From contig JAMPHT010000015.1 of assembly GCA_023663285.1 (NCBI GenBank), forward strand, positions 1 through 54,661: a stretch of 54,661 bases of DNA. The letters run 5' to 3'. The DNA comes from Bacillota bacterium. GTDB lineage: Bacteria; Bacillota; Clostridia; Lachnospirales; Lachnospiraceae. Positions 1 to 54,661 of this stretch are shown in pieces (the first letter of the stretch is position 1; each line of letters begins with the position of its first letter). The translations under genes were made by a program, and so were the position numbers. The notes under the pieces are model-generated. The model had not been told where the DNA came from and searched no databases. It saw only the letters and a list, made by a program, of their open reading frames with translations.

Positions 1-32
1 TGGAATCTTTCAGGGTTGCATTACTGTTTGTT

Positions 33-44
33 TGTCAAAGAACA
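33..44 (-). promoter_or_regulatory. boxA-like rRNA antitermination site
   Basis: Read on the minus strand this is TGTTCTTTGACA, close to the boxA sequence found in Firmicutes rRNA leaders and spacers (TGTTCTTTGAAA type). It lies downstream of the two minus-strand promoters at 115-143 and 210-238. Its position between strong tandem promoters and the left edge suggests an rRNA operon that begins just outside the window. The rRNA gene itself is not visible here. Confidence 0.5.
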
Positions 45-114
45 AAATCTCCCGCTTTGCGAGAGCTTGGCGCTTTTGCCTTAGCTGCCGACCATCTTTG
101 GCCGCAACTCAATT

Positions 115-143
115 ATCATATCATGGGTATTTCTTTTTGTCAA
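115..143 (-). promoter_or_regulatory. Strong sigma-A promoter, proximal of a tandem pair (rRNA-type)
   Basis: On the minus strand the -35 box is TTGACA (138-143) and the -10 box is TATGAT (115-120), with an exact 17-nt spacer. Transcription would run left, through the boxA-like site, and leave the window. No ORF with a credible start lies in its path, which fits a stable-RNA operon. Confidence 0.7.
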
Positions 144-209
144 CAATTTTTTTAAAATTACAAAAAATATGTTACCCAAAAGCGCCGCCACTTTTAACGG
201 TGGAACTTT

Positions 210-238
210 ATAGTAGCCTAACTTTCTTCATTTGTCAA
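210..238 (-). promoter_or_regulatory. Strong sigma-A promoter, distal of a tandem pair (rRNA-type)
   Basis: On the minus strand, TTGACA (233-238), 17 nt, then TACTAT (210-215). It is 95 bp upstream of the second consensus promoter, and both point out of the left edge. Tandem consensus promoters about 90-100 bp apart are typical of Firmicutes rRNA operons. That assignment is inference; the boxes are seen directly. Confidence 0.65.
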
Positions 239-290
239 TATTTTATTGCGGGTTTTTTATAAAAAAAATTACCAAAACCACCGCTTCCCC

Positions 291-319
291 TTGAAAAGAA
301 AATGAAATGATGCTACACT
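291..319 (+). promoter_or_regulatory. Promoter of the erm-remnant leader
   Basis: TTGAAA (291-296), a 17-nt spacer, then TACACT (314-319). It points toward the leader peptide at 350 and the methyltransferase remnant at 758. The transcript would carry a roughly 430-nt leader, unusually long and full of hairpins, as in attenuation-controlled ribosome-protection and methylase genes. Confidence 0.55.
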
Positions 320-349
320 GAACTCAGATTACAGATAGAAAGGTGGCTT

Positions 350-448
350 ATGTGTGTTAGCAATTCGTATTCGCTGATCAGGCAGTCAATAACCCCGCTG
401 CAAGCAACGGGCATGGAATTTGAAGCGCTGCAAACAGCGGGGTATTGA
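350..448 (+). CDS. Putative 32-residue leader peptide of an attenuated erm gene
   Basis: This short ORF starts MCVSNSYSLIRQ and ends QTAGY, with AAGGTGG placed three bases before the ATG. It lies between the promoter at 291-319 and the terminator-like hairpins at 607-636 and 691-720. Inducible macrolide-resistance methylases are commonly preceded by a small ORF whose ribosome stalling or translation rate controls read-through. The ORF's 3' half is part of an inverted repeat (CCCCGCTG near 392-399 with CAGCGGGG near 435-442), so its translation would change leader folding. The assignment rests on position and RBS; I do not recognise the peptide sequence. Confidence 0.4.
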   Translation: MCVSNSYSLIRQSITPLQATGMEFEALQTAGY

Positions 449-606
449 CCCTCGCGGCATTCGCCAAGTCAGCTTGCTGACTTTATGTCCTATGCAAGCA
501 TGGCCGTTTGGCTCATTGCTCGCGGGAATAAAAAGGCAGTTGATTCTTCTCATGGAAATGGGCTTTTTTTGTGTGCGAATACACCTAATACACAGGCTTA
601 CCGGAT

Positions 607-636
607 AAAGAAGGACAGGGTTTGCCCTGCTTCTTT
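607..636 (+). terminator. Leader stem-loop ahead of the erm remnant
   Basis: AAAGAAG plus CAGGG pairs with CCCTG plus CTTCTTT around a TTTG loop, giving a 12-bp stem with a 2-nt bulge. It is followed by an AT-rich stretch without a clean U-run. It may act as an anti-terminator or pause hairpin in the long leader. Confidence 0.4.
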
Positions 637-673
637 ATTCTATATGTTATATTGTATGCTATATATGCAGCCT

Positions 674-720
674 GCAGGAAACGCTCATTTCAGGAGTATC
701 TCCTGCATTTTTATTGCCTT
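674..720 (+). terminator. Attenuator: mutually exclusive hairpins with U-rich tail
   Basis: CAGGAG (691-696), TAT, CTCCTG (700-705) form a tight hairpin followed by a T-rich tail ending in TTTTTT. The upstream segment GCAGGA (674-679) can pair instead with TCCTGC (701-706), so two alternative structures compete. This is the layout expected of a transcription attenuator. It ends just before the RBS AGGAGGTG (741-748) and start codon (758) of the methyltransferase remnant. Confidence 0.5.
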
Positions 721-757
721 TTTTAACGTGATGAAAATACAGGAGGTGCTATTATTA

Positions 758-1386
758 ATGAAAAGAGCGGGAAAAACAGACGGCTCATTCAATCTGACAA
801 ATTCACAAAATTTTATAACGAACTCAAGACTGCTCCAACGGATCGTAAATATGAGTAGCATTACCAAAAAGGATACGGCGGGGATTTTCTCAAACAATCG
901 CTGCCTGCAAAGGGGGCGTACAAGGTATTTGCAAACATACCTTATTTTATCACCACACAGATTTTGGACAAATTAACCGGCTCACCCAACCCGCCCACGG
1001 ATATGTGGCTGATCATGGAAAAGGGTGCGGCAAAGCGTTTTCTGGGGATACCGAAGGAGACCAAAAAATCACTGCTGCTCAAGGTCAACTGGGATATAAA
1101 AATACTTTATCACTTTGATCGGTATGATTTCCATCCCGTACCCAGGGTAGATTCCGTTCTGCTCTACCTGGCGCGAAAACCGGTTCCCGATCTGACAAAG
1201 AAAGAACTGGCTTCCTTTGAAAGATTTATTGATCGCTCCCTGCGCTGCGGCTTTGCCGGAAACGCGGGCCTGCTGCATGGCATCTCCCGCAGGATTACGG
1301 CCACCTTTGAAAGCAAAAGAGATGCCTGGTTTTCAGACATCTCTCATTCTTCTGGCAGATTTGCTAACGGAGAAAGAGGGATTTGA
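758..1386 (+). pseudogene. Decayed erm-type 23S rRNA adenine methyltransferase
   Basis: The intact gene would have dimethylated A2058 of 23S rRNA and conferred macrolide resistance. The N-terminal part (from ATG 758, RBS AGGAGGTG) reads SQNFITNSRLLQRIVN, the typical Erm/KsgA start. After KKDTA the frame continues as nonsense to a stop at 974-976. In another frame, from about 919, the sequence reads YKVFANIPYFITT, the motif IV region with its conserved NIPY, and continues through HPVPRVDSVLL, also Erm-like. The SAM-binding segment (motif I, E-x-G-x-G) between the two parts is missing, about 65 codons by comparison with known Erm proteins. The last codons run into the 3' end of tRNA-Ser. Internal deletion plus frameshift make a functional enzyme very unlikely. 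The exact Erm class is not clear. Confidence 0.75.
1318..1344 (-). terminator. Putative terminator after tRNA-Ser
   Basis: On the minus strand AGAGATG pairs with CATCTCT around a 13-nt loop, and TTTTGC follows. It lies 24 bp past the 3' end of tRNA-Ser. The stem is 7 bp and the U-run short, so the call is moderate. It also lies inside the erm-remnant frame on the other strand. Confidence 0.4.
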
Positions 1387-1455
1387 ACCCTCGCGCCGGT
1401 TGCCCGACCTACACCCTTAGCAGGGGCGCCTCTTCGGCCTCTTGAGTATTTCTCC
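1368..1455 (-). tRNA. tRNA-Ser (anticodon GCU)
   Basis: The minus strand folds as a class II tRNA of about 88 nt. The acceptor 5' side GGAGAAA pairs with TTTCTCC. The anticodon loop reads CTGCTAA (anticodon GCT), there is a long variable arm (GTCGGGCAACCGGC region), and the T-loop is GGTTCAAATCC. The discriminator is G, and CCA is not encoded (GTTA follows). The long variable arm and GCT anticodon identify tRNA-Ser reading AGC/AGU. A consensus promoter at 1520-1548 lies upstream. The 3' end abuts the erm remnant, and tRNA 3' ends are a common integration target. Confidence 0.93.
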
Positions 1456-1519
1456 ACAATCCGAACTGCGACACTGCCAATATTGAATTGCCGCGCCTGC
1501 GATTCACGACGCAAGAATT

Positions 1520-1548
1520 ATTATACCTAAGCCTGCCGCATCTGTCAA
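1520..1548 (-). promoter_or_regulatory. Consensus promoter of tRNA-Ser
   Basis: On the minus strand, TTGACA (1543-1548), exactly 17 nt, then TATAAT (1520-1525). Both boxes match consensus fully. The start point would fall near 1513, about 58 nt before the tRNA 5' end. Such perfect promoters are typical of stable-RNA genes. Confidence 0.8.
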
Positions 1549-1584
1549 TCATTTTTTCGGATGTTTTCAGCATTTCCAATATGC

Positions 1585-2142
1585 TCACATTTCAAAAACT
1601 TCTCCAATATCCGACACGGATTTATACAGATCATTGCCCTCCGCGTCCGCCACTACGATAACCGGGAAATCCTTTACCTCCAATTTCCGGATCGCCTCCG
1701 TCCCCAAGTCGTCATATGCAATCACCTCAGAGGAGACAATGGATTTTGAAAGCAGGGCTCCTGCTCCGCCGACAGCGGCAAAATAAACCGCGCCGTTTCT
1801 CACGATTGCATCCAGAACATCACGGCTTCTCTTCCCTTTCCCAATCATTCCCTTCAGGCCAAGATCCAACATGGCCGGAGTATACTTGTCCATTCTGCCG
1901 GACGTAGTAGGTCCGGCGGAGCCGATAGGCCTTCCGGGTCTTGCCGGAGAAGGCCCCATATAATAAATGACATTATTTTCCAGTTCCAGGGGAAGCTGCT
2001 CCCCCCGCTCCATGGCCTCATACATCCTCTTATGGGCAGCGTCTCTGGCCGTGTAGATCGTTCCGGTCAGATACACATAATCTCCTGCCTTCAGTTCCGC
2101 TGCTGTTTTCTCCGTCAAGGGCACATTTATATGCTTTTCCAT
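1585..2142 (-). CDS. fumB: Fumarate hydratase class I, beta subunit
   Basis: This is the C-terminal-type subunit (about 185 residues) of the two-subunit iron-sulfur fumarase, which interconverts fumarate and malate in the cytoplasm. It contains the family segments AGDYVYLTGTIYTARDAAHKR, GPTTSGRMD and GKGKRS, and a C-terminal FPVIVVADAEGNDLY region. The frame is open upstream to 2319, but family N-termini begin at the equivalent of MEKHINVPLTE, so ATG 2142 is preferred, with AAAAGGA just upstream. It follows fumA after a 181-bp gap, wide for this pair. The name denotes the beta subunit, not E. coli FumB. Tartrate dehydratase beta is the main alternative. Confidence 0.9.
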   Translation of the reverse strand: MEKHINVPLTEKTAAELKAGDYVYLTGTIYTARDAAHKRMYEAMERGEQLPLELENNVIYYMGPSPARPGRPIGSAGPTTSGRMDKYTPAMLDLGLKGMIGKGKRSRDVLDAIVRNGAVYFAAVGGAGALLSKSIVSSEVIAYDDLGTEAIRKLEVKDFPVIVVADAEGNDLYKSVSDIGEVFEM

Positions 2143-2323
2143 ATTTTCGTTCCTTTTCATTCCGCTTCCGGCCACGGCACAAATATCAAGCCGCAAAAAC
2201 ATTATTTTGCATTCTTTCACGCGAAAATCGGACGCAGTCAGCTTCTCCCCTTTCAATGAAGAAGCTGCGCAAAGTGCAAAATCGCCCGGCGTAATCTTGC
2301 ATTTAGCGAATTTCCTCACATTG
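2143..2323 (-). other. 181-bp gap between fumA and fumB with local dyads
   Basis: No stop codon interrupts the fumB frame here up to 2319, but the 59 codons look unlike the family. The gap contains dyads on the minus strand, for example CAGCTTCT pairing with AGAAGCTG, and TGCAA with TTGCA. No promoter with good spacing was found. It may be an intercistronic RNA structure or simply an unusually long spacer. Confidence 0.3.
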
Positions 2324-3166
2324 TCATAATAAGCGCGTCACATGGCGGTTTACATGACAGCAGATATTGACCGCCACAGGCAGCCCCGCAATATGTGTGG
2401 GATATGTATTGATATTGACCGCAAGCGCAGTAGTGCTTCCGCCCAACCCGCCGGGACCGATGCCTGAGGCATTGATCTTTTCCAGCAGTTCCTGCTCAAG
2501 CTCTCTCACATAGGGAATATCCGATGGTTCATTTACGGGCCTGGTCAACGCCTTCTTCGCCAACAGCGCACACTTTTCAAAGGTGCCGCCGATTCCCACT
2601 CCCACCACCATGGGCGGGCAGGCGTTGGGCCCGGCAGCCTTCACTGCCGTCAGCACAGCTTCCTTTACACCCGCAATACCGTCCGCCGGTTTCAGCATAA
2701 ATACCCTGCTCATATTCTCGCTTCCGAAGCCTTTAGGAGCTACGGTCACCTTCACCCTGTCACCGGGCACGATCTCATAATGGATCACTGCGGGCGTGTT
2801 ATCCTTTGTATTATCCCGAATCAAAGGATCCTTTACAACAGACTTGCGCAGATAGCCTTCTGTGTAGCCCTGCCGCACTCCTTCGTGGACAGCGTCCTCC
2901 AGAACCCCCCCTTCAAAGTGTACCTCCTGCCCAATCTCCAGAAAAATCACCGCCATACCTGTATCCTGACAGATAGGAATCATATCCTGCCCGGCGATCT
3001 CCAGATTCTCCTGGAGTTGATCCAGGATCTGCTTCCCCAGAGAGGACTTTTCCGTCTCCGCCGCACATTTCATGGCGCATTTCATGTCCTCCGACAGGAA
3101 ATGATTGGCTTCTATGCACATTTCCCGCACATTCCCGGTTATCTCACTTACGTTTATCGTCCGCAT
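2324..3166 (-). CDS. fumA: Fumarate hydratase class I, alpha subunit
   Basis: This is the iron-sulfur subunit (280 residues, normal length) of the two-part class I fumarase. Candidate [4Fe-4S] ligands are C66 in CQDTG, C183 in GPNACPP and C269/C270 near the C-terminus (VNICCHVNRH). The glycine-rich GIGPGGLGGSTTALAV segment is characteristic. The ATG follows GGAG closely, and the HIT-family stop codon is immediately adjacent (TAG then ATG), so it is translated as part of the rhomboid-to-fumB operon. Class I enzymes are oxygen-sensitive, fitting an anaerobe. L-tartrate dehydratase alpha is a close relative, but the paired beta subunit and overall motifs favour fumarase. Confidence 0.92.
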   Translation of the reverse strand: MRTINVSEITGNVREMCIEANHFLSEDMKCAMKCAAETEKSSLGKQILDQLQENLEIAGQDMIPICQDTGMAVIFLEIGQEVHFEGGVLEDAVHEGVRQGYTEGYLRKSVVKDPLIRDNTKDNTPAVIHYEIVPGDRVKVTVAPKGFGSENMSRVFMLKPADGIAGVKEAVLTAVKAAGPNACPPMVVGVGIGGTFEKCALLAKKALTRPVNEPSDIPYVRELEQELLEKINASGIGPGGLGGSTTALAVNINTYPTHIAGLPVAVNICCHVNRHVTRLL

Positions 3167-3577
3167 CTACTCCGTAATTTCCTTTCTTACGGCTTTCAGT
3201 TCCTCCCCGGAAGGCTCGGAGGGGACCCAGTTGATCTTTTGCCCGTCCCCTTTATATCTGGGTATCAGATGCAGATGGAAATGGGCTACGGTCTGCCCCG
3301 CCGTCTCGCCGTTATTCTGCACCAGATTCAGACCGTCACAATGAAGCTTGTCCCTAAAGCACAGCGCCATTTTCTTTGCCAGCTTCATTGTCTCCGCCGC
3401 CGTCTCATCCGGCAGCTCATAGAGATTCGCCGCGTGATCCTTCGGCAGGATCAATGCGTGCCCCTTTGTGGCCGGTCCCAAATCAAGGATCACCCTGAAA
3501 CGTTCATCCTCATATAACGTTTCGGAGGGTATCTCTCCCGCAGCTATCTTACAAAAAATGCAATCCTCTTTCTTCAT
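3167..3577 (-). CDS. HIT family purine nucleotide hydrolase (HinT-like)
   Basis: A 136-residue histidine-triad protein. The signature HFHLHLIPR has histidines at 99, 101 and 103, and H101 would be the nucleophile. The N-terminus carries a CxxC pair (C6, C9), a zinc site common in Firmicutes HIT proteins. Family members hydrolyse nucleoside phosphoramidates and adenylated lysine in the cytosol. The ATG overlaps the TGA of the upstream flavodoxin gene (ATGA) and the stop touches the fumA start, so the gene is translationally coupled in an operon. The physiological substrate cannot be inferred from this context. Confidence 0.9.
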   Translation of the reverse strand: MKKEDCIFCKIAAGEIPSETLYEDERFRVILDLGPATKGHALILPKDHAANLYELPDETAAETMKLAKKMALCFRDKLHCDGLNLVQNNGETAGQTVAHFHLHLIPRYKGDGQKINWVPSEPSGEELKAVRKEITE

Positions 3578-4590
3578 CCTTCACCACCTGCCTTTTTTTC
3601 TTCAAACACAAACAACTGGTCCAGGGTTCTCAGCACTCTGAAATCTCCCTTTGTTTTCATGGCCCCTGACATAAACGCCCTCTGAAAGGTCATTCTTCCG
3701 GTGACGATCTCTTCCATGGCAGCGCGGGTAAGCTGCATCTCCACATCAGCCTGTTCCACGCTTCCGTAATAGCACTCCATCTTCGGGCCGTCCACCTCTA
3801 TGATCAGCTTTTTCTTTTTCTCCTCTATATTAACGGAATATATGGCCGTAAAACCCGCCTGTGGATTGAAATGTCGGCGGAGCATTCCCAGATATTCTTC
3901 CTCACTGTCCGCTCCCTCTTCGCTCAGCATATCCCGAAACAGGCTGGTCAGTTCCTGTATATCCTGCTTCTGCCGCTGTACATAACTGTCGTCCGACACA
4001 TACTGAGACAGCTGTTCCGTCTCCTGGGGCGTCAGATCATTTTGCTTCGGCACTGCGATTTTCTGCTTTACCGCCTGGCTGCTGGCAGGAAAACAACTCA
4101 CCTTCTGATTGATCGTCCTGTACAGGTTTTCCGCCTTTCTCTCAATGATCCTGGTATACTGCTCATTCATCTCCAGCATGACCGTGTTCTCGATATAGCC
4201 GCACAGCCCGCTGCAGGGCAGCCCGCCCAGAATCTCCCATGCGGTCTCAAGATTCAGCTTACCGTGCCGCTCGCCATACGTTGTTGACATAACTACCGGA
4301 CACATATAGATCTTTGAAATTTTTTCCTTATCTCCGAACAGCCAGCAGGAATCCAGAAACTGCTGCATATATCCGCCCACGCCGTACCACTCCACTGTGG
4401 ATGCGAGAATGATCCCATCCGCCTCCTTCAGCGTCTGCGGAAGAGTGGGTATCGTACTCTTGCACTCGTACAGATTATAACGGGTCACATGGACGCGAAG
4501 CTCCTCCAGGATCTCCTGCATCTTGTTGATAACAAATAGTGTAGGGTCGTCGATCAGTCCTCTTCCCCCATAATAAATATTAATATTCAA
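3574..4590 (-). CDS. Flavodoxin/NADPH-dependent FMN reductase-type protein with C-terminal SCP2-like domain
   Basis: The first about 170 residues look like a flavodoxin-fold reductase: NINIYYGGRG at the start, then GIILASTVEWYGVGGYMQQFLD, the flavin-binding loop region, and an internal GLCGYIEN. The last about 100 residues (from FNPQAGFTAIYSVNIEE to the end) resemble a sterol-carrier SCP2 domain, including MTFQRAFMSGAMKTKGDF. I start it at the TTG at 4590, which has AGGAGGT seven bases upstream; the longer frame would overlap the rhomboid gene and add atypical residues. It sits 11 bp after the rhomboid stop and overlaps the HIT start by 4 bp. The substrate is unknown. Confidence 0.75.
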   Translation of the reverse strand: MNINIYYGGRGLIDDPTLFVINKMQEILEELRVHVTRYNLYECKSTIPTLPQTLKEADGIILASTVEWYGVGGYMQQFLDSCWLFGDKEKISKIYMCPVVMSTTYGERHGKLNLETAWEILGGLPCSGLCGYIENTVMLEMNEQYTRIIERKAENLYRTINQKVSCFPASSQAVKQKIAVPKQNDLTPQETEQLSQYVSDDSYVQRQKQDIQELTSLFRDMLSEEGADSEEEYLGMLRRHFNPQAGFTAIYSVNIEEKKKKLIIEVDGPKMECYYGSVEQADVEMQLTRAAMEEIVTGRMTFQRAFMSGAMKTKGDFRVLRTLDQLFVFEEKKAGGEG

Positions 4591-4601
4591 ATCCGCACCT
4601 C

Positions 4602-5195
4602 CTACTGCCCTCTCCTGCGCTTTGCCCGCCGCAAAACACATATGATGCACCCGACCAGGAAACCGGTCGCCAGGCCGCCCACATGAGCCGCATTATCAAT
4701 ATTTTCCCCGTTGAAACCATTATATAACGAAAGCAGAATCATCAGCATGACCCTGGTCGGCGTCACCGTCGGCATTTTTCTGTCTGAGAAAAACACCATG
4801 GCCAGCAGAACACCGTCCAGGCCAAACACCGCGCCGCTTGCCCCGATAGAAGCGGATGTATCATGATTCATTGCCTTGACAAAAAGAGATACCAGATTCC
4901 CGCCGATTCCTGACAGAAAATACGACAGGGCATAACAGCCGTGTCCTATCTCCTTTTCTATCATAGCCCCCAGGAAAAAAAGTATCAGCATATTGTTGAA
5001 AATATGAGAGATCCCGCTATGCAGAAACATGGACCACAAAATACGGCCATACTCATGATTTGCCGTCACATCAATGACATTCAGATCTCCCAGCCGATAC
5101 AGGCGGTTGCCCATAAATATACATAAAATGTACACTATGATATTGACAGCCACAAGCGCTCCGCTGACAATCGGCAATTCCTTCCATCTTCTCAA
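4602..5195 (-). CDS. Rhomboid family intramembrane serine protease
   Basis: A 197-residue six-helix membrane protein that should cleave transmembrane substrates within the bilayer. The catalytic serine is S120 in GASGAVFG and the histidine is H171 in AAHVGGLATGF; the HxxxN element HIFNN also matches the family. The start is a TTG preceded by GAGGTG at seven bases, because no ATG fits the membrane N-terminus. It is the first gene of the operon leading to fumB. No substrate is suggested by the neighbours, although the Tad pilus operon ends 77 bp upstream. Confidence 0.9.
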   Translation of the reverse strand: MRRWKELPIVSGALVAVNIIVYILCIFMGNRLYRLGDLNVIDVTANHEYGRILWSMFLHSGISHIFNNMLILFFLGAMIEKEIGHGCYALSYFLSGIGGNLVSLFVKAMNHDTSASIGASGAVFGLDGVLLAMVFFSDRKMPTVTPTRVMLMILLSLYNGFNGENIDNAAHVGGLATGFLVGCIICVLRRAKRRRGQ

Positions 5196-5272
5196 CCTTT
5201 GTCACCTCAACACAGTTCCTTCGATTCCGAACAGTTACAGATTAACACAATTCCTCCCGTTTTTCAATCATT

Positions 5273-6445
5273 CTATCTGAAAACCATGATGACTCTCCCC
5301 GTCTTGATCTCATCCTCCTGCTCCAGTTCGCGCCTTTCATAGGGTTGAAGCCGAAGTCCGTTCTTAAATGTGCCGTTGGTGGAATTCAAATCTTCGATGT
5401 AATATTTCTCCTTCTCCTTTACGATTCTCGCATGAAGCCTGCTAACTGACATATCCTCCAATACGATATCCGCTTCCTCCTTTCTTTTCCCGATAGTGGT
5501 AATAGGTCTGTCAATCACCGCCAGTACCTTGCCCTCCGGCGTGCATATCTCTCTTTTTGTCTTTATTTGCTCTCCGCCTTCGATATAAATTGTTTTTCCG
5601 TACTCCTCCCCATACGTCGTCTCCTCCGCCACAGCATATCCCTGCATACGCTCCTGCATATCCTGCCGATAGCTTTCCCGAAGCTCCCTCTCCTTTTTCT
5701 TTGACATAAACATCCCGAAGAAATGCTTGTTTCCCGTTTTCTCCGCCTTTCCGGAGCCTGCTGCTTCCACATGACCCGCTGTTCCTCCAGCGTTTCCTGC
5801 CTCTGCCTGTTCTGCCATTTTTGCAGGACTTCCTGCTCCCGTGAATTCTGCTGACCTTCCGGTATTTCCCTCTTTTTCAGCGCTTCCCTGCCTGTCCGCA
5901 TTTTCCAGTCTCTCTGCGTCCTCAAATATTTTGGTCTGCAGATAAACGTCCCCATTTCTCTCATATTGCTCATACATTTGATAAATACAGGCGGTCAGCG
6001 CCTCATCATTATAGTCGATCTGCTCCACCCAAAATTCCAGCAGCTCCTTAAAACCGCTTTCGCCCTCATAATAGGGATAGTATAGGAAAGAAAATACATT
6101 GCTCTCCAAATCCTGATAAATCTGGTCCGGATGCAAAAGAATATTTTTTCTGTCCAGCAAAAATCGTCCCAACTCCCGTTCAATCTGCCGGAAGCTCCAC
6201 ATAAAACCGGTTATCCATGCCCTGGTGATACAGCGTCCTCCATACAGCTGCCGGATATTCTGTTTTGACGATATATTATAGTACAGATAAGCCGCCCCGT
6301 TGATATAGCGAAGGCTGCAGGGAAGCAGTCCTTTGATGCCGCCTCTGTTCAAGATACAATATTGATATCTCTTTTCCTCCGGCTTTTCCTCCAAAAGAAT
6401 TCTCTCATAGTTGCAATTAAGACTTCTTACAAATTCTGTCTGCAC
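5273..6445 (-). CDS. DUF6382 and FHA domain protein of the Tad locus
   Basis: The protein is about 390 residues. The N-terminal about 170 residues match the type seen in clostridial Tad loci (DUF6382). A low-complexity Ala/Glu/Gly linker follows (about 180-240), then a C-terminal FHA domain. The FHA phosphothreonine-binding residues are recognisable in MSVSRLHARI and LNSTNGTFKNG. FHA domains bind phosphothreonine, so the protein probably couples pilus assembly to a Ser/Thr kinase, though none is in the window. The start is GTG at 6445 with GGAGG six bases upstream. It is the last gene of the Tad operon. Confidence 0.85.
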   Translation of the reverse strand: MQTEFVRSLNCNYERILLEEKPEEKRYQYCILNRGGIKGLLPCSLRYINGAAYLYYNISSKQNIRQLYGGRCITRAWITGFMWSFRQIERELGRFLLDRKNILLHPDQIYQDLESNVFSFLYYPYYEGESGFKELLEFWVEQIDYNDEALTACIYQMYEQYERNGDVYLQTKIFEDAERLENADRQGSAEKEGNTGRSAEFTGAGSPAKMAEQAEAGNAGGTAGHVEAAGSGKAEKTGNKHFFGMFMSKKKERELRESYRQDMQERMQGYAVAEETTYGEEYGKTIYIEGGEQIKTKREICTPEGKVLAVIDRPITTIGKRKEEADIVLEDMSVSRLHARIVKEKEKYYIEDLNSTNGTFKNGLRLQPYERRELEQEDEIKTGRVIMVFR

Positions 6446-6525
6446 CTTTTTCCTCCTCTTAGCTTGTGTTTTGTCTTTATCCTCTCTTGTCTTTTCCTGT
6501 TTTCCTTTTCCGACTTTTCCTTTTC

Positions 6526-6600
6526 AGTTTTGCCTCTTCTGGTTTTACCTTTTCCGGTTTTACCTTTTCCGGTTTTGCCTTTTCCGGTCTCTGCTTTCGG
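6526..6600. repeat. 15-bp minisatellite in a Tad intergenic gap
   Basis: Three near-identical 15-bp units (GGTTTTACCTTTTCC and a GCC variant) occupy 6541-6585, flanked on each side by one degenerate unit. They lie between the stop of the first TadE-like gene (6611) and the start of the FHA gene (6445). A minus-strand frame through the repeat gives Lys-Pro-Glu repeats but starts inside the TadE-like gene in another frame, so I do not call it a gene. Confidence 0.85.
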
Positions 6601-6610
6601 TTATTCACCC

Positions 6611-7090
6611 CTATTGGCCCTTGATCTTTCGATACAGCCGGATATGATCCGCCGGGGAAATGCGCATTGTCTCTCTGAGCACCCCCGCTCCCCACTCATT
6701 CTCTTTCCCGAAAAAATTCCACTCCGGCAGCGGCAGTGTCAGGTATCCTCCGCCTTTTACGCTCACCCTGTCTCCCCTGACCGCGATCTGCAGTTCGTTT
6801 ATTGTCCAGGCCACATACTTATCCATAAATAATTCCGATGCCTTCCGTCGAATGATCGTCTCCAGCTCTGCACTGTTTTCCGCTGTCGCCGTCCCCGCGC
6901 ATAGCGCCAGCATATTCATATCCTGCTCCAGCAGGCATCTGTCATATTGAAAGATAAACAGGAAGATCGTAAAGATCAGCGCCCCCATGACAAACGGCAG
7001 AACCAGCGCAGCTTCCACTGTAAAGTATGCGTTTGCAGGAACGGCTTTCTCCGAGAATATATGCTTCTTCCATAAAAATGTATTTATCAA
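6611..7090 (-). CDS. TadE-like pseudopilin
   Basis: A 159-residue protein with the TadE signature TVEAALVLPFVMGALIFTIFLF, a hydrophobic helix preceded by a short basic segment, and a small extracytoplasmic remainder. TadE-type pseudopilins are processed by the prepilin peptidase and support assembly of the Flp pilus. The start is TTG at 7090 with GGAGG five bases upstream, one base after the stop of the peptidase gene. A second TadE-like gene lies upstream at 7805-8743. Confidence 0.8.
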   Translation of the reverse strand: MINTFLWKKHIFSEKAVPANAYFTVEAALVLPFVMGALIFTIFLFIFQYDRCLLEQDMNMLALCAGTATAENSAELETIIRRKASELFMDKYVAWTINELQIAVRGDRVSVKGGGYLTLPLPEWNFFGKENEWGAGVLRETMRISPADHIRLYRKIKGQ

Positions 7091-7091
7091 T

Positions 7092-7517
7092 CTAACCTCC
7101 CCAGTTCACAATCAGCCAGCCCACTGCAAGAAAGGGGACGAAAGGAATTCTGGTGTCCTTTTTTACCCTGCGCAGTGCCAACAGGACTCCCGCAAACAAG
7201 GCAATCAGAAAGAGCCCTCCCAGAGACGCCGCCACACAGCCCTCATATCCCATAAAGATACCCAGCAGCATCAGAATAACGCCATCGGCCATCCCCGCCT
7301 TTCCGGTAACATATGCCACTGCCAGTAAGATCGCTCCCGGCAGCAGCGCCCGGCATTCCTGCCAGCCATTCAGCCTGCCGTTTATCCCCTCGTACAGCAG
7401 CATTCCCGCAGCGGCTGCGCCTCCAAGCCACAGTATCCACACAGGCACTCTTTTACACCTTGCATCCATAATACTCACAGGCACCAGCCATATGGCTGTC
7501 AATATCTCCTTCCACAT
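7092..7517 (-). CDS. Prepilin peptidase, A24/TadV-like (second copy)
   Basis: A small polytopic membrane protein of 141 residues. Both catalytic aspartates of the A24 family appear to be present: one in MDARCKRVP, the other in KAGMADGVI, where the usual GxGD motif reads GMAD. I start it at ATG 7517 with GGAG six bases upstream, giving MWKEILTAIWLVPV, a typical first helix. The canonical peptidase is the first gene of the operon (14757-15263). Two A24 peptidases in one Tad locus suggests separate handling of the major pilin and the TadE-like proteins. That division is inference. Confidence 0.75.
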   Translation of the reverse strand: MWKEILTAIWLVPVSIMDARCKRVPVWILWLGGAAAAGMLLYEGINGRLNGWQECRALLPGAILLAVAYVTGKAGMADGVILMLLGIFMGYEGCVAASLGGLFLIALFAGVLLALRRVKKDTRIPFVPFLAVGWLIVNWGG

Positions 7518-7610
7518 TTCCCTCTCCTTCCGGGCATACTGCCGCATACATACTGTGCTGCATACACATTGCCGCTATACCGTCTACATTCCCAGAGACA
7601 GCCACACCGG

Positions 7611-7800
7611 CACTGACCGCTCTCGCAAAACGCCGCCTGCTGCCCAACTCTGACCGCTTCCTCCCAAGCGCGCCTGCCGCACCGCACTGACCGCTCTCGC
7701 AAAACGCCGCCTGCTGCCCGGCTCTGACCGCTTCCTCCCAGGCGCCACCTGCTGCCCTGGCTCTGACCGCTTCCTCCCAGGCGCCCCCTGCTGCCCTGGC
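7611..7800. repeat. Nested tandem repeats in a Tad intergenic gap
   Basis: Two copies of a roughly 60-bp unit (at about 7611-7670 and 7685-7745) contain CTCGCAAAACGCCGCC and CTCTGACCGCTTCCTCCCA. The second half of the unit recurs as 39-bp units starting near 7711, 7749 and 7788. They fill the 287-bp space between the larger TadE-like gene and the second prepilin peptidase. One minus-strand frame through them is open but begins inside the TadE-like gene in the wrong frame, so it is not called. Confidence 0.85.
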
Positions 7801-7804
7801 TCTT

Positions 7805-8743
7805 TCACTGTCCGCCGCATCGACTGCAGGGCGGATAGGCGGCGGCCTCCTCCAGCGTCAGCGAGGTGACGGTCCTCTTGATTCCCGAACAATCCTCCCT
7901 GTAGTGGTAACAATGTCCTTCCTCCGTCACATAAAGCGTGTTCGGCAGCTCTCCCTTTCCGCACTTTTCACAGGCGCTGTATCTTTGTCCCCACTGGTTC
8001 CTCAGGTCTCCCAGCTCCTCCCTGCCAACACTGCGCACCGAGAGCTGCAAATGGGTACAGCTCCTGTCCCGGTGAAAGACTGTTCCGTTTTCCGCCACGT
8101 AGACATAGGTGACCGTCTCCGACGCTCCGGTGACATCATATCCGTTCCACAGCCTGACATAGCAGCGATTCGCCATACGAAAGGGTTGAAAACCCGCAAG
8201 CAAAGACATTGGCCCCACCTGATAGGTAAGCTTGATATCCAGCTCATTGCCGGTGTCCGACAGTCCGGTCTGCCAGAGCTGCAGCCCCCCGCTTCCCTTG
8301 ACCAACGGCGAGCTGTCGAGATAAGCTTCCCCCACGCTGTCCCGCACTCTGTTGCCGATATAGAAATCCGTGACCAGAACGGATATACTGTCCTCTTCCT
8401 GCCCACAGCCATACATGGCGACCCTGCTGCCCGCATCCCACAGGGCAAACTGCAGATTATTATGCAGCCGTATGATTTCCACCGCATAGCCGAGGTTCAT
8501 GAGAAACATAAGGCATAAAGGCAGGGCGACCGCCGCCTCTACTGTCATTCCCGCCCTGACTTTTTTGAAAAGCGAAGGAAACAGTGATGACCTCTTTACG
8601 GAGCTTTTTACAGGATTTCGGGCAAAATCCTTTTGGTTGTCATAGTTGTTTGCGAAAGAAGGTTTTTTTGTCATTGTTTTCAGTTTCTTATTCCTTTTCC
8701 ATAAAGAAGCCATCACTGTTTCCTCCGCCTTATCTGCCGACAT
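7805..8743 (-). CDS. TadE-like pseudopilin with two C-terminal metal-binding-like modules
   Basis: A protein of up to 312 residues. The TadE helix (AGMTVEAAVALPLCLMFLMN) lies at about 64-85 after a basic N-terminus. The C-terminal third holds two copies of an H-x4-C ... C-x2-C module: H224, C229, C258, C261 and H280, C285, C306, C309. Each is preceded by a YV-x3-G turn. This resembles small Ada-like zinc modules found at the C-termini of some secreted Firmicutes proteins. Two starts are possible: ATG 8743 (AGGA at six bases) or ATG 8713 (GGAGG at eight bases). It follows DUF5702 in the operon. Metal binding is predicted only. Confidence 0.75.
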   Translation of the reverse strand: MSADKAEETVMASLWKRNKKLKTMTKKPSFANNYDNQKDFARNPVKSSVKRSSLFPSLFKKVRAGMTVEAAVALPLCLMFLMNLGYAVEIIRLHNNLQFALWDAGSRVAMYGCGQEEDSISVLVTDFYIGNRVRDSVGEAYLDSSPLVKGSGGLQLWQTGLSDTGNELDIKLTYQVGPMSLLAGFQPFRMANRCYVRLWNGYDVTGASETVTYVYVAENGTVFHRDRSCTHLQLSVRSVGREELGDLRNQWGQRYSACEKCGKGELPNTLYVTEEGHCYHYREDCSGIKRTVTSLTLEEAAAYPPCSRCGGQ

Positions 8744-8782
8744 GGCTTTTCCTGGCAGGCATAGTTTTTCCTGATAAATATG

Positions 8783-10222
8783 TTACTGATAGGTTCTTTC
8801 CCTGCGCAGCTCAAATTTATATCCGAAGGAGCTGCTGATTCGCATGACCGCCTCCACCTCTGCATAACAGCCATCCAGACGGAAGCGACTGTTTCCCGGT
8901 GTCAGGCGTATATCCGCCTCCACCATATCCATGGCCCTGGCTGTCAACGTGTCAATATCTGTCAGCATCATCAGTATCCTCAGATAATCCTGGTATGCCA
9001 GCCCGTTTCCCTCTCCTCCCGTATCGTCCGTATTGCCCCACAGAGCGTTTTCCAGAGCATAATGCCAGCTGCTCCTGTCCTTCATGAGAGGGACCTTCCC
9101 ACCTGCCAGCAGCGTTTTCACATCATATATGCTCTCCGCATACGCCCATCCGAACAGGATGGCGGCTTCCATCAATGGTATCAGCTCCGGCAGCGCGATA
9201 AAGCCGCAGGCCAGGATCGCCGCCTCATGGATCTCCATACTCTTCTCCGCATCCGCCAGCAGATAGATCACATTGGCCGCCTCCCTCAGCGCGGACAGCC
9301 TGTTTGCCACGCTTTTCAGATTATCCGTGTCGCAGTTTTTTCCCGCGATCAGATACTCGATCTGATAGTCAAGCGCCCTGTCCTCCTCCCCGCTCCCGTA
9401 GCGTCCCAGATACCGCAGCAGGTACTCCTGAAATAAAATACGCTCCCAAAGGCCGTCCGAGGACTGCACCTTCCTGTTTCCGCTGTTGACATTTCCCTGT
9501 CCCATGCGGTATCCCACCAGCACGGTGCTGTCTATGGCCTTGCCGGACAGGCTTTCCGGTTTTTCCGTCACCAGCTGCAGAATTCCCAGTCCCCGCTTGG
9601 CATTCACCTGCGCCGCCGGGTTTTCTACCTCCAGGCATACGGTTTCCGTCTCCGATATCTGTACCTCCTTCCCGTCATATTCCTCCAGAGTCTCGTCCAG
9701 CTTCTGCCTTTCCGCATCATGATCTGTTTCGCTTAACCCGTTTACTTCCACCACTGACATCCATTCCTGCATTTCATCCAGAAGGCTTAAGCCCACATCA
9801 TTTCTGACTGCTTCGATCGCCATGTCGCGAAACACCGCCCCGCCCTCATCTGTCAGAATCGACACTCCTGTCAGTTCCGCATCATCCGCCTGCAGCCCCA
9901 AAAAATCCCGATATAAATATTGCCCAAGACCACCGTCCATACTTAGATTCTTTCTCAAATAATCCATAAGATGCGCCTCTGTATTCTTACGTCCGCATAC
10001 ATCCGTGCCATAAGAGGAATCAATGGCAAACAGATTGAATCTGTTCAAAAGCTCGCGGTGATATTCCGCCATGATATTCTGCATTCCCATCTCCGCAGCA
10101 CAGGCTGATTCCATGGCGGCTCCGCCCCGCCTGGCTCCGTCTATCAGAGCCAGGTACAGGGACAGGATCAGCGTCAGGCAGAGCGCAAGATATACTGTCA
10201 GATATGCGTTTTCCCTCTTCAT
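8783..10222 (-). CDS. DUF5702-type protein of the Tad locus
   Basis: A 479-residue protein with one N-terminal membrane helix (LTVYLALCLTLILSLYLALI) followed by a long extracytoplasmic region. The start region (DGARRGGAAMESACAAEMG) resembles TadG-like assembly proteins, and clostridial Tad loci usually carry a DUF5702 protein at this place. Its ATG directly follows the pilin stop (TAAATG), with little SD, so translation is probably coupled. The role is presumed to be in pilus assembly or tip structure; no catalytic motif is seen. Confidence 0.75.
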   Translation of the reverse strand: MKRENAYLTVYLALCLTLILSLYLALIDGARRGGAAMESACAAEMGMQNIMAEYHRELLNRFNLFAIDSSYGTDVCGRKNTEAHLMDYLRKNLSMDGGLGQYLYRDFLGLQADDAELTGVSILTDEGGAVFRDMAIEAVRNDVGLSLLDEMQEWMSVVEVNGLSETDHDAERQKLDETLEEYDGKEVQISETETVCLEVENPAAQVNAKRGLGILQLVTEKPESLSGKAIDSTVLVGYRMGQGNVNSGNRKVQSSDGLWERILFQEYLLRYLGRYGSGEEDRALDYQIEYLIAGKNCDTDNLKSVANRLSALREAANVIYLLADAEKSMEIHEAAILACGFIALPELIPLMEAAILFGWAYAESIYDVKTLLAGGKVPLMKDRSSWHYALENALWGNTDDTGGEGNGLAYQDYLRILMMLTDIDTLTARAMDMVEADIRLTPGNSRFRLDGCYAEVEAVMRISSSFGYKFELRRERTYQ

Positions 10223-10441
10223 TTATATCTTGCCTGTCTGCGCGGTGATCTTGCTGAAGAGGTTGTTGACGATCTGCGTTATCTGGTCCTTGAAAATGAT
10301 GACCAATCCCACAAGGACCACAATGATCAAAATGATCTCCACCGTTCCCATACCATCCTCTTCCTGCAGAAATTCCCGCCAGTTTTTCAATTCCCGACCG
10401 TTTCTGATCTCCATATTGGTTTCCTGAACTTTCTTCTTCAT
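10223..10441 (-). CDS. Flp1-type type IVb major pilin
   Basis: A 72-residue prepilin. The cleavage site is seen as EEDG then MGTVE, so cleavage after G30 leaves glutamate at +5, as required for A24 processing and assembly. A 20-residue hydrophobic helix follows (IILIIVVLVGLVIIF), then a short tail. This should be the pilus subunit. It has a strong RBS (GGAGG) and sits mid-operon between tadC and the DUF5702 gene. The 30-residue leader is long and charged, as in clostridial Flp1-like pilins. Confidence 0.88.
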   Translation of the reverse strand: MKKKVQETNMEIRNGRELKNWREFLQEEDGMGTVEIILIIVVLVGLVIIFKDQITQIVNNLFSKITAQTGKI

Positions 10442-10474
10442 ACCTTCTTATCCTCCTTTTCTTCTCATACTTAC

Positions 10475-11818
10475 TTATAAATTTCCAAATGCCGGAACCA
10501 TGATCATGACCATTACAATGGCAAGCATCAGCACCATGGGCGCCAGCAGCTTCGTTCCTGCCTCCTCCCCCAGCTTTCTTACCCTGAGCAGGCTTTCCTC
10601 CAGGGACTTTTCCGCCTCCTCCCGCAGACGTTCAAGAAGCGTACTGCTTCCCCGCTTCAGGTTCTGTCCCAGCAGCGTGCTGAGCCTTATGTACTCCCGC
10701 AGGCCGGTCCTTCTTCCGAAGTGCTCATAGGCAGCTCCTTCCGCTACTCCCGTCTGTAGTTCCCGGCAGGTGTACAGCACTTCTTCGCACCCTGATCTCA
10801 CAGGCTGCCCCTTTTTTACCTTTTTTTCGTAATCACCCCCTATCTTTTGAAATGCCCCGCGTATGGTCATCCCCGCCCCCACATAGAGCGCAAGCTTATG
10901 AACCAGCTCCGGGTATTCCCGGCTCAGACTGCTGTGCTTTTTTTCCAGTTCCTTCCGCAGGTCTCTGTCCGAGGACAGATAGATCAATACCGCAACGGCA
11001 GGCGTAGCCCCCCAGATAAGCAGACTGTAATCCCCCGCCGCCAGGCTCCAGCTTATTTCCCTCCCCTTCCACTCCTCAGGCAGGCTCCACCCCTCCTCCC
11101 CCCGGCTGCCCGCCTCCGCCGCCACAAGATATTCCTGCATCTCCAGGCGATCCTGCTCTTCAGGCGTCAGGCTGACCGGCACCACCGTGACGCTGATCTC
11201 CCCCCTTTTGCTGAAATCATGGTACTTCAGAGTGGCGCACAGCTCTACCTCCACCGGCTCGTCCACCTCCCACACCCGCCCGCTCCTGTCCACAATGGCT
11301 TCTCTGCCGCTCTCCCACTCCACTTCAAAGGGAAATCCCGCATATTCCTCCTCCAGGCTTAGGTTCGATGTGATATGCCCGGCGTCCTGATTCCCATTCA
11401 GGATCAATGTGTCCAGCTTTTCAAAAAATGCCGCGGACAGCTCCTCAGTCTCCTGCAAAGTCAGTGTCCTGGGGGAAACGGAAATCTCAAAACGCCTTTT
11501 CCCTTCCCCGTCGTCCGCCTCCAGCGTCACCTGCCTGTCTCCTTCTTCATAGCTTCCCCTGTGTATGACAGCCTCCTCCCCCAGCTCATTCCTGCCTGCG
11601 CTCAGCTTTGCGGCAAATCCCAGAAACGCCCCTGCCGCCAGTATTCCGATGCACATGGAAATTTTCTTCACGTAATAATCCGTCTTGACACACTCCACCC
11701 GTTCTCCCGGATGCAGCAGCGCCAGATCGGATTCAACGCGCTTTCCGCGAAATAGAGGAAGCTTCAGGATACAGGCTCTCTTATACAGAAGCATTGCCGC
11801 TTTCTTCAGTAATTCCAT
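10475..11818 (-). CDS. tadC: Tad secretion platform protein, TadC-like, with large inserted region
   Basis: The C-terminal about 150 residues carry the type II secretion F fold (YPELVHKLALYVGAGMTIRGAF, then a final LLAPMVLMLAIVMVMIMVPAFG helix). This inner-membrane platform works with the TadA ATPase. The start is ATG 11818 with GGAGG nine bases upstream, overlapping the tadB end by 13 bp. At 447 residues it is much longer than a typical TadC of about 300. Between a first helix (about 55-75) and the later helices is a roughly 200-residue, acidic, probably extracytoplasmic segment with no recognised domain. Confidence 0.82.
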   Translation of the reverse strand: MELLKKAAMLLYKRACILKLPLFRGKRVESDLALLHPGERVECVKTDYYVKKISMCIGILAAGAFLGFAAKLSAGRNELGEEAVIHRGSYEEGDRQVTLEADDGEGKRRFEISVSPRTLTLQETEELSAAFFEKLDTLILNGNQDAGHITSNLSLEEEYAGFPFEVEWESGREAIVDRSGRVWEVDEPVEVELCATLKYHDFSKRGEISVTVVPVSLTPEEQDRLEMQEYLVAAEAGSRGEEGWSLPEEWKGREISWSLAAGDYSLLIWGATPAVAVLIYLSSDRDLRKELEKKHSSLSREYPELVHKLALYVGAGMTIRGAFQKIGGDYEKKVKKGQPVRSGCEEVLYTCRELQTGVAEGAAYEHFGRRTGLREYIRLSTLLGQNLKRGSSTLLERLREEAEKSLEESLLRVRKLGEEAGTKLLAPMVLMLAIVMVMIMVPAFGNL

Positions 11819-12627
11819 TCTCTCTTCATCCTCCTTATCACAAGCTCTCCCATGGCCCATGCCCCCATATAGGCTAAAAGGCACCCTGTCATAATGAGCC
11901 TCCCCTGCAGGCCGCTGTACAAAATGTCGAAATATCCCGGATTTGCAGACCCTACATAAGCCAGTATGGCAAAGGGCATGAGCTTCATAATGTTCAGTTC
12001 CATTTTCTTTCCGCTCAAAAGGGTATCGATCTCCTTCTTCAGCTCCGCCTTTCTGCCGATCAACTCCGCAGAGCTTCTGATGATTTCCGCCAGATTGCCG
12101 CCGCTTCTCTTGGCGATGGCGAAAACCTCCGCAAACTGCTGCATTTCCTCACAGCCGCTTCTTTCGCCCAGATCCGCCAACAGCTCCTCCAGAGAAACAT
12201 TGATATTCAGCCCTCTGCGCACCACCTTCAGTTCCCCGCAGATCAGGGCCTCCTTCCCGTACATCAACGCCATGTCCTGCTCACACTCCAAAAAAGCATT
12301 TTCCACGGAGTAGCCTGCTCCAAGCAGCGTAGACACCGCCAGGATACATTCCCTGAACTGCTCCGTCAGCTCCTCCCTCTCCCGCTCTCCCTTTTCTTTC
12401 CGGAGCTTGCGAAAAAGGACCACCCCTATGGGCAGAAGCGGCAATACCGCCCAGAAGCTCCGGTAGAAAAAATACGCCGCAAAGACCGTCACCGCCGCTG
12501 ATACAAGCACCGCTGCGGCCCACTCCCATTTTTTCCAGCGATAGCTATGATAATCCTGCCGCTTTGAGCTTGTTTTCCCGAAGGAGCGTTCCTTTTTTAT
12601 GAAGCCTCCCGATAATACACCTTTCAC
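11806..12627 (-). CDS. tadB: Tad secretion platform protein, TadB-like
   Basis: A type II secretion F domain protein of about 273 residues, with helices near the N-terminus and at the C-terminus. The conserved segment is FRECILAVSTLLGAGYSVENAF, followed by EVFAIAKRSGGNLAEIIR. It should form the inner-membrane platform together with TadC. The frame is open to a TTG at 12654, but the GTG at 12627 with GGAG six bases upstream fits better. Either choice overlaps the tadA 3' end by about 80-110 bp, a long same-strand overlap for this pair. The start is therefore the least certain part. Confidence 0.82.
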   Translation of the reverse strand: MKGVLSGGFIKKERSFGKTSSKRQDYHSYRWKKWEWAAAVLVSAAVTVFAAYFFYRSFWAVLPLLPIGVVLFRKLRKEKGEREREELTEQFRECILAVSTLLGAGYSVENAFLECEQDMALMYGKEALICGELKVVRRGLNINVSLEELLADLGERSGCEEMQQFAEVFAIAKRSGGNLAEIIRSSAELIGRKAELKKEIDTLLSGKKMELNIMKLMPFAILAYVGSANPGYFDILYSGLQGRLIMTGCLLAYMGAWAMGELVIRRMKREWNY

Positions 12628-13762
12628 TATCCTCTCCCTCCTCCTCAAATTCAAACAGAGGATTCAGCCTGATCTCATTGTTTTCATAGCCCAGGATCTC
12701 TGTGATCTCCAGCACTCTTCGCGATCTGTCCCGCAGTCTGCCCAGATGAACCACAATGTCTATCCCCGATGCGATCTGCTGCCGGATCGCCGCCAGGGGC
12801 AGTTCCATTCCCATCAGTACCATGTTCTCCAGCCTTGCCAGCATATCCTTTCCGCTGTTGGCATGGCCTGTTGACATACTCCCGTCATGCCCCGTATTCA
12901 GACACTGCAGCATATCGATCGCCTCCGCCCCTCTGACCTCCCCTACCACGATACGGTTTGGCCGCATCCTTAAGGAGGAACGGATCAATTCCCGAATACT
13001 GATCTCCCTGCAGCCCTCCACATTGCTGTTTCTGGTCTCCAGGCGCACCAGGTTTGGCAGTCCCAGCAGCTGCAGCTCCGCGCTGTCCTCAATGGTTATG
13101 ACGCGCTCATCCGAAGGGATAAACTGAGACAGAGCATTTAAAAAGGTAGTCTTGCCGCTTCCCGTTCCGCCGCTGATGAAGATGTTATACCCCGCCTTCA
13201 CCAGTGTCTCTAAAAACAGGGCTGCCTGCTGGGATATGGAATCATTCTTCACAAGCCAGTCCATTGTAATGGGCTTGTCCGGAAACCGCCTGATCGTCAC
13301 GATAGGGCCGTTCAGCGCCACCGGCTGCATGACAATGTTCACCCGCGAACCGTCCGGAAGCCTTGCATCCACGATGGGGGACGCTTCATTTACCACCCGG
13401 TTGCATCCCGCCACGATCTGCTGTATCACATCCTGGAGCTTTTCCATGGAGTCAAAGCCCTTGTCCAGCTCCTGCAGCCTGCCTTTCCTCTCTATGAATA
13501 TGTGATCCGTCCCGTTGATCATGATCTCCGTCACCGAATTGTCCTCCACAAAGATCTGCAGGATGTCCAGCCTTCTCAGGGAGTCAAACAATTCCTTTTT
13601 CAGCTTCCACCGCAGTTCAACAGGATATGTCACCAGCTCCTCCTGCTCCAGAAGCACCTCGTCTATGGCCTCCTCCACCTCTCCGTCGGTCATTTCCCTG
13701 GTATAACCCATCCGTTCCTGCACCTTTTTGCGCAGTTCCCGCTTCAATTCCGCATATTCCAT
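12545..13762 (-). CDS. tadA: Tad pilus assembly ATPase TadA/CpaF
   Basis: A 405-residue hexameric secretion ATPase that powers Flp pilin polymerisation at the cytoplasmic membrane. Walker A is GGTGSGKTT (198-206). The Asp box, Walker B (RIVVGEVRGAEA) and His box (GHDGSMSTGHAN) are all present. The N-terminal CpaF-specific region (about 1-100) precedes the core. Start ATG 13762 has GGAGT upstream. It follows tadZ directly with a 2-bp gap and overlaps the tadB start. All ATPase motifs are intact. Confidence 0.95.
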   Translation of the reverse strand: MEYAELKRELRKKVQERMGYTREMTDGEVEEAIDEVLLEQEELVTYPVELRWKLKKELFDSLRRLDILQIFVEDNSVTEIMINGTDHIFIERKGRLQELDKGFDSMEKLQDVIQQIVAGCNRVVNEASPIVDARLPDGSRVNIVMQPVALNGPIVTIRRFPDKPITMDWLVKNDSISQQAALFLETLVKAGYNIFISGGTGSGKTTFLNALSQFIPSDERVITIEDSAELQLLGLPNLVRLETRNSNVEGCREISIRELIRSSLRMRPNRIVVGEVRGAEAIDMLQCLNTGHDGSMSTGHANSGKDMLARLENMVLMGMELPLAAIRQQIASGIDIVVHLGRLRDRSRRVLEITEILGYENNEIRLNPLFEFEEEGEDSERCIIGRLHKKGTLLRENKLKAAGLS

Positions 13763-13764
13763 TC

Positions 13765-14739
13765 CTATACTCCTTTCAGCAGATCGTTTACCAGCGCCGC
13801 CAGGTCCCCTCTGGTCAGCTGTTCCAGTTCCTCCGGCAGGCGCTGTATATGGGGCAGCCTCAGGCGACGGGTCTTTTCCAATACATCCCCGTATTCATAC
13901 AGAGACAGCAGCTGCTCGTACTGCAGAAGCTTGCTTCTGGCGATCCTGTCCTCCTTTGTGAGGGTAAACACCACCTTGCACATACGCAGGATCTCAAACA
14001 GCCCCTGCATACTCTCGCTTAAGTCCAGAATGACATACTCGTACTCCCCCGTCTCTTCTATCCTCTGAAGCAGCTCCAGCCACTCCGCCTCCGTGATGGT
14101 CAACAGATTCTGTCCTGATTTCATGGGCGGTATATAGTCCAGATCTCCCATATGCTTACAGATGGATTGCAGCCTCAAGTGGAATTTCTCTTTGTCTCCA
14201 TGGAGAAAATAAAGGAGATCCGCCATGTCTGAGGTCTGTATGTCGGGCCGCAGCTCCCCGATCCCCCCATAATGTTCAAAGTTCAGGTACAGGGTGGGGT
14301 GATCCTTTGCCAGAAGCTGTCCCATGGTAAGCGCAAAGGAGGTCTGCAGGGCTCTGCGCACCGGCGAATAATTCCCGATAAACGTGATGCTGCCGCTCTT
14401 TTTCAGCTTCGGCAGCCTTGTGTCTGCTATCTCCATATAGATCCGGATCAGCTCCTTCAGCACCTCTTCCGCCTGCTGATATTTGTCCACATATAAGACA
14501 TTCTCCCATCGCATGACGCCGCTCTCGCTTAAGACCACTGTGCGCAGCGCTTCTATTTTCCGCAATTCCTCGCAGTATGCCGACTCGGAAACTACCAGCA
14601 GCTCCAGGTCCTTTTTCTCCTCCTTGATCAGCTCCTGTGCATCTGTGTATGTATGGAGCTTCCAGGGCAGTTCCCTGTTCTTTTTTAAAAATTCCGTCAT
14701 GAGCTGTGCATATTCCTCCTCCGTGTCGCACAGCGCCAT
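13765..14739 (-). CDS. tadZ: TadZ/CpaE-like protein with degenerate P-loop
   Basis: A MinD/ParA-type localisation protein of the Tad system. The N-terminus (MALCDTEEEYAQLMTEFLKK) resembles a receiver-like domain lacking phosphorylation residues. The ATPase half follows, with the expected P-loop position reading FIGNYSPVRRALQTSFAL, so the Walker lysine-glycine signature is degenerate. The region YVILDLSESMQGLFEILRMC fits the family beta-strand after the switch. I favour ATG 14739 with GAGGA upstream; a TTG at 14760 overlapping the previous stop is the alternative. TadZ proteins place the pilus machine, often at a pole, and may bind without hydrolysing. Confidence 0.8.
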   Translation of the reverse strand: MALCDTEEEYAQLMTEFLKKNRELPWKLHTYTDAQELIKEEKKDLELLVVSESAYCEELRKIEALRTVVLSESGVMRWENVLYVDKYQQAEEVLKELIRIYMEIADTRLPKLKKSGSITFIGNYSPVRRALQTSFALTMGQLLAKDHPTLYLNFEHYGGIGELRPDIQTSDMADLLYFLHGDKEKFHLRLQSICKHMGDLDYIPPMKSGQNLLTITEAEWLELLQRIEETGEYEYVILDLSESMQGLFEILRMCKVVFTLTKEDRIARSKLLQYEQLLSLYEYGDVLEKTRRLRLPHIQRLPEELEQLTRGDLAALVNDLLKGV

Positions 14740-14756
14740 GATCCTTTCCTCGTTTT

Positions 14757-15263
14757 TCAATAGACACCCCCCATACAGAGCAGCAGACTGAGCAATGCCG
14801 GGCCGGACAGACAGACGCCTGCCGACTTTACTTCCTTTCCCGTCGCCGGGTAGCGCTGCACGGTTCCCTTTTTCGCGATTTCTTCCAGATATCCGAAAAA
14901 TATGCCCAGACGCTCTCTGAAATTTTTGTTTACCAACAGTTTAATAAGTGAAATAATTGCTGCAATCAGCAGAGAAACAAATGAAAATAGAAAGATCTTA
15001 TTGAAGGGAAGATACCCTGCAGCCGCCCCCAGCAGCTTCACATCTCCGGCCCCCAGGCCGCCCATTTTGTATAAGGGATACAGCAGCGCCGCAATCGCCG
15101 CCGCTTCCCCCAGATAGAGCGGCACTCCCACCGTCCCGTCTCTCCGGAATCGGAATACCGTTCCGGCCAAAGCCATAACTGCCACAAGACCGTTTGGAAT
15201 TTTTCTGTTGCGATAATCAGATCCACAGGCAGCTGTCAACAAAAGACATAAGACCGCCAACAC
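14757..15263 (-). CDS. Prepilin peptidase TadV/CpaA
   Basis: A membrane aspartyl peptidase of 168 residues that removes the leader of Flp prepilin. Both A24 aspartates are in canonical motifs: SDYRNRKIPN near the N-terminus and GAGDVKLLGA in the middle. About four to five hydrophobic helices are seen. The start is GTG at 15263 with GGAG five bases upstream. It is the first gene of the Tad operon, about 95 bp after the promoter at 15358-15386. Its motifs are more canonical than those of the second copy at 7092-7517. Confidence 0.9.
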   Translation of the reverse strand: MLAVLCLLLTAACGSDYRNRKIPNGLVAVMALAGTVFRFRRDGTVGVPLYLGEAAAIAALLYPLYKMGGLGAGDVKLLGAAAGYLPFNKIFLFSFVSLLIAAIISLIKLLVNKNFRERLGIFFGYLEEIAKKGTVQRYPATGKEVKSAGVCLSGPALLSLLLCMGGVY

Positions 15264-15357
15264 ATCATCTCCTTTGTACTCTGTGTATTTCTATTCCTGT
15301 CGTACCTTGAATTCCGAGGCGACATCTGCCTCAAAGAATAAATTGAACTGTAAGCGC

Positions 15358-15386
15358 ATTATAACCGATAGTATTTTCCTTTGCAA
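15358..15386 (-). promoter_or_regulatory. Promoter of the Tad pilus operon
   Basis: On the minus strand, TTGCAA (15381-15386), 17 nt, then TATAAT (15358-15363). It is the only well-spaced promoter seen upstream of the first Tad gene, giving a leader of about 90 nt. The bofA terminator lies just upstream, so the operon is insulated. Confidence 0.65.
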
Positions 15387-15408
15387 GCTATAAAATCAAA
15401 AAAAATCA

Positions 15409-15431
15409 TTTTTGTAAATAGTTTACAAAAA
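15409..15431 (-). terminator. Terminator of bofA
   Basis: A perfect 10-bp dyad (TTTTTGTAAA and TTTACAAAAA around TAG) overlaps the bofA stop codon. On the minus strand it is followed by TGATTTTTTTT. The stem is AT-rich, but the U-run is long. Confidence 0.65.
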
Positions 15432-15623
15432 TTTATAAAGCCCGATTCCGTAAAGTGCTGCAATCCCAGGAATTCCAAGGATTCCGGATGTCAAAACAGT
15501 CGCTCCGTTGATGCCTACCCCCAGCGAGATCCCCGCGCTTTCCAGTGCGGCATTGATAAAATAGATCGCAATCACTCCGAAAACACTTCGCAGCACTGTG
15601 TTGAGAAGCCATTCCTTTTTCAT
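15423..15623 (-). CDS. bofA: Pro-sigma-K processing inhibitor BofA family protein
   Basis: A 66-residue membrane protein with two hydrophobic segments and the family motif GINGATVLTSGILGIPGIA followed by LYGIGLY. In Bacillus, BofA holds the sigma-K protease inactive until the forespore signals. In clostridia the gene persists even where the pathway differs. It is divergent from a yaaL/DUF2508 gene here; these families often neighbour each other. The ATG has AAGGCGGTG a few bases upstream. Its presence suggests a spore-forming lineage. Confidence 0.85.
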   Translation of the reverse strand: MKKEWLLNTVLRSVFGVIAIYFINAALESAGISLGVGINGATVLTSGILGIPGIAALYGIGLYKFL

Positions 15624-15766
15624 ATGACACCGCCTTTTTTGTACATCCTATGCCCTGCCCCGCTCAAATATTCTTTAAATTCTGATAACAGTTTTTTCCT
15701 TTTCTGGAATAATTTTCTTTTTAGGAGACTATAATTGTAACAACCATATGAAAGGAAAGATTTACC

Positions 15767-16063
15767 ATGAAAATGTATTTCAGCCAGAAAGCGGACACCG
15801 TTCAGACCGTGGAAGAAGATCTGACCCCCATATCCTTACGGGAATGTATAGAAAAAACCCACAAGGCGCTTGACATTGCCTATGCGGGCTTCAACAATGC
15901 TACCGATACGGACTTGATCGACAGCTATATTTATGAAATCAATGCTCTGCAAAAAAAGTACAAGCACCTCACCGAGCTGGCAGCTCTTGAGTCCGAATCC
16001 GAACGGGACGCCTCACACATACATTCCCCGATTCGCGCCCTGGTCAGCCATGTTTTCAATTAA
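15767..16063 (+). CDS. YaaL/DUF2508 family protein
   Basis: A 98-residue soluble protein. The core matches DUF2508: LRECIEKTHKALDIAYAGFNN, then TDTDLIDSYIYEINALQKKYKHL. Typical members end soon after this, so the last about 25 residues (ESESERDASHIHS and onward) are an extension. That extension is read from DNA that is the antisense of the fliS 3' end, overlapping it by 51 bp. Function is unknown in the family. A TATAAT at 15730-15735 sits upstream, without a good -35 box. Confidence 0.75.
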   Translation: MKMYFSQKADTVQTVEEDLTPISLRECIEKTHKALDIAYAGFNNATDTDLIDSYIYEINALQKKYKHLTELAALESESERDASHIHSPIRALVSHVFN

Positions 16064-16489
16064 AGAATTTCTGCCGTAAGTCAGTCCGGCATACACTGTC
16101 TGAGAGTTGCCCATGACTGCCCCGGCACTGTTCTGTCCGGCGATCTGCTCATAAGCATCCCTAAGGGGCGTGATGATTCGCTTGATCTCCTCCAGCGGCA
16201 GCGCTCTTTTTCCGCTCTCCGCCGAAGCAAGCTTTCTGACGCAGAAGCCGTAAAGACCAAGCAGTGCGGGGGCAGGCTCATACCGCAGATCCAGCGAATT
16301 CATCAACTCACCCACGCACCCTCTTGCCCTGCGGATCGCCGCATGGAATTCCGTTTCGTTTTTCTGTTCCAGCGCCGCTTTGCCGTCCCTGATATAGCTA
16401 AGCAGCATTTCATATAAGATAACTACCATCTGTGTGGAATTTGCCTGAGATATCCTCAATGTAAAATCCTGCTTTTCCCTGTCGGTCAT
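16013..16489 (-). CDS. fliS: Flagellin export chaperone FliS
   Basis: A FliS-type protein of 158 residues that binds the C-terminus of newly made flagellin and prevents its premature polymerisation. The N-terminal segment FTLRISQANSTQMVVILYEMLLSYIRDGKAAL and the following helices fit the four-helix FliS fold. Its C-terminus is longer than usual (about 125-135 residues) and overlaps the yaaL gene on the other strand. It lies 30 bp after flagellin in the same direction, the usual pairing. Confidence 0.85.
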   Translation of the reverse strand: MTDREKQDFTLRISQANSTQMVVILYEMLLSYIRDGKAALEQKNETEFHAAIRRARGCVGELMNSLDLRYEPAPALLGLYGFCVRKLASAESGKRALPLEEIKRIITPLRDAYEQIAGQNSAGAVMGNSQTVYAGLTYGRNSLIENMADQGANRGMYV

Positions 16490-16519
16490 ACAAATCTCCC
16501 CAGCATTTTATGCATCACA

Positions 16520-17821
16520 CTATTGAAGCAGCTGCAGCACCTGAGAAGGTCTTTCATTGGCCTGGGCAAGCATGGACGTACCTGCCTGGGTCAGCACCTG
16601 ATAGGTAGTATAATTGGTCATTTCCTCCGCCATATCCACATCCATGATCCTGGAGTACGCCGCAGTCATATTCTCCGAGGTGACATCCAGGCTGTTGACT
16701 GTGGATTCCAGCCGATTCTGATAAGCGCCCAGCATACCGCGCACCTTTGAAACATATTTTACCGCGCCGTCAATATCCTCGATGCCCTTCAGCGCGCCTT
16801 CCTTTGTGGATACATCAAGGTTCTCGATCCCCATATTCCGCAGTGAGATAGCGGGGATCTCCACAGGCAGGACCTGGCCTTCATTGGCGCCGATCTGCAG
16901 CCGCATTGCGCCGATACCGGTAGCGTCTATCCGCAGCACGGTATCCTTGCCGTCCTCATCCTTGGGCTTATATACAAGCTCCTCCCCCGGCAGCAGATCC
17001 TCAAATTTCTTCTGAACGCTTACATTGGGCTTTGCCTCTTTGTCCTGATTCAGTCTGGACAGATCCAGCGTCATCTCAAAGCCGTTGGTGCCTGAAATGG
17101 TCAGCAGATTGTCTTTCGTCATCTTTGCGGTAAAGCCGTCCGGGAATCCGCTGTTCGCCGGAACTGTTATCTCCGCCAGATAATCTCCCGTCCAAACGTC
17201 CTCCATAACGGCCTTGTCGGGATCGTCATTGACAACATTGCCGTCCGCATCGAACATATTGCCCTCTTCATCCGTTACAGGCGCTTTTACCGTTTCCTTC
17301 TGCAGCTTGATCTCGGAAATGAAATAATCCTTAGCGGGAACATCCATAGAATAACCGGCGACCTTAACGTCGATATCGCCGTAGACATAGCCTTTCAGCT
17401 CAAACTCTCCGTTCAGCAGCTTCTGACCGTTGAATTCCGTGGTCTCAGCCACACGGGTGATCTCTTCCTTCAGCTGGGAGATCTCATCCTGCACGGTGGC
17501 CCTGTCGCTCTCGGACATGGTCCCGTTGGCGGATTTGATCGCCAGCTCATTCATTCTCTGCAGCATCTCGCTGATCTCGGACATAGCGCCGTCCGCCGTC
17601 TCTATCACGGAGATACCGTCGTTGGCATTGTCATTCGCCTGGGACAGGCCTTCGATCTGTGCGTTCATTCTCTTTGCCATGGCAAGCCCTGCGGGATTGT
17701 CCTTGGCATGGTTGATCTTTAATCCGGAGGACAATCTTTCCAGCGACTGAGCCAGAAGATTGTCATTATTTGCCAGCGCATTATTAGAGAGCATGGCGGA
17801 TACATTGTAGTTAATTCGCAT
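16520..17821 (-). CDS. Flagellin
   Basis: A 433-residue filament subunit exported by the flagellar type III system. The conserved N-terminal D0/D1 region (MRINYNVSAMLSNNALANN, LSSGLKINHAKDNPAGLAMAKRM) and C-terminal D1/D0 region (ENMTAAYSRIMDVDMAEEMTN, QAGTSMLAQANERPSQVLQLLQ) flank a variable central domain of about 180 residues. The start MRINYN at 17821 is chosen by family and lies within the end of the upstream DUF6240-type gene (11-bp overlap). AAGGGG precedes it. A sigma-28-like promoter upstream of that gene may serve both. Confidence 0.95.
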   Translation of the reverse strand: MRINYNVSAMLSNNALANNDNLLAQSLERLSSGLKINHAKDNPAGLAMAKRMNAQIEGLSQANDNANDGISVIETADGAMSEISEMLQRMNELAIKSANGTMSESDRATVQDEISQLKEEITRVAETTEFNGQKLLNGEFELKGYVYGDIDVKVAGYSMDVPAKDYFISEIKLQKETVKAPVTDEEGNMFDADGNVVNDDPDKAVMEDVWTGDYLAEITVPANSGFPDGFTAKMTKDNLLTISGTNGFEMTLDLSRLNQDKEAKPNVSVQKKFEDLLPGEELVYKPKDEDGKDTVLRIDATGIGAMRLQIGANEGQVLPVEIPAISLRNMGIENLDVSTKEGALKGIEDIDGAVKYVSKVRGMLGAYQNRLESTVNSLDVTSENMTAAYSRIMDVDMAEEMTNYTTYQVLTQAGTSMLAQANERPSQVLQLLQ

Positions 17822-20705
17822 AAGAAACCCCTTCCTGTTCTGCGGATTCTCCAAGCTGGAACCCACCCTGTACGGCGTGCAAAAATACCTTTGCTACGCG
17901 ATACAGTTCTGTGTTTTCTGTTCCGGCATCCATGCCCACTCCGGCTGCTTCCGGGAAACGGACGTCCGTAGTCACTACGCTGACGGTTCCCATTTTCCAG
18001 CTCTCACCGGCTTCCTTTCTAAAAATATCGGCTATCTTTTCCGTTTTCATAACCCCATTTTTATTTTCATTTTTTATTATTCCATTCAAAGCTCCGTCCT
18101 CAAAACGGAAAACTGCCTGCATTTCCTGCTCTTCCCCGGATCTCATGCGGATCTCCACCCGGCCTGCGCCATCCCCGCTCCTGTCAAGGGTCAGATGTAC
18201 CCTCGTCTTTCTGCCGCCGATGTCCACGGGAAGGAAAAATTCCTGCTGCTTCGCCAGATTGCCGGCAATGGTAAGCTGCTTGTGGGTCAGCTGCATATGG
18301 CGCACATCCAGGCTGGTATCCGCAGATCGAAAGGTCGCTGCCTCCACCTCCGCCTTCGCCCGGACAATGCTGTCCTCATATTCCTTTTCAAATTTCTCAG
18401 GCCGCTCAAGAAGCTCCCAAAGCTCTGTTTCCTGCTCTTCTCCGCCTCCGCCCGCAAACAGGTCCCCATCCTCCTCAAGCAGGGCGGCAGCCGCAAGCAG
18501 ATCATCCGCCCCCACAGGAAGCTCGCCCCGCTGCAGCATAGCGGTACACTCTCCATCTGCAGCCGCAAGGGCAGCCCTGTACTGTTCCAGCTGTTCCCTG
18601 TTATATGCCTGCTCCGCTTTCTCACTATATGACACATCTGTCATAAGTTTCTCCGCATCCCCTGCAAACGCCCTGGCGATCTGTCCGGAAATACTTTCCC
18701 CATTTTGTATCCGCTCTACCACAGTCCCCAGCCTGTCTCCCACCTTTGTATCCAGAGACTTGAACCTGCCGCTGCGGACGGCGCTGAGCAGATTGGAAAA
18801 ATGAAGCTCCGCCTGAGTATTCACCAAAGCGCCCACAGCCGCTCCGTCGGTCTTTTCTATCTGCCGCACCAGGCGGTAAATGCCGATATAGCTCTCCCGC
18901 TCCTCCGGGGTGACGGCATGATTTTTCTCAAGCCCATACAGGAAACGGCTGTAACTCTCGGACTCCTGCCTGTAATCCTCCGGCAGTTCTCTAAAATACT
19001 GCTCCAACTCGTCAAAGGTCTTTTCCAGCGGATTTATTCCGTCGCGGATCATTTTCAAGGTCGCCGCCGGGGTCAGCTTTTCCACCACAGTCTGCACCAC
19101 CCGGTCCGCCTCCCTCACCTTTTCCAGGTTTTCCAGGTTCATCTCCATGCGGTTATAGCCCAGGATGCGCACTGCCCTGCGGTTTTCCTCCGTGGGCTCC
19201 TCATTTAAGTCTTTCAGGATATCGTCCACATTGGCAAAGGCTTTTTTGATGCTGTCTCCCAGATCCCGCCTTGGTTCGGTCTTAAGCGCCTCATAGCTTA
19301 TCCCTGCTTTTCTGTAAGTATCCTGCAGGGCCTTACCTTCCTTATGAAATTCCCCCAGGCTCTCTACATTCTGTTCCTCGGTGCGGACGACCCCCTGATT
19401 CTCCCGGCTCTGTCCCTCCGCAAAGACTCCCAGCACAGCTGCAGGCAGACTGGGCAGCTCCCCCATGACCGTATTCGTATCCCGGAAATTCCGGTATTTC
19501 TCAACGCTTTCCGCATCATTCGGGAAATACTGTGCCGCCAGCTGTTCCTCCGCCTGCCGCAGGGCTTCCACCAGCTTCTCCATGGGAGCCGTGTCAATGG
19601 AAAAACCGCTCTTCAGCAGCTTCACATTCACCTCCGCCGTCATGCGCAGACGTATCTCCTCCAGCTGCCTTCTTGCGGTGACGTCTCCCGCATATTCCTC
19701 CCACACCTGACTGCTTTGGTAATATGCCTCCACCCGGACAGCTTTCTCATATATGTTTTCCGCTTTCCCGGAAAGGGAGCCATAGACAGGCGCCTTGCCA
19801 TCCGCAACCGCGTCTGCGGCAGCCTCTGCAAAACGCTCCGGCGTCACAGGCATTTCCAGCTTCTTCAGCTCATCCAGACGGTCCAGGCTCTCTTCTGTCA
19901 GAGGCAGCCCGTTCTCCAGCAGCCAGGCTGCATCTCTTCGGCTCTCCTCATTGACCTGCCTCCCGGAGCTCTCAATAATGCCATCCATCTGACGGGCAAG
20001 CTCGCCCTCCGGGATCAGCTCCTCCACTCCTTCGGGAGCGCCCGCTGCGGCGCCGCTGTTTTCCGCCACATAGAGATTCCATATCTCACTGTCCATCTCA
20101 TTGTCGATCAGATACCGGATACTCCCCTGCTCCAGAGGCTGCAGCTGCGAGGCCATCAGCCATGCCGTCTCAATGCTTTCCAGATTTTCCTCTGTCAGCG
20201 GAACATCCGCCTCCCGGAAGCTCTTGGCCACCGCCTCGGCCAGCGCCTGGCTCCCCAGGGCAGCCGCAAGGGTCTCCATATCCACATCATCCGTATAGCC
20301 CTGGATATTTTTGCCTGCGCGCACCAACTCCGCCTTGATCTTATCTACAATGGTAACAGTCTCCTCCGGGTTCATGCTGCCAAAATCAAACCCTTCCTCC
20401 TGGGCTTTGGCATAATCCTCCTCCGACAGGGTATGTGACATGACTGTCATATAGTCCTGACTGATTCCCACATCCATATTTTGGGCTTCCTGCTGGATCT
20501 CGATCAGGCTCTTGCCCTTCTCCGGCGCATTTCCCGGCATACCGCCCCAATTCCCGCCGGGCACATAAACGCCCGCTTCGGACGCCCCTGACTGCGTCTT
20601 TCCAGGCCCACTCTTCCCGGAAATGTCCTTACTGTGTATGGCATGGCTCTCTGCCTGCCGCTTTTCTGTCTCGCCTACTGATTGCTGATTAAAGGATATT
20701 CTCAA
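17811..20705 (-). CDS. Large flagellar-locus protein, DUF6240-like
   Basis: About 964 residues, hydrophilic, without a signal peptide or membrane segment, rich in Glu, Ala and Leu and largely helical. It resembles the DUF6240 proteins next to flagellin in Lachnospiraceae, and the last about 180 residues may be related to hook-length control proteins (LPVDIGGRKTRVHLTLDRSG, then RVEIRMRSGE). A longer frame starts at GTG 20750, but that codon lies in the loop of a strong hairpin. TTG 20705 with AGGAGAG upstream gives LRISFNQQ, a better N-terminus. It overlaps the flagellin start. The function is not established. Confidence 0.7.
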   Translation of the reverse strand: MRISFNQQSVGETEKRQAESHAIHSKDISGKSGPGKTQSGASEAGVYVPGGNWGGMPGNAPEKGKSLIEIQQEAQNMDVGISQDYMTVMSHTLSEEDYAKAQEEGFDFGSMNPEETVTIVDKIKAELVRAGKNIQGYTDDVDMETLAAALGSQALAEAVAKSFREADVPLTEENLESIETAWLMASQLQPLEQGSIRYLIDNEMDSEIWNLYVAENSGAAAGAPEGVEELIPEGELARQMDGIIESSGRQVNEESRRDAAWLLENGLPLTEESLDRLDELKKLEMPVTPERFAEAAADAVADGKAPVYGSLSGKAENIYEKAVRVEAYYQSSQVWEEYAGDVTARRQLEEIRLRMTAEVNVKLLKSGFSIDTAPMEKLVEALRQAEEQLAAQYFPNDAESVEKYRNFRDTNTVMGELPSLPAAVLGVFAEGQSRENQGVVRTEEQNVESLGEFHKEGKALQDTYRKAGISYEALKTEPRRDLGDSIKKAFANVDDILKDLNEEPTEENRRAVRILGYNRMEMNLENLEKVREADRVVQTVVEKLTPAATLKMIRDGINPLEKTFDELEQYFRELPEDYRQESESYSRFLYGLEKNHAVTPEERESYIGIYRLVRQIEKTDGAAVGALVNTQAELHFSNLLSAVRSGRFKSLDTKVGDRLGTVVERIQNGESISGQIARAFAGDAEKLMTDVSYSEKAEQAYNREQLEQYRAALAAADGECTAMLQRGELPVGADDLLAAAALLEEDGDLFAGGGGEEQETELWELLERPEKFEKEYEDSIVRAKAEVEAATFRSADTSLDVRHMQLTHKQLTIAGNLAKQQEFFLPVDIGGRKTRVHLTLDRSGDGAGRVEIRMRSGEEQEMQAVFRFEDGALNGIIKNENKNGVMKTEKIADIFRKEAGESWKMGTVSVVTTDVRFPEAAGVGMDAGTENTELYRVAKVFLHAVQGGFQLGESAEQEGVSYAN

Positions 20706-20735
20706 AATGTTCTCTCCTGTCTGCTTCTTACTGAT

Positions 20736-20766
20736 AAAGGGTAAGCGCACAACACGCTTACCCTTT
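20736..20766 (-). terminator. Strong dyad between glgB and the flagellar genes
   Basis: A perfect 12-bp stem (AAAGGGTAAGCG and CGCTTACCCTTT) with a 7-nt loop, flanked by A-runs and T-runs on both sides. It lies 30 bp after the glgB stop on the minus strand and most likely terminates glgB. It would also be at the very 5' end of a transcript from the sigma-28-like promoter at 20767-20794. Confidence 0.8.
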
Positions 20767-20794
20767 ATTTCGGTTCAAAAGCAAAAATTCTTTA
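20767..20794 (-). promoter_or_regulatory. Candidate sigma-28 (SigD/FliA) promoter of the flagellin genes
   Basis: On the minus strand, TAAA (20791-20794), 16 nt, then ACCGAAAT (20767-20774). The sigma-28 pattern in Bacillus is TAAA, 14-16 nt, GCCGATAT, so six of eight -10 positions match. It lies between glgB and the DUF6240-type, flagellin and fliS genes, which is where a flagellar sigma promoter is expected. Confidence 0.4.
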
Positions 20795-20796
20795 CA

Positions 20797-22704
20797 TCAG
20801 AACACATACACTGCCGCGCCATAGGGGGGAAGATCCAAAGCAAAGGAATACTTCTGATAATGGAAGGGCTCCTTCTTGGCCGTCACCTCCGCCGGAAGCT
20901 CATTCCCCCAGCCGCCGAAGCGCTCCTCGTCACTGTTTAAGAGCAGCCTGTACTTCTTATTCTTGGGAACGGCCACCCGATAGCCCTCCCGCTTCACGGG
21001 CGTCATGTTCAGCACGAACAGCAGGCTGTTCCTTCCCGTGGAGGATTTCCTCACAAAGGAATACACGCTGTTCTCCGCATCGTCCGCGTTCATCCACTCA
21101 AAACCGTCCCAGGTATCGTCCAGCTCATAGGCAGCGGGATACTTTCTGTATATTTTCAGAAGTTCTTTCACGTAATCGTGCAGCCCCAGGTTATTTTTTT
21201 CACCCAGCAGGAACCAGTCCAGCTCCCTGGCCTCGCTCCACTCTCTCTCCTGCCCGAAATCCTGTCCCATAAACAGCAGCTTCTTTCCGGCGTGGCCGAA
21301 CATATAGGTATAACCCACCCGCAGGTTGGCATATTTGTCCACCGTATAGCCGGGCATCTTATTGACCATGGAGCATTTCAAATGCACCACCTCGTCATGG
21401 GACAGAGGCAGGATATACTTTTCGCTCTCATTGTAGCTCATGGCAAAGGTCATGCCGTAATGGTCGCCCTTGCGGTAAATGGGATCCAGCTTCATATATT
21501 CGCAGAAATCGTGCATCCAGCCCATATTCCACTTAAACGTAAAGCCAAGGCCCTCACCGCCGATCTCACCGGTAACATTAGGCCAGGCGGTGGATTCCTC
21601 CGCAATGGTCAAAAAGCCCGGATAGCTTCCTCTGACCACGGAGTTCATATGCTTGAAAAATTCAATGGCCGCAAGGTTCTCATGGCCGCCGTACTTATTG
21701 GGCACCCACTGCCCCGCCTGCTTGCCGTAATCCAGATAAAGCATAGACGCCACCGCGTCCACGCGGATACCGTCCACATGGAACTCCCTCAGCCAGAACA
21801 GCACATTGGCTATCAGGAAATTCTTTACCTCCGGCTTCTCGTAATTAAATATCTTGGTGCCCCAGTCCGGATGCTCTCCCAGACGGGGATCCGGATGTTC
21901 AAAAATACACTGTCCGTCAAACTGTCCCAGCCCGTGAGCGTCCGTTGCAAAGTGGGCAGGCACCCAGTCCAGAATGACGCCCACGCCCGCCCTGTGCAGC
22001 TGATTCACCAGATACATAAAGTCCTTTGGCGTGCCGTAACGGGAGGTAGGAGCATAATACCCCGTCACCTGATAGCCCCAGGAGCCGTCAAAGGGAAATT
22101 CCGCGATCCCCATCAGCTCCACATGGGTATATTTCATTTCTTTTAAATACTCCACGATCCTGTCCGCAAACTGGCGGTAATTATAGAAGCCTTCCTCCGT
22201 TCCGTCCGGATGCTTCATAAAGGAACCGATATGACACTCATAGATCGCCATAGGCTCCCTGTTAGGATCCTTTTTATCCCGCTGCTCCATCCATGCCCCG
22301 TCCTTCCACTCAAAGCCGGAAAGGTCCGCCACGATGGAAGCCGTGCCCGGACGGTATTCCGCCTGATTTGCAAATGGGTCAGCCTTATAAAGCTTCCTGC
22401 CGTCCTGGGCGGTAATCAGGAATTTATACATATCCCCTACCGCCGCCTCCGGCATAAAGAGCCCCCAGATGCCTACCGGGCCAAGCTTTTCCATTGGAGC
22501 CGCCTGTTCATTCCATTCATTGAAGGTGCCGACAACGTGAACAGCCTCTGCATTCGGCGCCCATACGCCAAAATAGATACCGGCCACGCCCTTCTCCACT
22601 GACGGGTGCGCGCCCAGCTTTTTGTAAATGTCGTAATGGGTCCCCTGTGAAAACAGATACTGATCGGCCTCCGATATGAAAACCTTTTCTACTTTCCCTG
22701 CCAT
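20797..22704 (-). CDS. glgB: 1,4-alpha-glucan branching enzyme
   Basis: A 635-residue GH13 enzyme that introduces alpha-1,6 branches into glycogen. The N-terminal CBM48 region (YDIYKKLGAHPSVEKG, FGVWAPNAEAVHVVGTFNEW) is followed by the catalytic barrel. The nucleophile Asp is in GIRVDAVASMLYLDY, the acid/base Glu in TIAEESTAWP, and the stabilising Asp in LPLSHDEVVH. ATG 22704 is preferred, with GGAGG seven bases upstream. The preceding TPR/AAA-like gene ends 13 bp upstream, so the two are probably cotranscribed. No other glycogen gene is nearby. Confidence 0.95.
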   Translation of the reverse strand: MAGKVEKVFISEADQYLFSQGTHYDIYKKLGAHPSVEKGVAGIYFGVWAPNAEAVHVVGTFNEWNEQAAPMEKLGPVGIWGLFMPEAAVGDMYKFLITAQDGRKLYKADPFANQAEYRPGTASIVADLSGFEWKDGAWMEQRDKKDPNREPMAIYECHIGSFMKHPDGTEEGFYNYRQFADRIVEYLKEMKYTHVELMGIAEFPFDGSWGYQVTGYYAPTSRYGTPKDFMYLVNQLHRAGVGVILDWVPAHFATDAHGLGQFDGQCIFEHPDPRLGEHPDWGTKIFNYEKPEVKNFLIANVLFWLREFHVDGIRVDAVASMLYLDYGKQAGQWVPNKYGGHENLAAIEFFKHMNSVVRGSYPGFLTIAEESTAWPNVTGEIGGEGLGFTFKWNMGWMHDFCEYMKLDPIYRKGDHYGMTFAMSYNESEKYILPLSHDEVVHLKCSMVNKMPGYTVDKYANLRVGYTYMFGHAGKKLLFMGQDFGQEREWSEARELDWFLLGEKNNLGLHDYVKELLKIYRKYPAAYELDDTWDGFEWMNADDAENSVYSFVRKSSTGRNSLLFVLNMTPVKREGYRVAVPKNKKYRLLLNSDEERFGGWGNELPAEVTAKKEPFHYQKYSFALDLPPYGAAVYVF

Positions 22705-22717
22705 ACCTGTTCCTCCG

Positions 22718-25687
22718 TTATACAAAATCTTTTTCAGTCAGAATGATCATGTCCTCTTCATCATACCGCCTTGCGAAGAGAATGTCAAAGAAATGTCCCA
22801 ATGTTTTTCTGTTGGCATGGCGAATCGCGTCATCTACAATATCCTTTACTTCCATGACCGTCACCGCATGATCCAGCGTCTGCCGTTCCTCTATCCGTGT
22901 GTGAAGGGCAAGCACCCCCAGCTCGTCGATGGAATACTCCATCTCTCTGGCGTACTTTCTTCCGAAAGCCACCAGCGAATCGTTGCTCATGGCCTCCACG
23001 TCCATTCTGGCCGTAAAGCTTTCCCGCAGCTTAGGGTATGCCGCCAGGAAACGCTCCATAGCCTTTTTCGTATCCTCCAGGAAAATAATGATGCCGAAGT
23101 TTTCCTTTTGGAGCGTTTTCTGCAATGCCTCCACAGTGGAGGCTTCCATCTCCGACGCTTCCTGAACGATCAGAGCGCCGCTTCCCAGATGCTTCAGGGT
23201 ATCCTCCACGTTTTTAGAATTCAGCCCATGCCCTGATACCTTCGCAACTTTTCCGGAGAAATTGCTGTCCGTCATCTGGATCTCGCGAACCATATTTTTG
23301 GCAAGGGACATTGTATCCATCCCTTTCTCGCCGGTAATGATCACATTTCCGGTGTAGGCTGCCATACTGATACTGTCAATGGCTTTCACCAGGCTTTCTC
23401 TGCCGGCACGGCTCTGGATAAAGGGCGCGTAAAGCTCCTTTTCCTCACGGGTCAGCGCCCGCACCGCTGTCTTTTCCTGCCGGGCTGGCGAAGCCTTTTC
23501 CGGCTCCTCGTTTGCCGCTTCCGCAGCCTTCTCTTTCGGCTCATCGTTTACCGTTTCCGCCTTTGCTTCTGCAGGCGCTTCCGGTTCAGGCTCCGCGGGC
23601 TCTTCCGGCTCTGCTCCCTGGGATTTCGCCTCCCCTGCTGCCGCTTCCACAGCCTTTTCTTTCGGCTTCTCGTTTGCCGCTTCCACCTTTGCCTCTGCGG
23701 ATCCTTCCGCTTCTGCTCCTGCGGATCCCGCCTCCACAGCCCTCTCTTCCGGCTCCTCGTCTGCCGCTTCCGCCTTTGCCTCCGCAGATGCTTCCGGTTC
23801 AGGCTCCGCGGGCTCTTCCGGCTTCTCCGAACCGGCCGCCCCGATTTCTTCTATTATAATCTCTTCCAGCTCTTCCTCTTCCGGCTCAGGCTCCACCGGC
23901 TCGCTCTCCAGCTGTTCCAGCAGACCGTCCTTCCGAGACGCCTCAAACTCGGTAAACATATCGCCCGTCTGCTCCAGAACGTGCTGACGCACCTCCTCCT
24001 GCCGCTTCGCCTCATTCTCCCGCTTCAGCTTCTCCCACTCGCCCAGTATTTCTTCAAAATTCATCTGGCCGGTGATCTGCTTTTCTACCTCTTCACTTTC
24101 AGGCACCACCAGGCTGATCTGCCCGTCGGATTCCTGGGACAATACTCCCGCCAGCTCTCTGGGCGGCTGTGCCGTCAGCACCTGCTCCACCTTCCGGCTC
24201 ATCTCCTGCCGCAGCTGATCCATCACTATCCTTGCCGTATCGTCAGGATGCAGCTCTTCCATCCCTTCCGGTACGGATTCCCTGCTTACAGGCTCTCCGG
24301 ACGCCGCCTGTAGCCCTTCCGACGTCGTTTCTTCCGAAATCAGCTCTTCCGTTACAAACTCCGCCTCTTCTTCCTTCCGGACAGCGCCCAGCTCACCCGT
24401 CTCTCCGAAGAACACCTCCGTTTCCTCCATGACCTCCCTGACGGGCTCCAGGTCGTTCTCATCCACCTCTTCTATCTCCGGAAGATCAAGACTCTCCGTG
24501 TCAGACTCCAACAGGGGGGCAATAATGGACTGAGTGATCGCGTCCGTCCGGGTGCCGTCCTCCGCCAGCACCTCCTGCAGCCCTGCGGCAATTTCCGCCT
24601 GCAGATTGATGGTATTGTAGGCCCCTACGTCCATAGTCTTGACCTGTATGTCCAGTTCCTCCGGTACAGGCTGTTGTGCCGGCTGCTGTACTGGCTGCTG
24701 TACCGCCGGGGCGGGAGCCTTCTCCTGTATTTCCGGCTTCGGCGTAGACAGCACCCAGTCCGTTCTGGTATCCATGGAGACCGCTGTGCCCTGCGCCGCC
24801 CAGCCGGCATAGACCCCGGCCATTGCCTCCTGCCCGGAAGCTTCCGGCGCCGGCTGGACCTCCGGCATTCGGTCCATAGCCGGATTCACGTTTTCCGCCC
24901 GGCCTCCGCTGACAGAGGATCCGGCTTCCCCATAAGACGGCTGCCCTGCACTTTCACCTGACTGCTCCCAGCCGGACTGCGCTTCAAAAGCCTGGGGCGG
25001 ATCCGCCCATACGGCTCCCGTCTCCGCCGCTTCGGCTCTTTCTTCCGGCATCTCCGCCGCAGGCGGCCGAACCGGATCAAATCTGTGGTCGTATTTTTCC
25101 TGCTGGGACGCCGACAAAGGCTGATGCAGCATTTTCAGCTCCATGGCCTTGATAACATATTTCCCCTCGCCAAACCAGAGGATCAGCTCGTCGCATTCCT
25201 CCACACAACGGGTAGCCAGACCTACCCTGTGATACAGATAGGCCAGCTCGTATGCCCATTTCTCCCGGTAATCTCTTTTCTTCAGCTCCTCCAGCACGCC
25301 GATGCGCTCTTCCAGCCCCACCTCCTGGGCCTCGTAAAGCTTATACTGCAGAATGTAGCGTCCCGAATCCTTGGGCGCAACCTGCACAAACTCCTTATAG
25401 TAATTGACAGCCTGCAGGAATTCTTCTGTTTTGATGCAAAGCTCACAGAGGGAATAACAGATGGTCTTTCCCCCCGGTCTTCTCTCGTATGCCAGCAAAA
25501 GCATATTTTTAGCGTCTTCATAACGTCGGTTTATCTTATACAGATCGCTGATGGTACAGAGCATCATAACGCTCTTGACCCTGCGCCAGTCAATGGTATC
25601 TGCGATCTCCGCCGCCTGCTGGTAATCCCCCTCCGCTATCAGCTGCTTTATTTCATCCGCTCTGATTCTATATTCATATTTATCCAA
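22718..25687 (-). CDS. TPR, Glu/Pro/Ala-rich linker and AAA-like C-terminal domain protein
   Basis: A 989-residue protein in three parts. Residues 1-200 are TPR-like helical repeats ([19 protein letters not shown], then [20 protein letters not shown]). Residues about 210-760 are low-complexity and very acidic, with repeated [12 protein letters not shown] and EEPKEKA-type blocks. From about 780 to the end is an AAA-like domain: [17 protein letters not shown] where Walker A should be (degenerate, no GKT/S), then [11 protein letters not shown] and a helical lid. No membrane segment is seen. A promoter lies at 25747-25776. The neighbouring glgB gives a loose metabolic link only, and the function is unknown. 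Confidence 0.65.
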
Positions 25688-25746
25688 GGTAACACTCCCT
25701 ATCCTATGTGCGCGTACAATAAGTAGACTTCCCCACTATTTTGTCT

Positions 25747-25776
25747 AGTGTACCATAGATATAGTGCATATGTCAA
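25747..25776 (-). promoter_or_regulatory. Promoter of the TPR/AAA-glgB operon
   Basis: On the minus strand, TTGACA (25771-25776), 18 nt, then TACACT (25747-25752), about 60 bp before the ATG at 25687. It is divergent from the promoter of the response-regulator operon. Confidence 0.6.
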
Positions 25777-25812
25777 AAAGAAAAGGCAAAAAAAATACAA
25801 GATATAGTATCG

Positions 25813-25842
25813 TTGTTTATTTGTTGTCTTTTGTATTATAAT
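25813..25842 (+). promoter_or_regulatory. Promoter of the two-component/ABC operon
   Basis: TTGTTT (25813-25818), 18 nt, then TATAAT (25837-25842), about 50 bp before the response-regulator ATG. The -10 box is consensus and the -35 is weak, which would suit autoregulation by the response regulator. Confidence 0.5.
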
Positions 25843-25894
25843 ATATCAAATCATACAACAGCTTTCATACAGACATAAAAGGACAGGCAGACAT

Positions 25895-26566
25895 ATGACT
25901 AAATTATTGATCGTTGACGACGACAGGGCGCTTCTCACCATGCTTACGAGCCACTTTGAAATGAAGGACTTTGAGGTCCTCACCGCGGAAAACGGCGTGG
26001 ATGCGCTGGAAAAACTTGGCAGCCGCCCGGACCTCATTCTGCTGGATGTGAATATGCCCCGGATGGACGGGCTGCAGCTGTGCCACCTTATCCGGGATAA
26101 GGTGGCCTGCCCGATTTTGTTTCTGACGGCGAAGGTAGATGAGGATGACCGGGTGAACGGTCTGCTCTCAGGGGGCGACGACTATATCACAAAGCCCTTC
26201 AGCCTAAAGGAGCTGGACGCCCGGATCGCCGCTCACCTGAAACGGGAGCAGCGGCATAATACCGCGTCGGCCTGCCGTTTTCAGAACGGTCTTATCATTG
26301 ATTACGGTGCAAAGACCGTACACCTGGACGGAAACTGCCTGGAGCTTACAAAGGCGGAATACGGAATCATGGAATTCCTGTCCATGCATCCGGGCATTGT
26401 ATTTGACAGGGAACGAATCTATGAAAAAGTTTGCGGCTGGGATGCAGAAGGTGACAGCCGTGTCATCACAGAGCTTATCCGTCGGATACGCAGCAAGCTT
26501 CGGGCATTCACGGAGACCGAATATATTGAAACCGTATGGGGGATGGGCTATAGATGGGCAAAGTAA
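25895..26566 (+). CDS. OmpR/PhoB-family response regulator
   Basis: A 223-residue DNA-binding regulator. The receiver domain has the acidic pair in IVDDD, the phosphoacceptor D51 (LLDVNMPRMDG) and the conserved lysine K100 (DYITKPF). The C-terminal winged helix (about 130-223) ends in YIETVWGMGYRWAK, the standard wing. It overlaps the histidine kinase start by 13 bp, so the two are coupled. The next three genes encode an ABC-2 exporter that it probably controls, an arrangement common for peptide-antibiotic sensing in Firmicutes. Confidence 0.92.
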   Translation: MTKLLIVDDDRALLTMLTSHFEMKDFEVLTAENGVDALEKLGSRPDLILLDVNMPRMDGLQLCHLIRDKVACPILFLTAKVDEDDRVNGLLSGGDDYITKPFSLKELDARIAAHLKREQRHNTASACRFQNGLIIDYGAKTVHLDGNCLELTKAEYGIMEFLSMHPGIVFDRERIYEKVCGWDAEGDSRVITELIRRIRSKLRAFTETEYIETVWGMGYRWAK

Positions 26567-27789
26567 GAAACCGGATCAAAAACCTTTCTATCAGAAAAAC
26601 GTTGTTTCTGTATACCGCCGTCAGCCTGCTCTGCTGCTTTCTGCTGTCCGCATATATCATCCTTCTGGCAAGCCGGACCCAGGTGGGCATCTGGCGGAAA
26701 TACGGAGAGCAGGAAAGTTATGCGCCGAAAGAGACAGAGACTGTCCCCGCAGCAGAGGACATACAGCAGGGGAAATATGATCCGCCGGCGGAAACATCTG
26801 TTCCTCCCCCGGCAGCGGATGTGGAGCGTCCTGTTCTCTCCCTCATGACGCCTCATGACCGCCTGGCGTCTGAGATATGTGATTTTTTACAGACCTACAC
26901 CGTGCTGATCCTGTCCATGATCGGCTGCTGCTGCGCCGTCTTATTATTTTATCGGAAGAAATTGAAATATCCTCTTGCGGAGCTGACGCTGGCGTCCAAA
27001 AACATTGCCCGAAACGATCTTCAGTTTCATGTGGTTTATAAAAACAAGGATGAAATGGGAGAGCTGTGCCGGGAATTTGAGCGGATGCGTTCCCAGCTTG
27101 CGGAAAATAATATCCTGCTGTGGCGGAGCCTTGAGGAGGAACGGGCTCTTAGGGCCGCTATTGCCCATGACATCCGCTCTCCTCTGTCCGTCCTGAAGGG
27201 ATACCAGGAAATGCTGGCGGATCACCTTCCGGATGGATCCATCGGCCTGGAAAAAGCAGTGGAAATGCTGCATGAATGCGGGAAACAGCTGGAGCGCATG
27301 GATAAATTCGTGGAGACTATGGGAAAGCTGAACAGTCTGGAGAAGCGGACGCTGTGCTCGGAGGCGATCACGGCCAGACAGCTGGAGGCAGACCTGCTTG
27401 CCGAGATCGGCATTTTGGAAAAGGACGCGGGGAAAAGGATCCTGCTCCACACTGTTTCCACAGAGGATGTATTCCGGGGGGACAGGGATATTATTCTGGA
27501 GGTCACGGAAAACCTGCTGTCCAACGCCCTGCGTTATGCCAGAACAGAAGTGGAGCTCACCCTCTCCTTAAGCGCCGGCGAGTGCCGGATATGCGTCACA
27601 GACGACGGGACCGGATTTTCAGAGAAAGCCGAGGAATCTGCGAAGGACAGTCTGAAACACCCAGGGCTGGGGATGTATATCAGCAGACTGTACTGCGAAA
27701 AACACGGCGGCAGGCTTCTGTCAGGGAATTTACCCCAGGGCGGCGCATCGGTAACGGCAATATTTTCATCCATTGCTTTTTTGTTGTGA
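26554..27789 (+). CDS. Sensor histidine kinase (HAMP, HisKA, HATPase)
   Basis: A 411-residue membrane kinase. Helix one is at about 16-39, followed by a roughly 75-residue, proline-rich extracytoplasmic loop, then helix two at about 113-133 and a HAMP-like segment. The phosphoacceptor is H205 (IAHDIRSPLSVLKGYQEML). The N box (ENLLSNALRYA, about 320-330), G1 (DDGTGF, 350-355) and G2 (GLGMYI, 371-376) are intact. It partners the upstream response regulator. The sensed signal is unknown, although the linked exporter suggests a membrane-active compound. Confidence 0.92.
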   Translation: MGKVRNRIKNLSIRKTLFLYTAVSLLCCFLLSAYIILLASRTQVGIWRKYGEQESYAPKETETVPAAEDIQQGKYDPPAETSVPPPAADVERPVLSLMTPHDRLASEICDFLQTYTVLILSMIGCCCAVLLFYRKKLKYPLAELTLASKNIARNDLQFHVVYKNKDEMGELCREFERMRSQLAENNILLWRSLEEERALRAAIAHDIRSPLSVLKGYQEMLADHLPDGSIGLEKAVEMLHECGKQLERMDKFVETMGKLNSLEKRTLCSEAITARQLEADLLAEIGILEKDAGKRILLHTVSTEDVFRGDRDIILEVTENLLSNALRYARTEVELTLSLSAGECRICVTDDGTGFSEKAEESAKDSLKHPGLGMYISRLYCEKHGGRLLSGNLPQGGASVTAIFSSIAFLL

Positions 27790-27936
27790 TTTACCTCATA
27801 TCCTGTATATACCAAGATCCCGGCAGCGCTCCGGATCTTCTGTGCAAAGATGTCTCCGCAGGACTTTGTCTCAGACACCGAGGGCGGACAATGTCCGCCC
27901 AGCCATGACGAAATTTCCCAAAAAAGGAGGTCACAT

Positions 27937-29001
27937 ATGCTTGCAATTTTATCCAGAGAAGTCCAAAACTACTTAAAACGTCCCCTGTTCTGGCTGGGGA
28001 TCCTCATTGTGATCCTGGGCGTCTACTCGGCGGTCAGTCCCTATCTGCAGATCCATTATCTTACACCGGAGGAACAGATCGTCAACTCTTACCCGGAGAC
28101 CATCCATGCAGGCGACGTCTTTGAGGGCTATATCCCGTCAACGCCTGAGGAACGGCGGGCGTTCTGGGAAGCAGGCATACGGCAGAATCTGATATCGGGC
28201 TTTGGCATGAACAGCGCCGAGGCGGAAGCCGCCGTAAACGCCGCAAAGGATCTAAGTCTTTCCGAAGCGTTTCGGTATTTTGAGGAAAAACATTCTATGG
28301 CGAGAAATGCTGCTGCCTATGAGCTCACAAAATACCGGAAGGGAACCAATGAGGAAATCAACGCCTACCTTTCGGAGGTCCTGTCCCAAAATCCCTTTTC
28401 CTACTATTTTTCCAGGAAATTTGCGGACTTTGCCAGCCTGTATATGGGATTTTTCGCCACCATCATGCTGGCGGTGCTGTTCATACAGGATACCAGAAAA
28501 AATACTTATGAGCTGCTCCATACCAAGTCCGTCAGCGCAGGAAGCTATGTGGCGGGAAAGGCTCTGGGCGGATTCTCTGCGTGCCTGATTGCGCTGGGGA
28601 CCTTAAACCTGGTATTCTGGGTGCTTTGCCTGCTCTTCACCAGAGGCAGCGGATTTGAAGTCCGGCTCTTCGATTTTATCAGGGCTTCCTGTCTGTATAT
28701 CCTGCCCAATATGCTTATGATCGTATGTATTTATGTTCTCATCTCCCTGCTGTTTAAAAACCCTCTTCCCGGCGCGCCGCTTCTGATACTCTATATCGTG
28801 TATTCCAATATGGGCGGCAGAAACGCAGATGGCGTATACGGCTATCACGGGCGGCTCCTGGCTGTCATGGTGCGGTTTCCGGGACAGTTTTTCGACACGG
28901 CTGAGCCCCCCTGGCTGCTGCTCAACCAGAGCTTTCTGCTGGCGGCGTCCGCTGTCATGCTGCTGCTTTCAGTCCGGCTGTGGAAACGGAGGTGGGTGTA
29001 A
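27937..29001 (+). CDS. ABC-2-type transporter permease, large subunit
   Basis: A 354-residue membrane protein. One helix near the N-terminus (FWLGILIVILGVYSAVSPYL) is followed by a roughly 140-residue extracytoplasmic loop, then about five helices, as in ABC-2 permeases with an extracellular domain. ATG 27937 has AAGGAGG six bases upstream; the frame before it lacks an RBS. The stop overlaps the next start (TAATG). It forms part of a three-gene exporter with 29001-29675 and the ATPase at 29707. The substrate is unknown. Confidence 0.75.
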   Translation: MLAILSREVQNYLKRPLFWLGILIVILGVYSAVSPYLQIHYLTPEEQIVNSYPETIHAGDVFEGYIPSTPEERRAFWEAGIRQNLISGFGMNSAEAEAAVNAAKDLSLSEAFRYFEEKHSMARNAAAYELTKYRKGTNEEINAYLSEVLSQNPFSYYFSRKFADFASLYMGFFATIMLAVLFIQDTRKNTYELLHTKSVSAGSYVAGKALGGFSACLIALGTLNLVFWVLCLLFTRGSGFEVRLFDFIRASCLYILPNMLMIVCIYVLISLLFKNPLPGAPLLILYIVYSNMGGRNADGVYGYHGRLLAVMVRFPGQFFDTAEPPWLLLNQSFLLAASAVMLLLSVRLWKRRWV

Positions 29002-29675
29002 TGTATAAAGAGCTTAAAATATCCCTGCCCCTGTATAAGGTTGCTTTCGCTCTCTTCTTTATTGGGATCTTCAGCCTGATACGGGGCGTATCGGTGAGCT
29101 ATGAGGTGGGCGCGGCCCTGGAGCCTGCCCTGGCGATCCTGACAACGGCATTCTGCGCGGACACCTATGTGCAGGAAATAACAGGCCGCCGTTCAGAGGT
29201 CTGGCATCTGTATCCCATGTGGAAAAAACTGCGCGCTATCGGCGCCAGACTGCTGATACAGGAACTGTTTCTTCTGCTGCTGGCAGCGGCAGGCTACGGG
29301 CTTATTTTTCTCTTTCAGCGGCCTCTCCTGTCGGGCGTCATGCACCCGGAGACGGGGACGGAGCTTCAGCAGTTTTTGCTTTATCTGGGCGCAATGCTCA
29401 TAACCCTGGCCTTCTGGTCTGTCCTGTCGAACACTATCGCCTGCCTGTTTGGCAATCAGTGGTTCGGCATAGGCGGATGCCTGATCCTGTGGCTCGTTGC
29501 CAACTCCACCTTCGGACAGCGTATTTTAGGCGCCCTGAACATATTTTCCTATACCTTCCGAAATGTAAAGGATATAAGCGACCTTAGCTGGCTTGCGGGG
29601 AAAGCTGTCTGCGTCCTGCTCTGCGCTCTGATGCTGCTGCTCCTGCCGGCTTTGCTGAAAAAACGCCCTGACTGA
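29001..29675 (+). CDS. Membrane protein, second permease subunit of the ABC exporter
   Basis: About 224 residues with roughly six hydrophobic helices (VAFALFFIGIFSLIRG, LLIQELFLLLLAAAGYGLIFLF, LLLYLGAMLITLAFWSVLSNTIACLF). ATG 29001 shares a base with the previous stop, and GGAGG lies upstream. No catalytic motif is present. The context between a permease and an ABC ATPase indicates a second transmembrane subunit. The sequence is not well recognised. Confidence 0.7.
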   Translation: MYKELKISLPLYKVAFALFFIGIFSLIRGVSVSYEVGAALEPALAILTTAFCADTYVQEITGRRSEVWHLYPMWKKLRAIGARLLIQELFLLLLAAAGYGLIFLFQRPLLSGVMHPETGTELQQFLLYLGAMLITLAFWSVLSNTIACLFGNQWFGIGGCLILWLVANSTFGQRILGALNIFSYTFRNVKDISDLSWLAGKAVCVLLCALMLLLLPALLKKRPD

Positions 29676-29706
29676 AATAAATCATAACAGAAAAGAGGAT
29701 ATGATC

Positions 29707-30576
29707 ATGAGTATTCAAATCAATGACCTGACTATAACCTTTCGCAATAAAGTGACCGCCATCGACCACGCCAGCCTGGAGATCCCCACCGGGATATTCG
29801 GTCTGCTGGGGGAAAACGGCGCAGGAAAAACCACGCTTATGCGGGTGCTGACCACCACCCTCGCCCCCACCGGCGGCACGGTGACCCTGGACGGCATACA
29901 ATATCATGAAAAAAATTATGCACTGATCCAAAAGCAGATCGGCTATCTGCCTCAGGAAATAGACCTGTATCCCGGTCTGACCGTGCAGGAATGTCTGGAA
30001 TATATGGGGGCTCTGGCAGGCGTTTCCAAATCCCTCTGTAGAGAGCGGATCCAATATTATCTGGAGAAAACCGGCCTGAAGGAGCACCGAAAAAAGAAAA
30101 TGAAGCAGCTTTCCGGCGGCATGAAACGAAGAGTTGGCCTGATCCAGGCGCTTTTAAACGACCCGGCATTTCTGATCATCGACGAGCCCACCACCGGCCT
30201 GGACCCGGAAGAGCGCATCCGGATACGAAATCTCCTGGTGGATTTCGCCGAAAACCGCACCGTCCTGTTCTCCACCCATGTGGTGGAGGACCTGGCTGCC
30301 ACCTGCAATCAGCTTGCGGTGATGAAAAAGGGTAAATTCCTGTATTCCGGCAGCATACAGGGGCTGCTTGCCAACGCCGAGGGCTATGTGTGGGAATATG
30401 AGACAGACGACCCCGTCAATGCCAGGGACATAGAGCAGAAATATCGTGTTTCCTCCAAGCAGTACACAGAGGGCGGCATCCGGCTGCGGGTCTTGAGCAG
30501 GGTAAAGCCGGAGATCGAATGCAGACAAATCCCCGTCACGCTGGAGGACGCTTATATTTTCCTTCATAATTATTGA
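29707..30576 (+). CDS. ABC transporter ATP-binding protein
   Basis: A 289-residue ABC ATPase of the exporter type. Walker A is GENGAGKTT, the Q-loop lies in GYLPQEIDLYP, the signature is LSGGMKRRVG, Walker B is FLIIDEPTTGLDP, and the H-loop is in FSTHVVED. All residues needed for hydrolysis are present. The start M at 29707 gives better SD spacing (AGAGG) than the ATG at 29701. It closes the five-gene cluster of regulator, kinase, two permeases and ATPase. Confidence 0.92.
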   Translation: MSIQINDLTITFRNKVTAIDHASLEIPTGIFGLLGENGAGKTTLMRVLTTTLAPTGGTVTLDGIQYHEKNYALIQKQIGYLPQEIDLYPGLTVQECLEYMGALAGVSKSLCRERIQYYLEKTGLKEHRKKKMKQLSGGMKRRVGLIQALLNDPAFLIIDEPTTGLDPEERIRIRNLLVDFAENRTVLFSTHVVEDLAATCNQLAVMKKGKFLYSGSIQGLLANAEGYVWEYETDDPVNARDIEQKYRVSSKQYTEGGIRLRVLSRVKPEIECRQIPVTLEDAYIFLHNY

Positions 30577-30587
30577 TAAAGGCCGGT

Positions 30588-32198
30588 TCACAACGCCTCT
30601 GTCTGACAGGAATGAACCTTCGTTCTCCTGTCATAGCTGATTCCCACCGCCAGTATTCTTCCTGTGTATTTGGGAGTCTCCCCCAGCTTTCCTCTGAAAC
30701 GCAGGGCATATTTTTTACTTTTGATCTGTTCAATGGCCTCCGCCGGTGTGCTGTCTACCTTCAACTCCAGAATCAGAGCATCTGCGCCTTTCCGCTCAGG
30801 ATAAAAAATGAAATCTACATACCCTTCGCCTGCCTTATCTTCACGCTCTACCCGGTACTTGTCCCTGGCGGCAAGGTATATTAGATTTACAACAGCTGAC
30901 AGCTCGATTTCGCTGTTGTAGGAAAAAATCGGAGACTCTGTGTCATGAGCCAGCTTTAAGATCTCCGCCATCGTCACTGTGTCACCCGTCAATGTGGCTT
31001 TCAGCATCCTTTCCGACTCCTTTGCCAGACGATAGACATATCCCAGACTCTCGTTGGATAATAAAAGCTCATCGAATTTATCCATCAACTCCCTGTTGGG
31101 AATAAACACCGCTCCGGCTTCATAAGTCAGCAAACCGTACACCACCATTGCCGAAAAAATCTGATTCTTTGTATTCAGTTCCGTTGCCGCCGCCGCATAT
31201 CCCTGCAATTTGATTTCAATCCGCTCCCCTGAAACCATCATAACCAAGTCGTCGCGGACATCCTCAATATTATTTCGGATATAGTAAAAAATCTCATCGT
31301 AAGGCCCGGAACCGGTCCAGTAATTACTGATCTGATTGTCCGTCAGCGAGCAGACCACCGAACGGGGATTATACATTCTGACGCCGGAAGCCGTATGATA
31401 ACCGTCGTACCATTCCGCCAGAGCTTCCCGTGTGATTTTCGGGTTTTCAGTGGTCTGCCTGTAGACCGTAAACAGACGGTCAACCTCAGAATCCAGAAAG
31501 CCAAAGTATTCACTGAATTTCTCCTTGGTGGCCATGTCGTATTCCTGAAACATATTCATCTCGGAACCGCCGGAATATTTTTCAATAGGCAGGATGCCTG
31601 TCATATATGCCAGTTCCACATAAGGCTGCCCTTTCAGCAAATCCCGAAGGAACTCCAGATAGCTCTTTTTATCTTCTTCTAAGATAAAGCTTTTATGAAA
31701 AATCGCATCCCACTCGTCCATTACAAAAACGAATCGGGTCCTGTTCTGCTCAAACACGATCCGCAGATTGTCCCAGACCGCGGTATCGGGCGCAAGCTTC
31801 AGTTCGGGATAGCTTTGCGCCAGATCCGCATTGATTCCGTCCTGAATCCGGGAAATATACTGCCCGTAACAATGACAGTCCCTGGGCAGGCGGCTGAAAT
31901 CAATGTAGATCATATCATACTTATGCAGATACTCCCGATAATAACCGGATCTTGCAATTTCAAGACCTTCAAAAACATCTTCCTCCTCCGATATCCTGCC
32001 GAAAAAAGCCCCTATCATATTTGCCATGACGCTCTTGCCAAAACGTCTGGGTCTGGTAATACAAATATATCTTTGTCCGTCCTGCATGACCGTTGAGATG
32101 ATTTCGTCGATCAAGGAAGATTTATCAACAAAAAATCTGGTTCCGGCAATATCCTTATATCCTTCATACGGAGCTATACTGTTTAAATAAAATCCCAT
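30588..32198 (-). CDS. AAA-ATPase-like protein with C-terminal PD-(D/E)XK nuclease domain
   Basis: A 536-residue protein of the AAA-ATPase_like/PDDEXK_9 type, common and often multicopy in Clostridia and Bacteroidetes. The P-loop reads RPRRFGKSVMAN (near residue 50) and Walker B is FVMDEWDAIF (near 160). The C-terminal nuclease core shows D464 in YVDFIFYP and ExK at E480/K482 in LILELKVD (numbering from the longer frame). ATG 32198 is chosen, with GAGAGG six bases upstream. It has its own promoter at 32222-32250 and lies at the edge of the accessory block. The cellular role is unknown; the family is linked to mobile DNA. Confidence 0.85.
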   Translation of the reverse strand: MGFYLNSIAPYEGYKDIAGTRFFVDKSSLIDEIISTVMQDGQRYICITRPRRFGKSVMANMIGAFFGRISEEEDVFEGLEIARSGYYREYLHKYDMIYIDFSRLPRDCHCYGQYISRIQDGINADLAQSYPELKLAPDTAVWDNLRIVFEQNRTRFVFVMDEWDAIFHKSFILEEDKKSYLEFLRDLLKGQPYVELAYMTGILPIEKYSGGSEMNMFQEYDMATKEKFSEYFGFLDSEVDRLFTVYRQTTENPKITREALAEWYDGYHTASGVRMYNPRSVVCSLTDNQISNYWTGSGPYDEIFYYIRNNIEDVRDDLVMMVSGERIEIKLQGYAAAATELNTKNQIFSAMVVYGLLTYEAGAVFIPNRELMDKFDELLLSNESLGYVYRLAKESERMLKATLTGDTVTMAEILKLAHDTESPIFSYNSEIELSAVVNLIYLAARDKYRVEREDKAGEGYVDFIFYPERKGADALILELKVDSTPAEAIEQIKSKKYALRFRGKLGETPKYTGRILAVGISYDRRTKVHSCQTEAL

Positions 32199-32221
32199 AC
32201 GCATCCTCTCCCGGCTGATTA

Positions 32222-32250
32222 TGTATAACAGTATAGCACATTTTGCTCAA
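32222..32250 (-). promoter_or_regulatory. Promoter of the AAA/PD-(D/E)XK gene
   Basis: On the minus strand, TTGAGC (32245-32250), 17 nt, then TATACA (32222-32227), with a second -10-like TATACT overlapping. It is about 24 bp before the ATG, so the leader is very short. Confidence 0.5.
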
Positions 32251-32290
32251 CACTTCTATAATTTTTGTCTTTTGCTATCGGCGCGGTTCC

Positions 32291-33409
32291 TCACCTATAA
32301 ATCACTTCTATCAAGGGCGTTTCAACATAATCAATAATTATACTCTCCAATTTTGAGGTGATTTCAAATGCAGTCCGACTAATCTTTGTTTCGCTGCTGG
32401 CTATCTGAGCACCTACCAGATTGTAACAATTATTAAAAGCACGATTCCCTATTTCTTTGACGCTGGCCGGCACGATAATAAACTCTAAACTGCTACACCC
32501 ATAAAAAGCCCTCTCCCCTATCTTTGTAACGCCATTTGATATCGCTATATTCTTCAAACTGGTGCAATTTTCAAACACAGAACTGCTTATTTCTGTCACG
32601 TTGGCTGGTATATCTATGCTTTTTAGGCTTGTACAGCCGGAAAATGCAGAATACCCTATCTCTGTTACACTGTCCGGTATTTCTATGCTTTTTAGGCTGG
32701 TACAGCCGGAAAATGCAGAACGCCCTATCTCTGTTACACTGTCCGGTATCTTTATACTTTCCAAGCTGGTACAGCCGAAAAACTCAGTATCCCCTATCAC
32801 TGTCACGCTGTCCGGTATGACTATACTTTTCAGACTGGTACAGCCGGAAAATGCAGAATACCCTATCTCTGTTACACTGTCTGGTATCTTTATACTTTCC
32901 AAGCTGGTACAGCCGGAAAATGCAACATTCCCTATCTTTGTTACACTGTCCGATATGACTATTTTTTGCACATGCTCCGTATTATAGCAGAACCGTATAT
33001 CCACTACATAATATGTTTTCAAGCCATGCTTTACTTTTGATGGAATCTCAGCTATTGTAGTGCCCTCTTTGACTCCTATTACACACACCTGATCACCACC
33101 CCATTTCTCATACATGAGTGATCCGCTTGTAAATTTCTTTGCCAAAAAGAGATTATATACCGCTATACATAATATAAGCAGTAAAGCAGCCCCTGCTGCC
33201 CCGGCAATGAGTACCTTCTTTTTATTTCCCGCCTGCTTTGTCTTGTTTTTCTTTTCCTTGTTTGTCTTGTTCTCGTTTGACTTTTCTTTGTTTGTTTTTT
33301 CCTCGTTTACCTTTTCCTTGCCCGCTGTTACGGCTCCTGCCTCTGCCCCGCATTTCGGACAAAACTTCTCATTTTCTGACAACTCGCTGCCACATTTTCC
33401 ACAAAACAT
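32291..33409 (-). CDS. Zinc-ribbon, transmembrane, BspA-type leucine-rich repeat surface protein
   Basis: The protein is 372 residues. The N-terminal zinc ribbon has C3, C6, C17 and C20 (FCGKCG, FCPKCG). A Lys/Asn/Glu-rich linker follows (31-65), then a single membrane helix (66-90), a short spacer and eight 23-residue BspA/TpLRR repeats (154-337). The typical unit is DSVTEIGYSAFSGCTSLKS followed by IxIP. The ribbon would be cytoplasmic and the repeats outside. BspA repeats in other bacteria bind host or cell-surface ligands. The gene lies in the AT-richer accessory block. Confidence 0.85.
   Translation of the reverse strand: MFCGKCGSELSENEKFCPKCGAEAGAVTAGKEKVNEEKTNKEKSNENKTNKEKKNKTKQAGNKKKVLIAGAAGAALLLILCIAVYNLFLAKKFTSGSLMYEKWGGDQVCVIGVKEGTTIAEIPSKVKHGLKTYYVVDIRFCYNTEHVQKIVISDSVTKIGNVAFSGCTSLESIKIPDSVTEIGYSAFSGCTSLKSIVIPDSVTVIGDTEFFGCTSLESIKIPDSVTEIGRSAFSGCTSLKSIEIPDSVTEIGYSAFSGCTSLKSIDIPANVTEISSSVFENCTSLKNIAISNGVTKIGERAFYGCSSLEFIIVPASVKEIGNRAFNNCYNLVGAQIASSETKISRTAFEITSKLESIIIDYVETPLIEVIYR
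32606..32950 (-). repeat. Five near-identical 69-bp tandem repeats inside the BspA-type gene
   Basis: Residues 154-268 are encoded by five 69-bp units that are highly similar at the DNA level. Three further, more diverged units follow (to 32399). The DNA similarity points to recent duplication and possible copy-number change. Confidence 0.85.
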
Positions 33410-33476
33410 AATTTCTCCTCCTGCTCATTTATTTTTCTTGAGTATAACTTGCTTTTTCTATTTTTCAGCGTATACT

Positions 33477-33884
33477 TTATTCTTCCTGTTTTCTCATTTT
33501 CCCGTATTTTTCCAGTTCCTCGATAACATCCAGTATTTCCTTACTCTTTTCCGCCTGTCTGTATTGATATAGAATCACTGCGCCTACTCCCGCCATAATA
33601 ACAAAATATACTATTAAGCCTATCGCACAGAATATTGCGCGTCTATTTCCCCAATCTGTCAGCCATACCAACTGCAAAAACACTGACAATATTATAGAAA
33701 CCGGCGCAGACACGATCTTATAGATTTCATTATCTTCTATTTTTTTCTTGCAGCATAATTTGAATAAAATCAATTCATCAACCGACATTTTCTGAAATAT
33801 TTTCATTCGCTTCTGCAAATCTTTTTCCTTTAATATTTCTTTAGAAAGAGATTCTGTTTTAGAACTTGCTTCTCTATTTCCCAT
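33477..33884 (-). CDS. Hypothetical protein with two membrane helices
   Basis: The protein is 135 residues from ATG 33884, which has GGAG seven bases upstream; the frame upstream lacks an RBS. The N-terminal about 60 residues are Lys/Glu-rich and helical (SLSKEILKEKDLQKRMKIF). Two hydrophobic helices follow (VSAPVSIILSVFLQLVWL, then IGLIVYFVIMAGVGAVILY), then an acidic tail. I recognise no family. It is AT-rich like its neighbours and lies between the BspA-type gene and the serine recombinase. Confidence 0.6.
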   Translation of the reverse strand: MGNREASSKTESLSKEILKEKDLQKRMKIFQKMSVDELILFKLCCKKKIEDNEIYKIVSAPVSIILSVFLQLVWLTDWGNRRAIFCAIGLIVYFVIMAGVGAVILYQYRQAEKSKEILDVIEELEKYGKMRKQEE

Positions 33885-33909
33885 AGCCGCTCTCCTTTGT
33901 CTTTTTTCT

Positions 33910-33932
33910 GCCAATAAGTATACTTTTTTGCA
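33910..33932. repeat. Direct repeat with palindromic core, copy 1
   Basis: GCCAATAAGTATAC followed by TTTTTTGCA. It matches the copy at 34015-34037 at 20 of 23 positions. The core AAGTATACTT is a perfect palindrome. It lies between the hypothetical membrane-protein gene and the recombinase gene. Confidence 0.6.
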
Positions 33933-34002
33933 AGTTTTTCACAAATATATTTTGGAGTTGAATAACAGCCTTTTTTGTGCTATTATGCTTTTATGTGATA
34001 CG

Positions 34003-34048
34003 AAAAGCGGATTTGCCAAAAAGTATACCTTTTTGTAGATCCGCTTTT
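34003..34048 (-). terminator. Hairpin after the serine recombinase
   Basis: AAAAGCGGAT (34003-34012) and ATCCGCTTTT (34039-34048) form a perfect 10-bp outer stem that encloses the second palindromic repeat. On the minus strand the stem ends in TTTT. It could terminate the recombinase transcript, although the large enclosed loop is unusual. Confidence 0.5.
34015..34037. repeat. Direct repeat with palindromic core, copy 2
   Basis: GCCAAAAAGTATAC followed by CTTTTTGTA. It is 105 bp from copy 1 and ends just past the recombinase stop codon. CAAAAAGTATACCTTTTTG is itself a near-perfect dyad, as expected for a site bound by a recombinase dimer. Confidence 0.6.
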
Positions 34049-34656
34049 TATAACACATTATTATTTTCATAACCCTTTGCCTTATATCGAAAGGTCGTCA
34101 GCGGCATCTTACATTCCTTCGCCGCCGCAGTTCCCGTGATCTCCCCGTTTTTCCAGCGTTCACAGACCTCATAAAAATTCTCCGGCAACGGGCCGGTCGG
34201 TCTGCCAAAATGGACCCCTCTGAGCTTTGCGGCTGCAATCCCTTCCGCCTGCCGCTGCCGGATATTGACACGCTCATTTTCTGCAACAAAGGACAAAACC
34301 TGCAAAACAATGTCGCTCAGAAACGTTCCCATCAGATCCTTCCCCCGTCTGGTGTCCAGCAGCGGCATATCCAGCACCACAATGTCGATCTTTATCTCTT
34401 TTGTCAGAATCCGCCACTGCTCCAAAATTTCCGTATAATTACGCCCCAGCCGATCAATGCTTTCTATGTACAGCAAATCGTCTTTTTTAAATTTTTTCAC
34501 CATTTGCTGATATTGTGGCCGGTCAAAATTTTTGCCGGACTGTTTATCCACAAAAATATTTTTCTCTGCAGCGACACATTCCTTCAATACGATCAATTGT
34601 CTGTCCTCGTTCTGATTTTGGCTGCTGACTCTGGCATATCCGTATATATTGCTCAT
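34048..34656 (-). CDS. Serine recombinase (resolvase/invertase family)
   Basis: A 202-residue small serine recombinase. The catalytic region is YGYARVSSQNQNEDRQ (nucleophile S11), with the conserved SIDRLGRNYTEI and ENERVNIRQRQAEGIAAAK segments. A C-terminal helix-turn-helix (GTAAAKECKMPLTTFRYKAKG) would bind DNA. The length is normal for a complete resolvase. Two palindromic direct repeats lie immediately downstream, and the structured element copy 1 lies immediately upstream. It may be a resolvase or invertase left from a mobile element. Confidence 0.92.
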   Translation of the reverse strand: MSNIYGYARVSSQNQNEDRQLIVLKECVAAEKNIFVDKQSGKNFDRPQYQQMVKKFKKDDLLYIESIDRLGRNYTEILEQWRILTKEIKIDIVVLDMPLLDTRRGKDLMGTFLSDIVLQVLSFVAENERVNIRQRQAEGIAAAKLRGVHFGRPTGPLPENFYEVCERWKNGEITGTAAAKECKMPLTTFRYKAKGYENNNVL

Positions 34657-34663
34657 CCTTATA

Positions 34664-34890
34664 CCCCTCTGCGTGCTTAAAGAGGGGTGCTATGCACCCT
34701 CTTATGCGTACCAATCAATATTTGAAAATTTATTTCACACTTCCAGTCATGCCTGCGCAGCAGGCACAAACAATCCATGAGAAGAATCGCTTCCCTTGCG
34801 ATTCTTCAGTGTGAGCAGGCGCTTCCTTGCGCCGTAGAATTTCTTTGCGAAATGCCCTCTGGCATGAGCATTAGAAATTCTTCTCACACT
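34664..34890 (-). repeat. Structured non-coding element, copy 1
   Basis: The 336-bp gap between the recombinase and Rpn genes holds this element instead of a gene. Read on the plus strand it contains a 23-nt hairpin unit (34682-34704), a core (34699-34756) ending ACTTCCAGTCATGCCTGC, and a GCCTGC/GCAGGC hairpin (34751-34765). After a linker AACAATCCATGA (34769-34780) come a 10-bp hairpin GAAGAATCGC/GCGATTCTTC (34781-34807) and a branched stem AGTGTGAG/CTCACACT (34808-34890) enclosing AGAATTTC/GAAATTCT. Copy 2 at 54020-54353 shares the core, the linker and most of this order. The strand given is that of the downstream gene. Confidence 0.7.
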
Positions 34891-34903
34891 TATCAGAAAA
34901 GTA

Positions 34904-34939
34904 AGACCGCCGTACAGAAATGATTCCATACGACGGTCT
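34904..34939 (-). terminator. Terminator of the Rpn-type gene
   Basis: On the minus strand AGACCGTCGT pairs with ACGGCGGTCT (10 bp including one G-U) and is followed by TACTTTT. It lies just after the Rpn stop and separates that gene from the structured element. Confidence 0.6.
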
Positions 34940-34992
34940 ATATCAGTATACTATTATATTATTATATTGTTTTTATTTATGTCCGTTGCATA

Positions 34993-35958
34993 TCACTTGC
35001 CCTTGCTGTCCAACTGAGCTGGCGGAAGAGCTGCTGTTATCCTTTGATAATAGCCTTCTGCGGCGGTCCGGCTTATTTCAAATCTTTTTACCAGCTTTGC
35101 CAGGATAATTTCCTTTCCGAAACCGCTTTCGATGTTGTCAAGAACCAGAGCTTCAATACCCCGCTTTATGCCGGCCCTCATACCCTGTTTTCTGCCACGC
35201 TTCACTCCGGTCGCTATACCCTGCTCCATACCACGCTTCACTCCGGTCGCTACTCCCCGCTCATATTCTTCCTCCCGGATAGCCTGTCTGGCAGCCTCCT
35301 CGTCATATTCATAGATACTCATGCGCTTCACCTCCGCCTTATTCGCCAAGAGAAATTTTCGCAAGATCCCTTCCCTGATGCACTCGTCCACCGCGCGATC
35401 CACTGCTTCCTCCATGCTCATGAAAGCTGCGTATCCCCTGACCCTGTCCACATACTGCATATATTCCCCCAGCGTCCGACATTGCCGCTTCAGTTCCGTA
35501 TTATAGCCCTCGTTGATATTCAGGACTAATACACGCAGATCCATCTGCGGCAGGTCCATCTGTGGGTCCGGCTGCAGAGCTCCCTCCTGTGTCCGGAAGG
35601 CATCCGAAAGCCTCATGGCCTGCTTCTCCGGCTGGGGACTCCTGCCATTATAGAATACCACAAAATGCGGGGTCGGGAGCGGGATGCGTCTGCTGCCATA
35701 TATGTTTTCCTCCGCGGAAAGCTTCCCGTACTCCTCCGTCACATACTGTAAAAACCGGAAGGGCATATTCAGGTTCACCGTGGACTGATGCTCATACAAG
35801 TACAGATGGAGATCCACCAGAAATGCCAGATCGTTTTTGACGCCCATATAGATAGCGTTCTCCAACGTCACGATCTCCAGCAGCTCCGGGTCTGTACAGC
35901 TTTTCCCGCTGACTGCGTTGTACAGCTCCAGCAGGTTCTCCTTTTCCCTGAACAGCAT
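34993..35958 (-). CDS. Rpn/PD-(D/E)XK family nuclease-type protein, probably N-terminally frameshifted
   Basis: The protein is 321 residues. It matches Rpn/PDDEXK_2-type proteins: LLELYNAVSGKSCTDPELLEIVTLENAIYMG, then KNDLAFLVDLHLYLYEHQSTVN with the ExQ part of the nuclease core. The middle reads VFYNGRSPQPEKQAMRLSDAF. The C-terminus carries repeated RGVATGVKRG-type units. Family members usually begin about 25 residues earlier. That stretch (KPQAEKKYKDTVFR) is present in frame just upstream but has no start codon. An ATG at 36036-36038 would supply it if one base were restored in the G/A run near 36022-36030. The gene may therefore be a recent pseudogene. Confidence 0.75.
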   Translation of the reverse strand: MLFREKENLLELYNAVSGKSCTDPELLEIVTLENAIYMGVKNDLAFLVDLHLYLYEHQSTVNLNMPFRFLQYVTEEYGKLSAEENIYGSRRIPLPTPHFVVFYNGRSPQPEKQAMRLSDAFRTQEGALQPDPQMDLPQMDLRVLVLNINEGYNTELKRQCRTLGEYMQYVDRVRGYAAFMSMEEAVDRAVDECIREGILRKFLLANKAEVKRMSIYEYDEEAARQAIREEEYERGVATGVKRGMEQGIATGVKRGRKQGMRAGIKRGIEALVLDNIESGFGKEIILAKLVKRFEISRTAAEGYYQRITAALPPAQLDSKGK

Positions 35959-36200
35959 CCTGAATACGGTGTCCTTGTACTTCTTTTCTGCCTGTGGCTT
36001 CGACTGTCTCTCCTGCCTGCACTTCCCCTTAGATCCATGCCTTATAAAGTGTTTTGGAATAAAAGCACAGATTTCATTGAAGTCATACAGGAGAACTCCC
36101 GGTCAGAAGCGGTCTATGCCGCCAGAGATTCAAAGAATATATGCTTTGCATTTATCTTACCAGAATAAATATATTATTGCAATACATTTTTCTCAAAAAA

Positions 36201-37055
36201 TCAAATCCTGTTGCTCAACTCCGCAAACTGCTCCAGCGTCAATGCCTCGCCGCGAATCATGGGCGGAAGATCCATTTCCTCCAGCACGGCCAGTACGCGT
36301 TCCTTTGAAATTCCAAGCTCCGGCGCGTTTCCCAGCCCGTTTACCAGCGTCTTGCGGCGCTGGCCAAAGGACGCCCTGATAAGAGAGAACATTTTGCCTT
36401 CGTCCTCCACATAGACTGGCGGCTCAATATGCCTGGTAAGCCGGATGACTGCGCTTCCCACGCCCGGCCTGGGTATGAAGCAGTTCGGCGGCACGTTCGC
36501 CACCACCTCCGGCTTTGCATAATACTGCACCGCCAGAGAAAGCGCCCCGTAATCCTTTGTGCCCGGCCCCACCTGCATACGCTCCGCCACCTCCTTCTGT
36601 ACCATAACGGTAATGCTCTTCAAAGGGACGTGCTTCTCAAACAGTCCCATAATGATCGGCGTGGTGATATAATAGGGCAGATTCGCCACCACCTTCACCG
36701 GTCTGCCGCCGTTTTTAAGTTCCACGAGCTCGTTGATGTCAACCTTCAGTATGTCGTCATTCATGATCGTCACGTTGTCATAACCCGCAAGCGTCTCTTC
36801 CAGTATGGGAATCAGATTTCTGTCGATTTCCACCGCTACCACCTGTCCTGCATTTTCCGCCAGATATTGGGTCATTGTGCCGATTCCGGGGCCAATCTCC
36901 AGAACGCAGTCATCCGACCTGATCTCCGCCGCCCGAATGATCCTGTCCAGAACCGAGGTGTCGATCAGGAAATTCTGCCCAAACTTTTTCTGAAAATTGA
37001 AATTATATTTTTGAAGTATCTCTATGGTGTTACGCGGTATACCCAGCGACGCCAT
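36201..37055 (-). CDS. rsmA: 16S rRNA dimethyladenosine transferase RsmA
   Basis: A 284-residue enzyme that dimethylates A1518 and A1519 of 16S rRNA during small-subunit maturation. Key motifs are FGQNFLID near the N-terminus, SAM-binding EIGPGIGTMTQYLAE, VVAVEIDRNL, and the catalytic NLPYYITTPI. The C-terminal domain has FIPRPGVGSAVIRL and FGQRRKTLVNGL. ATG 37055 has GGGAGG seven bases upstream; the GTG two codons earlier is less likely. It lies 92 bp after the HAD gene. Unlike the erm remnant at 758-1386, all motifs are intact. Confidence 0.95.
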   Translation of the reverse strand: MASLGIPRNTIEILQKYNFNFQKKFGQNFLIDTSVLDRIIRAAEIRSDDCVLEIGPGIGTMTQYLAENAGQVVAVEIDRNLIPILEETLAGYDNVTIMNDDILKVDINELVELKNGGRPVKVVANLPYYITTPIIMGLFEKHVPLKSITVMVQKEVAERMQVGPGTKDYGALSLAVQYYAKPEVVANVPPNCFIPRPGVGSAVIRLTRHIEPPVYVEDEGKMFSLIRASFGQRRKTLVNGLGNAPELGISKERVLAVLEEMDLPPMIRGEALTLEQFAELSNRI

Positions 37056-37147
37056 CTGCACACCTCCCCTGCGCCTCGCTTTTTGCCTGCTTCCATTCTT
37101 TATCGCGACAGACGCTTTTCAACCGATTCCCTGCACCGGCGGCTGTC

Positions 37148-37792
37148 TTAAGCCTTAAAGAAGCTTAACACTTCTCCCAGATCCTTAAATATCCTTTTGC
37201 TCAGGCGGACCATTTCCTCATCCGGTGCGATCATGTCCGGCACCATCAACGGCGCCATCCCGGCGGCATAGGCGGAGCGGATCCCGTTTGGCGAATCCTC
37301 AATGGCGTATGCCTGCGCCGGTTCCACTCCTAGCTCCCTGCAGGCCATCAGGTATATATCCGGCCGGGGCTTGGAATACTCCACCATATCCCCTGTGACC
37401 ACTGCCGAAAAATACCCGCCGATCCCTGCCTGCTCCAGATGGTTCGACACGGTAGAACGCCGAGTAGAGGAAGCAAGCCCTATGAGCCAGCCTTCCTTTC
37501 GCAGCCAGGTCAGGATCTCCCTTACTCCCGGTTTCATGGGAAGCCCGTTCTTTTCTATATGATCCCAGAACCAATCCGAGGCGCGCTGCCGGAATCCCTC
37601 ATAATCGAAATCCTCCCCGTATGCCCTCATGACGATTCTTCTGCTGTCATTGGCGTTTCGGCCAATACACTGCGGAAATATTTCATCCATACCCGGCAGC
37701 CCGTCCTCCCTTGCCACCGCCAGCCAGCTGTCCTGGCAAAGACGCTCTGTGTCAAACAAAACGCCGTCCATATCAAATACGACTGCTTTCAT
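37148..37792 (-). CDS. HAD-superfamily phosphatase, beta-phosphoglucomutase-like
   Basis: A 214-residue HAD subfamily IA protein. Motif I is VVFDMDGVLFDTE (D8/D10 type), motif II lies in LASSTRRSTVSNHLEQAGI, the lysine of motif III in YSKPRPDIYL, and motif IV in AIEDSPNGIRSAYAAGM. Members hydrolyse small sugar phosphates or isomerise glucose 1-phosphate; the specificity cannot be read here. A promoter lies at 37816-37845 and the following gene is rsmA. All catalytic residues are in place. Confidence 0.9.
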   Translation of the reverse strand: MKAVVFDMDGVLFDTERLCQDSWLAVAREDGLPGMDEIFPQCIGRNANDSRRIVMRAYGEDFDYEGFRQRASDWFWDHIEKNGLPMKPGVREILTWLRKEGWLIGLASSTRRSTVSNHLEQAGIGGYFSAVVTGDMVEYSKPRPDIYLMACRELGVEPAQAYAIEDSPNGIRSAYAAGMAPLMVPDMIAPDEEMVRLSKRIFKDLGEVLSFFKA

Positions 37793-37815
37793 AATTTACT
37801 TCCCCCGTTACAGCT

Positions 37816-37845
37816 ATTGTACCACACTTTTCTCCAATCCGCCAA
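37816..37845 (-). promoter_or_regulatory. Promoter of the HAD-rsmA unit
   Basis: On the minus strand, TTGGCG (37840-37845), 18 nt, then TACAAT (37816-37821), about 25 bp before the HAD ATG. It is divergent from the ABC exporter operon. Confidence 0.5.
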
Positions 37846-37940
37846 CAGTGGCACAAACCCGCTTCCCTATTTTCGCAAAATGTGTTAGAATATTCTTCAT
37901 GCGGCAATCAGACAACAATCATTACAACGAGGGAACTATA

Positions 37941-39728
37941 ATGAGCGAAGCAAAACAGAAAAAATTATCCCTGATCCCCTATTTATGGAGCTACAAATGG
38001 CATTATCTTCTGGGCGTCATCGTACTGCTGCTGGTGGACCTGGCAAGCCTCTATATTCCACAGTACACCGGTGAGATCATCGACGGACTGACGAAGGGAA
38101 CCTTCGGCTTTGAGGGGGTAAAGCCCATCCTGCTCAAGATCCTTCTGGCAGGGCTTACCATGATGCTGGGGCGCTTCGGCTGGCGCTTTTTCATCATCGG
38201 CGCTTCCCGCGGCGTTGAATATAAAATGCGGGGCGACCTGTTTCGGCACTTGGAAACACTTTCCGCCCGCTTTTACAACAGCCACAAGACGGGGGATCTG
38301 ATGGCCCATTTCACCAACGATCTGCAGGCCATCCGTATGGCGGTGGGGATGGCGGTCATCACCACCTTTGACGCTGTGGTGATGACAGTCATGGTACTTG
38401 TCAAGATGATCGTCTATGTGGATCTCAAGCTGACCCTGCAGGCATTTATTCCCCTGATTCTGGTGGCTTTCGGCTGCTATTATTACGGCATCGAACAGAA
38501 AAAAAGGCAGACCAGGCGGCAGGAGGCATTTTCCTATCTCTCCGACAAGGCCCAGGAAAGCCTGGCAGGCATCCGGGTGCTGAAGGCTTTTGTCCAGGAG
38601 GACTCGGATTTCAGTTCCTTTGAGGCTGCCAGCAAAAACAATATGGAAAAAAATCTGGCGGTGGCAAAGCTCCAGGCGGTCTTTGGGGCGCTGCTGGATC
38701 TGGTCACCGGCTTAAGTCTCCTGCTGACTCTGGTACTCGGCGGAAAAATGGTGCTGAACGGCCAGGTATCCATCGGCCAGTTTGTGGCGTTCAACTCCTA
38801 TATCGGTATGCTGGTCTGGCCCATGATCGCCTGCGGCGACTGTGTCAACACCTTCAGCCAGGCGGCCGCCGCCTTTCACCGGGTTGCAGCCATCTTTCGG
38901 GAGGAACCGGATATCCTGGACGCGCAGTCCCCTCTTCCCACGGACTGCGAACTGCACCTGGAGGGCGATATCCGGCTGCAGGATCTGACCTTCACCTATC
39001 CGGACGGAGAGCTTCCCGTGCTGAAAAATATCGATCTGCATATCCGTCCCGGCGAGATGCTGGGTATCCTGGGCCGGACGGGAAGCGGGAAATCCTCGCT
39101 GGCAGACCTGCTGCTGCGGGTCTACGACTGCGAAAAGGGAATGCTGCTTCTGGACGGAAAGCCCATAGACGAGATCCCCTTACATATACTGCACAGGGAT
39201 ATGGCCTATGTCCCCCAGGATAATTTCCTGTTTTCCGATACTCTGGAGGAAAACATCGCCTTCGGCCTGGAGGATCGCATCCAGGAGCACCCTGAGCTGA
39301 GGGAGAGCATCCGGCAGGCGGCAAGGGACGCCTGTATCCATGACAACATCATGGATTTCCCCGACGACTATCTGACGCTGGTGGGAGAAAGGGGCGTCAC
39401 CCTGTCGGGCGGGCAGAAGCAGCGAAGCTCCATCGCCAGAGCGCTTTTGAAGGATTCCGCCGTGCTGATCCTGGACGATTCCCTGTCAGCAGTCGACACG
39501 GACACGGAGGAACAGATCCTGGAGAACCTTCTGCGTCTGCGCAAAGGAAAAACCACTATTGTTATCGCCCACCGCATTTCCACCCTGCAGAAGGCGGACC
39601 ACATTGCGGTGCTGACGGAAGGCGAACTGACAGAGTACGGCACCCACGACGAGCTGGTAGCCCTTGGCGGCTTCTATGCCCACATCAACGAAAAGCAGCA
39701 GCTGGAACAGGAATTGCAGGAGGAATAA
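37941..39728 (+). CDS. Heterodimeric ABC exporter subunit with degenerate catalytic site
   Basis: A 595-residue half-transporter. Six helices (about 20-310) precede the nucleotide-binding domain. Walker A is GRTGSGKSS, the signature is LSGGQKQRS, and Walker B reads VLILDDSLSAVD, with Asp in place of the catalytic Glu. That is the hallmark of the non-hydrolysing site in heterodimeric exporters of the BmrCD/LmrCD/TM287-288 type. ATG 37941 has GAGGGA six bases upstream; the longer frame overlaps the divergent HAD gene. The partner follows 4 bp downstream. Likely substrates are drugs or lipids. Confidence 0.92.
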   Translation: MSEAKQKKLSLIPYLWSYKWHYLLGVIVLLLVDLASLYIPQYTGEIIDGLTKGTFGFEGVKPILLKILLAGLTMMLGRFGWRFFIIGASRGVEYKMRGDLFRHLETLSARFYNSHKTGDLMAHFTNDLQAIRMAVGMAVITTFDAVVMTVMVLVKMIVYVDLKLTLQAFIPLILVAFGCYYYGIEQKKRQTRRQEAFSYLSDKAQESLAGIRVLKAFVQEDSDFSSFEAASKNNMEKNLAVAKLQAVFGALLDLVTGLSLLLTLVLGGKMVLNGQVSIGQFVAFNSYIGMLVWPMIACGDCVNTFSQAAAAFHRVAAIFREEPDILDAQSPLPTDCELHLEGDIRLQDLTFTYPDGELPVLKNIDLHIRPGEMLGILGRTGSGKSSLADLLLRVYDCEKGMLLLDGKPIDEIPLHILHRDMAYVPQDNFLFSDTLEENIAFGLEDRIQEHPELRESIRQAARDACIHDNIMDFPDDYLTLVGERGVTLSGGQKQRSSIARALLKDSAVLILDDSLSAVDTDTEEQILENLLRLRKGKTTIVIAHRISTLQKADHIAVLTEGELTEYGTHDELVALGGFYAHINEKQQLEQELQEE

Positions 39729-39732
39729 GATC

Positions 39733-41499
39733 ATGCAGGAAGATAAGATAGAATCCAATTACAGAGGAAGCGTTCTGTTTCGCCTCCTCTCCTATATGAA
39801 GCCTTATCTCGGCTGGGTAACGCTCTGTCTGATAATGGTATTGGGGCTGACGGCCCTGGAGCTGTACCGCCCCATTCTGATCGGCGACGCCATCGACCTG
39901 TTCAAGGAGCAGGGGGATTATGCTGTGATTGAGGAAACCGCCATAAAATACGGCATTGTGCTGGTCTTAAGCTTCTTTTTCACCGTGGTCCCCATATGGC
40001 TGCTGCAGAAAACCGGACAGCGGATCATTCATGCCGTCCGCAAAGAGCTTTACTCCCATATCCAGCACCTAAGCAGCCGGTACTTTGACCTGACTCCCGT
40101 GGGAAAGCTGGTGACCAGAGTCACCAACGACGTGGAGGCGTTGAACGAGATGTACTCCGGCATTCTGGTCCGCCTGTTCCGGAACATTGTAAAGATCATA
40201 GGGCTTGCCGTGGTCATGCTGATAATGGACTGGAAGCTGGCGCTGATCTCTTTCATCCTGCTGCCGGTTGTCGTCCTGCTGACCGTAGTATTCAGGGAGA
40301 TCTCCAGAAGGACCTACCGTATCACCAGGACACGCCTCACCGACCTGAATACTTTCCTGTCGGAAAATCTTTCCGGTATGCGAATCATTCAGCTTTTTGG
40401 GCGTGAGGAAAGAAAGTTCGAGGAATTCAACGACAAAAACTATAAATATTACAGGGCCTTTTATCGTGAGATGCTGGTATTCGCCATCTTCCGGCCTCTG
40501 ATATATATTCTCAGCATCCTGTCCCTGATGCTGGTGCTGGGCATGGGCAGCCGGGATGTTCTGGGTGAGATCATCCCCATCGGCACCCTGTATATTTTTG
40601 TACAGTATATCCAATCCTTTTTTGACCCCATTCAGGAGCTGGCGGAGCAGTTTTCCACTCTCCAGTCCTCCCTTGCCTCCGGCGAAAAGATCTTTACCAT
40701 CATGGATGAGGACGCGCTGGTGCCCGAAGCGGAGGAACCTGTGGTCCTCCCTGAGATCAGGGGGCGTATCGAATTCGATCATGTGTGGTTTGCCTATGAC
40801 GATGAGAATTATGTGCTGCGGGATGTGTCCTTCGTCATTGAGCCGGGGCAGAGCGTTGCCTTTGTAGGCGCTACCGGCGCAGGCAAATCCTCCATCCTGA
40901 ATCTTATCGGCAGATACTACGATATTCAGAAAGGGCACATTTATATCGACGGCGTGGATATCAGAGACTTAAGCAAGAAACAGCTGCGCAGCGCCATCGG
41001 GCAGATGCAGCAGGACGTCTTTATCTTTGAGGGAACGGTGGAGAGCAATATCAAGCTTTACAATGAAGAGCTCACCTCGGAGGAGATCCGGGCGGCGGCA
41101 GAGTACGTCAACGCCTCCCACTTTATCGAAAAGCTGCCGGAGGGCTATAGAGAGCCTGTGTCCGAGCGGGGCTCCACCTTCTCCGCAGGGGAACGCCAGC
41201 TTCTGTCCTTCGCCCGGACGCTGGCACACAAGCCAAGCATCCTGGTCATGGACGAGGCCACCGCCAACATTGACACGGAGACGGAACTGCTCATCCAGGA
41301 AGCCCTGGAAAAGCTGATGAAGGGCCGCACCACTATCATGGTAGCCCACAGACTTTCCACTATCCAACACGCGGACTGCATCATGGTGATGCACAAGGGC
41401 AAGCTCCGGGAGCGTGGCACCCATCAGGAGCTGCTGGCTCAGAACGGCATTTACAAAAAGCTGTATGAGCTGCAGATACACCACGAGATAACGGCGTGA
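39733..41499 (+). CDS. Heterodimeric ABC exporter subunit with complete Walker B
   Basis: A 588-residue half-transporter and partner of the upstream subunit. Six helices are followed by the nucleotide-binding domain: Walker A GATGAGKSS, Walker B ILVMDEATANID with catalytic Glu, and H-loop MVAHRLST. Its signature reads FSAGERQL instead of LSGGQ, a deviation that pairs with the partner's degenerate Walker B to form the inactive site. The ATG has GGAGG nine bases upstream, inside the end of the previous gene. The stop lies in a 12-bp stem-loop. Confidence 0.92.
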   Translation: MQEDKIESNYRGSVLFRLLSYMKPYLGWVTLCLIMVLGLTALELYRPILIGDAIDLFKEQGDYAVIEETAIKYGIVLVLSFFFTVVPIWLLQKTGQRIIHAVRKELYSHIQHLSSRYFDLTPVGKLVTRVTNDVEALNEMYSGILVRLFRNIVKIIGLAVVMLIMDWKLALISFILLPVVVLLTVVFREISRRTYRITRTRLTDLNTFLSENLSGMRIIQLFGREERKFEEFNDKNYKYYRAFYREMLVFAIFRPLIYILSILSLMLVLGMGSRDVLGEIIPIGTLYIFVQYIQSFFDPIQELAEQFSTLQSSLASGEKIFTIMDEDALVPEAEEPVVLPEIRGRIEFDHVWFAYDDENYVLRDVSFVIEPGQSVAFVGATGAGKSSILNLIGRYYDIQKGHIYIDGVDIRDLSKKQLRSAIGQMQQDVFIFEGTVESNIKLYNEELTSEEIRAAAEYVNASHFIEKLPEGYREPVSERGSTFSAGERQLLSFARTLAHKPSILVMDEATANIDTETELLIQEALEKLMKGRTTIMVAHRLSTIQHADCIMVMHKGKLRERGTHQELLAQNGIYKKLYELQIHHEITA

Positions 41500-41518
41500 A
41501 TGCAATACGCCGTTATCT
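41486..41518 (+). terminator. Stem-loop at the end of the ABC exporter operon
   Basis: AGATAACGGCGT and ACGCCGTTATCT form a perfect 12-bp stem with a 9-nt loop overlapping the stop codon. There is no U-run on either strand, so it may be a processing or stability hairpin instead of an intrinsic terminator. It lies between two convergent operons. Confidence 0.5.
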
Positions 41519-41565
41519 GATCTGACTACGGTATCCGACATCGGAACGATCCACGGTCAGTCTCT

Positions 41566-42294
41566 TTAGTTCATCTCCTCGATATGGGAAATGTACTCCA
41601 GAGAACGCAGCGCCTCGATGATCTCACTGTGGGTCTTGTATTTCTTCAGCTCCTGGCTGGTAATGGTAATAGTGATGGAATACACGCTCAGGCCCGATCC
41701 CAGATAGGCGCTGTTTGCCTCAATATCGTCGATCTGCAGTCCCAGCCTGCGGATCGTAGTCACGAAATCCTGCAGGTTTTCCTTGCTCTTCAGCTCCAGA
41801 TGAATCTCGAAATGGTTGGAGCGGTTTTTCAGATAGGTCTCTACCGTCGGCAGATAGGTCAGTATGCACAGCAGGAGCACAAAGGAAATCAGCGTCACCG
41901 TATAAAATCCCGCTCCCGCCGTCAGCCCTATGATGCCGCAGGACCACAGCCCGGCTGAGGTAGTCAGCCCCTTGATCTGGTTCCGGGAGCTGAACAGGAT
42001 GGAATTCCCGCTGAGCATGGCAATACTGATGACTGCAGCCGCTGACAGAAGCGGAAATTTTACGGTGGTCTCCTGCATCAGAAACAGATCCAGCAGCATC
42101 ACAAGGGCGGATGAAAAGGATACCAGTATAAAGGTCCGAAGCCCGGCTGAGTGACGCTTGCTGGCGCGTTCACAGCCAATCACCGCAGCGAACAGAACAG
42201 CAGCCGCCAGCCGCAGGCATACCGAGCCGATACCTATGTTGCTTGCCCATTCCCCCAGCATTCTCGCGATCGGGTCATATATCACATCATTCAT
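41566..42294 (-). CDS. MgtC/SapB family membrane protein
   Basis: A 242-residue protein. The N-terminal about 140 residues hold four to five helices with the MgtC signature IGCERASKRHSAGLRTFILVS. The C-terminal about 90 residues form a soluble ACT-like domain (HFEIHLELKSKENLQDFV). MgtC proteins are linked to growth at low magnesium and to modulation of ATP synthase. The start overlaps the antiporter stop by 4 bp (ATGA), so the two are coupled. A divergent LysR regulator lies beyond the antiporter. Confidence 0.88.
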   Translation of the reverse strand: MNDVIYDPIARMLGEWASNIGIGSVCLRLAAAVLFAAVIGCERASKRHSAGLRTFILVSFSSALVMLLDLFLMQETTVKFPLLSAAAVISIAMLSGNSILFSSRNQIKGLTTSAGLWSCGIIGLTAGAGFYTVTLISFVLLLCILTYLPTVETYLKNRSNHFEIHLELKSKENLQDFVTTIRRLGLQIDDIEANSAYLGSGLSVYSITITITSQELKKYKTHSEIIEALRSLEYISHIEEMN

Positions 42295-43739
42295 ACTCCA
42301 TACCTCCTGCTTGCAATGTGCAAATGTCTCATCATAGCATACTGTTCTTCCGCCGCCTCCGTAAAGGCAAGCTCCTCCTCCGAGGGCGTGTTCTGGTGGA
42401 CGGGCAGCTCCTTTTGGATCGCCTGTATCCGACGGATCAGCAGCTCCACCTCGCTCAGCTTCTCCTCCGGCGTGGCCGTGATCTGAGGCGTCAATGCCTC
42501 AAGCTCCTTAGAATAGGATTTGGACAGATAAAGAGAAAGCTTTGCGCAGGCCGGGCCGATCAGCTCATACAATACGCTGGACGCCAGAATAATGGTCTGC
42601 AGTGCGCTGCCCATCTCTCCCCCCAGGGTCCTTGCTCCCAGCGCCGCAAGTCCTATGGCTACCCCTGCCTGCGGAATCAGCGCCAGTCCAAGGAAGTTAC
42701 GCACCTCTTTCTTTTTTTTCACCACCAGGCACCCCAGAAAGGCGCCGGCGTATTTTCCCACGATCCGAACCAGGAAATAGAGCACGCCCACCACGATCAG
42801 GGGAACCGCTCCCACCGAGACGGAATTATCCACCAGGGCGTCCAGCTTGAAGGTCAGCCCTGAGCGGACAAAAAACAGCAGCAGAATAGGCGGGCTGAAA
42901 TAGTTCAACTGCTTGAACAGCTTGTCGTCCTCCGTAATGTTGATATAGACCATGCCCATGGACATACAGCCCAGCAGGGGCGACACATCCAGCAGAGCAC
43001 AGATCCCGCAGAAAGCAAACAGGGTAGCCACTGAGATGATCAGCCGGTTGTCCGTGGAACGCTTCTTCGGCATCAACAGCTTCATCAAACCTCCGAACAG
43101 GCCGCCCAGCAGAAGCACCCCGAAATTCATCAGAATGGGCTCTATAATGCTCGCGACGCTGAATTTCCCCGTCTTTGCCGCCAGCGCCACGGAAATGGCA
43201 ATGCTGTACGCGATCAGCCCCACCACATCATCCAGCGCCACCACCTGAAGCAGGGTATCCACAAAATCTCCCTTTGCCCCGGTCTGCCTTATGGTCATCA
43301 TCGTGGACGCCGGTGCGGTGGCGGCAGCCAGCGCCGCAAGAACTATGGAAAATGTCAGGTCCAGCCCCAGCAGAAGGAAGGTGACGCAAAAAACCAGAAC
43401 AGAGGCCAGAAGAGACTCCAGCACCGTGATGACCACCACCTTCATGCCGTTTTTCTTCAGCACGGAGATCCTGAAAAATTCCCCTGTGCTGAACGCTATG
43501 AATGCCAGCGCAATATCAGCGATAAAGTCCATCCCCTCTATAAGAGGGACCGGCACTATCTTAAAGCAGTACGGCCCCAGCAGTATCCCCGCCAGTATGT
43601 ATGCAGTGACGTTGGGCAGACGCAGCTTTTTTGTGATGCGGGTCATGGCATACCCGGAAAACAGCATAAAAGCCACAGAGATAATGATGGTGGCTACCGT
43701 GGACGAATCCTGCAGTTTCTCATAAAACGAATTCAGCAT
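42291..43739 (-). CDS. Cation:proton antiporter (CPA2-type)
   Basis: A 482-residue polytopic protein with about 12-13 helices of the Na+/H+ exchanger type. The characteristic stretch GYAMTRITKKLRLPNVTAYILAGILLGP begins the transporter. The core has AAATAPASTMMTIRQTGAKGDFVDTLLQVVALDDVVGL, in which the DD pair is the expected ion-binding site. A roughly 60-residue cytoplasmic tail follows. ATG 43739 with AGAGGA upstream is preferred over 43760. It is the first gene of the operon with mgtC and has a promoter at 43759-43787. Confidence 0.9.
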   Translation of the reverse strand: MLNSFYEKLQDSSTVATIIISVAFMLFSGYAMTRITKKLRLPNVTAYILAGILLGPYCFKIVPVPLIEGMDFIADIALAFIAFSTGEFFRISVLKKNGMKVVVITVLESLLASVLVFCVTFLLLGLDLTFSIVLAALAAATAPASTMMTIRQTGAKGDFVDTLLQVVALDDVVGLIAYSIAISVALAAKTGKFSVASIIEPILMNFGVLLLGGLFGGLMKLLMPKKRSTDNRLIISVATLFAFCGICALLDVSPLLGCMSMGMVYINITEDDKLFKQLNYFSPPILLLFFVRSGLTFKLDALVDNSVSVGAVPLIVVGVLYFLVRIVGKYAGAFLGCLVVKKKKEVRNFLGLALIPQAGVAIGLAALGARTLGGEMGSALQTIILASSVLYELIGPACAKLSLYLSKSYSKELEALTPQITATPEEKLSEVELLIRRIQAIQKELPVHQNTPSEEELAFTEAAEEQYAMMRHLHIASRRYGV

Positions 43740-43758
43740 ACTCTTCCTCTCCCGCGAC

Positions 43759-43787
43759 ATAATAAGCAGACGTAAATTTCTTGTAAA
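43759..43787 (-). promoter_or_regulatory. Promoter of the antiporter-mgtC operon
   Basis: On the minus strand, TTTACA (43782-43787), 17 nt, then TATTAT (43759-43764), about 20 bp before the ATG. Its -35 box is one arm of an inverted repeat that may bind the divergent LysR protein. Confidence 0.6.
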
Positions 43788-43807
43788 ATAATATGTTATA
43801 TGTTACA
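43782..43807. promoter_or_regulatory. Candidate LysR-type operator
   Basis: TGTAA and TTACA flank a 16-nt AT-rich centre in the divergent region between the antiporter and LysR genes. One arm overlaps the antiporter -35 box. LysR proteins typically bind such interrupted dyads upstream of their targets. The assignment is positional. Confidence 0.35.
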
Positions 43808-43873
43808 CTATCTCTATAATAAAGTAAAATTATGTTTTTTTTAATCAGAATAAATATTCTTTATGGAGGAAGT

Positions 43874-44791
43874 ATGATAGATTCTAAATTTGAAACACTT
43901 TTGGCAGTTGCCGAGCAGAAGAATTTTACCAGGGCGGCCGAGATCCTATCCCTGACCCAGCCCGCCGTGAGCCACCACATCAGCCAGCTGGAAAAAATTT
44001 ACGGAGAACAGCTTTTTGTGCGTAAAAAGGGCGGACTGATGCTGACAAAGGAGGGAGAGATCATTGTAAAATACGCAAAGAGGATCAAATCCCTGGATTC
44101 CCAGATGCGGGCGGAGATCGCAGACGCGAAGCTGGACCTGAATAAGATCAGGGTGGGCGTGACCCACACCTCAGAAAGCAATCTGATGATCGAGGTCCTG
44201 GCAAGATACAGTAACGAAAATCCAAATATAAGCATTACAGTTATCACTGATACCATAAAAAATCTTTATACTATGCTGGAAAATTTTGAGATCGACATTG
44301 CCGTTGTGGAGGGGAAAAACACGAATCTGAGCTTTAACGCTCTGATGCTGGATACTGATTATCTGGTATGCGTCATGTCCAACGCTAACCCCCTGGCCAA
44401 ACGCTCCATGATCACTCTGGCTGAACTGAAAAAAGAGCGGCTGATCCTCCGCTCTTCTTCCTCCGCCACCCGAAAGCTTTTTGAAGCCACTCTGGAGAGT
44501 ATTGATGAAAGCATCGACGGCTTTGACGTCACAATGGAGGTAGACAACATCGCCACCATCAAGGATCTGATCCGTAAGGAGCTGGGGGTATCCATTCTGC
44601 CGAAAAGCGCCTGCATGGACGAGCTGCGAAAGGGAAAGATCGCCGTCCTTCCCATCGAGAATCTCAGCATGATACGAGAGACAAACATCGTCTACCACAA
44701 AACCTTTTCCCACACCGACGTGCTTCAGCATATCACCAAGATCTACCAGGATACCGCCAAGAAGTACATCATCAGCCAGACCAATAGTTAG
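43874..44791 (+). CDS. LysR family transcriptional regulator
   Basis: A 305-residue regulator. The N-terminal winged helix-turn-helix is clear (FETLLAVAEQKNFTRAAEILSLTQPAVSHHISQLE), followed by the linker and the periplasmic-binding-type effector domain (KIRVGVTHTSESNLMIEVLARY). ATG 43874 with GGAGG four bases upstream is chosen; the longer frame begins in an AT-rich region without RBS. It is divergent from the antiporter-mgtC operon, the classic LysR arrangement, so it probably controls ion homeostasis genes. The effector is unknown. Confidence 0.92.
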   Translation: MIDSKFETLLAVAEQKNFTRAAEILSLTQPAVSHHISQLEKIYGEQLFVRKKGGLMLTKEGEIIVKYAKRIKSLDSQMRAEIADAKLDLNKIRVGVTHTSESNLMIEVLARYSNENPNISITVITDTIKNLYTMLENFEIDIAVVEGKNTNLSFNALMLDTDYLVCVMSNANPLAKRSMITLAELKKERLILRSSSSATRKLFEATLESIDESIDGFDVTMEVDNIATIKDLIRKELGVSILPKSACMDELRKGKIAVLPIENLSMIRETNIVYHKTFSHTDVLQHITKIYQDTAKKYIISQTNS

Positions 44792-44813
44792 AGGAAATCG
44801 GTATCCCGCTTCT

Positions 44814-45539
44814 TTACGAGAATAGAAATTCCTTTCCCTCCGTACCGTCCAGAAGCCGCACTGCCTCCCTGTTCAGGACGGCGCGCCCGAAATCATGAAT
44901 ATCGATCAGTCTCCGGGGAAACACCATGCCGCCTCCAAGCATCAGAGTGCTGTGCTGGTCGGAGCCTGCGGTCAGGGGCAGATTATGCTTTTTGGCATAC
45001 TCCAGGGCGCGGTCATTGTATTCCGGGTGCCGTTCCTCCTTTTGCAGGCTGGAATGACTGGCATTTATACCCTCCACCGCATCCACATGATACGGATAGG
45101 TACGGATCTCCTTGATATACCAGGCTTCCCTGTAAGGGTGGGCCTGGCTGACGATCCCGCCGCCCTCATGTACCAGCTGCAGCTGCTCCTCCACCGTGGC
45201 ATCACGGATCTCAGGGTGCTCCAGCAGCCACTGCTTATCCAGTCCGTACACCAGAAATTCAGGTCCGCCGTAGCCGGATTCCCACCCGAAAAAGACCTGC
45301 AGACCTATTTTATCACCCTCCTGCTTCGCGTGCTCATACCCCAGGCAGAACTGCTCCACCCACCTGCTCCAGGGAAGATCTCTGTCTACCGCCGTATTCC
45401 CGTACACAAAATGATCCGTGATAATGACGCCGGTATACCCCGCATTCTTATAGGCCCTGGCCATTTCCGCGCCGGTGTTGGAGGCGCAGGCGCTGGCCTC
45501 CGAGGTATGCATATGTGTCTCATACAAAAATCCGTCCAT
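44814..45539 (-). CDS. PHP domain metal-dependent phosphoesterase
   Basis: A 241-residue protein with PHP-type metal ligands: YETHMHTSEAS near the N-terminus, ITDHFVYGN, GWESGYGG, QAHPYREAWY, and the late AGSDQHST. PHP proteins hydrolyse phosphoesters, such as histidinol phosphate or nucleotides. The length fits a stand-alone PHP phosphatase. ATG 45539 with GGAG nine bases upstream follows the MATE stop (TGATATG), so it is coupled to the MATE gene. The substrate is unclear. Confidence 0.85.
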   Translation of the reverse strand: MDGFLYETHMHTSEASACASNTGAEMARAYKNAGYTGVIITDHFVYGNTAVDRDLPWSRWVEQFCLGYEHAKQEGDKIGLQVFFGWESGYGGPEFLVYGLDKQWLLEHPEIRDATVEEQLQLVHEGGGIVSQAHPYREAWYIKEIRTYPYHVDAVEGINASHSSLQKEERHPEYNDRALEYAKKHNLPLTAGSDQHSTLMLGGGMVFPRRLIDIHDFGRAVLNREAVRLLDGTEGKEFLFS

Positions 45540-45540
45540 A

Positions 45541-46923
45541 TCATTCCACTCCTTTTTCATCTGACCGCATTTCCCGCAGCACGCTTATCCCCAGAGGCAG
45601 CGACAGCAGGAAAGAACAGATGTCGGACCAGGTCTGGCACATCTGCACTCCCAGCAGGCCGAAGAACATGGGCAGTATCCAGATCAGGGGAATAAAGAAA
45701 ATGCCCTGTCTGGCTGCCGCCACAAGAGACGCCTTGGCTGCCTTGCCGATGGACTGAAGCATCATATTACACATGACGATCCAGGCGTTCAGCGGGAACA
45801 CCAGACACTGCAGCCGCAGCGCCAGCGTGCCGATACGGATGACCTCCGCATCCTCCTTTCTGAACAGCGTCACCAGCGGCTCCGCGAACACTATGCCCGC
45901 CACGGACACCACCACCAGAAAGATCGCCGCATATTTCACGCAGAAGGAAAAAGCCTGCCGCACCCTGGCATACCGCTTCGCCCCGTAATTCATGCCGCAC
46001 ACCGGCTGGAATCCCTGGCCGAAGCCGATCAGCGCGGAATTGGCAAACATGGAGATCCGTCCCACAATGGACAACGCGGCTATAGCTGCATCGCTGAAAT
46101 CCCCGCCATATGCTCCGGCGGAATGATTCAGGCAGACCTGGGCCAGGCTGGCAAGCCCCTGCCTGCAGAGAGAAGGGATCCCGCCCCGGAACAATTCCTT
46201 ATACAGCGTCCAGGAGGGCTTGAAATTGCGGAAGGAAATACGGATATTACCTCCCTTCCTGCTCATGAGGAACAAGATCACGAAGCTCACCGCCTGGCTC
46301 AGCACTGTGGCCAGCGCCGCTCCTGCCACCCCCATATCCAATTTGAATATCAACACGGGATCCAGCACGATATTCAGCGCCGCCCCGGCGACGATCCCCA
46401 CCATGGCATAAGAGGCGCTGCCCTGAAAGCGCAGCTGGTTGTTCAGCACCAGAGAGGACATCATAAAAGGACAGCCAATGAGAATGATTCGCAGATAGTC
46501 TTTGGTATAAGGCAGGATCGTGGGGGTGGAACCCAGGGCCTTTGCCAGCGGCGTCAGAAAGATGATCCCCAGGATCCCGGCTATGATACCCGCGAGGAAT
46601 GCCGTGAAAAATCCCACCGCCGCCATACGGTTGGACTCCTCAAACTCCCCTGCTCCCAGCTTCCGGGAAATAAAGTTTCCCGATCCGTGACCGAAGAAAA
46701 ATCCAAATGCCTGAATAAACGCCATCACGGAAAACACTACGCCCACTGCAGCCGTAGCCTGGGTATTCAGCTTTCCCACAAAAAAGGTATCCACCATATT
46801 GTAAAAGGAAGTCACCAGCATACTGATGATGGTAGGCACCGCCATCTGACAGACCAGATTGGGCACCGGCGCACTGAGCATATACTCCACCTTTTCCTGC
46901 TGGTTCATACTGTGCACATTCAT
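45541..46923 (-). CDS. MATE family efflux transporter
   Basis: A 460-residue, 12-helix transporter of the NorM/DinF superfamily. The early segment reads LVCQMAVPTIISMLVTSFYNMVDTFFVGKL, and the mid-protein repeat GIPSLCRQGLASLAQVCLNHSA marks the second half. It exports drugs or metabolites using a cation gradient. ATG 46923 has AAAGGA 12 bases upstream, just after the stop of the ABC-class ATPase, so it is translated downstream of it. A second, distinct MATE gene lies at 49840-51186. Confidence 0.92.
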   Translation of the reverse strand: MNVHSMNQQEKVEYMLSAPVPNLVCQMAVPTIISMLVTSFYNMVDTFFVGKLNTQATAAVGVVFSVMAFIQAFGFFFGHGSGNFISRKLGAGEFEESNRMAAVGFFTAFLAGIIAGILGIIFLTPLAKALGSTPTILPYTKDYLRIILIGCPFMMSSLVLNNQLRFQGSASYAMVGIVAGAALNIVLDPVLIFKLDMGVAGAALATVLSQAVSFVILFLMSRKGGNIRISFRNFKPSWTLYKELFRGGIPSLCRQGLASLAQVCLNHSAGAYGGDFSDAAIAALSIVGRISMFANSALIGFGQGFQPVCGMNYGAKRYARVRQAFSFCVKYAAIFLVVVSVAGIVFAEPLVTLFRKEDAEVIRIGTLALRLQCLVFPLNAWIVMCNMMLQSIGKAAKASLVAAARQGIFFIPLIWILPMFFGLLGVQMCQTWSDICSFLLSLPLGISVLREMRSDEKGVE

Positions 46924-46927
46924 ACTG

Positions 46928-48679
46928 TCAAATCGTCCTTTCCACGCCGATCAGCTCCCTGCACCGATTCAGGGCCGCATACAGCTCCTGCTTCCGGGGC
47001 ATGGCAAGATTACCGGGAACGGAACCCCCGTCGCCGCCTTCACCGCTCCGTCCCTGACTGCCTCCGCAAAAGACTCCGAAGCCTTTCTCACTGATACGGC
47101 TGTACATATTCTCCACCGCTTCTCCCAATGTCCTTTTGCCGTCAAAGTCGTGGAGCTTCATATTTTTGATCATATATGACAGTGCTGTCAGCTGCTCCGG
47201 ATCCACCAGCTGCTCCACATACCGCAGATCCACTTCCTCCCGGTTGATGGAAAAACCGTCCAGACCGTCCGTCCGCATCTTGATACGGTCGTCCTTGGCA
47301 AAGGCTGCGTCCCGTCTGACTACCCGGTGAAAATCCGGTTTTCCTGCACTGACAGCGTCCCCCAGGGTATAGGGATAGCTCTCCGCTTCCTTTTTCGCAA
47401 GCTCCGTGATCTCCACGGGCTGATATTTATTCATCTGCACAATGCAGTCTGATTTATGGAAATAGGAACCGCAGCTTCCCGCCACCAATATAGTGGAAAT
47501 GCCGTACTTCTCATACAACTCCCGCACTCTGTCAATAAAGGGAATGATAGGTTCCACATCCCGGCTCACCACCCTCTGCATCAGTTCATCCCGAATCATG
47601 AAGTTTGTGGCGCTGGTATCCTCGTCGATGAGAAATACGCCCGCTCCCGCCTCCATGGCCTCCACCGTGTTTGCCGCCTGAGAGGTACTGCCGCTGGCGT
47701 CCTCAGTGTAAAAGGCAGACGTATCCCTGCCGTTGGGCAGATTGCGGATAAACATGGAGATGTCCGTCTTTTGGATGCTTCTGCCGTCCTCCGCCCGCAG
47801 CTTCATTGCAGTCTCGTCCGTGATCACATACTCTCTGCCGTCCCCGGCGATATGATCATACACTCCCAGCTCCAGAGCCTCCAGCAGGGTGGATTTACCG
47901 TGGTAGCCGCCGCCCACGATCAGGGTCACTCCCTTTTTGACGCCCATTCCCGCCAGCTTTCCGTGATGGGGCAGCTCCAGGACCACCTCCATGGACGCCG
48001 GGCTCTTAAAGGCAACCGCATCCTTCATGGGCAGGGATGAAACCCCCGATTTTCTGGGCAGGACTGCGCCGTTTGCCACAAATGCCACCAAATCCCGCTT
48101 CTTCAGTTCCTCCCGAATATACTGCTGATCGTCCGCCAGGAACAGCACTTTTTCCAGACCTTCCTTTGGACAGGTAGACGCCAGCAGGGTCTGCCTCACG
48201 CACAGGGGCAGGAAGTCAAATAGGATCTTACTCAGCTCTCCTGCGTTGATGGTGCGCCCGTTGGCGGGAAAGCCTATCTCCATGCGGACGGTCAGGTCTC
48301 CGTTTGCCGTGTTCACCGTACAGGCGCTGCGCTCCAGTATCTCCTGTCCCGGATGACTGACGCCCAGAAGGCCGCTCTTGCCGGAGCCTTTTGCCTTAAA
48401 GGAATAATCCTTGATCTTCACTGCCACCCGGCGCAGCAGGAAATCCTGAAACGCTATTCTTCTGACATTACTGTCATAACATTTCCCGTCAAAGCCCGCC
48501 ACCTTTCCGGGCACAAGAATGCTGACCTTGGATGGTGCGGCAAAGGGATCCCCCTGCACATGGTCTATTGACAATATGTATTGTTGAAACTGATATTTTC
48601 CTCTTGTGTCCTTGTACGCGGGATAGCCCTTATGGTCTATCTGCCGCAGCAGTGTCTGCAGATCAGCCGCTGTTTTCAT
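46928..48679 (-). CDS. Predicted ATPase of the ABC class (ABC_ATPase family)
   Basis: A 583-residue cytosolic protein. The N-terminus (MKTAADLQTLLRQIDHKGYPAYKDTRGKY) and the long N-terminal domain match the ABC_ATPase (DUF2791-type) family. The P-loop is IVGGGYHGKSTLLEAL, and the later region has FLIDEDTSATNFMIRD, a Walker-B-like DED, then STILVAGSCGSYF. Family members lack known transport partners. ATG 48679 is chosen by family start; a longer frame reaches 48739. The promoter is at 48807-48834. MATE and PHP genes follow in the same direction. Confidence 0.85.
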   Translation of the reverse strand: MKTAADLQTLLRQIDHKGYPAYKDTRGKYQFQQYILSIDHVQGDPFAAPSKVSILVPGKVAGFDGKCYDSNVRRIAFQDFLLRRVAVKIKDYSFKAKGSGKSGLLGVSHPGQEILERSACTVNTANGDLTVRMEIGFPANGRTINAGELSKILFDFLPLCVRQTLLASTCPKEGLEKVLFLADDQQYIREELKKRDLVAFVANGAVLPRKSGVSSLPMKDAVAFKSPASMEVVLELPHHGKLAGMGVKKGVTLIVGGGYHGKSTLLEALELGVYDHIAGDGREYVITDETAMKLRAEDGRSIQKTDISMFIRNLPNGRDTSAFYTEDASGSTSQAANTVEAMEAGAGVFLIDEDTSATNFMIRDELMQRVVSRDVEPIIPFIDRVRELYEKYGISTILVAGSCGSYFHKSDCIVQMNKYQPVEITELAKKEAESYPYTLGDAVSAGKPDFHRVVRRDAAFAKDDRIKMRTDGLDGFSINREEVDLRYVEQLVDPEQLTALSYMIKNMKLHDFDGKRTLGEAVENMYSRISEKGFGVFCGGSQGRSGEGGDGGSVPGNLAMPRKQELYAALNRCRELIGVERTI

Positions 48680-48806
48680 ATCTGTGATTCCGCCTTTCCT
48701 TACCTTAATTCCCGCGAGCAAAATGTGTCTTTCAGACATATGTGCTTCTCAAGCACATTGTACTCTGCATCGCATCTTGCCTGATGTCCCGTATGCTCCA
48801 TTTACT

Positions 48807-48834
48807 ATTTTAATCCGTTTTGAAAAAGTGTCAA
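48807..48834 (-). promoter_or_regulatory. Promoter of the ABC-class ATPase/MATE/PHP operon
   Basis: On the minus strand, TTGACA (48829-48834), 16 nt, then TAAAAT (48807-48812). It lies between the stop of the glycan-binding-type gene and the ATPase start. Confidence 0.6.
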
Positions 48835-48842
48835 GAAAACAA

Positions 48843-49694
48843 CTAATGCCTGTCAGGTACATTCCCAAAATCAACCACGATTCCGGTGATACAGGTATCT
48901 TCATACATGGTTCCGGGATATACCTCCTCTATTACAAATTTAAAAGTCACTTCCTCCCCGTTCGCCACCCTGATATCACCCTGAGGTATGGTAAAATATT
49001 GAGGATCTATGGTATCCTCAAGCGCAAGGCGGGCATAGGGCTGATCATAAACATACATCATAAGAGTTTTTACCCTGCCGTTCTCCTGCCAGGTCTTTTC
49101 ATTTTTAGCGTAGCCGTTCACGATACAAAGCCGCGTATAATCTATATATCCATTGTCACCATAAGCGCCTGCCCTGAAAATGCAATCTCCGTCGGACTCT
49201 ATCAGGTCCTCGGCAAACACAGTCTGCGTATAGACGATATACTCCCCGATCCCTGCGCCTTCTGCTCCCTCCACCCATGCAAATTCTCTGTTCCCACGGA
49301 TGGCGTTATCGGCACAGTAGCGGTCTGAAGCAGAAGCCAGCTCCGACGAAGCGGCTGCCTGATTCTTAAAGTCCCAGACATGGCACCACTTGCTGCAGCC
49401 AATTGACTGCCAATCTACAAAACCGAAATTAGGCGCATCCGGCGCTTCCTCAAAGCTGTTGAACCTTTCGTCCTCCCAATCATCATATGTGCCGCCAAGC
49501 TTCCCGTAAAAAAAGCTTCCGATCTCCGGCGTCAGGAGCAATGGCTCTGAAGGCACATTAATCTGCGTTGTCAAAGACGCTTCCGCCTGCAATCCGGTAA
49601 ACGCCGCGCTGATATCATTGATGGTATCAGCGATCAATTCCAAAATGAAAGCCATACATATGCTGATAAGCCGTATTCCCATGATTTTGACCAT
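48843..49694 (-). CDS. Membrane-anchored protein with NADase-type glycan-binding (discoidin-like) domain
   Basis: The protein is 283 residues. An N-terminal hydrophobic segment (MGIRLISICMAFILELIAD) serves as signal or anchor. Residues about 60-110 contain repeated aromatic/acidic motifs, and the C-terminal half matches the domain known beside NADase proteins: AASSELASASDRYCADNAIRG, FAWVEGAEGAGIGEYI. Such domains are beta-sandwiches thought to bind glycans at the cell surface. It is monocistronic, divergent from the second MATE gene. The ligand is unknown. Confidence 0.7.
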   Translation of the reverse strand: MVKIMGIRLISICMAFILELIADTINDISAAFTGLQAEASLTTQINVPSEPLLLTPEIGSFFYGKLGGTYDDWEDERFNSFEEAPDAPNFGFVDWQSIGCSKWCHVWDFKNQAAASSELASASDRYCADNAIRGNREFAWVEGAEGAGIGEYIVYTQTVFAEDLIESDGDCIFRAGAYGDNGYIDYTRLCIVNGYAKNEKTWQENGRVKTLMMYVYDQPYARLALEDTIDPQYFTIPQGDIRVANGEEVTFKFVIEEVYPGTMYEDTCITGIVVDFGNVPDRH

Positions 49695-49839
49695 TTACCT
49701 TTCTTTTTCACTGTTAATATTATATTAGCATACTTTCCGATTTCGTCAATTGACTTAAAAAACGGAAGTTGTAATTCTACATGACCTAATGTAAAATGGA
49801 ATGCAGCGTTTATTCAGAAGCGAAAAGGAGTACTATGAC

Positions 49840-51186
49840 ATGGCGTCCCATATCAAAAGCATGACCGAGGGGAGACCCGGCAGATTGATATTGACCTTTG
49901 CGCTGCCGCTTATGGCAGGCAATGTGTTCCAGCAGCTATATACCGTGGTGGATACCGCCGTGGTGGGAAAATATCTTGGTGTCAACGCCCTGGCGGCTCT
50001 GGGCGCCGCCGACTGGCTGAACTGGATGATGCTGGGAATCATTCAGGGCTTCACCCAGGGCTTTGCCATCCTCATGGCGCAGGAATTCGGCGCAGGACGC
50101 CATGCAAGGCTCCGAAGGGTCATCGGAAGCTCCGGTATTCTCTCAGCCGCCTTCGCCCTTCTGCTGATGGCTGCAGGACAGCTGATTGCAAGACCTGTCC
50201 TTCTCCTGCTGCAGACCCCGGAGGCTATCATAGGGGACACTCTGTTGTATCTTCGCATCATGTTTCTGGGCATTCCCATTGTGATGGCTTACAACCTTTT
50301 TGCCTGCATCCTGCGCTCTCTTGGAGACGGGCGGACGCCCCTGTATGCCATGGTGGCAGCGTCTCTTTCCAACATTGTCCTGGATCTGCTCTTTGTCATG
50401 GTCTTTGAATGGGGCATTGCAGGCGCTGCGGCCGCCACCCTGATTGCCCAACTTATATCCGGCGTTTACTGCCTGTACCATATCTCCAGGATCGAGATCA
50501 TGCGGTTTACAAAAGAGGATTTCCGGCCGGAGAGCGGTCTGTCCGGAAAGCTCTTAGGGCTGGGCTTCCCCATGGCTTTCCAGAACTGTATCATTGCCAT
50601 CGGCGGCATGATCGTACAGTTTGTGGTCAACGGCTTCGGCGTCATCTTTATCGCCGGATTTACCGCCACCAACAAGCTTTACGGCCTGCTGGAAATTGCC
50701 GCCACCTCCTACGGCTACGCCATGATCACCTATGTGGGGCAGAATATGGGCGCAGGAAAAACAGAACGCATCCACAAAGGAATGCGCTCTGCCGTGATCC
50801 TTGCTCTGGTCACCTCCGTCTGCATCGGCGCTGTCATGCTGATCCTCGGCAGACTGATCTTAAGCTGCTTTATCTCCGGTACGCCGGAGGAGGTGGAGCA
50901 GACTATAAAGATTGCCTATTTCTATCTGACGATCATGAGCGTCTGTCTGCCCATTTTATACATCCTGCACGTGGTCCGCTCCGCCATACAGGGCATGGGC
51001 AACACCCTGCTTCCCATGCTGTCCGGCATTGCGGAATTTGTCATGCGCACCTCCACAGCTCTGCTGCTGCCCCTGGCAGTGGGTGAAACAGGCATCTTTT
51101 TCGCGGAGATCGCCGCTTGGCTGGGGGCTGACATTATACTGGTCATCAGCTATTTTGTGACCGTCAAAAAGCTTCCAGCAGCTTAA
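49840..51186 (+). CDS. MATE family efflux transporter (second copy)
   Basis: A 448-residue, 12-helix MATE transporter. The start region reads RLILTFALPLMAGNVFQQLYTVVDTAVVGKYLG and the second half begins LSGKLLGLGFPMAFQNCIIAIGG. ATG 49840 with GGAG nine bases upstream is chosen over 49801, which lacks an RBS. Its 3' end overlaps the 3' end of the convergent DUF4153 gene by 23 bp. It is only distantly similar to the MATE at 45541-46923, so it is a different subgroup and not a recent duplicate. A -35-like TTGACT at 49750-49755 overlaps the divergent -35. Confidence 0.92.
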   Translation: MASHIKSMTEGRPGRLILTFALPLMAGNVFQQLYTVVDTAVVGKYLGVNALAALGAADWLNWMMLGIIQGFTQGFAILMAQEFGAGRHARLRRVIGSSGILSAAFALLLMAAGQLIARPVLLLLQTPEAIIGDTLLYLRIMFLGIPIVMAYNLFACILRSLGDGRTPLYAMVAASLSNIVLDLLFVMVFEWGIAGAAAATLIAQLISGVYCLYHISRIEIMRFTKEDFRPESGLSGKLLGLGFPMAFQNCIIAIGGMIVQFVVNGFGVIFIAGFTATNKLYGLLEIAATSYGYAMITYVGQNMGAGKTERIHKGMRSAVILALVTSVCIGAVMLILGRLILSCFISGTPEEVEQTIKIAYFYLTIMSVCLPILYILHVVRSAIQGMGNTLLPMLSGIAEFVMRTSTALLLPLAVGETGIFFAEIAAWLGADIILVISYFVTVKKLPAA

Positions 51187-52825
51187 GGCAGCGGTATCTG
51201 GACAGATTAAAGGTACGCACCCCAAGCCCTTTCGTCCGGTCCTGCATCCTCTCCATCCAATAATATCCAAAGGTATTCGCCTGCCCCCTGCCTGTATATC
51301 CGTCATTGATTTTCAGGCCATATTCCACAGGCGTTTCTTCTGCCGCCCAGGCTTCCATGGCATAGCCATGCTCCTTCATGTAGGGTGCCAGGACCGGGGC
51401 CGCATCGGCGCACAGGCCGCTCAGATATCGATAGTCAGGATACCCCGTTTCAGGATTTCCTCTTTCCCCCTCCGCAACGGCATTTTCCACGTTCACTCTG
51501 GCAATGATGTAATCCGGATGAGCGAAGGACAGAGCCAGATACAGCACCGTTACCACTGCCACGCTGTAACGGAACAGGGGAAAGCCGGCCTTAAAAACAT
51601 TGATAAGCACCCCTACAAACAGCACCGCCAGCAAGGCCAGCGCCCACAGCACCAGCACCCGCAGAAAGGTCAGATAATAGCTTCTGATATACAGTACCAT
51701 GCGCATGGCGCTGGAAGCTATCATAACAAAGGTGCAAACTGACATAATTGTCAGAATCGTCTTTAACACCTTACTTTCCCTGAAATAATACAGGCACACC
51801 AGCACGATCACAAGATTCAGAAAGCTCACTGTCAGCAGCTGGAAAAATCCTTCCCTGGCATAGGAAGCATAGGTATAGCCCTCCGGCAGCTGCAGCCTGC
51901 CCAGAAACAGTCCCTCGATCTGGACCACGGAAAACACCAGATACAGCGCCGTCAACATCCCTGTCACAGTGATCGCCGGTATAGGCTCCCCTGTTCTTTT
52001 ATCCTTTACCTCCTCCTGAAGCCTCTTTCTGCACAGCCGGGCGGTGAGACAATAGGACGCCAGGAACATAAAGGTAATGCGGAAAACCACATTCATGGTA
52101 TTGCCTATGCTGATATTCCCCAATAGGCCGTCCGTCATCCGGCGGAACAGAACATCCGCGCTGGCCAGGAGCATCAGCACCACAAACACCAGTGGCACCC
52201 CTACCAGAAGCCCAAGCCCCACGGCCCAAATGCGCCTGTCACCCTTCCCCTTGCCGCTTCTTCTATACAGGGCAGCATCCTGAAAAGGTCTTGCCACCTC
52301 CCCAAAAGCCCCAAAGGTAAGATAAAAAATGCTGTGCAGGAATTTCCCCAGGCCCCATTTTGAAGTGTCAAAATACTGCTTCAGCAGCAGACTCATCATC
52401 AACAGAAAAATGCCCAGCTTGTTGAAAAAAATGATCCTGCCGTCATCTGTGCAAAAGGTGGAAACGCCCAGCAAAATCATTGCCGCCATGTAAAAGACGC
52501 TTCCTTTTTTTAAGGTAGTCTCCAGCTTTGCAAGCGATAAGTACAAAAACAAGAGGCTGCCTGCCACGAAAAAAGGGAATGTCACCCCCGATCCGTTCCG
52601 GTACATACAAAAGGCGTAAAACACCGCATAGATAAAAGCCGCCGGACCGAAAAAGCCGAAATTATCCTTCAGACGCCTGGTCTCCTCCGTTTCCTTTTCA
52701 GTTCCCGGCCTTTCCTTCGCTGTTCCCTGCCCGTCGATCACCTGCATCTGCGGCTTATCCTTCTCATTTTCCGAATTTCCGCCCGTTCCCGGCTCCGCCC
52801 AGATATTTTGTTCTGTTCCTGCCAT
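51164..52825 (-). CDS. DUF4153/DUF4173-type polytopic membrane protein
   Basis: A 553-residue protein. A hydrophilic, Glu/Lys-rich N-terminus of about 60 residues precedes roughly 11-12 helices, and about 110 soluble residues follow at the C-terminus. The segment ADVLFRRMTDGLLGNISIG and the later EGYTYASYAREGFFQLLTVSFLNL match DUF4153/DUF4173 proteins. ATG 52825 has GGAGG eight bases upstream. It is the last gene of the DUF2975-XRE-lipoprotein operon. The function is unknown in the family. Confidence 0.8.
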   Translation of the reverse strand: MAGTEQNIWAEPGTGGNSENEKDKPQMQVIDGQGTAKERPGTEKETEETRRLKDNFGFFGPAAFIYAVFYAFCMYRNGSGVTFPFFVAGSLLFLYLSLAKLETTLKKGSVFYMAAMILLGVSTFCTDDGRIIFFNKLGIFLLMMSLLLKQYFDTSKWGLGKFLHSIFYLTFGAFGEVARPFQDAALYRRSGKGKGDRRIWAVGLGLLVGVPLVFVVLMLLASADVLFRRMTDGLLGNISIGNTMNVVFRITFMFLASYCLTARLCRKRLQEEVKDKRTGEPIPAITVTGMLTALYLVFSVVQIEGLFLGRLQLPEGYTYASYAREGFFQLLTVSFLNLVIVLVCLYYFRESKVLKTILTIMSVCTFVMIASSAMRMVLYIRSYYLTFLRVLVLWALALLAVLFVGVLINVFKAGFPLFRYSVAVVTVLYLALSFAHPDYIIARVNVENAVAEGERGNPETGYPDYRYLSGLCADAAPVLAPYMKEHGYAMEAWAAEETPVEYGLKINDGYTGRGQANTFGYYWMERMQDRTKGLGVRTFNLSRYRCLKLLEAF

Positions 52826-52847
52826 GTCCGGCACCTCCCTTGCTTTC

Positions 52848-53222
52848 TTATTTGTTCCAGTCGTATTCCGATTCCATGCCCTCCGGTATATCAGTGACAT
52901 TTATTTCTTTCCACAGCATTGCACCACCGTCCACAGTCAAATAGTTAGCGATCCATTCAGCCGTGGAATAATCTTTATATTCACATACTCTGTTGTCCAT
53001 CTCTCCGTCAACATAGCCAATTTGTGTTCCGCAATCGTTCTTGGAAACCGCGCAGAACGGCACATAAGTCCTGCCTTCCCACACAATAGCGCAATATTCA
53101 TCATTCACAACCGTACTCATGTCCACTAAATCATCTGCAAGATTCTGCTTTCTGCCGCAGGCACACAACATGATCAGCATAAAGCTGCACAGACAGATCA
53201 TTCTGCAAACTCGTTTTTTCAT
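52848..53222 (-). CDS. Small lipoprotein
   Basis: A 124-residue lipoprotein. The signal peptide (MKKRVCRMICLCSFMLIMLCAC) ends in a lipobox LCAC, so Cys22 would be lipidated and the protein anchored outside the membrane. The mature part has MSTVVNDEYCAIVWEGRTYVPFC, with paired cysteines, and no recognised domain. Its ATG overlaps the XRE stop (ATGA) and it precedes the DUF4153 gene by 22 bp, so it belongs to that operon. Confidence 0.8.
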   Translation of the reverse strand: MKKRVCRMICLCSFMLIMLCACGRKQNLADDLVDMSTVVNDEYCAIVWEGRTYVPFCAVSKNDCGTQIGYVDGEMDNRVCEYKDYSTAEWIANYLTVDGGAMLWKEINVTDIPEGMESEYDWNK

Positions 53223-53458
53223 GACTGAATACCTCCATCATCGTCTTTCTCTACATCCTCCACGTACTCCAGAATATCTCCCGGCTGACAGTTCAGCGCC
53301 TTACAGATTGCCTCCAGCCTGGAAAAACGCACTGCCCTGGCCTTGTTATTTTTTAAGATGGACAGATTGGCAAGGGTTATGTCCACCTCGGCCGCAAGGT
53401 CAGTGAGGCTCATTTTCCGCTTTGCCATCATTACATCCAGATTTACAACGATTCCCAT
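53219..53458 (-). CDS. XRE-family helix-turn-helix regulator
   Basis: A 79-residue single-domain Cro/CI-type regulator: MMAKRKMSLTDLAAEVDITLANLSILKNNKARAVRFSRLEAICKALNCQPGDILEY. This short YozG-type form is usually encoded beside a DUF2975 membrane protein, as here (8 bp apart). It probably represses or autoregulates its own operon; the promoter at 54372-54400 and the long leader lie upstream. The RBS is GGAGG. Confidence 0.9.
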   Translation of the reverse strand: MGIVVNLDVMMAKRKMSLTDLAAEVDITLANLSILKNNKARAVRFSRLEAICKALNCQPGDILEYVEDVEKDDDGGIQS

Positions 53459-53466
53459 GGCCCCTC

Positions 53467-53997
53467 CTATACCGTCCAGTCCGTTTCTTCTTTGTATGCC
53501 ACTGCCTGCTCAAACACAAAGCTCAGCACCTTGCTGAACAACCCGGCAATCACAAATACCAGGATCACCACGCCCATGGCCGGCGTCATGTACACAATGC
53601 TCCTGACTACCGACATCAGGGCAATGAAAAAGCTCCAGTTACCCATTTTCTGCAAACTGACCACATTTTCTCTGACAAAGCAGTTCTCCGCCAGCACCGT
53701 CCTGAAAATTTTCCGCAGCTCCCAGAGCAGCTTCTCCGCCGCAATGCCCAGCACAAAATAGATGATCACCGACTCCTCGTAGTGCCGGATAAGGTCCGGC
53801 AGCTGCTGCCCGATCCACCTGATGCTCCAGGGCAGGGAGACCGTCACCAGGATTCCACCGTAAAACATGAAGTCCAGAAGGTATTTTGTTCCTTTTGTCC
53901 ATATCGTATCGCGGTTCTCTGCTTTTTCGTGCTTTTCTGCTTTTTCGCATTTCCCTGCTTTTTCCCGCTTTTCTGCTTCCCCGTCTCTTTTCACCAT
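53467..53997 (-). CDS. DUF2975-type membrane protein
   Basis: A 176-residue protein. The N-terminal about 30 residues are Lys/Glu repeats (EKREKAGKCEKAEKHEKAE), encoded by short imperfect DNA repeats. Then come about four helices typical of DUF2975 (DFMFYGGILVTVSLPWSI, SVIIYFVLGIAAEKLLWELRKIFRTVL, NWSFFIALMSVVRSIVYM, MGVVILVFVIAGLFSKVLSF). It is the first gene of the operon, with AAGGAGG upstream. Its predicted mRNA leader of about 365 nt consists largely of structured element copy 2. Confidence 0.8.
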   Translation of the reverse strand: MVKRDGEAEKREKAGKCEKAEKHEKAENRDTIWTKGTKYLLDFMFYGGILVTVSLPWSIRWIGQQLPDLIRHYEESVIIYFVLGIAAEKLLWELRKIFRTVLAENCFVRENVVSLQKMGNWSFFIALMSVVRSIVYMTPAMGVVILVFVIAGLFSKVLSFVFEQAVAYKEETDWTV

Positions 53998-54019
53998 TAC
54001 ACCTCCTTACCTGCTTTAG

Positions 54020-54353
54020 CACGCCTACCAATAATATTTAGAAGTTTACTTCCAAACTTACACCTCCTCTTACGCGTGCCAAGCAATATTTTGAAAATTT
54101 ATTTTTATACTTCCAGTCATGCCTGCACAAAGAGGTGTGTTATACACCCTCTTTGAGGTGTGTTATACGCCCTCTTTGAGGTGGGCTATGCCCCCTCTTG
54201 GGCACATACAATAGAATCAAAAGGCTGATTCTATTGTCAAGAACAATCAATGAACCGCCGCCAAATCGGAAGAATCCGCCCTGCGGATTCTTCTCGGAAT
54301 GATTAGATATTCTTAGGTCCGGTCCTTTCTGACCTTAGAATATCTTCATTCCG
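54020..54353 (-). repeat. Structured non-coding element, copy 2
   Basis: This is the main content of the 564-bp stretch without a gene between DUF2975 (53997) and the flavodoxin stub (54562). On the plus strand it contains a shortened core copy (54020-54054), a full core (54067-54126), three 23-nt hairpin units (54132-54200) and a perfect 12-bp dyad ACAATAGAATCA/TGATTCTATTGT (54208-54237). Then come the linker AACAATCAATGA (54242-54253), an 11-bp hairpin GAAGAATCCGC/GCGGATTCTTC (54269-54293) and a long stem CGGAATGA/TCATTCCG (54295-54353) enclosing AGATATTCT/AGAATATCT and GGTC/GACC. The core and linker match copy 1 at 34664-34890. A minus-strand promoter at 54372-54400 would transcribe it. 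Confidence 0.7.
54132..54200. repeat. Three tandem 23-nt hairpin units
   Basis: Each unit starts GAGG and ends CCTCTT plus one base. The inner stems read GTGT/ACAC, GTGT/ACGC and GGGC/GCCC around TAT or TTAT. A fourth unit at 34682-34704 in element copy 1 has GTGC/GCAC. Substitutions occur on both sides of the stem, so pairing is kept. Confidence 0.85.
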
Positions 54354-54371
54354 TTTACACTTTGTACCGCC

Positions 54372-54400
54372 AATATAGCACCCATATAATCGAATGTCAA
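54372..54400 (-). promoter_or_regulatory. Promoter of the DUF2975-XRE-lipoprotein-DUF4153 operon
   Basis: On the minus strand, TTGACA (54395-54400), 17 nt, then TATATT (54372-54377). Transcription would start near 54365 and pass through the whole structured element, giving a leader of about 365 nt before the DUF2975 ATG. Confidence 0.65.
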
Positions 54401-54498
54401 TATATTTTTATTGATATTCAATAAATCTTAAGAAATTCACTTTACCGGCTTTCTGTGCCATAGGCTGTTACCTCCATAAATAAACTCCCTTTTCGGAA

Positions 54499-54527
54499 TT
54501 GTTTACTTGCCAAAAGTGGGTTATAAT
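54499..54527 (+). promoter_or_regulatory. Promoter of the flavodoxin stub
   Basis: TTGTTT (54499-54504), 17 nt, then a consensus TATAAT (54522-54527). It is 34 bp before the ATG at 54562, and GGAG lies seven bases before that start codon. Expression signals therefore look intact although the gene is not. Confidence 0.55.
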
Positions 54528-54561
54528 TGTACTTACAAATCGGGATTTGTGGAGTGGCATA

Positions 54562-54630
54562 ATGAAAACTTTGATATTAAATGGTTCTCCAAGAATAAAT
54601 GGTGATACTAGTACATCATTTATTATTTGA
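54562..54630 (+). pseudogene. Flavodoxin-type NAD(P)H-dependent oxidoreductase, N-terminal stub
   Basis: The first 22 codons read MKTLILNGSPRINGDTSTSF, then II and a TGA stop. The opening MKTLILNGSPR-NGDT is the flavin phosphate-binding start of small NAD(P)H-dependent FMN reductases. After the stop, the remaining 31 bases do not continue the family in any frame I can see. The gene is therefore cut short by a mutation or by a junction with other DNA near 54620, or it continues in a frame that the window edge hides. RBS and promoter are intact. Confidence 0.6.
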
Positions 54631-54661
54631 CTACACTTTTTAGGAATTATGTGTTATACTC

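What the first reader, a model, noticed from the sequence alone, without database searches (positions are those of the whole stretch)
34664..54353. Two copies of an undescribed-looking structured element with conserved order of modules
Seen directly: 34664-34890 and 54020-54353 share a roughly 60-nt core (ending ACTTCCAGTCATGCCTGC in both), a 12-nt linker (AACAATCCATGA / AACAATCAATGA), then a GAAGAATC hairpin, then a long closing stem. The closing stems differ in sequence (AGTGTGAG/CTCACACT against CGGAATGA/TCATTCCG) but both are 8 bp, and each encloses an inner stem of 8-9 bp built on AGAAT/ATTCT. A dyad also sits between core and linker in both copies. Conserved order and pairing with diverged stem sequence suggest selection on structure: a regulatory RNA, or a mobile palindromic element. 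I recognise no Rfam-type family, but could not search.
Basis: partly seen in the sequence, partly recalled or inferred. Interest (0 to 1): 0.85.

Follow-up and report, generated by a model that had tools for sequence, protein, structure and literature searches.

The report
Mobile hairpin repeats at gene ends
Some gut bacteria of the Lachnospiraceae carry dozens of short, hairpin-built repeats per genome that sit mostly at the stop codons of genes, often supplying the stop codon themselves, and the papers searched here describe no such family.

Summary
The two window copies belong to a dispersed, modular repeat family: at least 72 clusters of matching sequence in the window's own genome. A covariance model of its first stem-loop hits 41 of 61 genomes of the genus and 27 of 299 genomes (26 of 298 genera) of the family; one of the five hit genomes in a 391-genome class sample lies outside the family. 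Stems covary strongly, with almost no G-U pairs. Nearly all copies are in gene-sense orientation. Of 73 stem-loops sense to a called upstream gene, 35 begin within 3 nt of its stop codon and 28 supply the stop. Choice among AAG sites would put 17% at the stop; 35 of 45 were there. Empty sites, a tandem duplication and hairpin swaps show lineage-specific gain and remodelling. Some hairpins nest in others' loops after AAG; a leader module puts a Shine-Dalgarno-like sequence before start codons. Best reading: non-autonomous mobile repeats, REP-like in behaviour but not GTAG-tagged REPs; mobiliser unknown. An RNA effect is plausible but untested.

The parts
34808..34890 (-). Copy 1, A-type first stem-loop: closing stem 34883-34890/34808-34815, inner 9-bp stem, two nested hairpins
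   Evidence: R1 hit 34891-34808, E 1e-5
34781..34807 (-). Copy 1, second hairpin GAAGAATCGC..GCGATTCTTC
34739..34780 (-). Copy 1, linker and GGCATGACTGGAAGT core (right end; AAG at the junction with the leader module)
34664..34738 (-). Copy 1, leader module with a nested D-type hairpin and AGAGGGG (Shine-Dalgarno-like) just before the resolvase start codon (gene 34048-34656, minus strand)
54295..54353 (-). Copy 2, F-type first stem-loop: closing stem CGGAATGA/TCATTCCG and inner stem AGATATTCT/AGAATATCT
   Evidence: R1 hit 54353-54296, E 1.1e-10
54269..54293 (-). Copy 2, second hairpin GAAGAATCCGC..GCGGATTCTTC
54242..54253 (-). Copy 2, linker AACAATCAATGA (as read on the plus strand)
54210..54235 (-). 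Copy 2, E-type hairpin AATAGAATCA..TGATTCTATT
54132..54200 (-). Copy 2, three tandem D-type hairpins, 23-nt period
   Evidence: (family D9)
54109..54126 (-). Copy 2, core right end GCAGGCATGACTGGAAGT
54020..54108 (-). Copy 2, leader-type sequence up to the start of the DUF2975 gene (53467-53997, minus strand)

Best explanation
The two loci are copies of a family of short (about 60-330 nt), non-autonomous mobile repeats made of interchangeable hairpin modules, spread patchily through the Lachnospiraceae. SHOWN: copies are dispersed and, at the three junctions tested, lineage-specific; the stem-loops covary; the left edge of the unit is usually AAG or TAG; in one empty-site pair and one tandem duplication AAG stands at both ends; two kinds of small hairpin (D, S) lie after AAG, several inside the loops of larger ones; nearly all copies are in gene-sense orientation with the first stem-loop starting at the upstream stop codon or supplying it; some copies end in a leader module with a Shine-Dalgarno-like sequence right before the next start codon. 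INFERRED: the unit moves as a single-stranded DNA hairpin cut next to AAG/TAG, by an enzyme I could not identify; insertions persist at stop codons because the unit carries stop codons in two frames at its left end. INFERRED and weaker: once transcribed, the stem-loop at the stop codon acts as stop-proximal REPs are said to act in E. coli, on ribosome release and decay from the 3' end, and so tunes the upstream gene.
For: Dispersal: 47 and 48 matches in the own genome with copies 1 and 2 as queries, 72 merged clusters; model R1: 62 hits in the own genome, 41 of 61 genus genomes, 27 of 299 family genomes. Gain: the fakA-recG gap of the own genome has a full element right after fakA's TAA, while G036 (91% identical protein) has none and keeps the terminator-like hairpin downstream; by reading, 2 of 30 loci carry element sequence there, one of them only a partial core (gene names). 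fabF end: 1 of 30 loci; pgsA end: 1 of the 14 (of 30) loci in which that end was recovered. C15 versus L163: the two genes overlap in L163 and are separated in the own genome by an element that supplies the stop. Two genomes, 93-99% identical in the aligned pieces, differ by a tandem duplication of a 152-bp unit, presence/absence of a first stem-loop, and module replacements. Structure: 32 cells with both-sided changes versus 8.7 in shuffles, 0 of 500 as high. Pairing at DNA level: 3 G-U of 1275 arm pairs; in 53 hits of the wider set 9 G-U versus 44 mismatches in outer plus inner stems. Orientation: 55 sense versus 3 antisense among 58 clusters lying between two codirectional genes; 73 of 75 stem-loops sense to the upstream gene; 43 of 47 in the wider set; 23 of 25 in G068 stretches; 12 of 13 in own-genome stretches. 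Stop anchoring: of 73, 35 stops at -1..3 nt of the left edge, 28 inside the element, 10 further upstream; AAG-availability control 17% expected, 35 of 45 observed, p 3e-19. Left edge: AAG 20 and TAG 13 of 46. Nesting after AAG: D 38 of 39 (the AG is imposed by the pattern), S 5 of 5. Leader: 17 of 17 sense to the next gene, 10 with the start codon 29-31 nt downstream.
Against: No mobilising enzyme found: Y1 transposases (PF01797) are absent in element-rich G001 and G036, and model-positive genomes are 11 of 21 Y1-positive against 30 of 40 Y1-negative. No live excision or insertion was seen; duplication and hairpin loss could be recombination or slippage. AAG at both ends rests on one empty-site pair and one duplication. 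The AAG rule does not hold for all small hairpins: the C hairpin follows CTC in 12 of 15 and the E hairpin follows GAC in 6 of 6. Sense orientation is confounded with the leading strand: all 23 sense hits in G068 lie on the GC-skew leading strand and the 2 antisense ones do not; own-genome stretches give no clear lagging-strand sense case. Copy 1 itself is an exception: its stem-loop starts 101 nt after the upstream stop. One genus copy lies 2 nt after a tRNA gene, not a stop codon (L364). The RNA effect has no data.
Confidence: 0.6

Rival explanations
1. Selected cis-acting mRNA element: the repeats are kept because a stem-loop at the stop codon and a Shine-Dalgarno leader regulate expression between genes; spread is secondary.
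For: Stop-codon anchoring beyond AAG availability, sense orientation, leader module at a fixed distance from start codons in 10 of 17, stable predicted folds. By analogy E. coli REPs within 15 nt of a stop are reported to stall ribosomes (passages of PMC12306157).
Against: Insertions at the three operon junctions tested are lineage-specific; G-U pairs are nearly absent, whereas they are often seen in GTAG REPs, which was taken there as a sign of RNA function (PMC3733652 section 5). Whether the flanking genes share a function was not tested.
Confidence: 0.2
2. No transposase: hairpins spread and diversify by replication template switching, slippage and gene conversion between palindromes, with purifying selection leaving them at gene ends.
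For: Presence/absence of a single stem-loop and repeat-flanked indels between close genomes; near-perfect Watson-Crick arms, as palindrome correction would give; no enzyme found; C and E hairpins do not follow AAG.
Against: New unlinked locations, e.g. the fakA, fabF and pgsA ends, with a mostly constant left edge [AT]AG, are hard to get without a cut-and-join step.
Confidence: 0.12
3. True REPIN/RAYT-type or IS200/IS605-derived elements mobilised by a Y1 transposase.
For: Imperfect hairpin next to a short cut-site-like motif ([AT]AG), and a strong strand bias compatible with insertion into the lagging-strand template (the IS200/IS605 mechanism is recalled).
Against: GTAG tag in only 4 of 46; no association with PF01797. 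Head-head dimers, usual in many REP families, were not looked for systematically.
Confidence: 0.08

Closest known systems
GTAG- and CGTC-tagged REPs / REPINs with RAYTs (PMC3733652: abstract, sections 5 and 15 read; REPIN paper PMC3116915: passages seen)
   Same: Dispersed, hairpin-forming, non-coding, many copies per genome; near 3' ends of genes; GTAG REP termini often supply the TAG stop; short unpaired tag at the hairpin base; families and subfamilies differ by complementary stem changes.
   Different: Here the tag is mostly [AT]AG (GTAG 4 of 46); the first stem-loop alone is 63-121 nt, its short forms with a nearly constant A.A mismatch and an AAARNAC-like loop (reading); G-U pairs are nearly absent; copies are mostly gene-sense; modules nest; no Y1 link. 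The word starts Clostridi, Firmicutes, Roseburia and Butyrivibrio do not occur in that paper's main text.
BOX, RUP and SPRITE repeats of Streptococcus pneumoniae (PMC3049150, passages seen)
   Same: Modular, tandemly repeatable boxes, insertion into one another, predicted RNA stem-loops, insertions changing ORF ends.
   Different: They are over-represented between convergent genes; this family sits mainly between codirectional genes, sense-oriented, at the stop codon. No sequence comparison was run.
Stop-proximal REPs in E. coli (PMC12306157, passages seen; the original study it cites was not read)
   Same: Hairpin close to the stop codon; possible effect on ribosomes and the upstream gene.
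   Different: There 446 of 4,072 predicted REPs (260 of 496 in the cited study) lie within 15 nt of a stop; here 35 of 73 lie within 3 nt and 28 of 73 provide the stop.
Small dispersed repeats of Nostoc (recalled) and repetitive hairpin elements of sponge mitochondria (PMC2800124, search listing only)
   Same: Very small hairpin units; the Nostoc ones, as recalled, insert into one another.
   Different: No stop-codon anchoring is known to me; unrelated hosts; no sequence comparison run.

Membership tests
GTAG-tagged REP | GTAG motif at the hairpin base | tested here: not met
   GTAG 4 of 46; AAG 20 and TAG 13 of 46 (3 of the 49 hits near contig ends were left out)
GTAG-tagged REP | 20-40 bp palindrome | tested here: not met
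   stem-loops of 63-121 nt apart from three pattern matches of 164-202 nt; whole copies up to about 330 nt
GTAG-tagged REP | location close to the 3' end of genes, some supplying stops | tested here: met
REPIN/RAYT | associated Y1 transposase in the genome | tested here: not met
   PF01797 in 21 of 61 genomes; model-positive 11 of 21 with it and 30 of 40 without; many genomes are incomplete
REPIN/RAYT | inverted (head-head) doublets | not tested
   no systematic count was made
MITE | terminal inverted repeats matching a resident IS, with target-site duplication | tested here: inconclusive
   AAG at both ends in the fakA empty-site pair and in the G001/G085 tandem duplication; no parent IS was sought beyond PF01797
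Rfam RNA family | score above the gathering threshold | tested here: not met
   0 matches in the window to 4227 models; only the window was scanned
BOX element | boxA-boxB-boxC sequences | not tested
   only genome position was contrasted with the paper's passages
Intrinsic terminator | G+C-rich hairpin followed by a U tract | tested here: not met
   (34600-35050): the one minus-strand terminator-like site is 34939-34904, upstream of copy 1's stem-loop, not the stem-loop itself; other copies only by reading

The most novel reading that the evidence does not exclude
A new class of mobile intercistronic cassette: it brings a stop codon at one end and, in its long forms, a ribosome-binding site at the other, so it can enter operon junctions without breaking either gene. 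Loops of its hairpins carry the AAG landing motif, so modules nest recursively and generate ever new hairpin combinations, driven by a hitherto unknown enzyme acting on AAG/TAG in single-stranded DNA.
Probability: 0.28. Interest if true: 0.88.

Novelty: new variant of a known kind. Interest (0 to 1): 0.7.

Why it matters
With 62 model hits in the own genome and 86 in G068, the repeats rewrite the ends of housekeeping genes: in the own genome a ketoacyl synthase (FabF-like), argininosuccinate lyase and a CDP-alcohol phosphatidyltransferase (PgsA-like) end in element-encoded residues or use its stop. They also change operon junctions in common gut bacteria. The strict stop-codon placement makes it testable whether a repeat is targeted to, or only tolerated at, translation stops, and whether stop-proximal hairpins tune expression in Firmicutes. 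The unknown mobiliser is a lead to a DNA-processing enzyme. Unannotated copies can mislead C-terminus and start calls and may break assemblies: contigs C10, C16, C40 and C80 begin or end at copies.

Tried and rejected
Attempted and rejected. (1) A two-copy structured RNA: rejected by 72 clusters. (2) A Y1/RAYT mobiliser by genome association: no association. (3) Spread on phages: the exact A-type pattern AGTGTGAGAAGAANNTCTAA had 0 matches in viral contigs; no wider search was made. (4) The resolvase beside copy 1 (34048-34656, PF00239) and the Transposase_31-like neighbour (34993-35958, below Pfam's cut-off) as mobilisers: not supported by anything seen, not tested systematically. (5) Separating gene sense from replication strand on 375 kb of G068 and 354 kb of the own genome: the two are confounded. 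(6) AAG availability as the cause of stop anchoring: rejected. (7) Intrinsic terminator: the scan of the copy 1 region marks only the hairpin upstream of it. (8) All-against-all comparison of loci (its output was cut): mostly fakA-locus pairs, but it gave the close pair G001/G085. Literature: searches and 93 of an open-licence library listed no paper on such a family; subscription journals and preprints are not covered, and a review on MITEs was seen in passages only.

Caveats on counts. The A/F set comes from patterns that fix the left edge and bias the outer right arm; inner right arms were nearly free. It holds orthologous pairs from G001/G085, so its 78 members are not all independent. The wider set covers 49 of the 58 loci L335-L392; L361-L364 and L386-L390 were left out. 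Two searches scored 40 candidates, at most 87, 17 and 13 per genome, so copy numbers are lower bounds; the number of sampled class genomes outside the family was not shown. The gene caller is my own codon-usage script, and deep in-element stops may partly be its artefacts. Junction counts were made by reading at most the first 170-600 nt shown. In one search, 25 of 37 rows and, 13 of 14 rows were used; I took the rest to be opposite-strand readings of the same palindromes. An earlier count gave 36 of 43 for stop proximity in the wider set; the recount is 32 of 43 within -4..+10 nt, and that entry's 46 with a called upstream gene should be 47.
Full report
WHAT IS THERE. Both reported places are real and read most sensibly on the minus strand, that of their flanking genes. 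In that direction copy 1 runs from the first stem-loop (34890-34808) through a second hairpin (34807-34781), a linker and the core GGCATGACTGGAAGT (34780-34739) to a leader module (34738-34664) that ends in AGAGGGG just before a resolvase gene (PF00239, E 1.6e-27). Copy 2 starts with another stem-loop type (54353-54295), then the second hairpin, linker, an AATAGAATCA hairpin, three tandem 23-nt hairpins, the core and leader-type sequence before a DUF2975 gene. Rfam has no match in the window at gathering scores.

HOW MANY. Copy 1 as query finds 47 matches in the window's own genome and copy 2 finds 48; the fetched surroundings merge into 72 clusters. A covariance model (R1) built from 15 short stem-loops finds exactly the two window places, 62 hits in the own genome and hits in 41 of 61 genomes of the genus, up to 86 in G068. 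It hits 27 of 299 genomes and 26 of 298 genera of the family. In a class-wide sample it hits 5 of 391 genomes: two of the genus, two more of the family and one (G687) of another family. The two G687 hits lie 7.6 kb apart on one contig; the genes between and beside them look like those of a mobile element (antitoxin/toxin-like pair, SSB-like and pilus-type genes: my reading, no family search), so transfer is possible. An exact scan of the species-genome collection with GGCATGACNGGAAGTGTGA gave 75 stretches: 59 titles name Lachnospiraceae or one of its genera, 9 only 'bacterium', 2 Clostridiaceae and 5 other groups; by my estimate 18 fixed letters give about 7 chance hits.

STRUCTURE. On alignment A1 the pairs show 32 cells changed on both sides against 8.7 in shuffles, 0 of 500 as high, and 88.9% of cells paired against at most 50.6% for slid partners. 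In 75 stem-loops (3 of 78 left out for length) the outer and inner arms hold 1229 Watson-Crick pairs, 43 mismatches and 3 G-U. In the 53 best-scoring rows of the wider set (of 83; lower ones are mostly opposite-strand readings) the outer and inner stems hold 832 Watson-Crick, 44 mismatched and 9 G-U pairs. A single transition in a pair gives G-U about half the time, so this lack of G-U argues against ordinary RNA selection and for pairing that matters, or is corrected, as DNA; that is inference. The short form reads: outer stem, AGNNNNTCTAAG, short apical stem with a loop like AAARNAC, CTAAGANNNNCT, outer stem, with a nearly constant A.A mismatch (reading).

WHERE COPIES SIT. With my codon-usage gene caller, 62 of the 72 own-genome clusters have both neighbours called: 55 lie sense between two genes, 3 antisense to both, 2 between convergent and 2 between divergent genes. 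The three antisense clusters show no first stem-loop in the stretch printed. Of 78 distinct first stem-loops from many genomes, 75 have a called upstream gene and 73 are in its sense; relative to the left edge AAG the stop codon ends at -1..3 nt in 35, is the element's own TGA at 8 nt in 15, lies deeper in the element in 13, and lies 8-114 nt upstream in 10. In the wider set of 49 hits, 47 have a called upstream gene, 43 are sense, and of these 21 stops are at 0..3 nt, 13 inside the element, 2 at 3-4 nt upstream and 7 further upstream. In 354 element-free codirectional gaps, 153 of 918 AAG (or stop-TAG) sites are at -1..3 of the stop, so 35 of 45 copies with a host stop there is far from chance (p 3e-19). 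The argininosuccinate lyase and FabF-like proteins of the own genome end in residues encoded by the element, and the PgsA-like gene uses its stop. Copy 1 is an exception (stop 101 nt upstream, with a terminator-like hairpin in between); copy 2's upstream gene is beyond the contig end. One genus relative has a stem-loop starting 2 nt after a tRNA-Asn gene (L364), so the anchor may be the end of a transcript unit more broadly.

GAIN, LOSS AND REMODELLING. At the fakA-recG junction the own genome has GGAATAAG, the element, then GAAGGTTAC; G036 has GGAATAAGTTTAC without it; 2 of 30 loci carry element sequence there, one only a partial core. At the fabF end 1 of 30, and at the pgsA end 1 of the 14 recovered (of 30), carry the stem-loop. 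C15 versus L163 shows an element separating two genes that overlap in the other species. C90 versus L115 shows one site occupied in both species, with the outer stem kept and the inner hairpin exchanged. G001 and G085, 93-99% identical in the aligned pieces, differ by a tandem duplication of a 152-bp unit joined as GGGAAGTGTGAG, by presence or absence of a stem-loop, and by module replacements. Among small hairpins, D follows AAG in 38 of 39 cases (AG imposed by the pattern), in loops of several different modules, and S in 5 of 5; C (12 of 15 after CTC) and E (6 of 6 after GAC) do not. The leader module is sense to the next gene in 17 of 17 with a called gene (18 found); the start codon is 29-31 nt on in 10, 44-52 nt in 3, and further in 4.

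MECHANISM. I take the copies as non-autonomous mobile DNA. Shown: dispersal, lineage-specific sites, covarying stems, a mostly [AT]AG edge (AAG 20, TAG 13 of 46; in 22 G068 hits AAG 14, TAG 5), nesting, stop anchoring. Inferred: a single-stranded hairpin intermediate and an enzyme cutting at AAG/TAG. Y1 transposases are not associated. Against simple insertion-and-tolerance stands the excess at the stop over other AAG sites in like gaps, which calls for targeting or for selection on a stop-proximal hairpin. Against a simple RNA function stand the lineage-specific sites and the missing G-U. Gene sense cannot be separated from the leading strand here.

COMPARISON. The nearest described kind is the REP class. 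GTAG REPs also lie within about 20 bp of 3' ends and supply TAG stops, but have a GTAG tag, 20-40 bp size, G-U pairs often observed and mostly inverted dimers in many families (PMC3733652, abstract and sections 5 and 15). This family fails the tag and size tests and shows no Y1 link, so I do not file it as a REP, though it behaves like one. E. coli REPs within 15 nt of stops are said to stall ribosomes (passages of PMC12306157), the model for the possible RNA effect. BOX, RUP and SPRITE share modularity and nesting but are over-represented between convergent genes (PMC3049150 passages). No description of the present family was listed by the searches named under Tried and rejected.

VERDICT. 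A real, numerous and striking repeat family, a new variant of the small interspersed palindromic repeats, with an open and testable question about its mobiliser and about why it sits on stop codons. On checking, the main odds went from 0.62 to 0.60 and the novel case from 0.30 to 0.28, because the C and E hairpins do not follow AAG.

Noticed in passing
34904-34939 (-): A 16-pair terminator-like hairpin with a T-rich tail lies between the Transposase_31-like gene and copy 1, so copy 1 may be transcribed only by read-through or with the resolvase gene.
   Followed up: partly
L050, L051, L058, L059 and other loci: The leader module also occurs in genomes with few first stem-loops: a second, start-codon-anchored repeat with a Shine-Dalgarno-like sequence.
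   Followed up: partly
L364: tRNA-Asn 1427-1499, stem-loop from 1501: A genus relative (G066) has a related stem-loop directly after a tRNA gene, so anchoring may extend to RNA genes.
   Followed up: partly
L447 (G687:C11:28000-46000): Two copies lie on a stretch with mobile-type genes in a genome of another family, a possible transfer route.
   Followed up: partly
54354-54661: The contig ends about 300 nt beyond copy 2; own-genome contigs C10, C16, C40 and C80 begin or end at copies, suggesting that these repeats break assemblies.
   Followed up: no
32435-32967: Five direct repeats with 69-nt spacing lie inside the gene 32291-33409 (-).
   Followed up: no
L341: Genome G071 carries a tandem array of the first stem-loop (five minus-strand hits).
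   Followed up: no
L215 (G000:C23:16323-16702): The own genome's Y1 transposase matches are two adjacent pieces in different frames, so the gene looks decayed.
   Followed up: no
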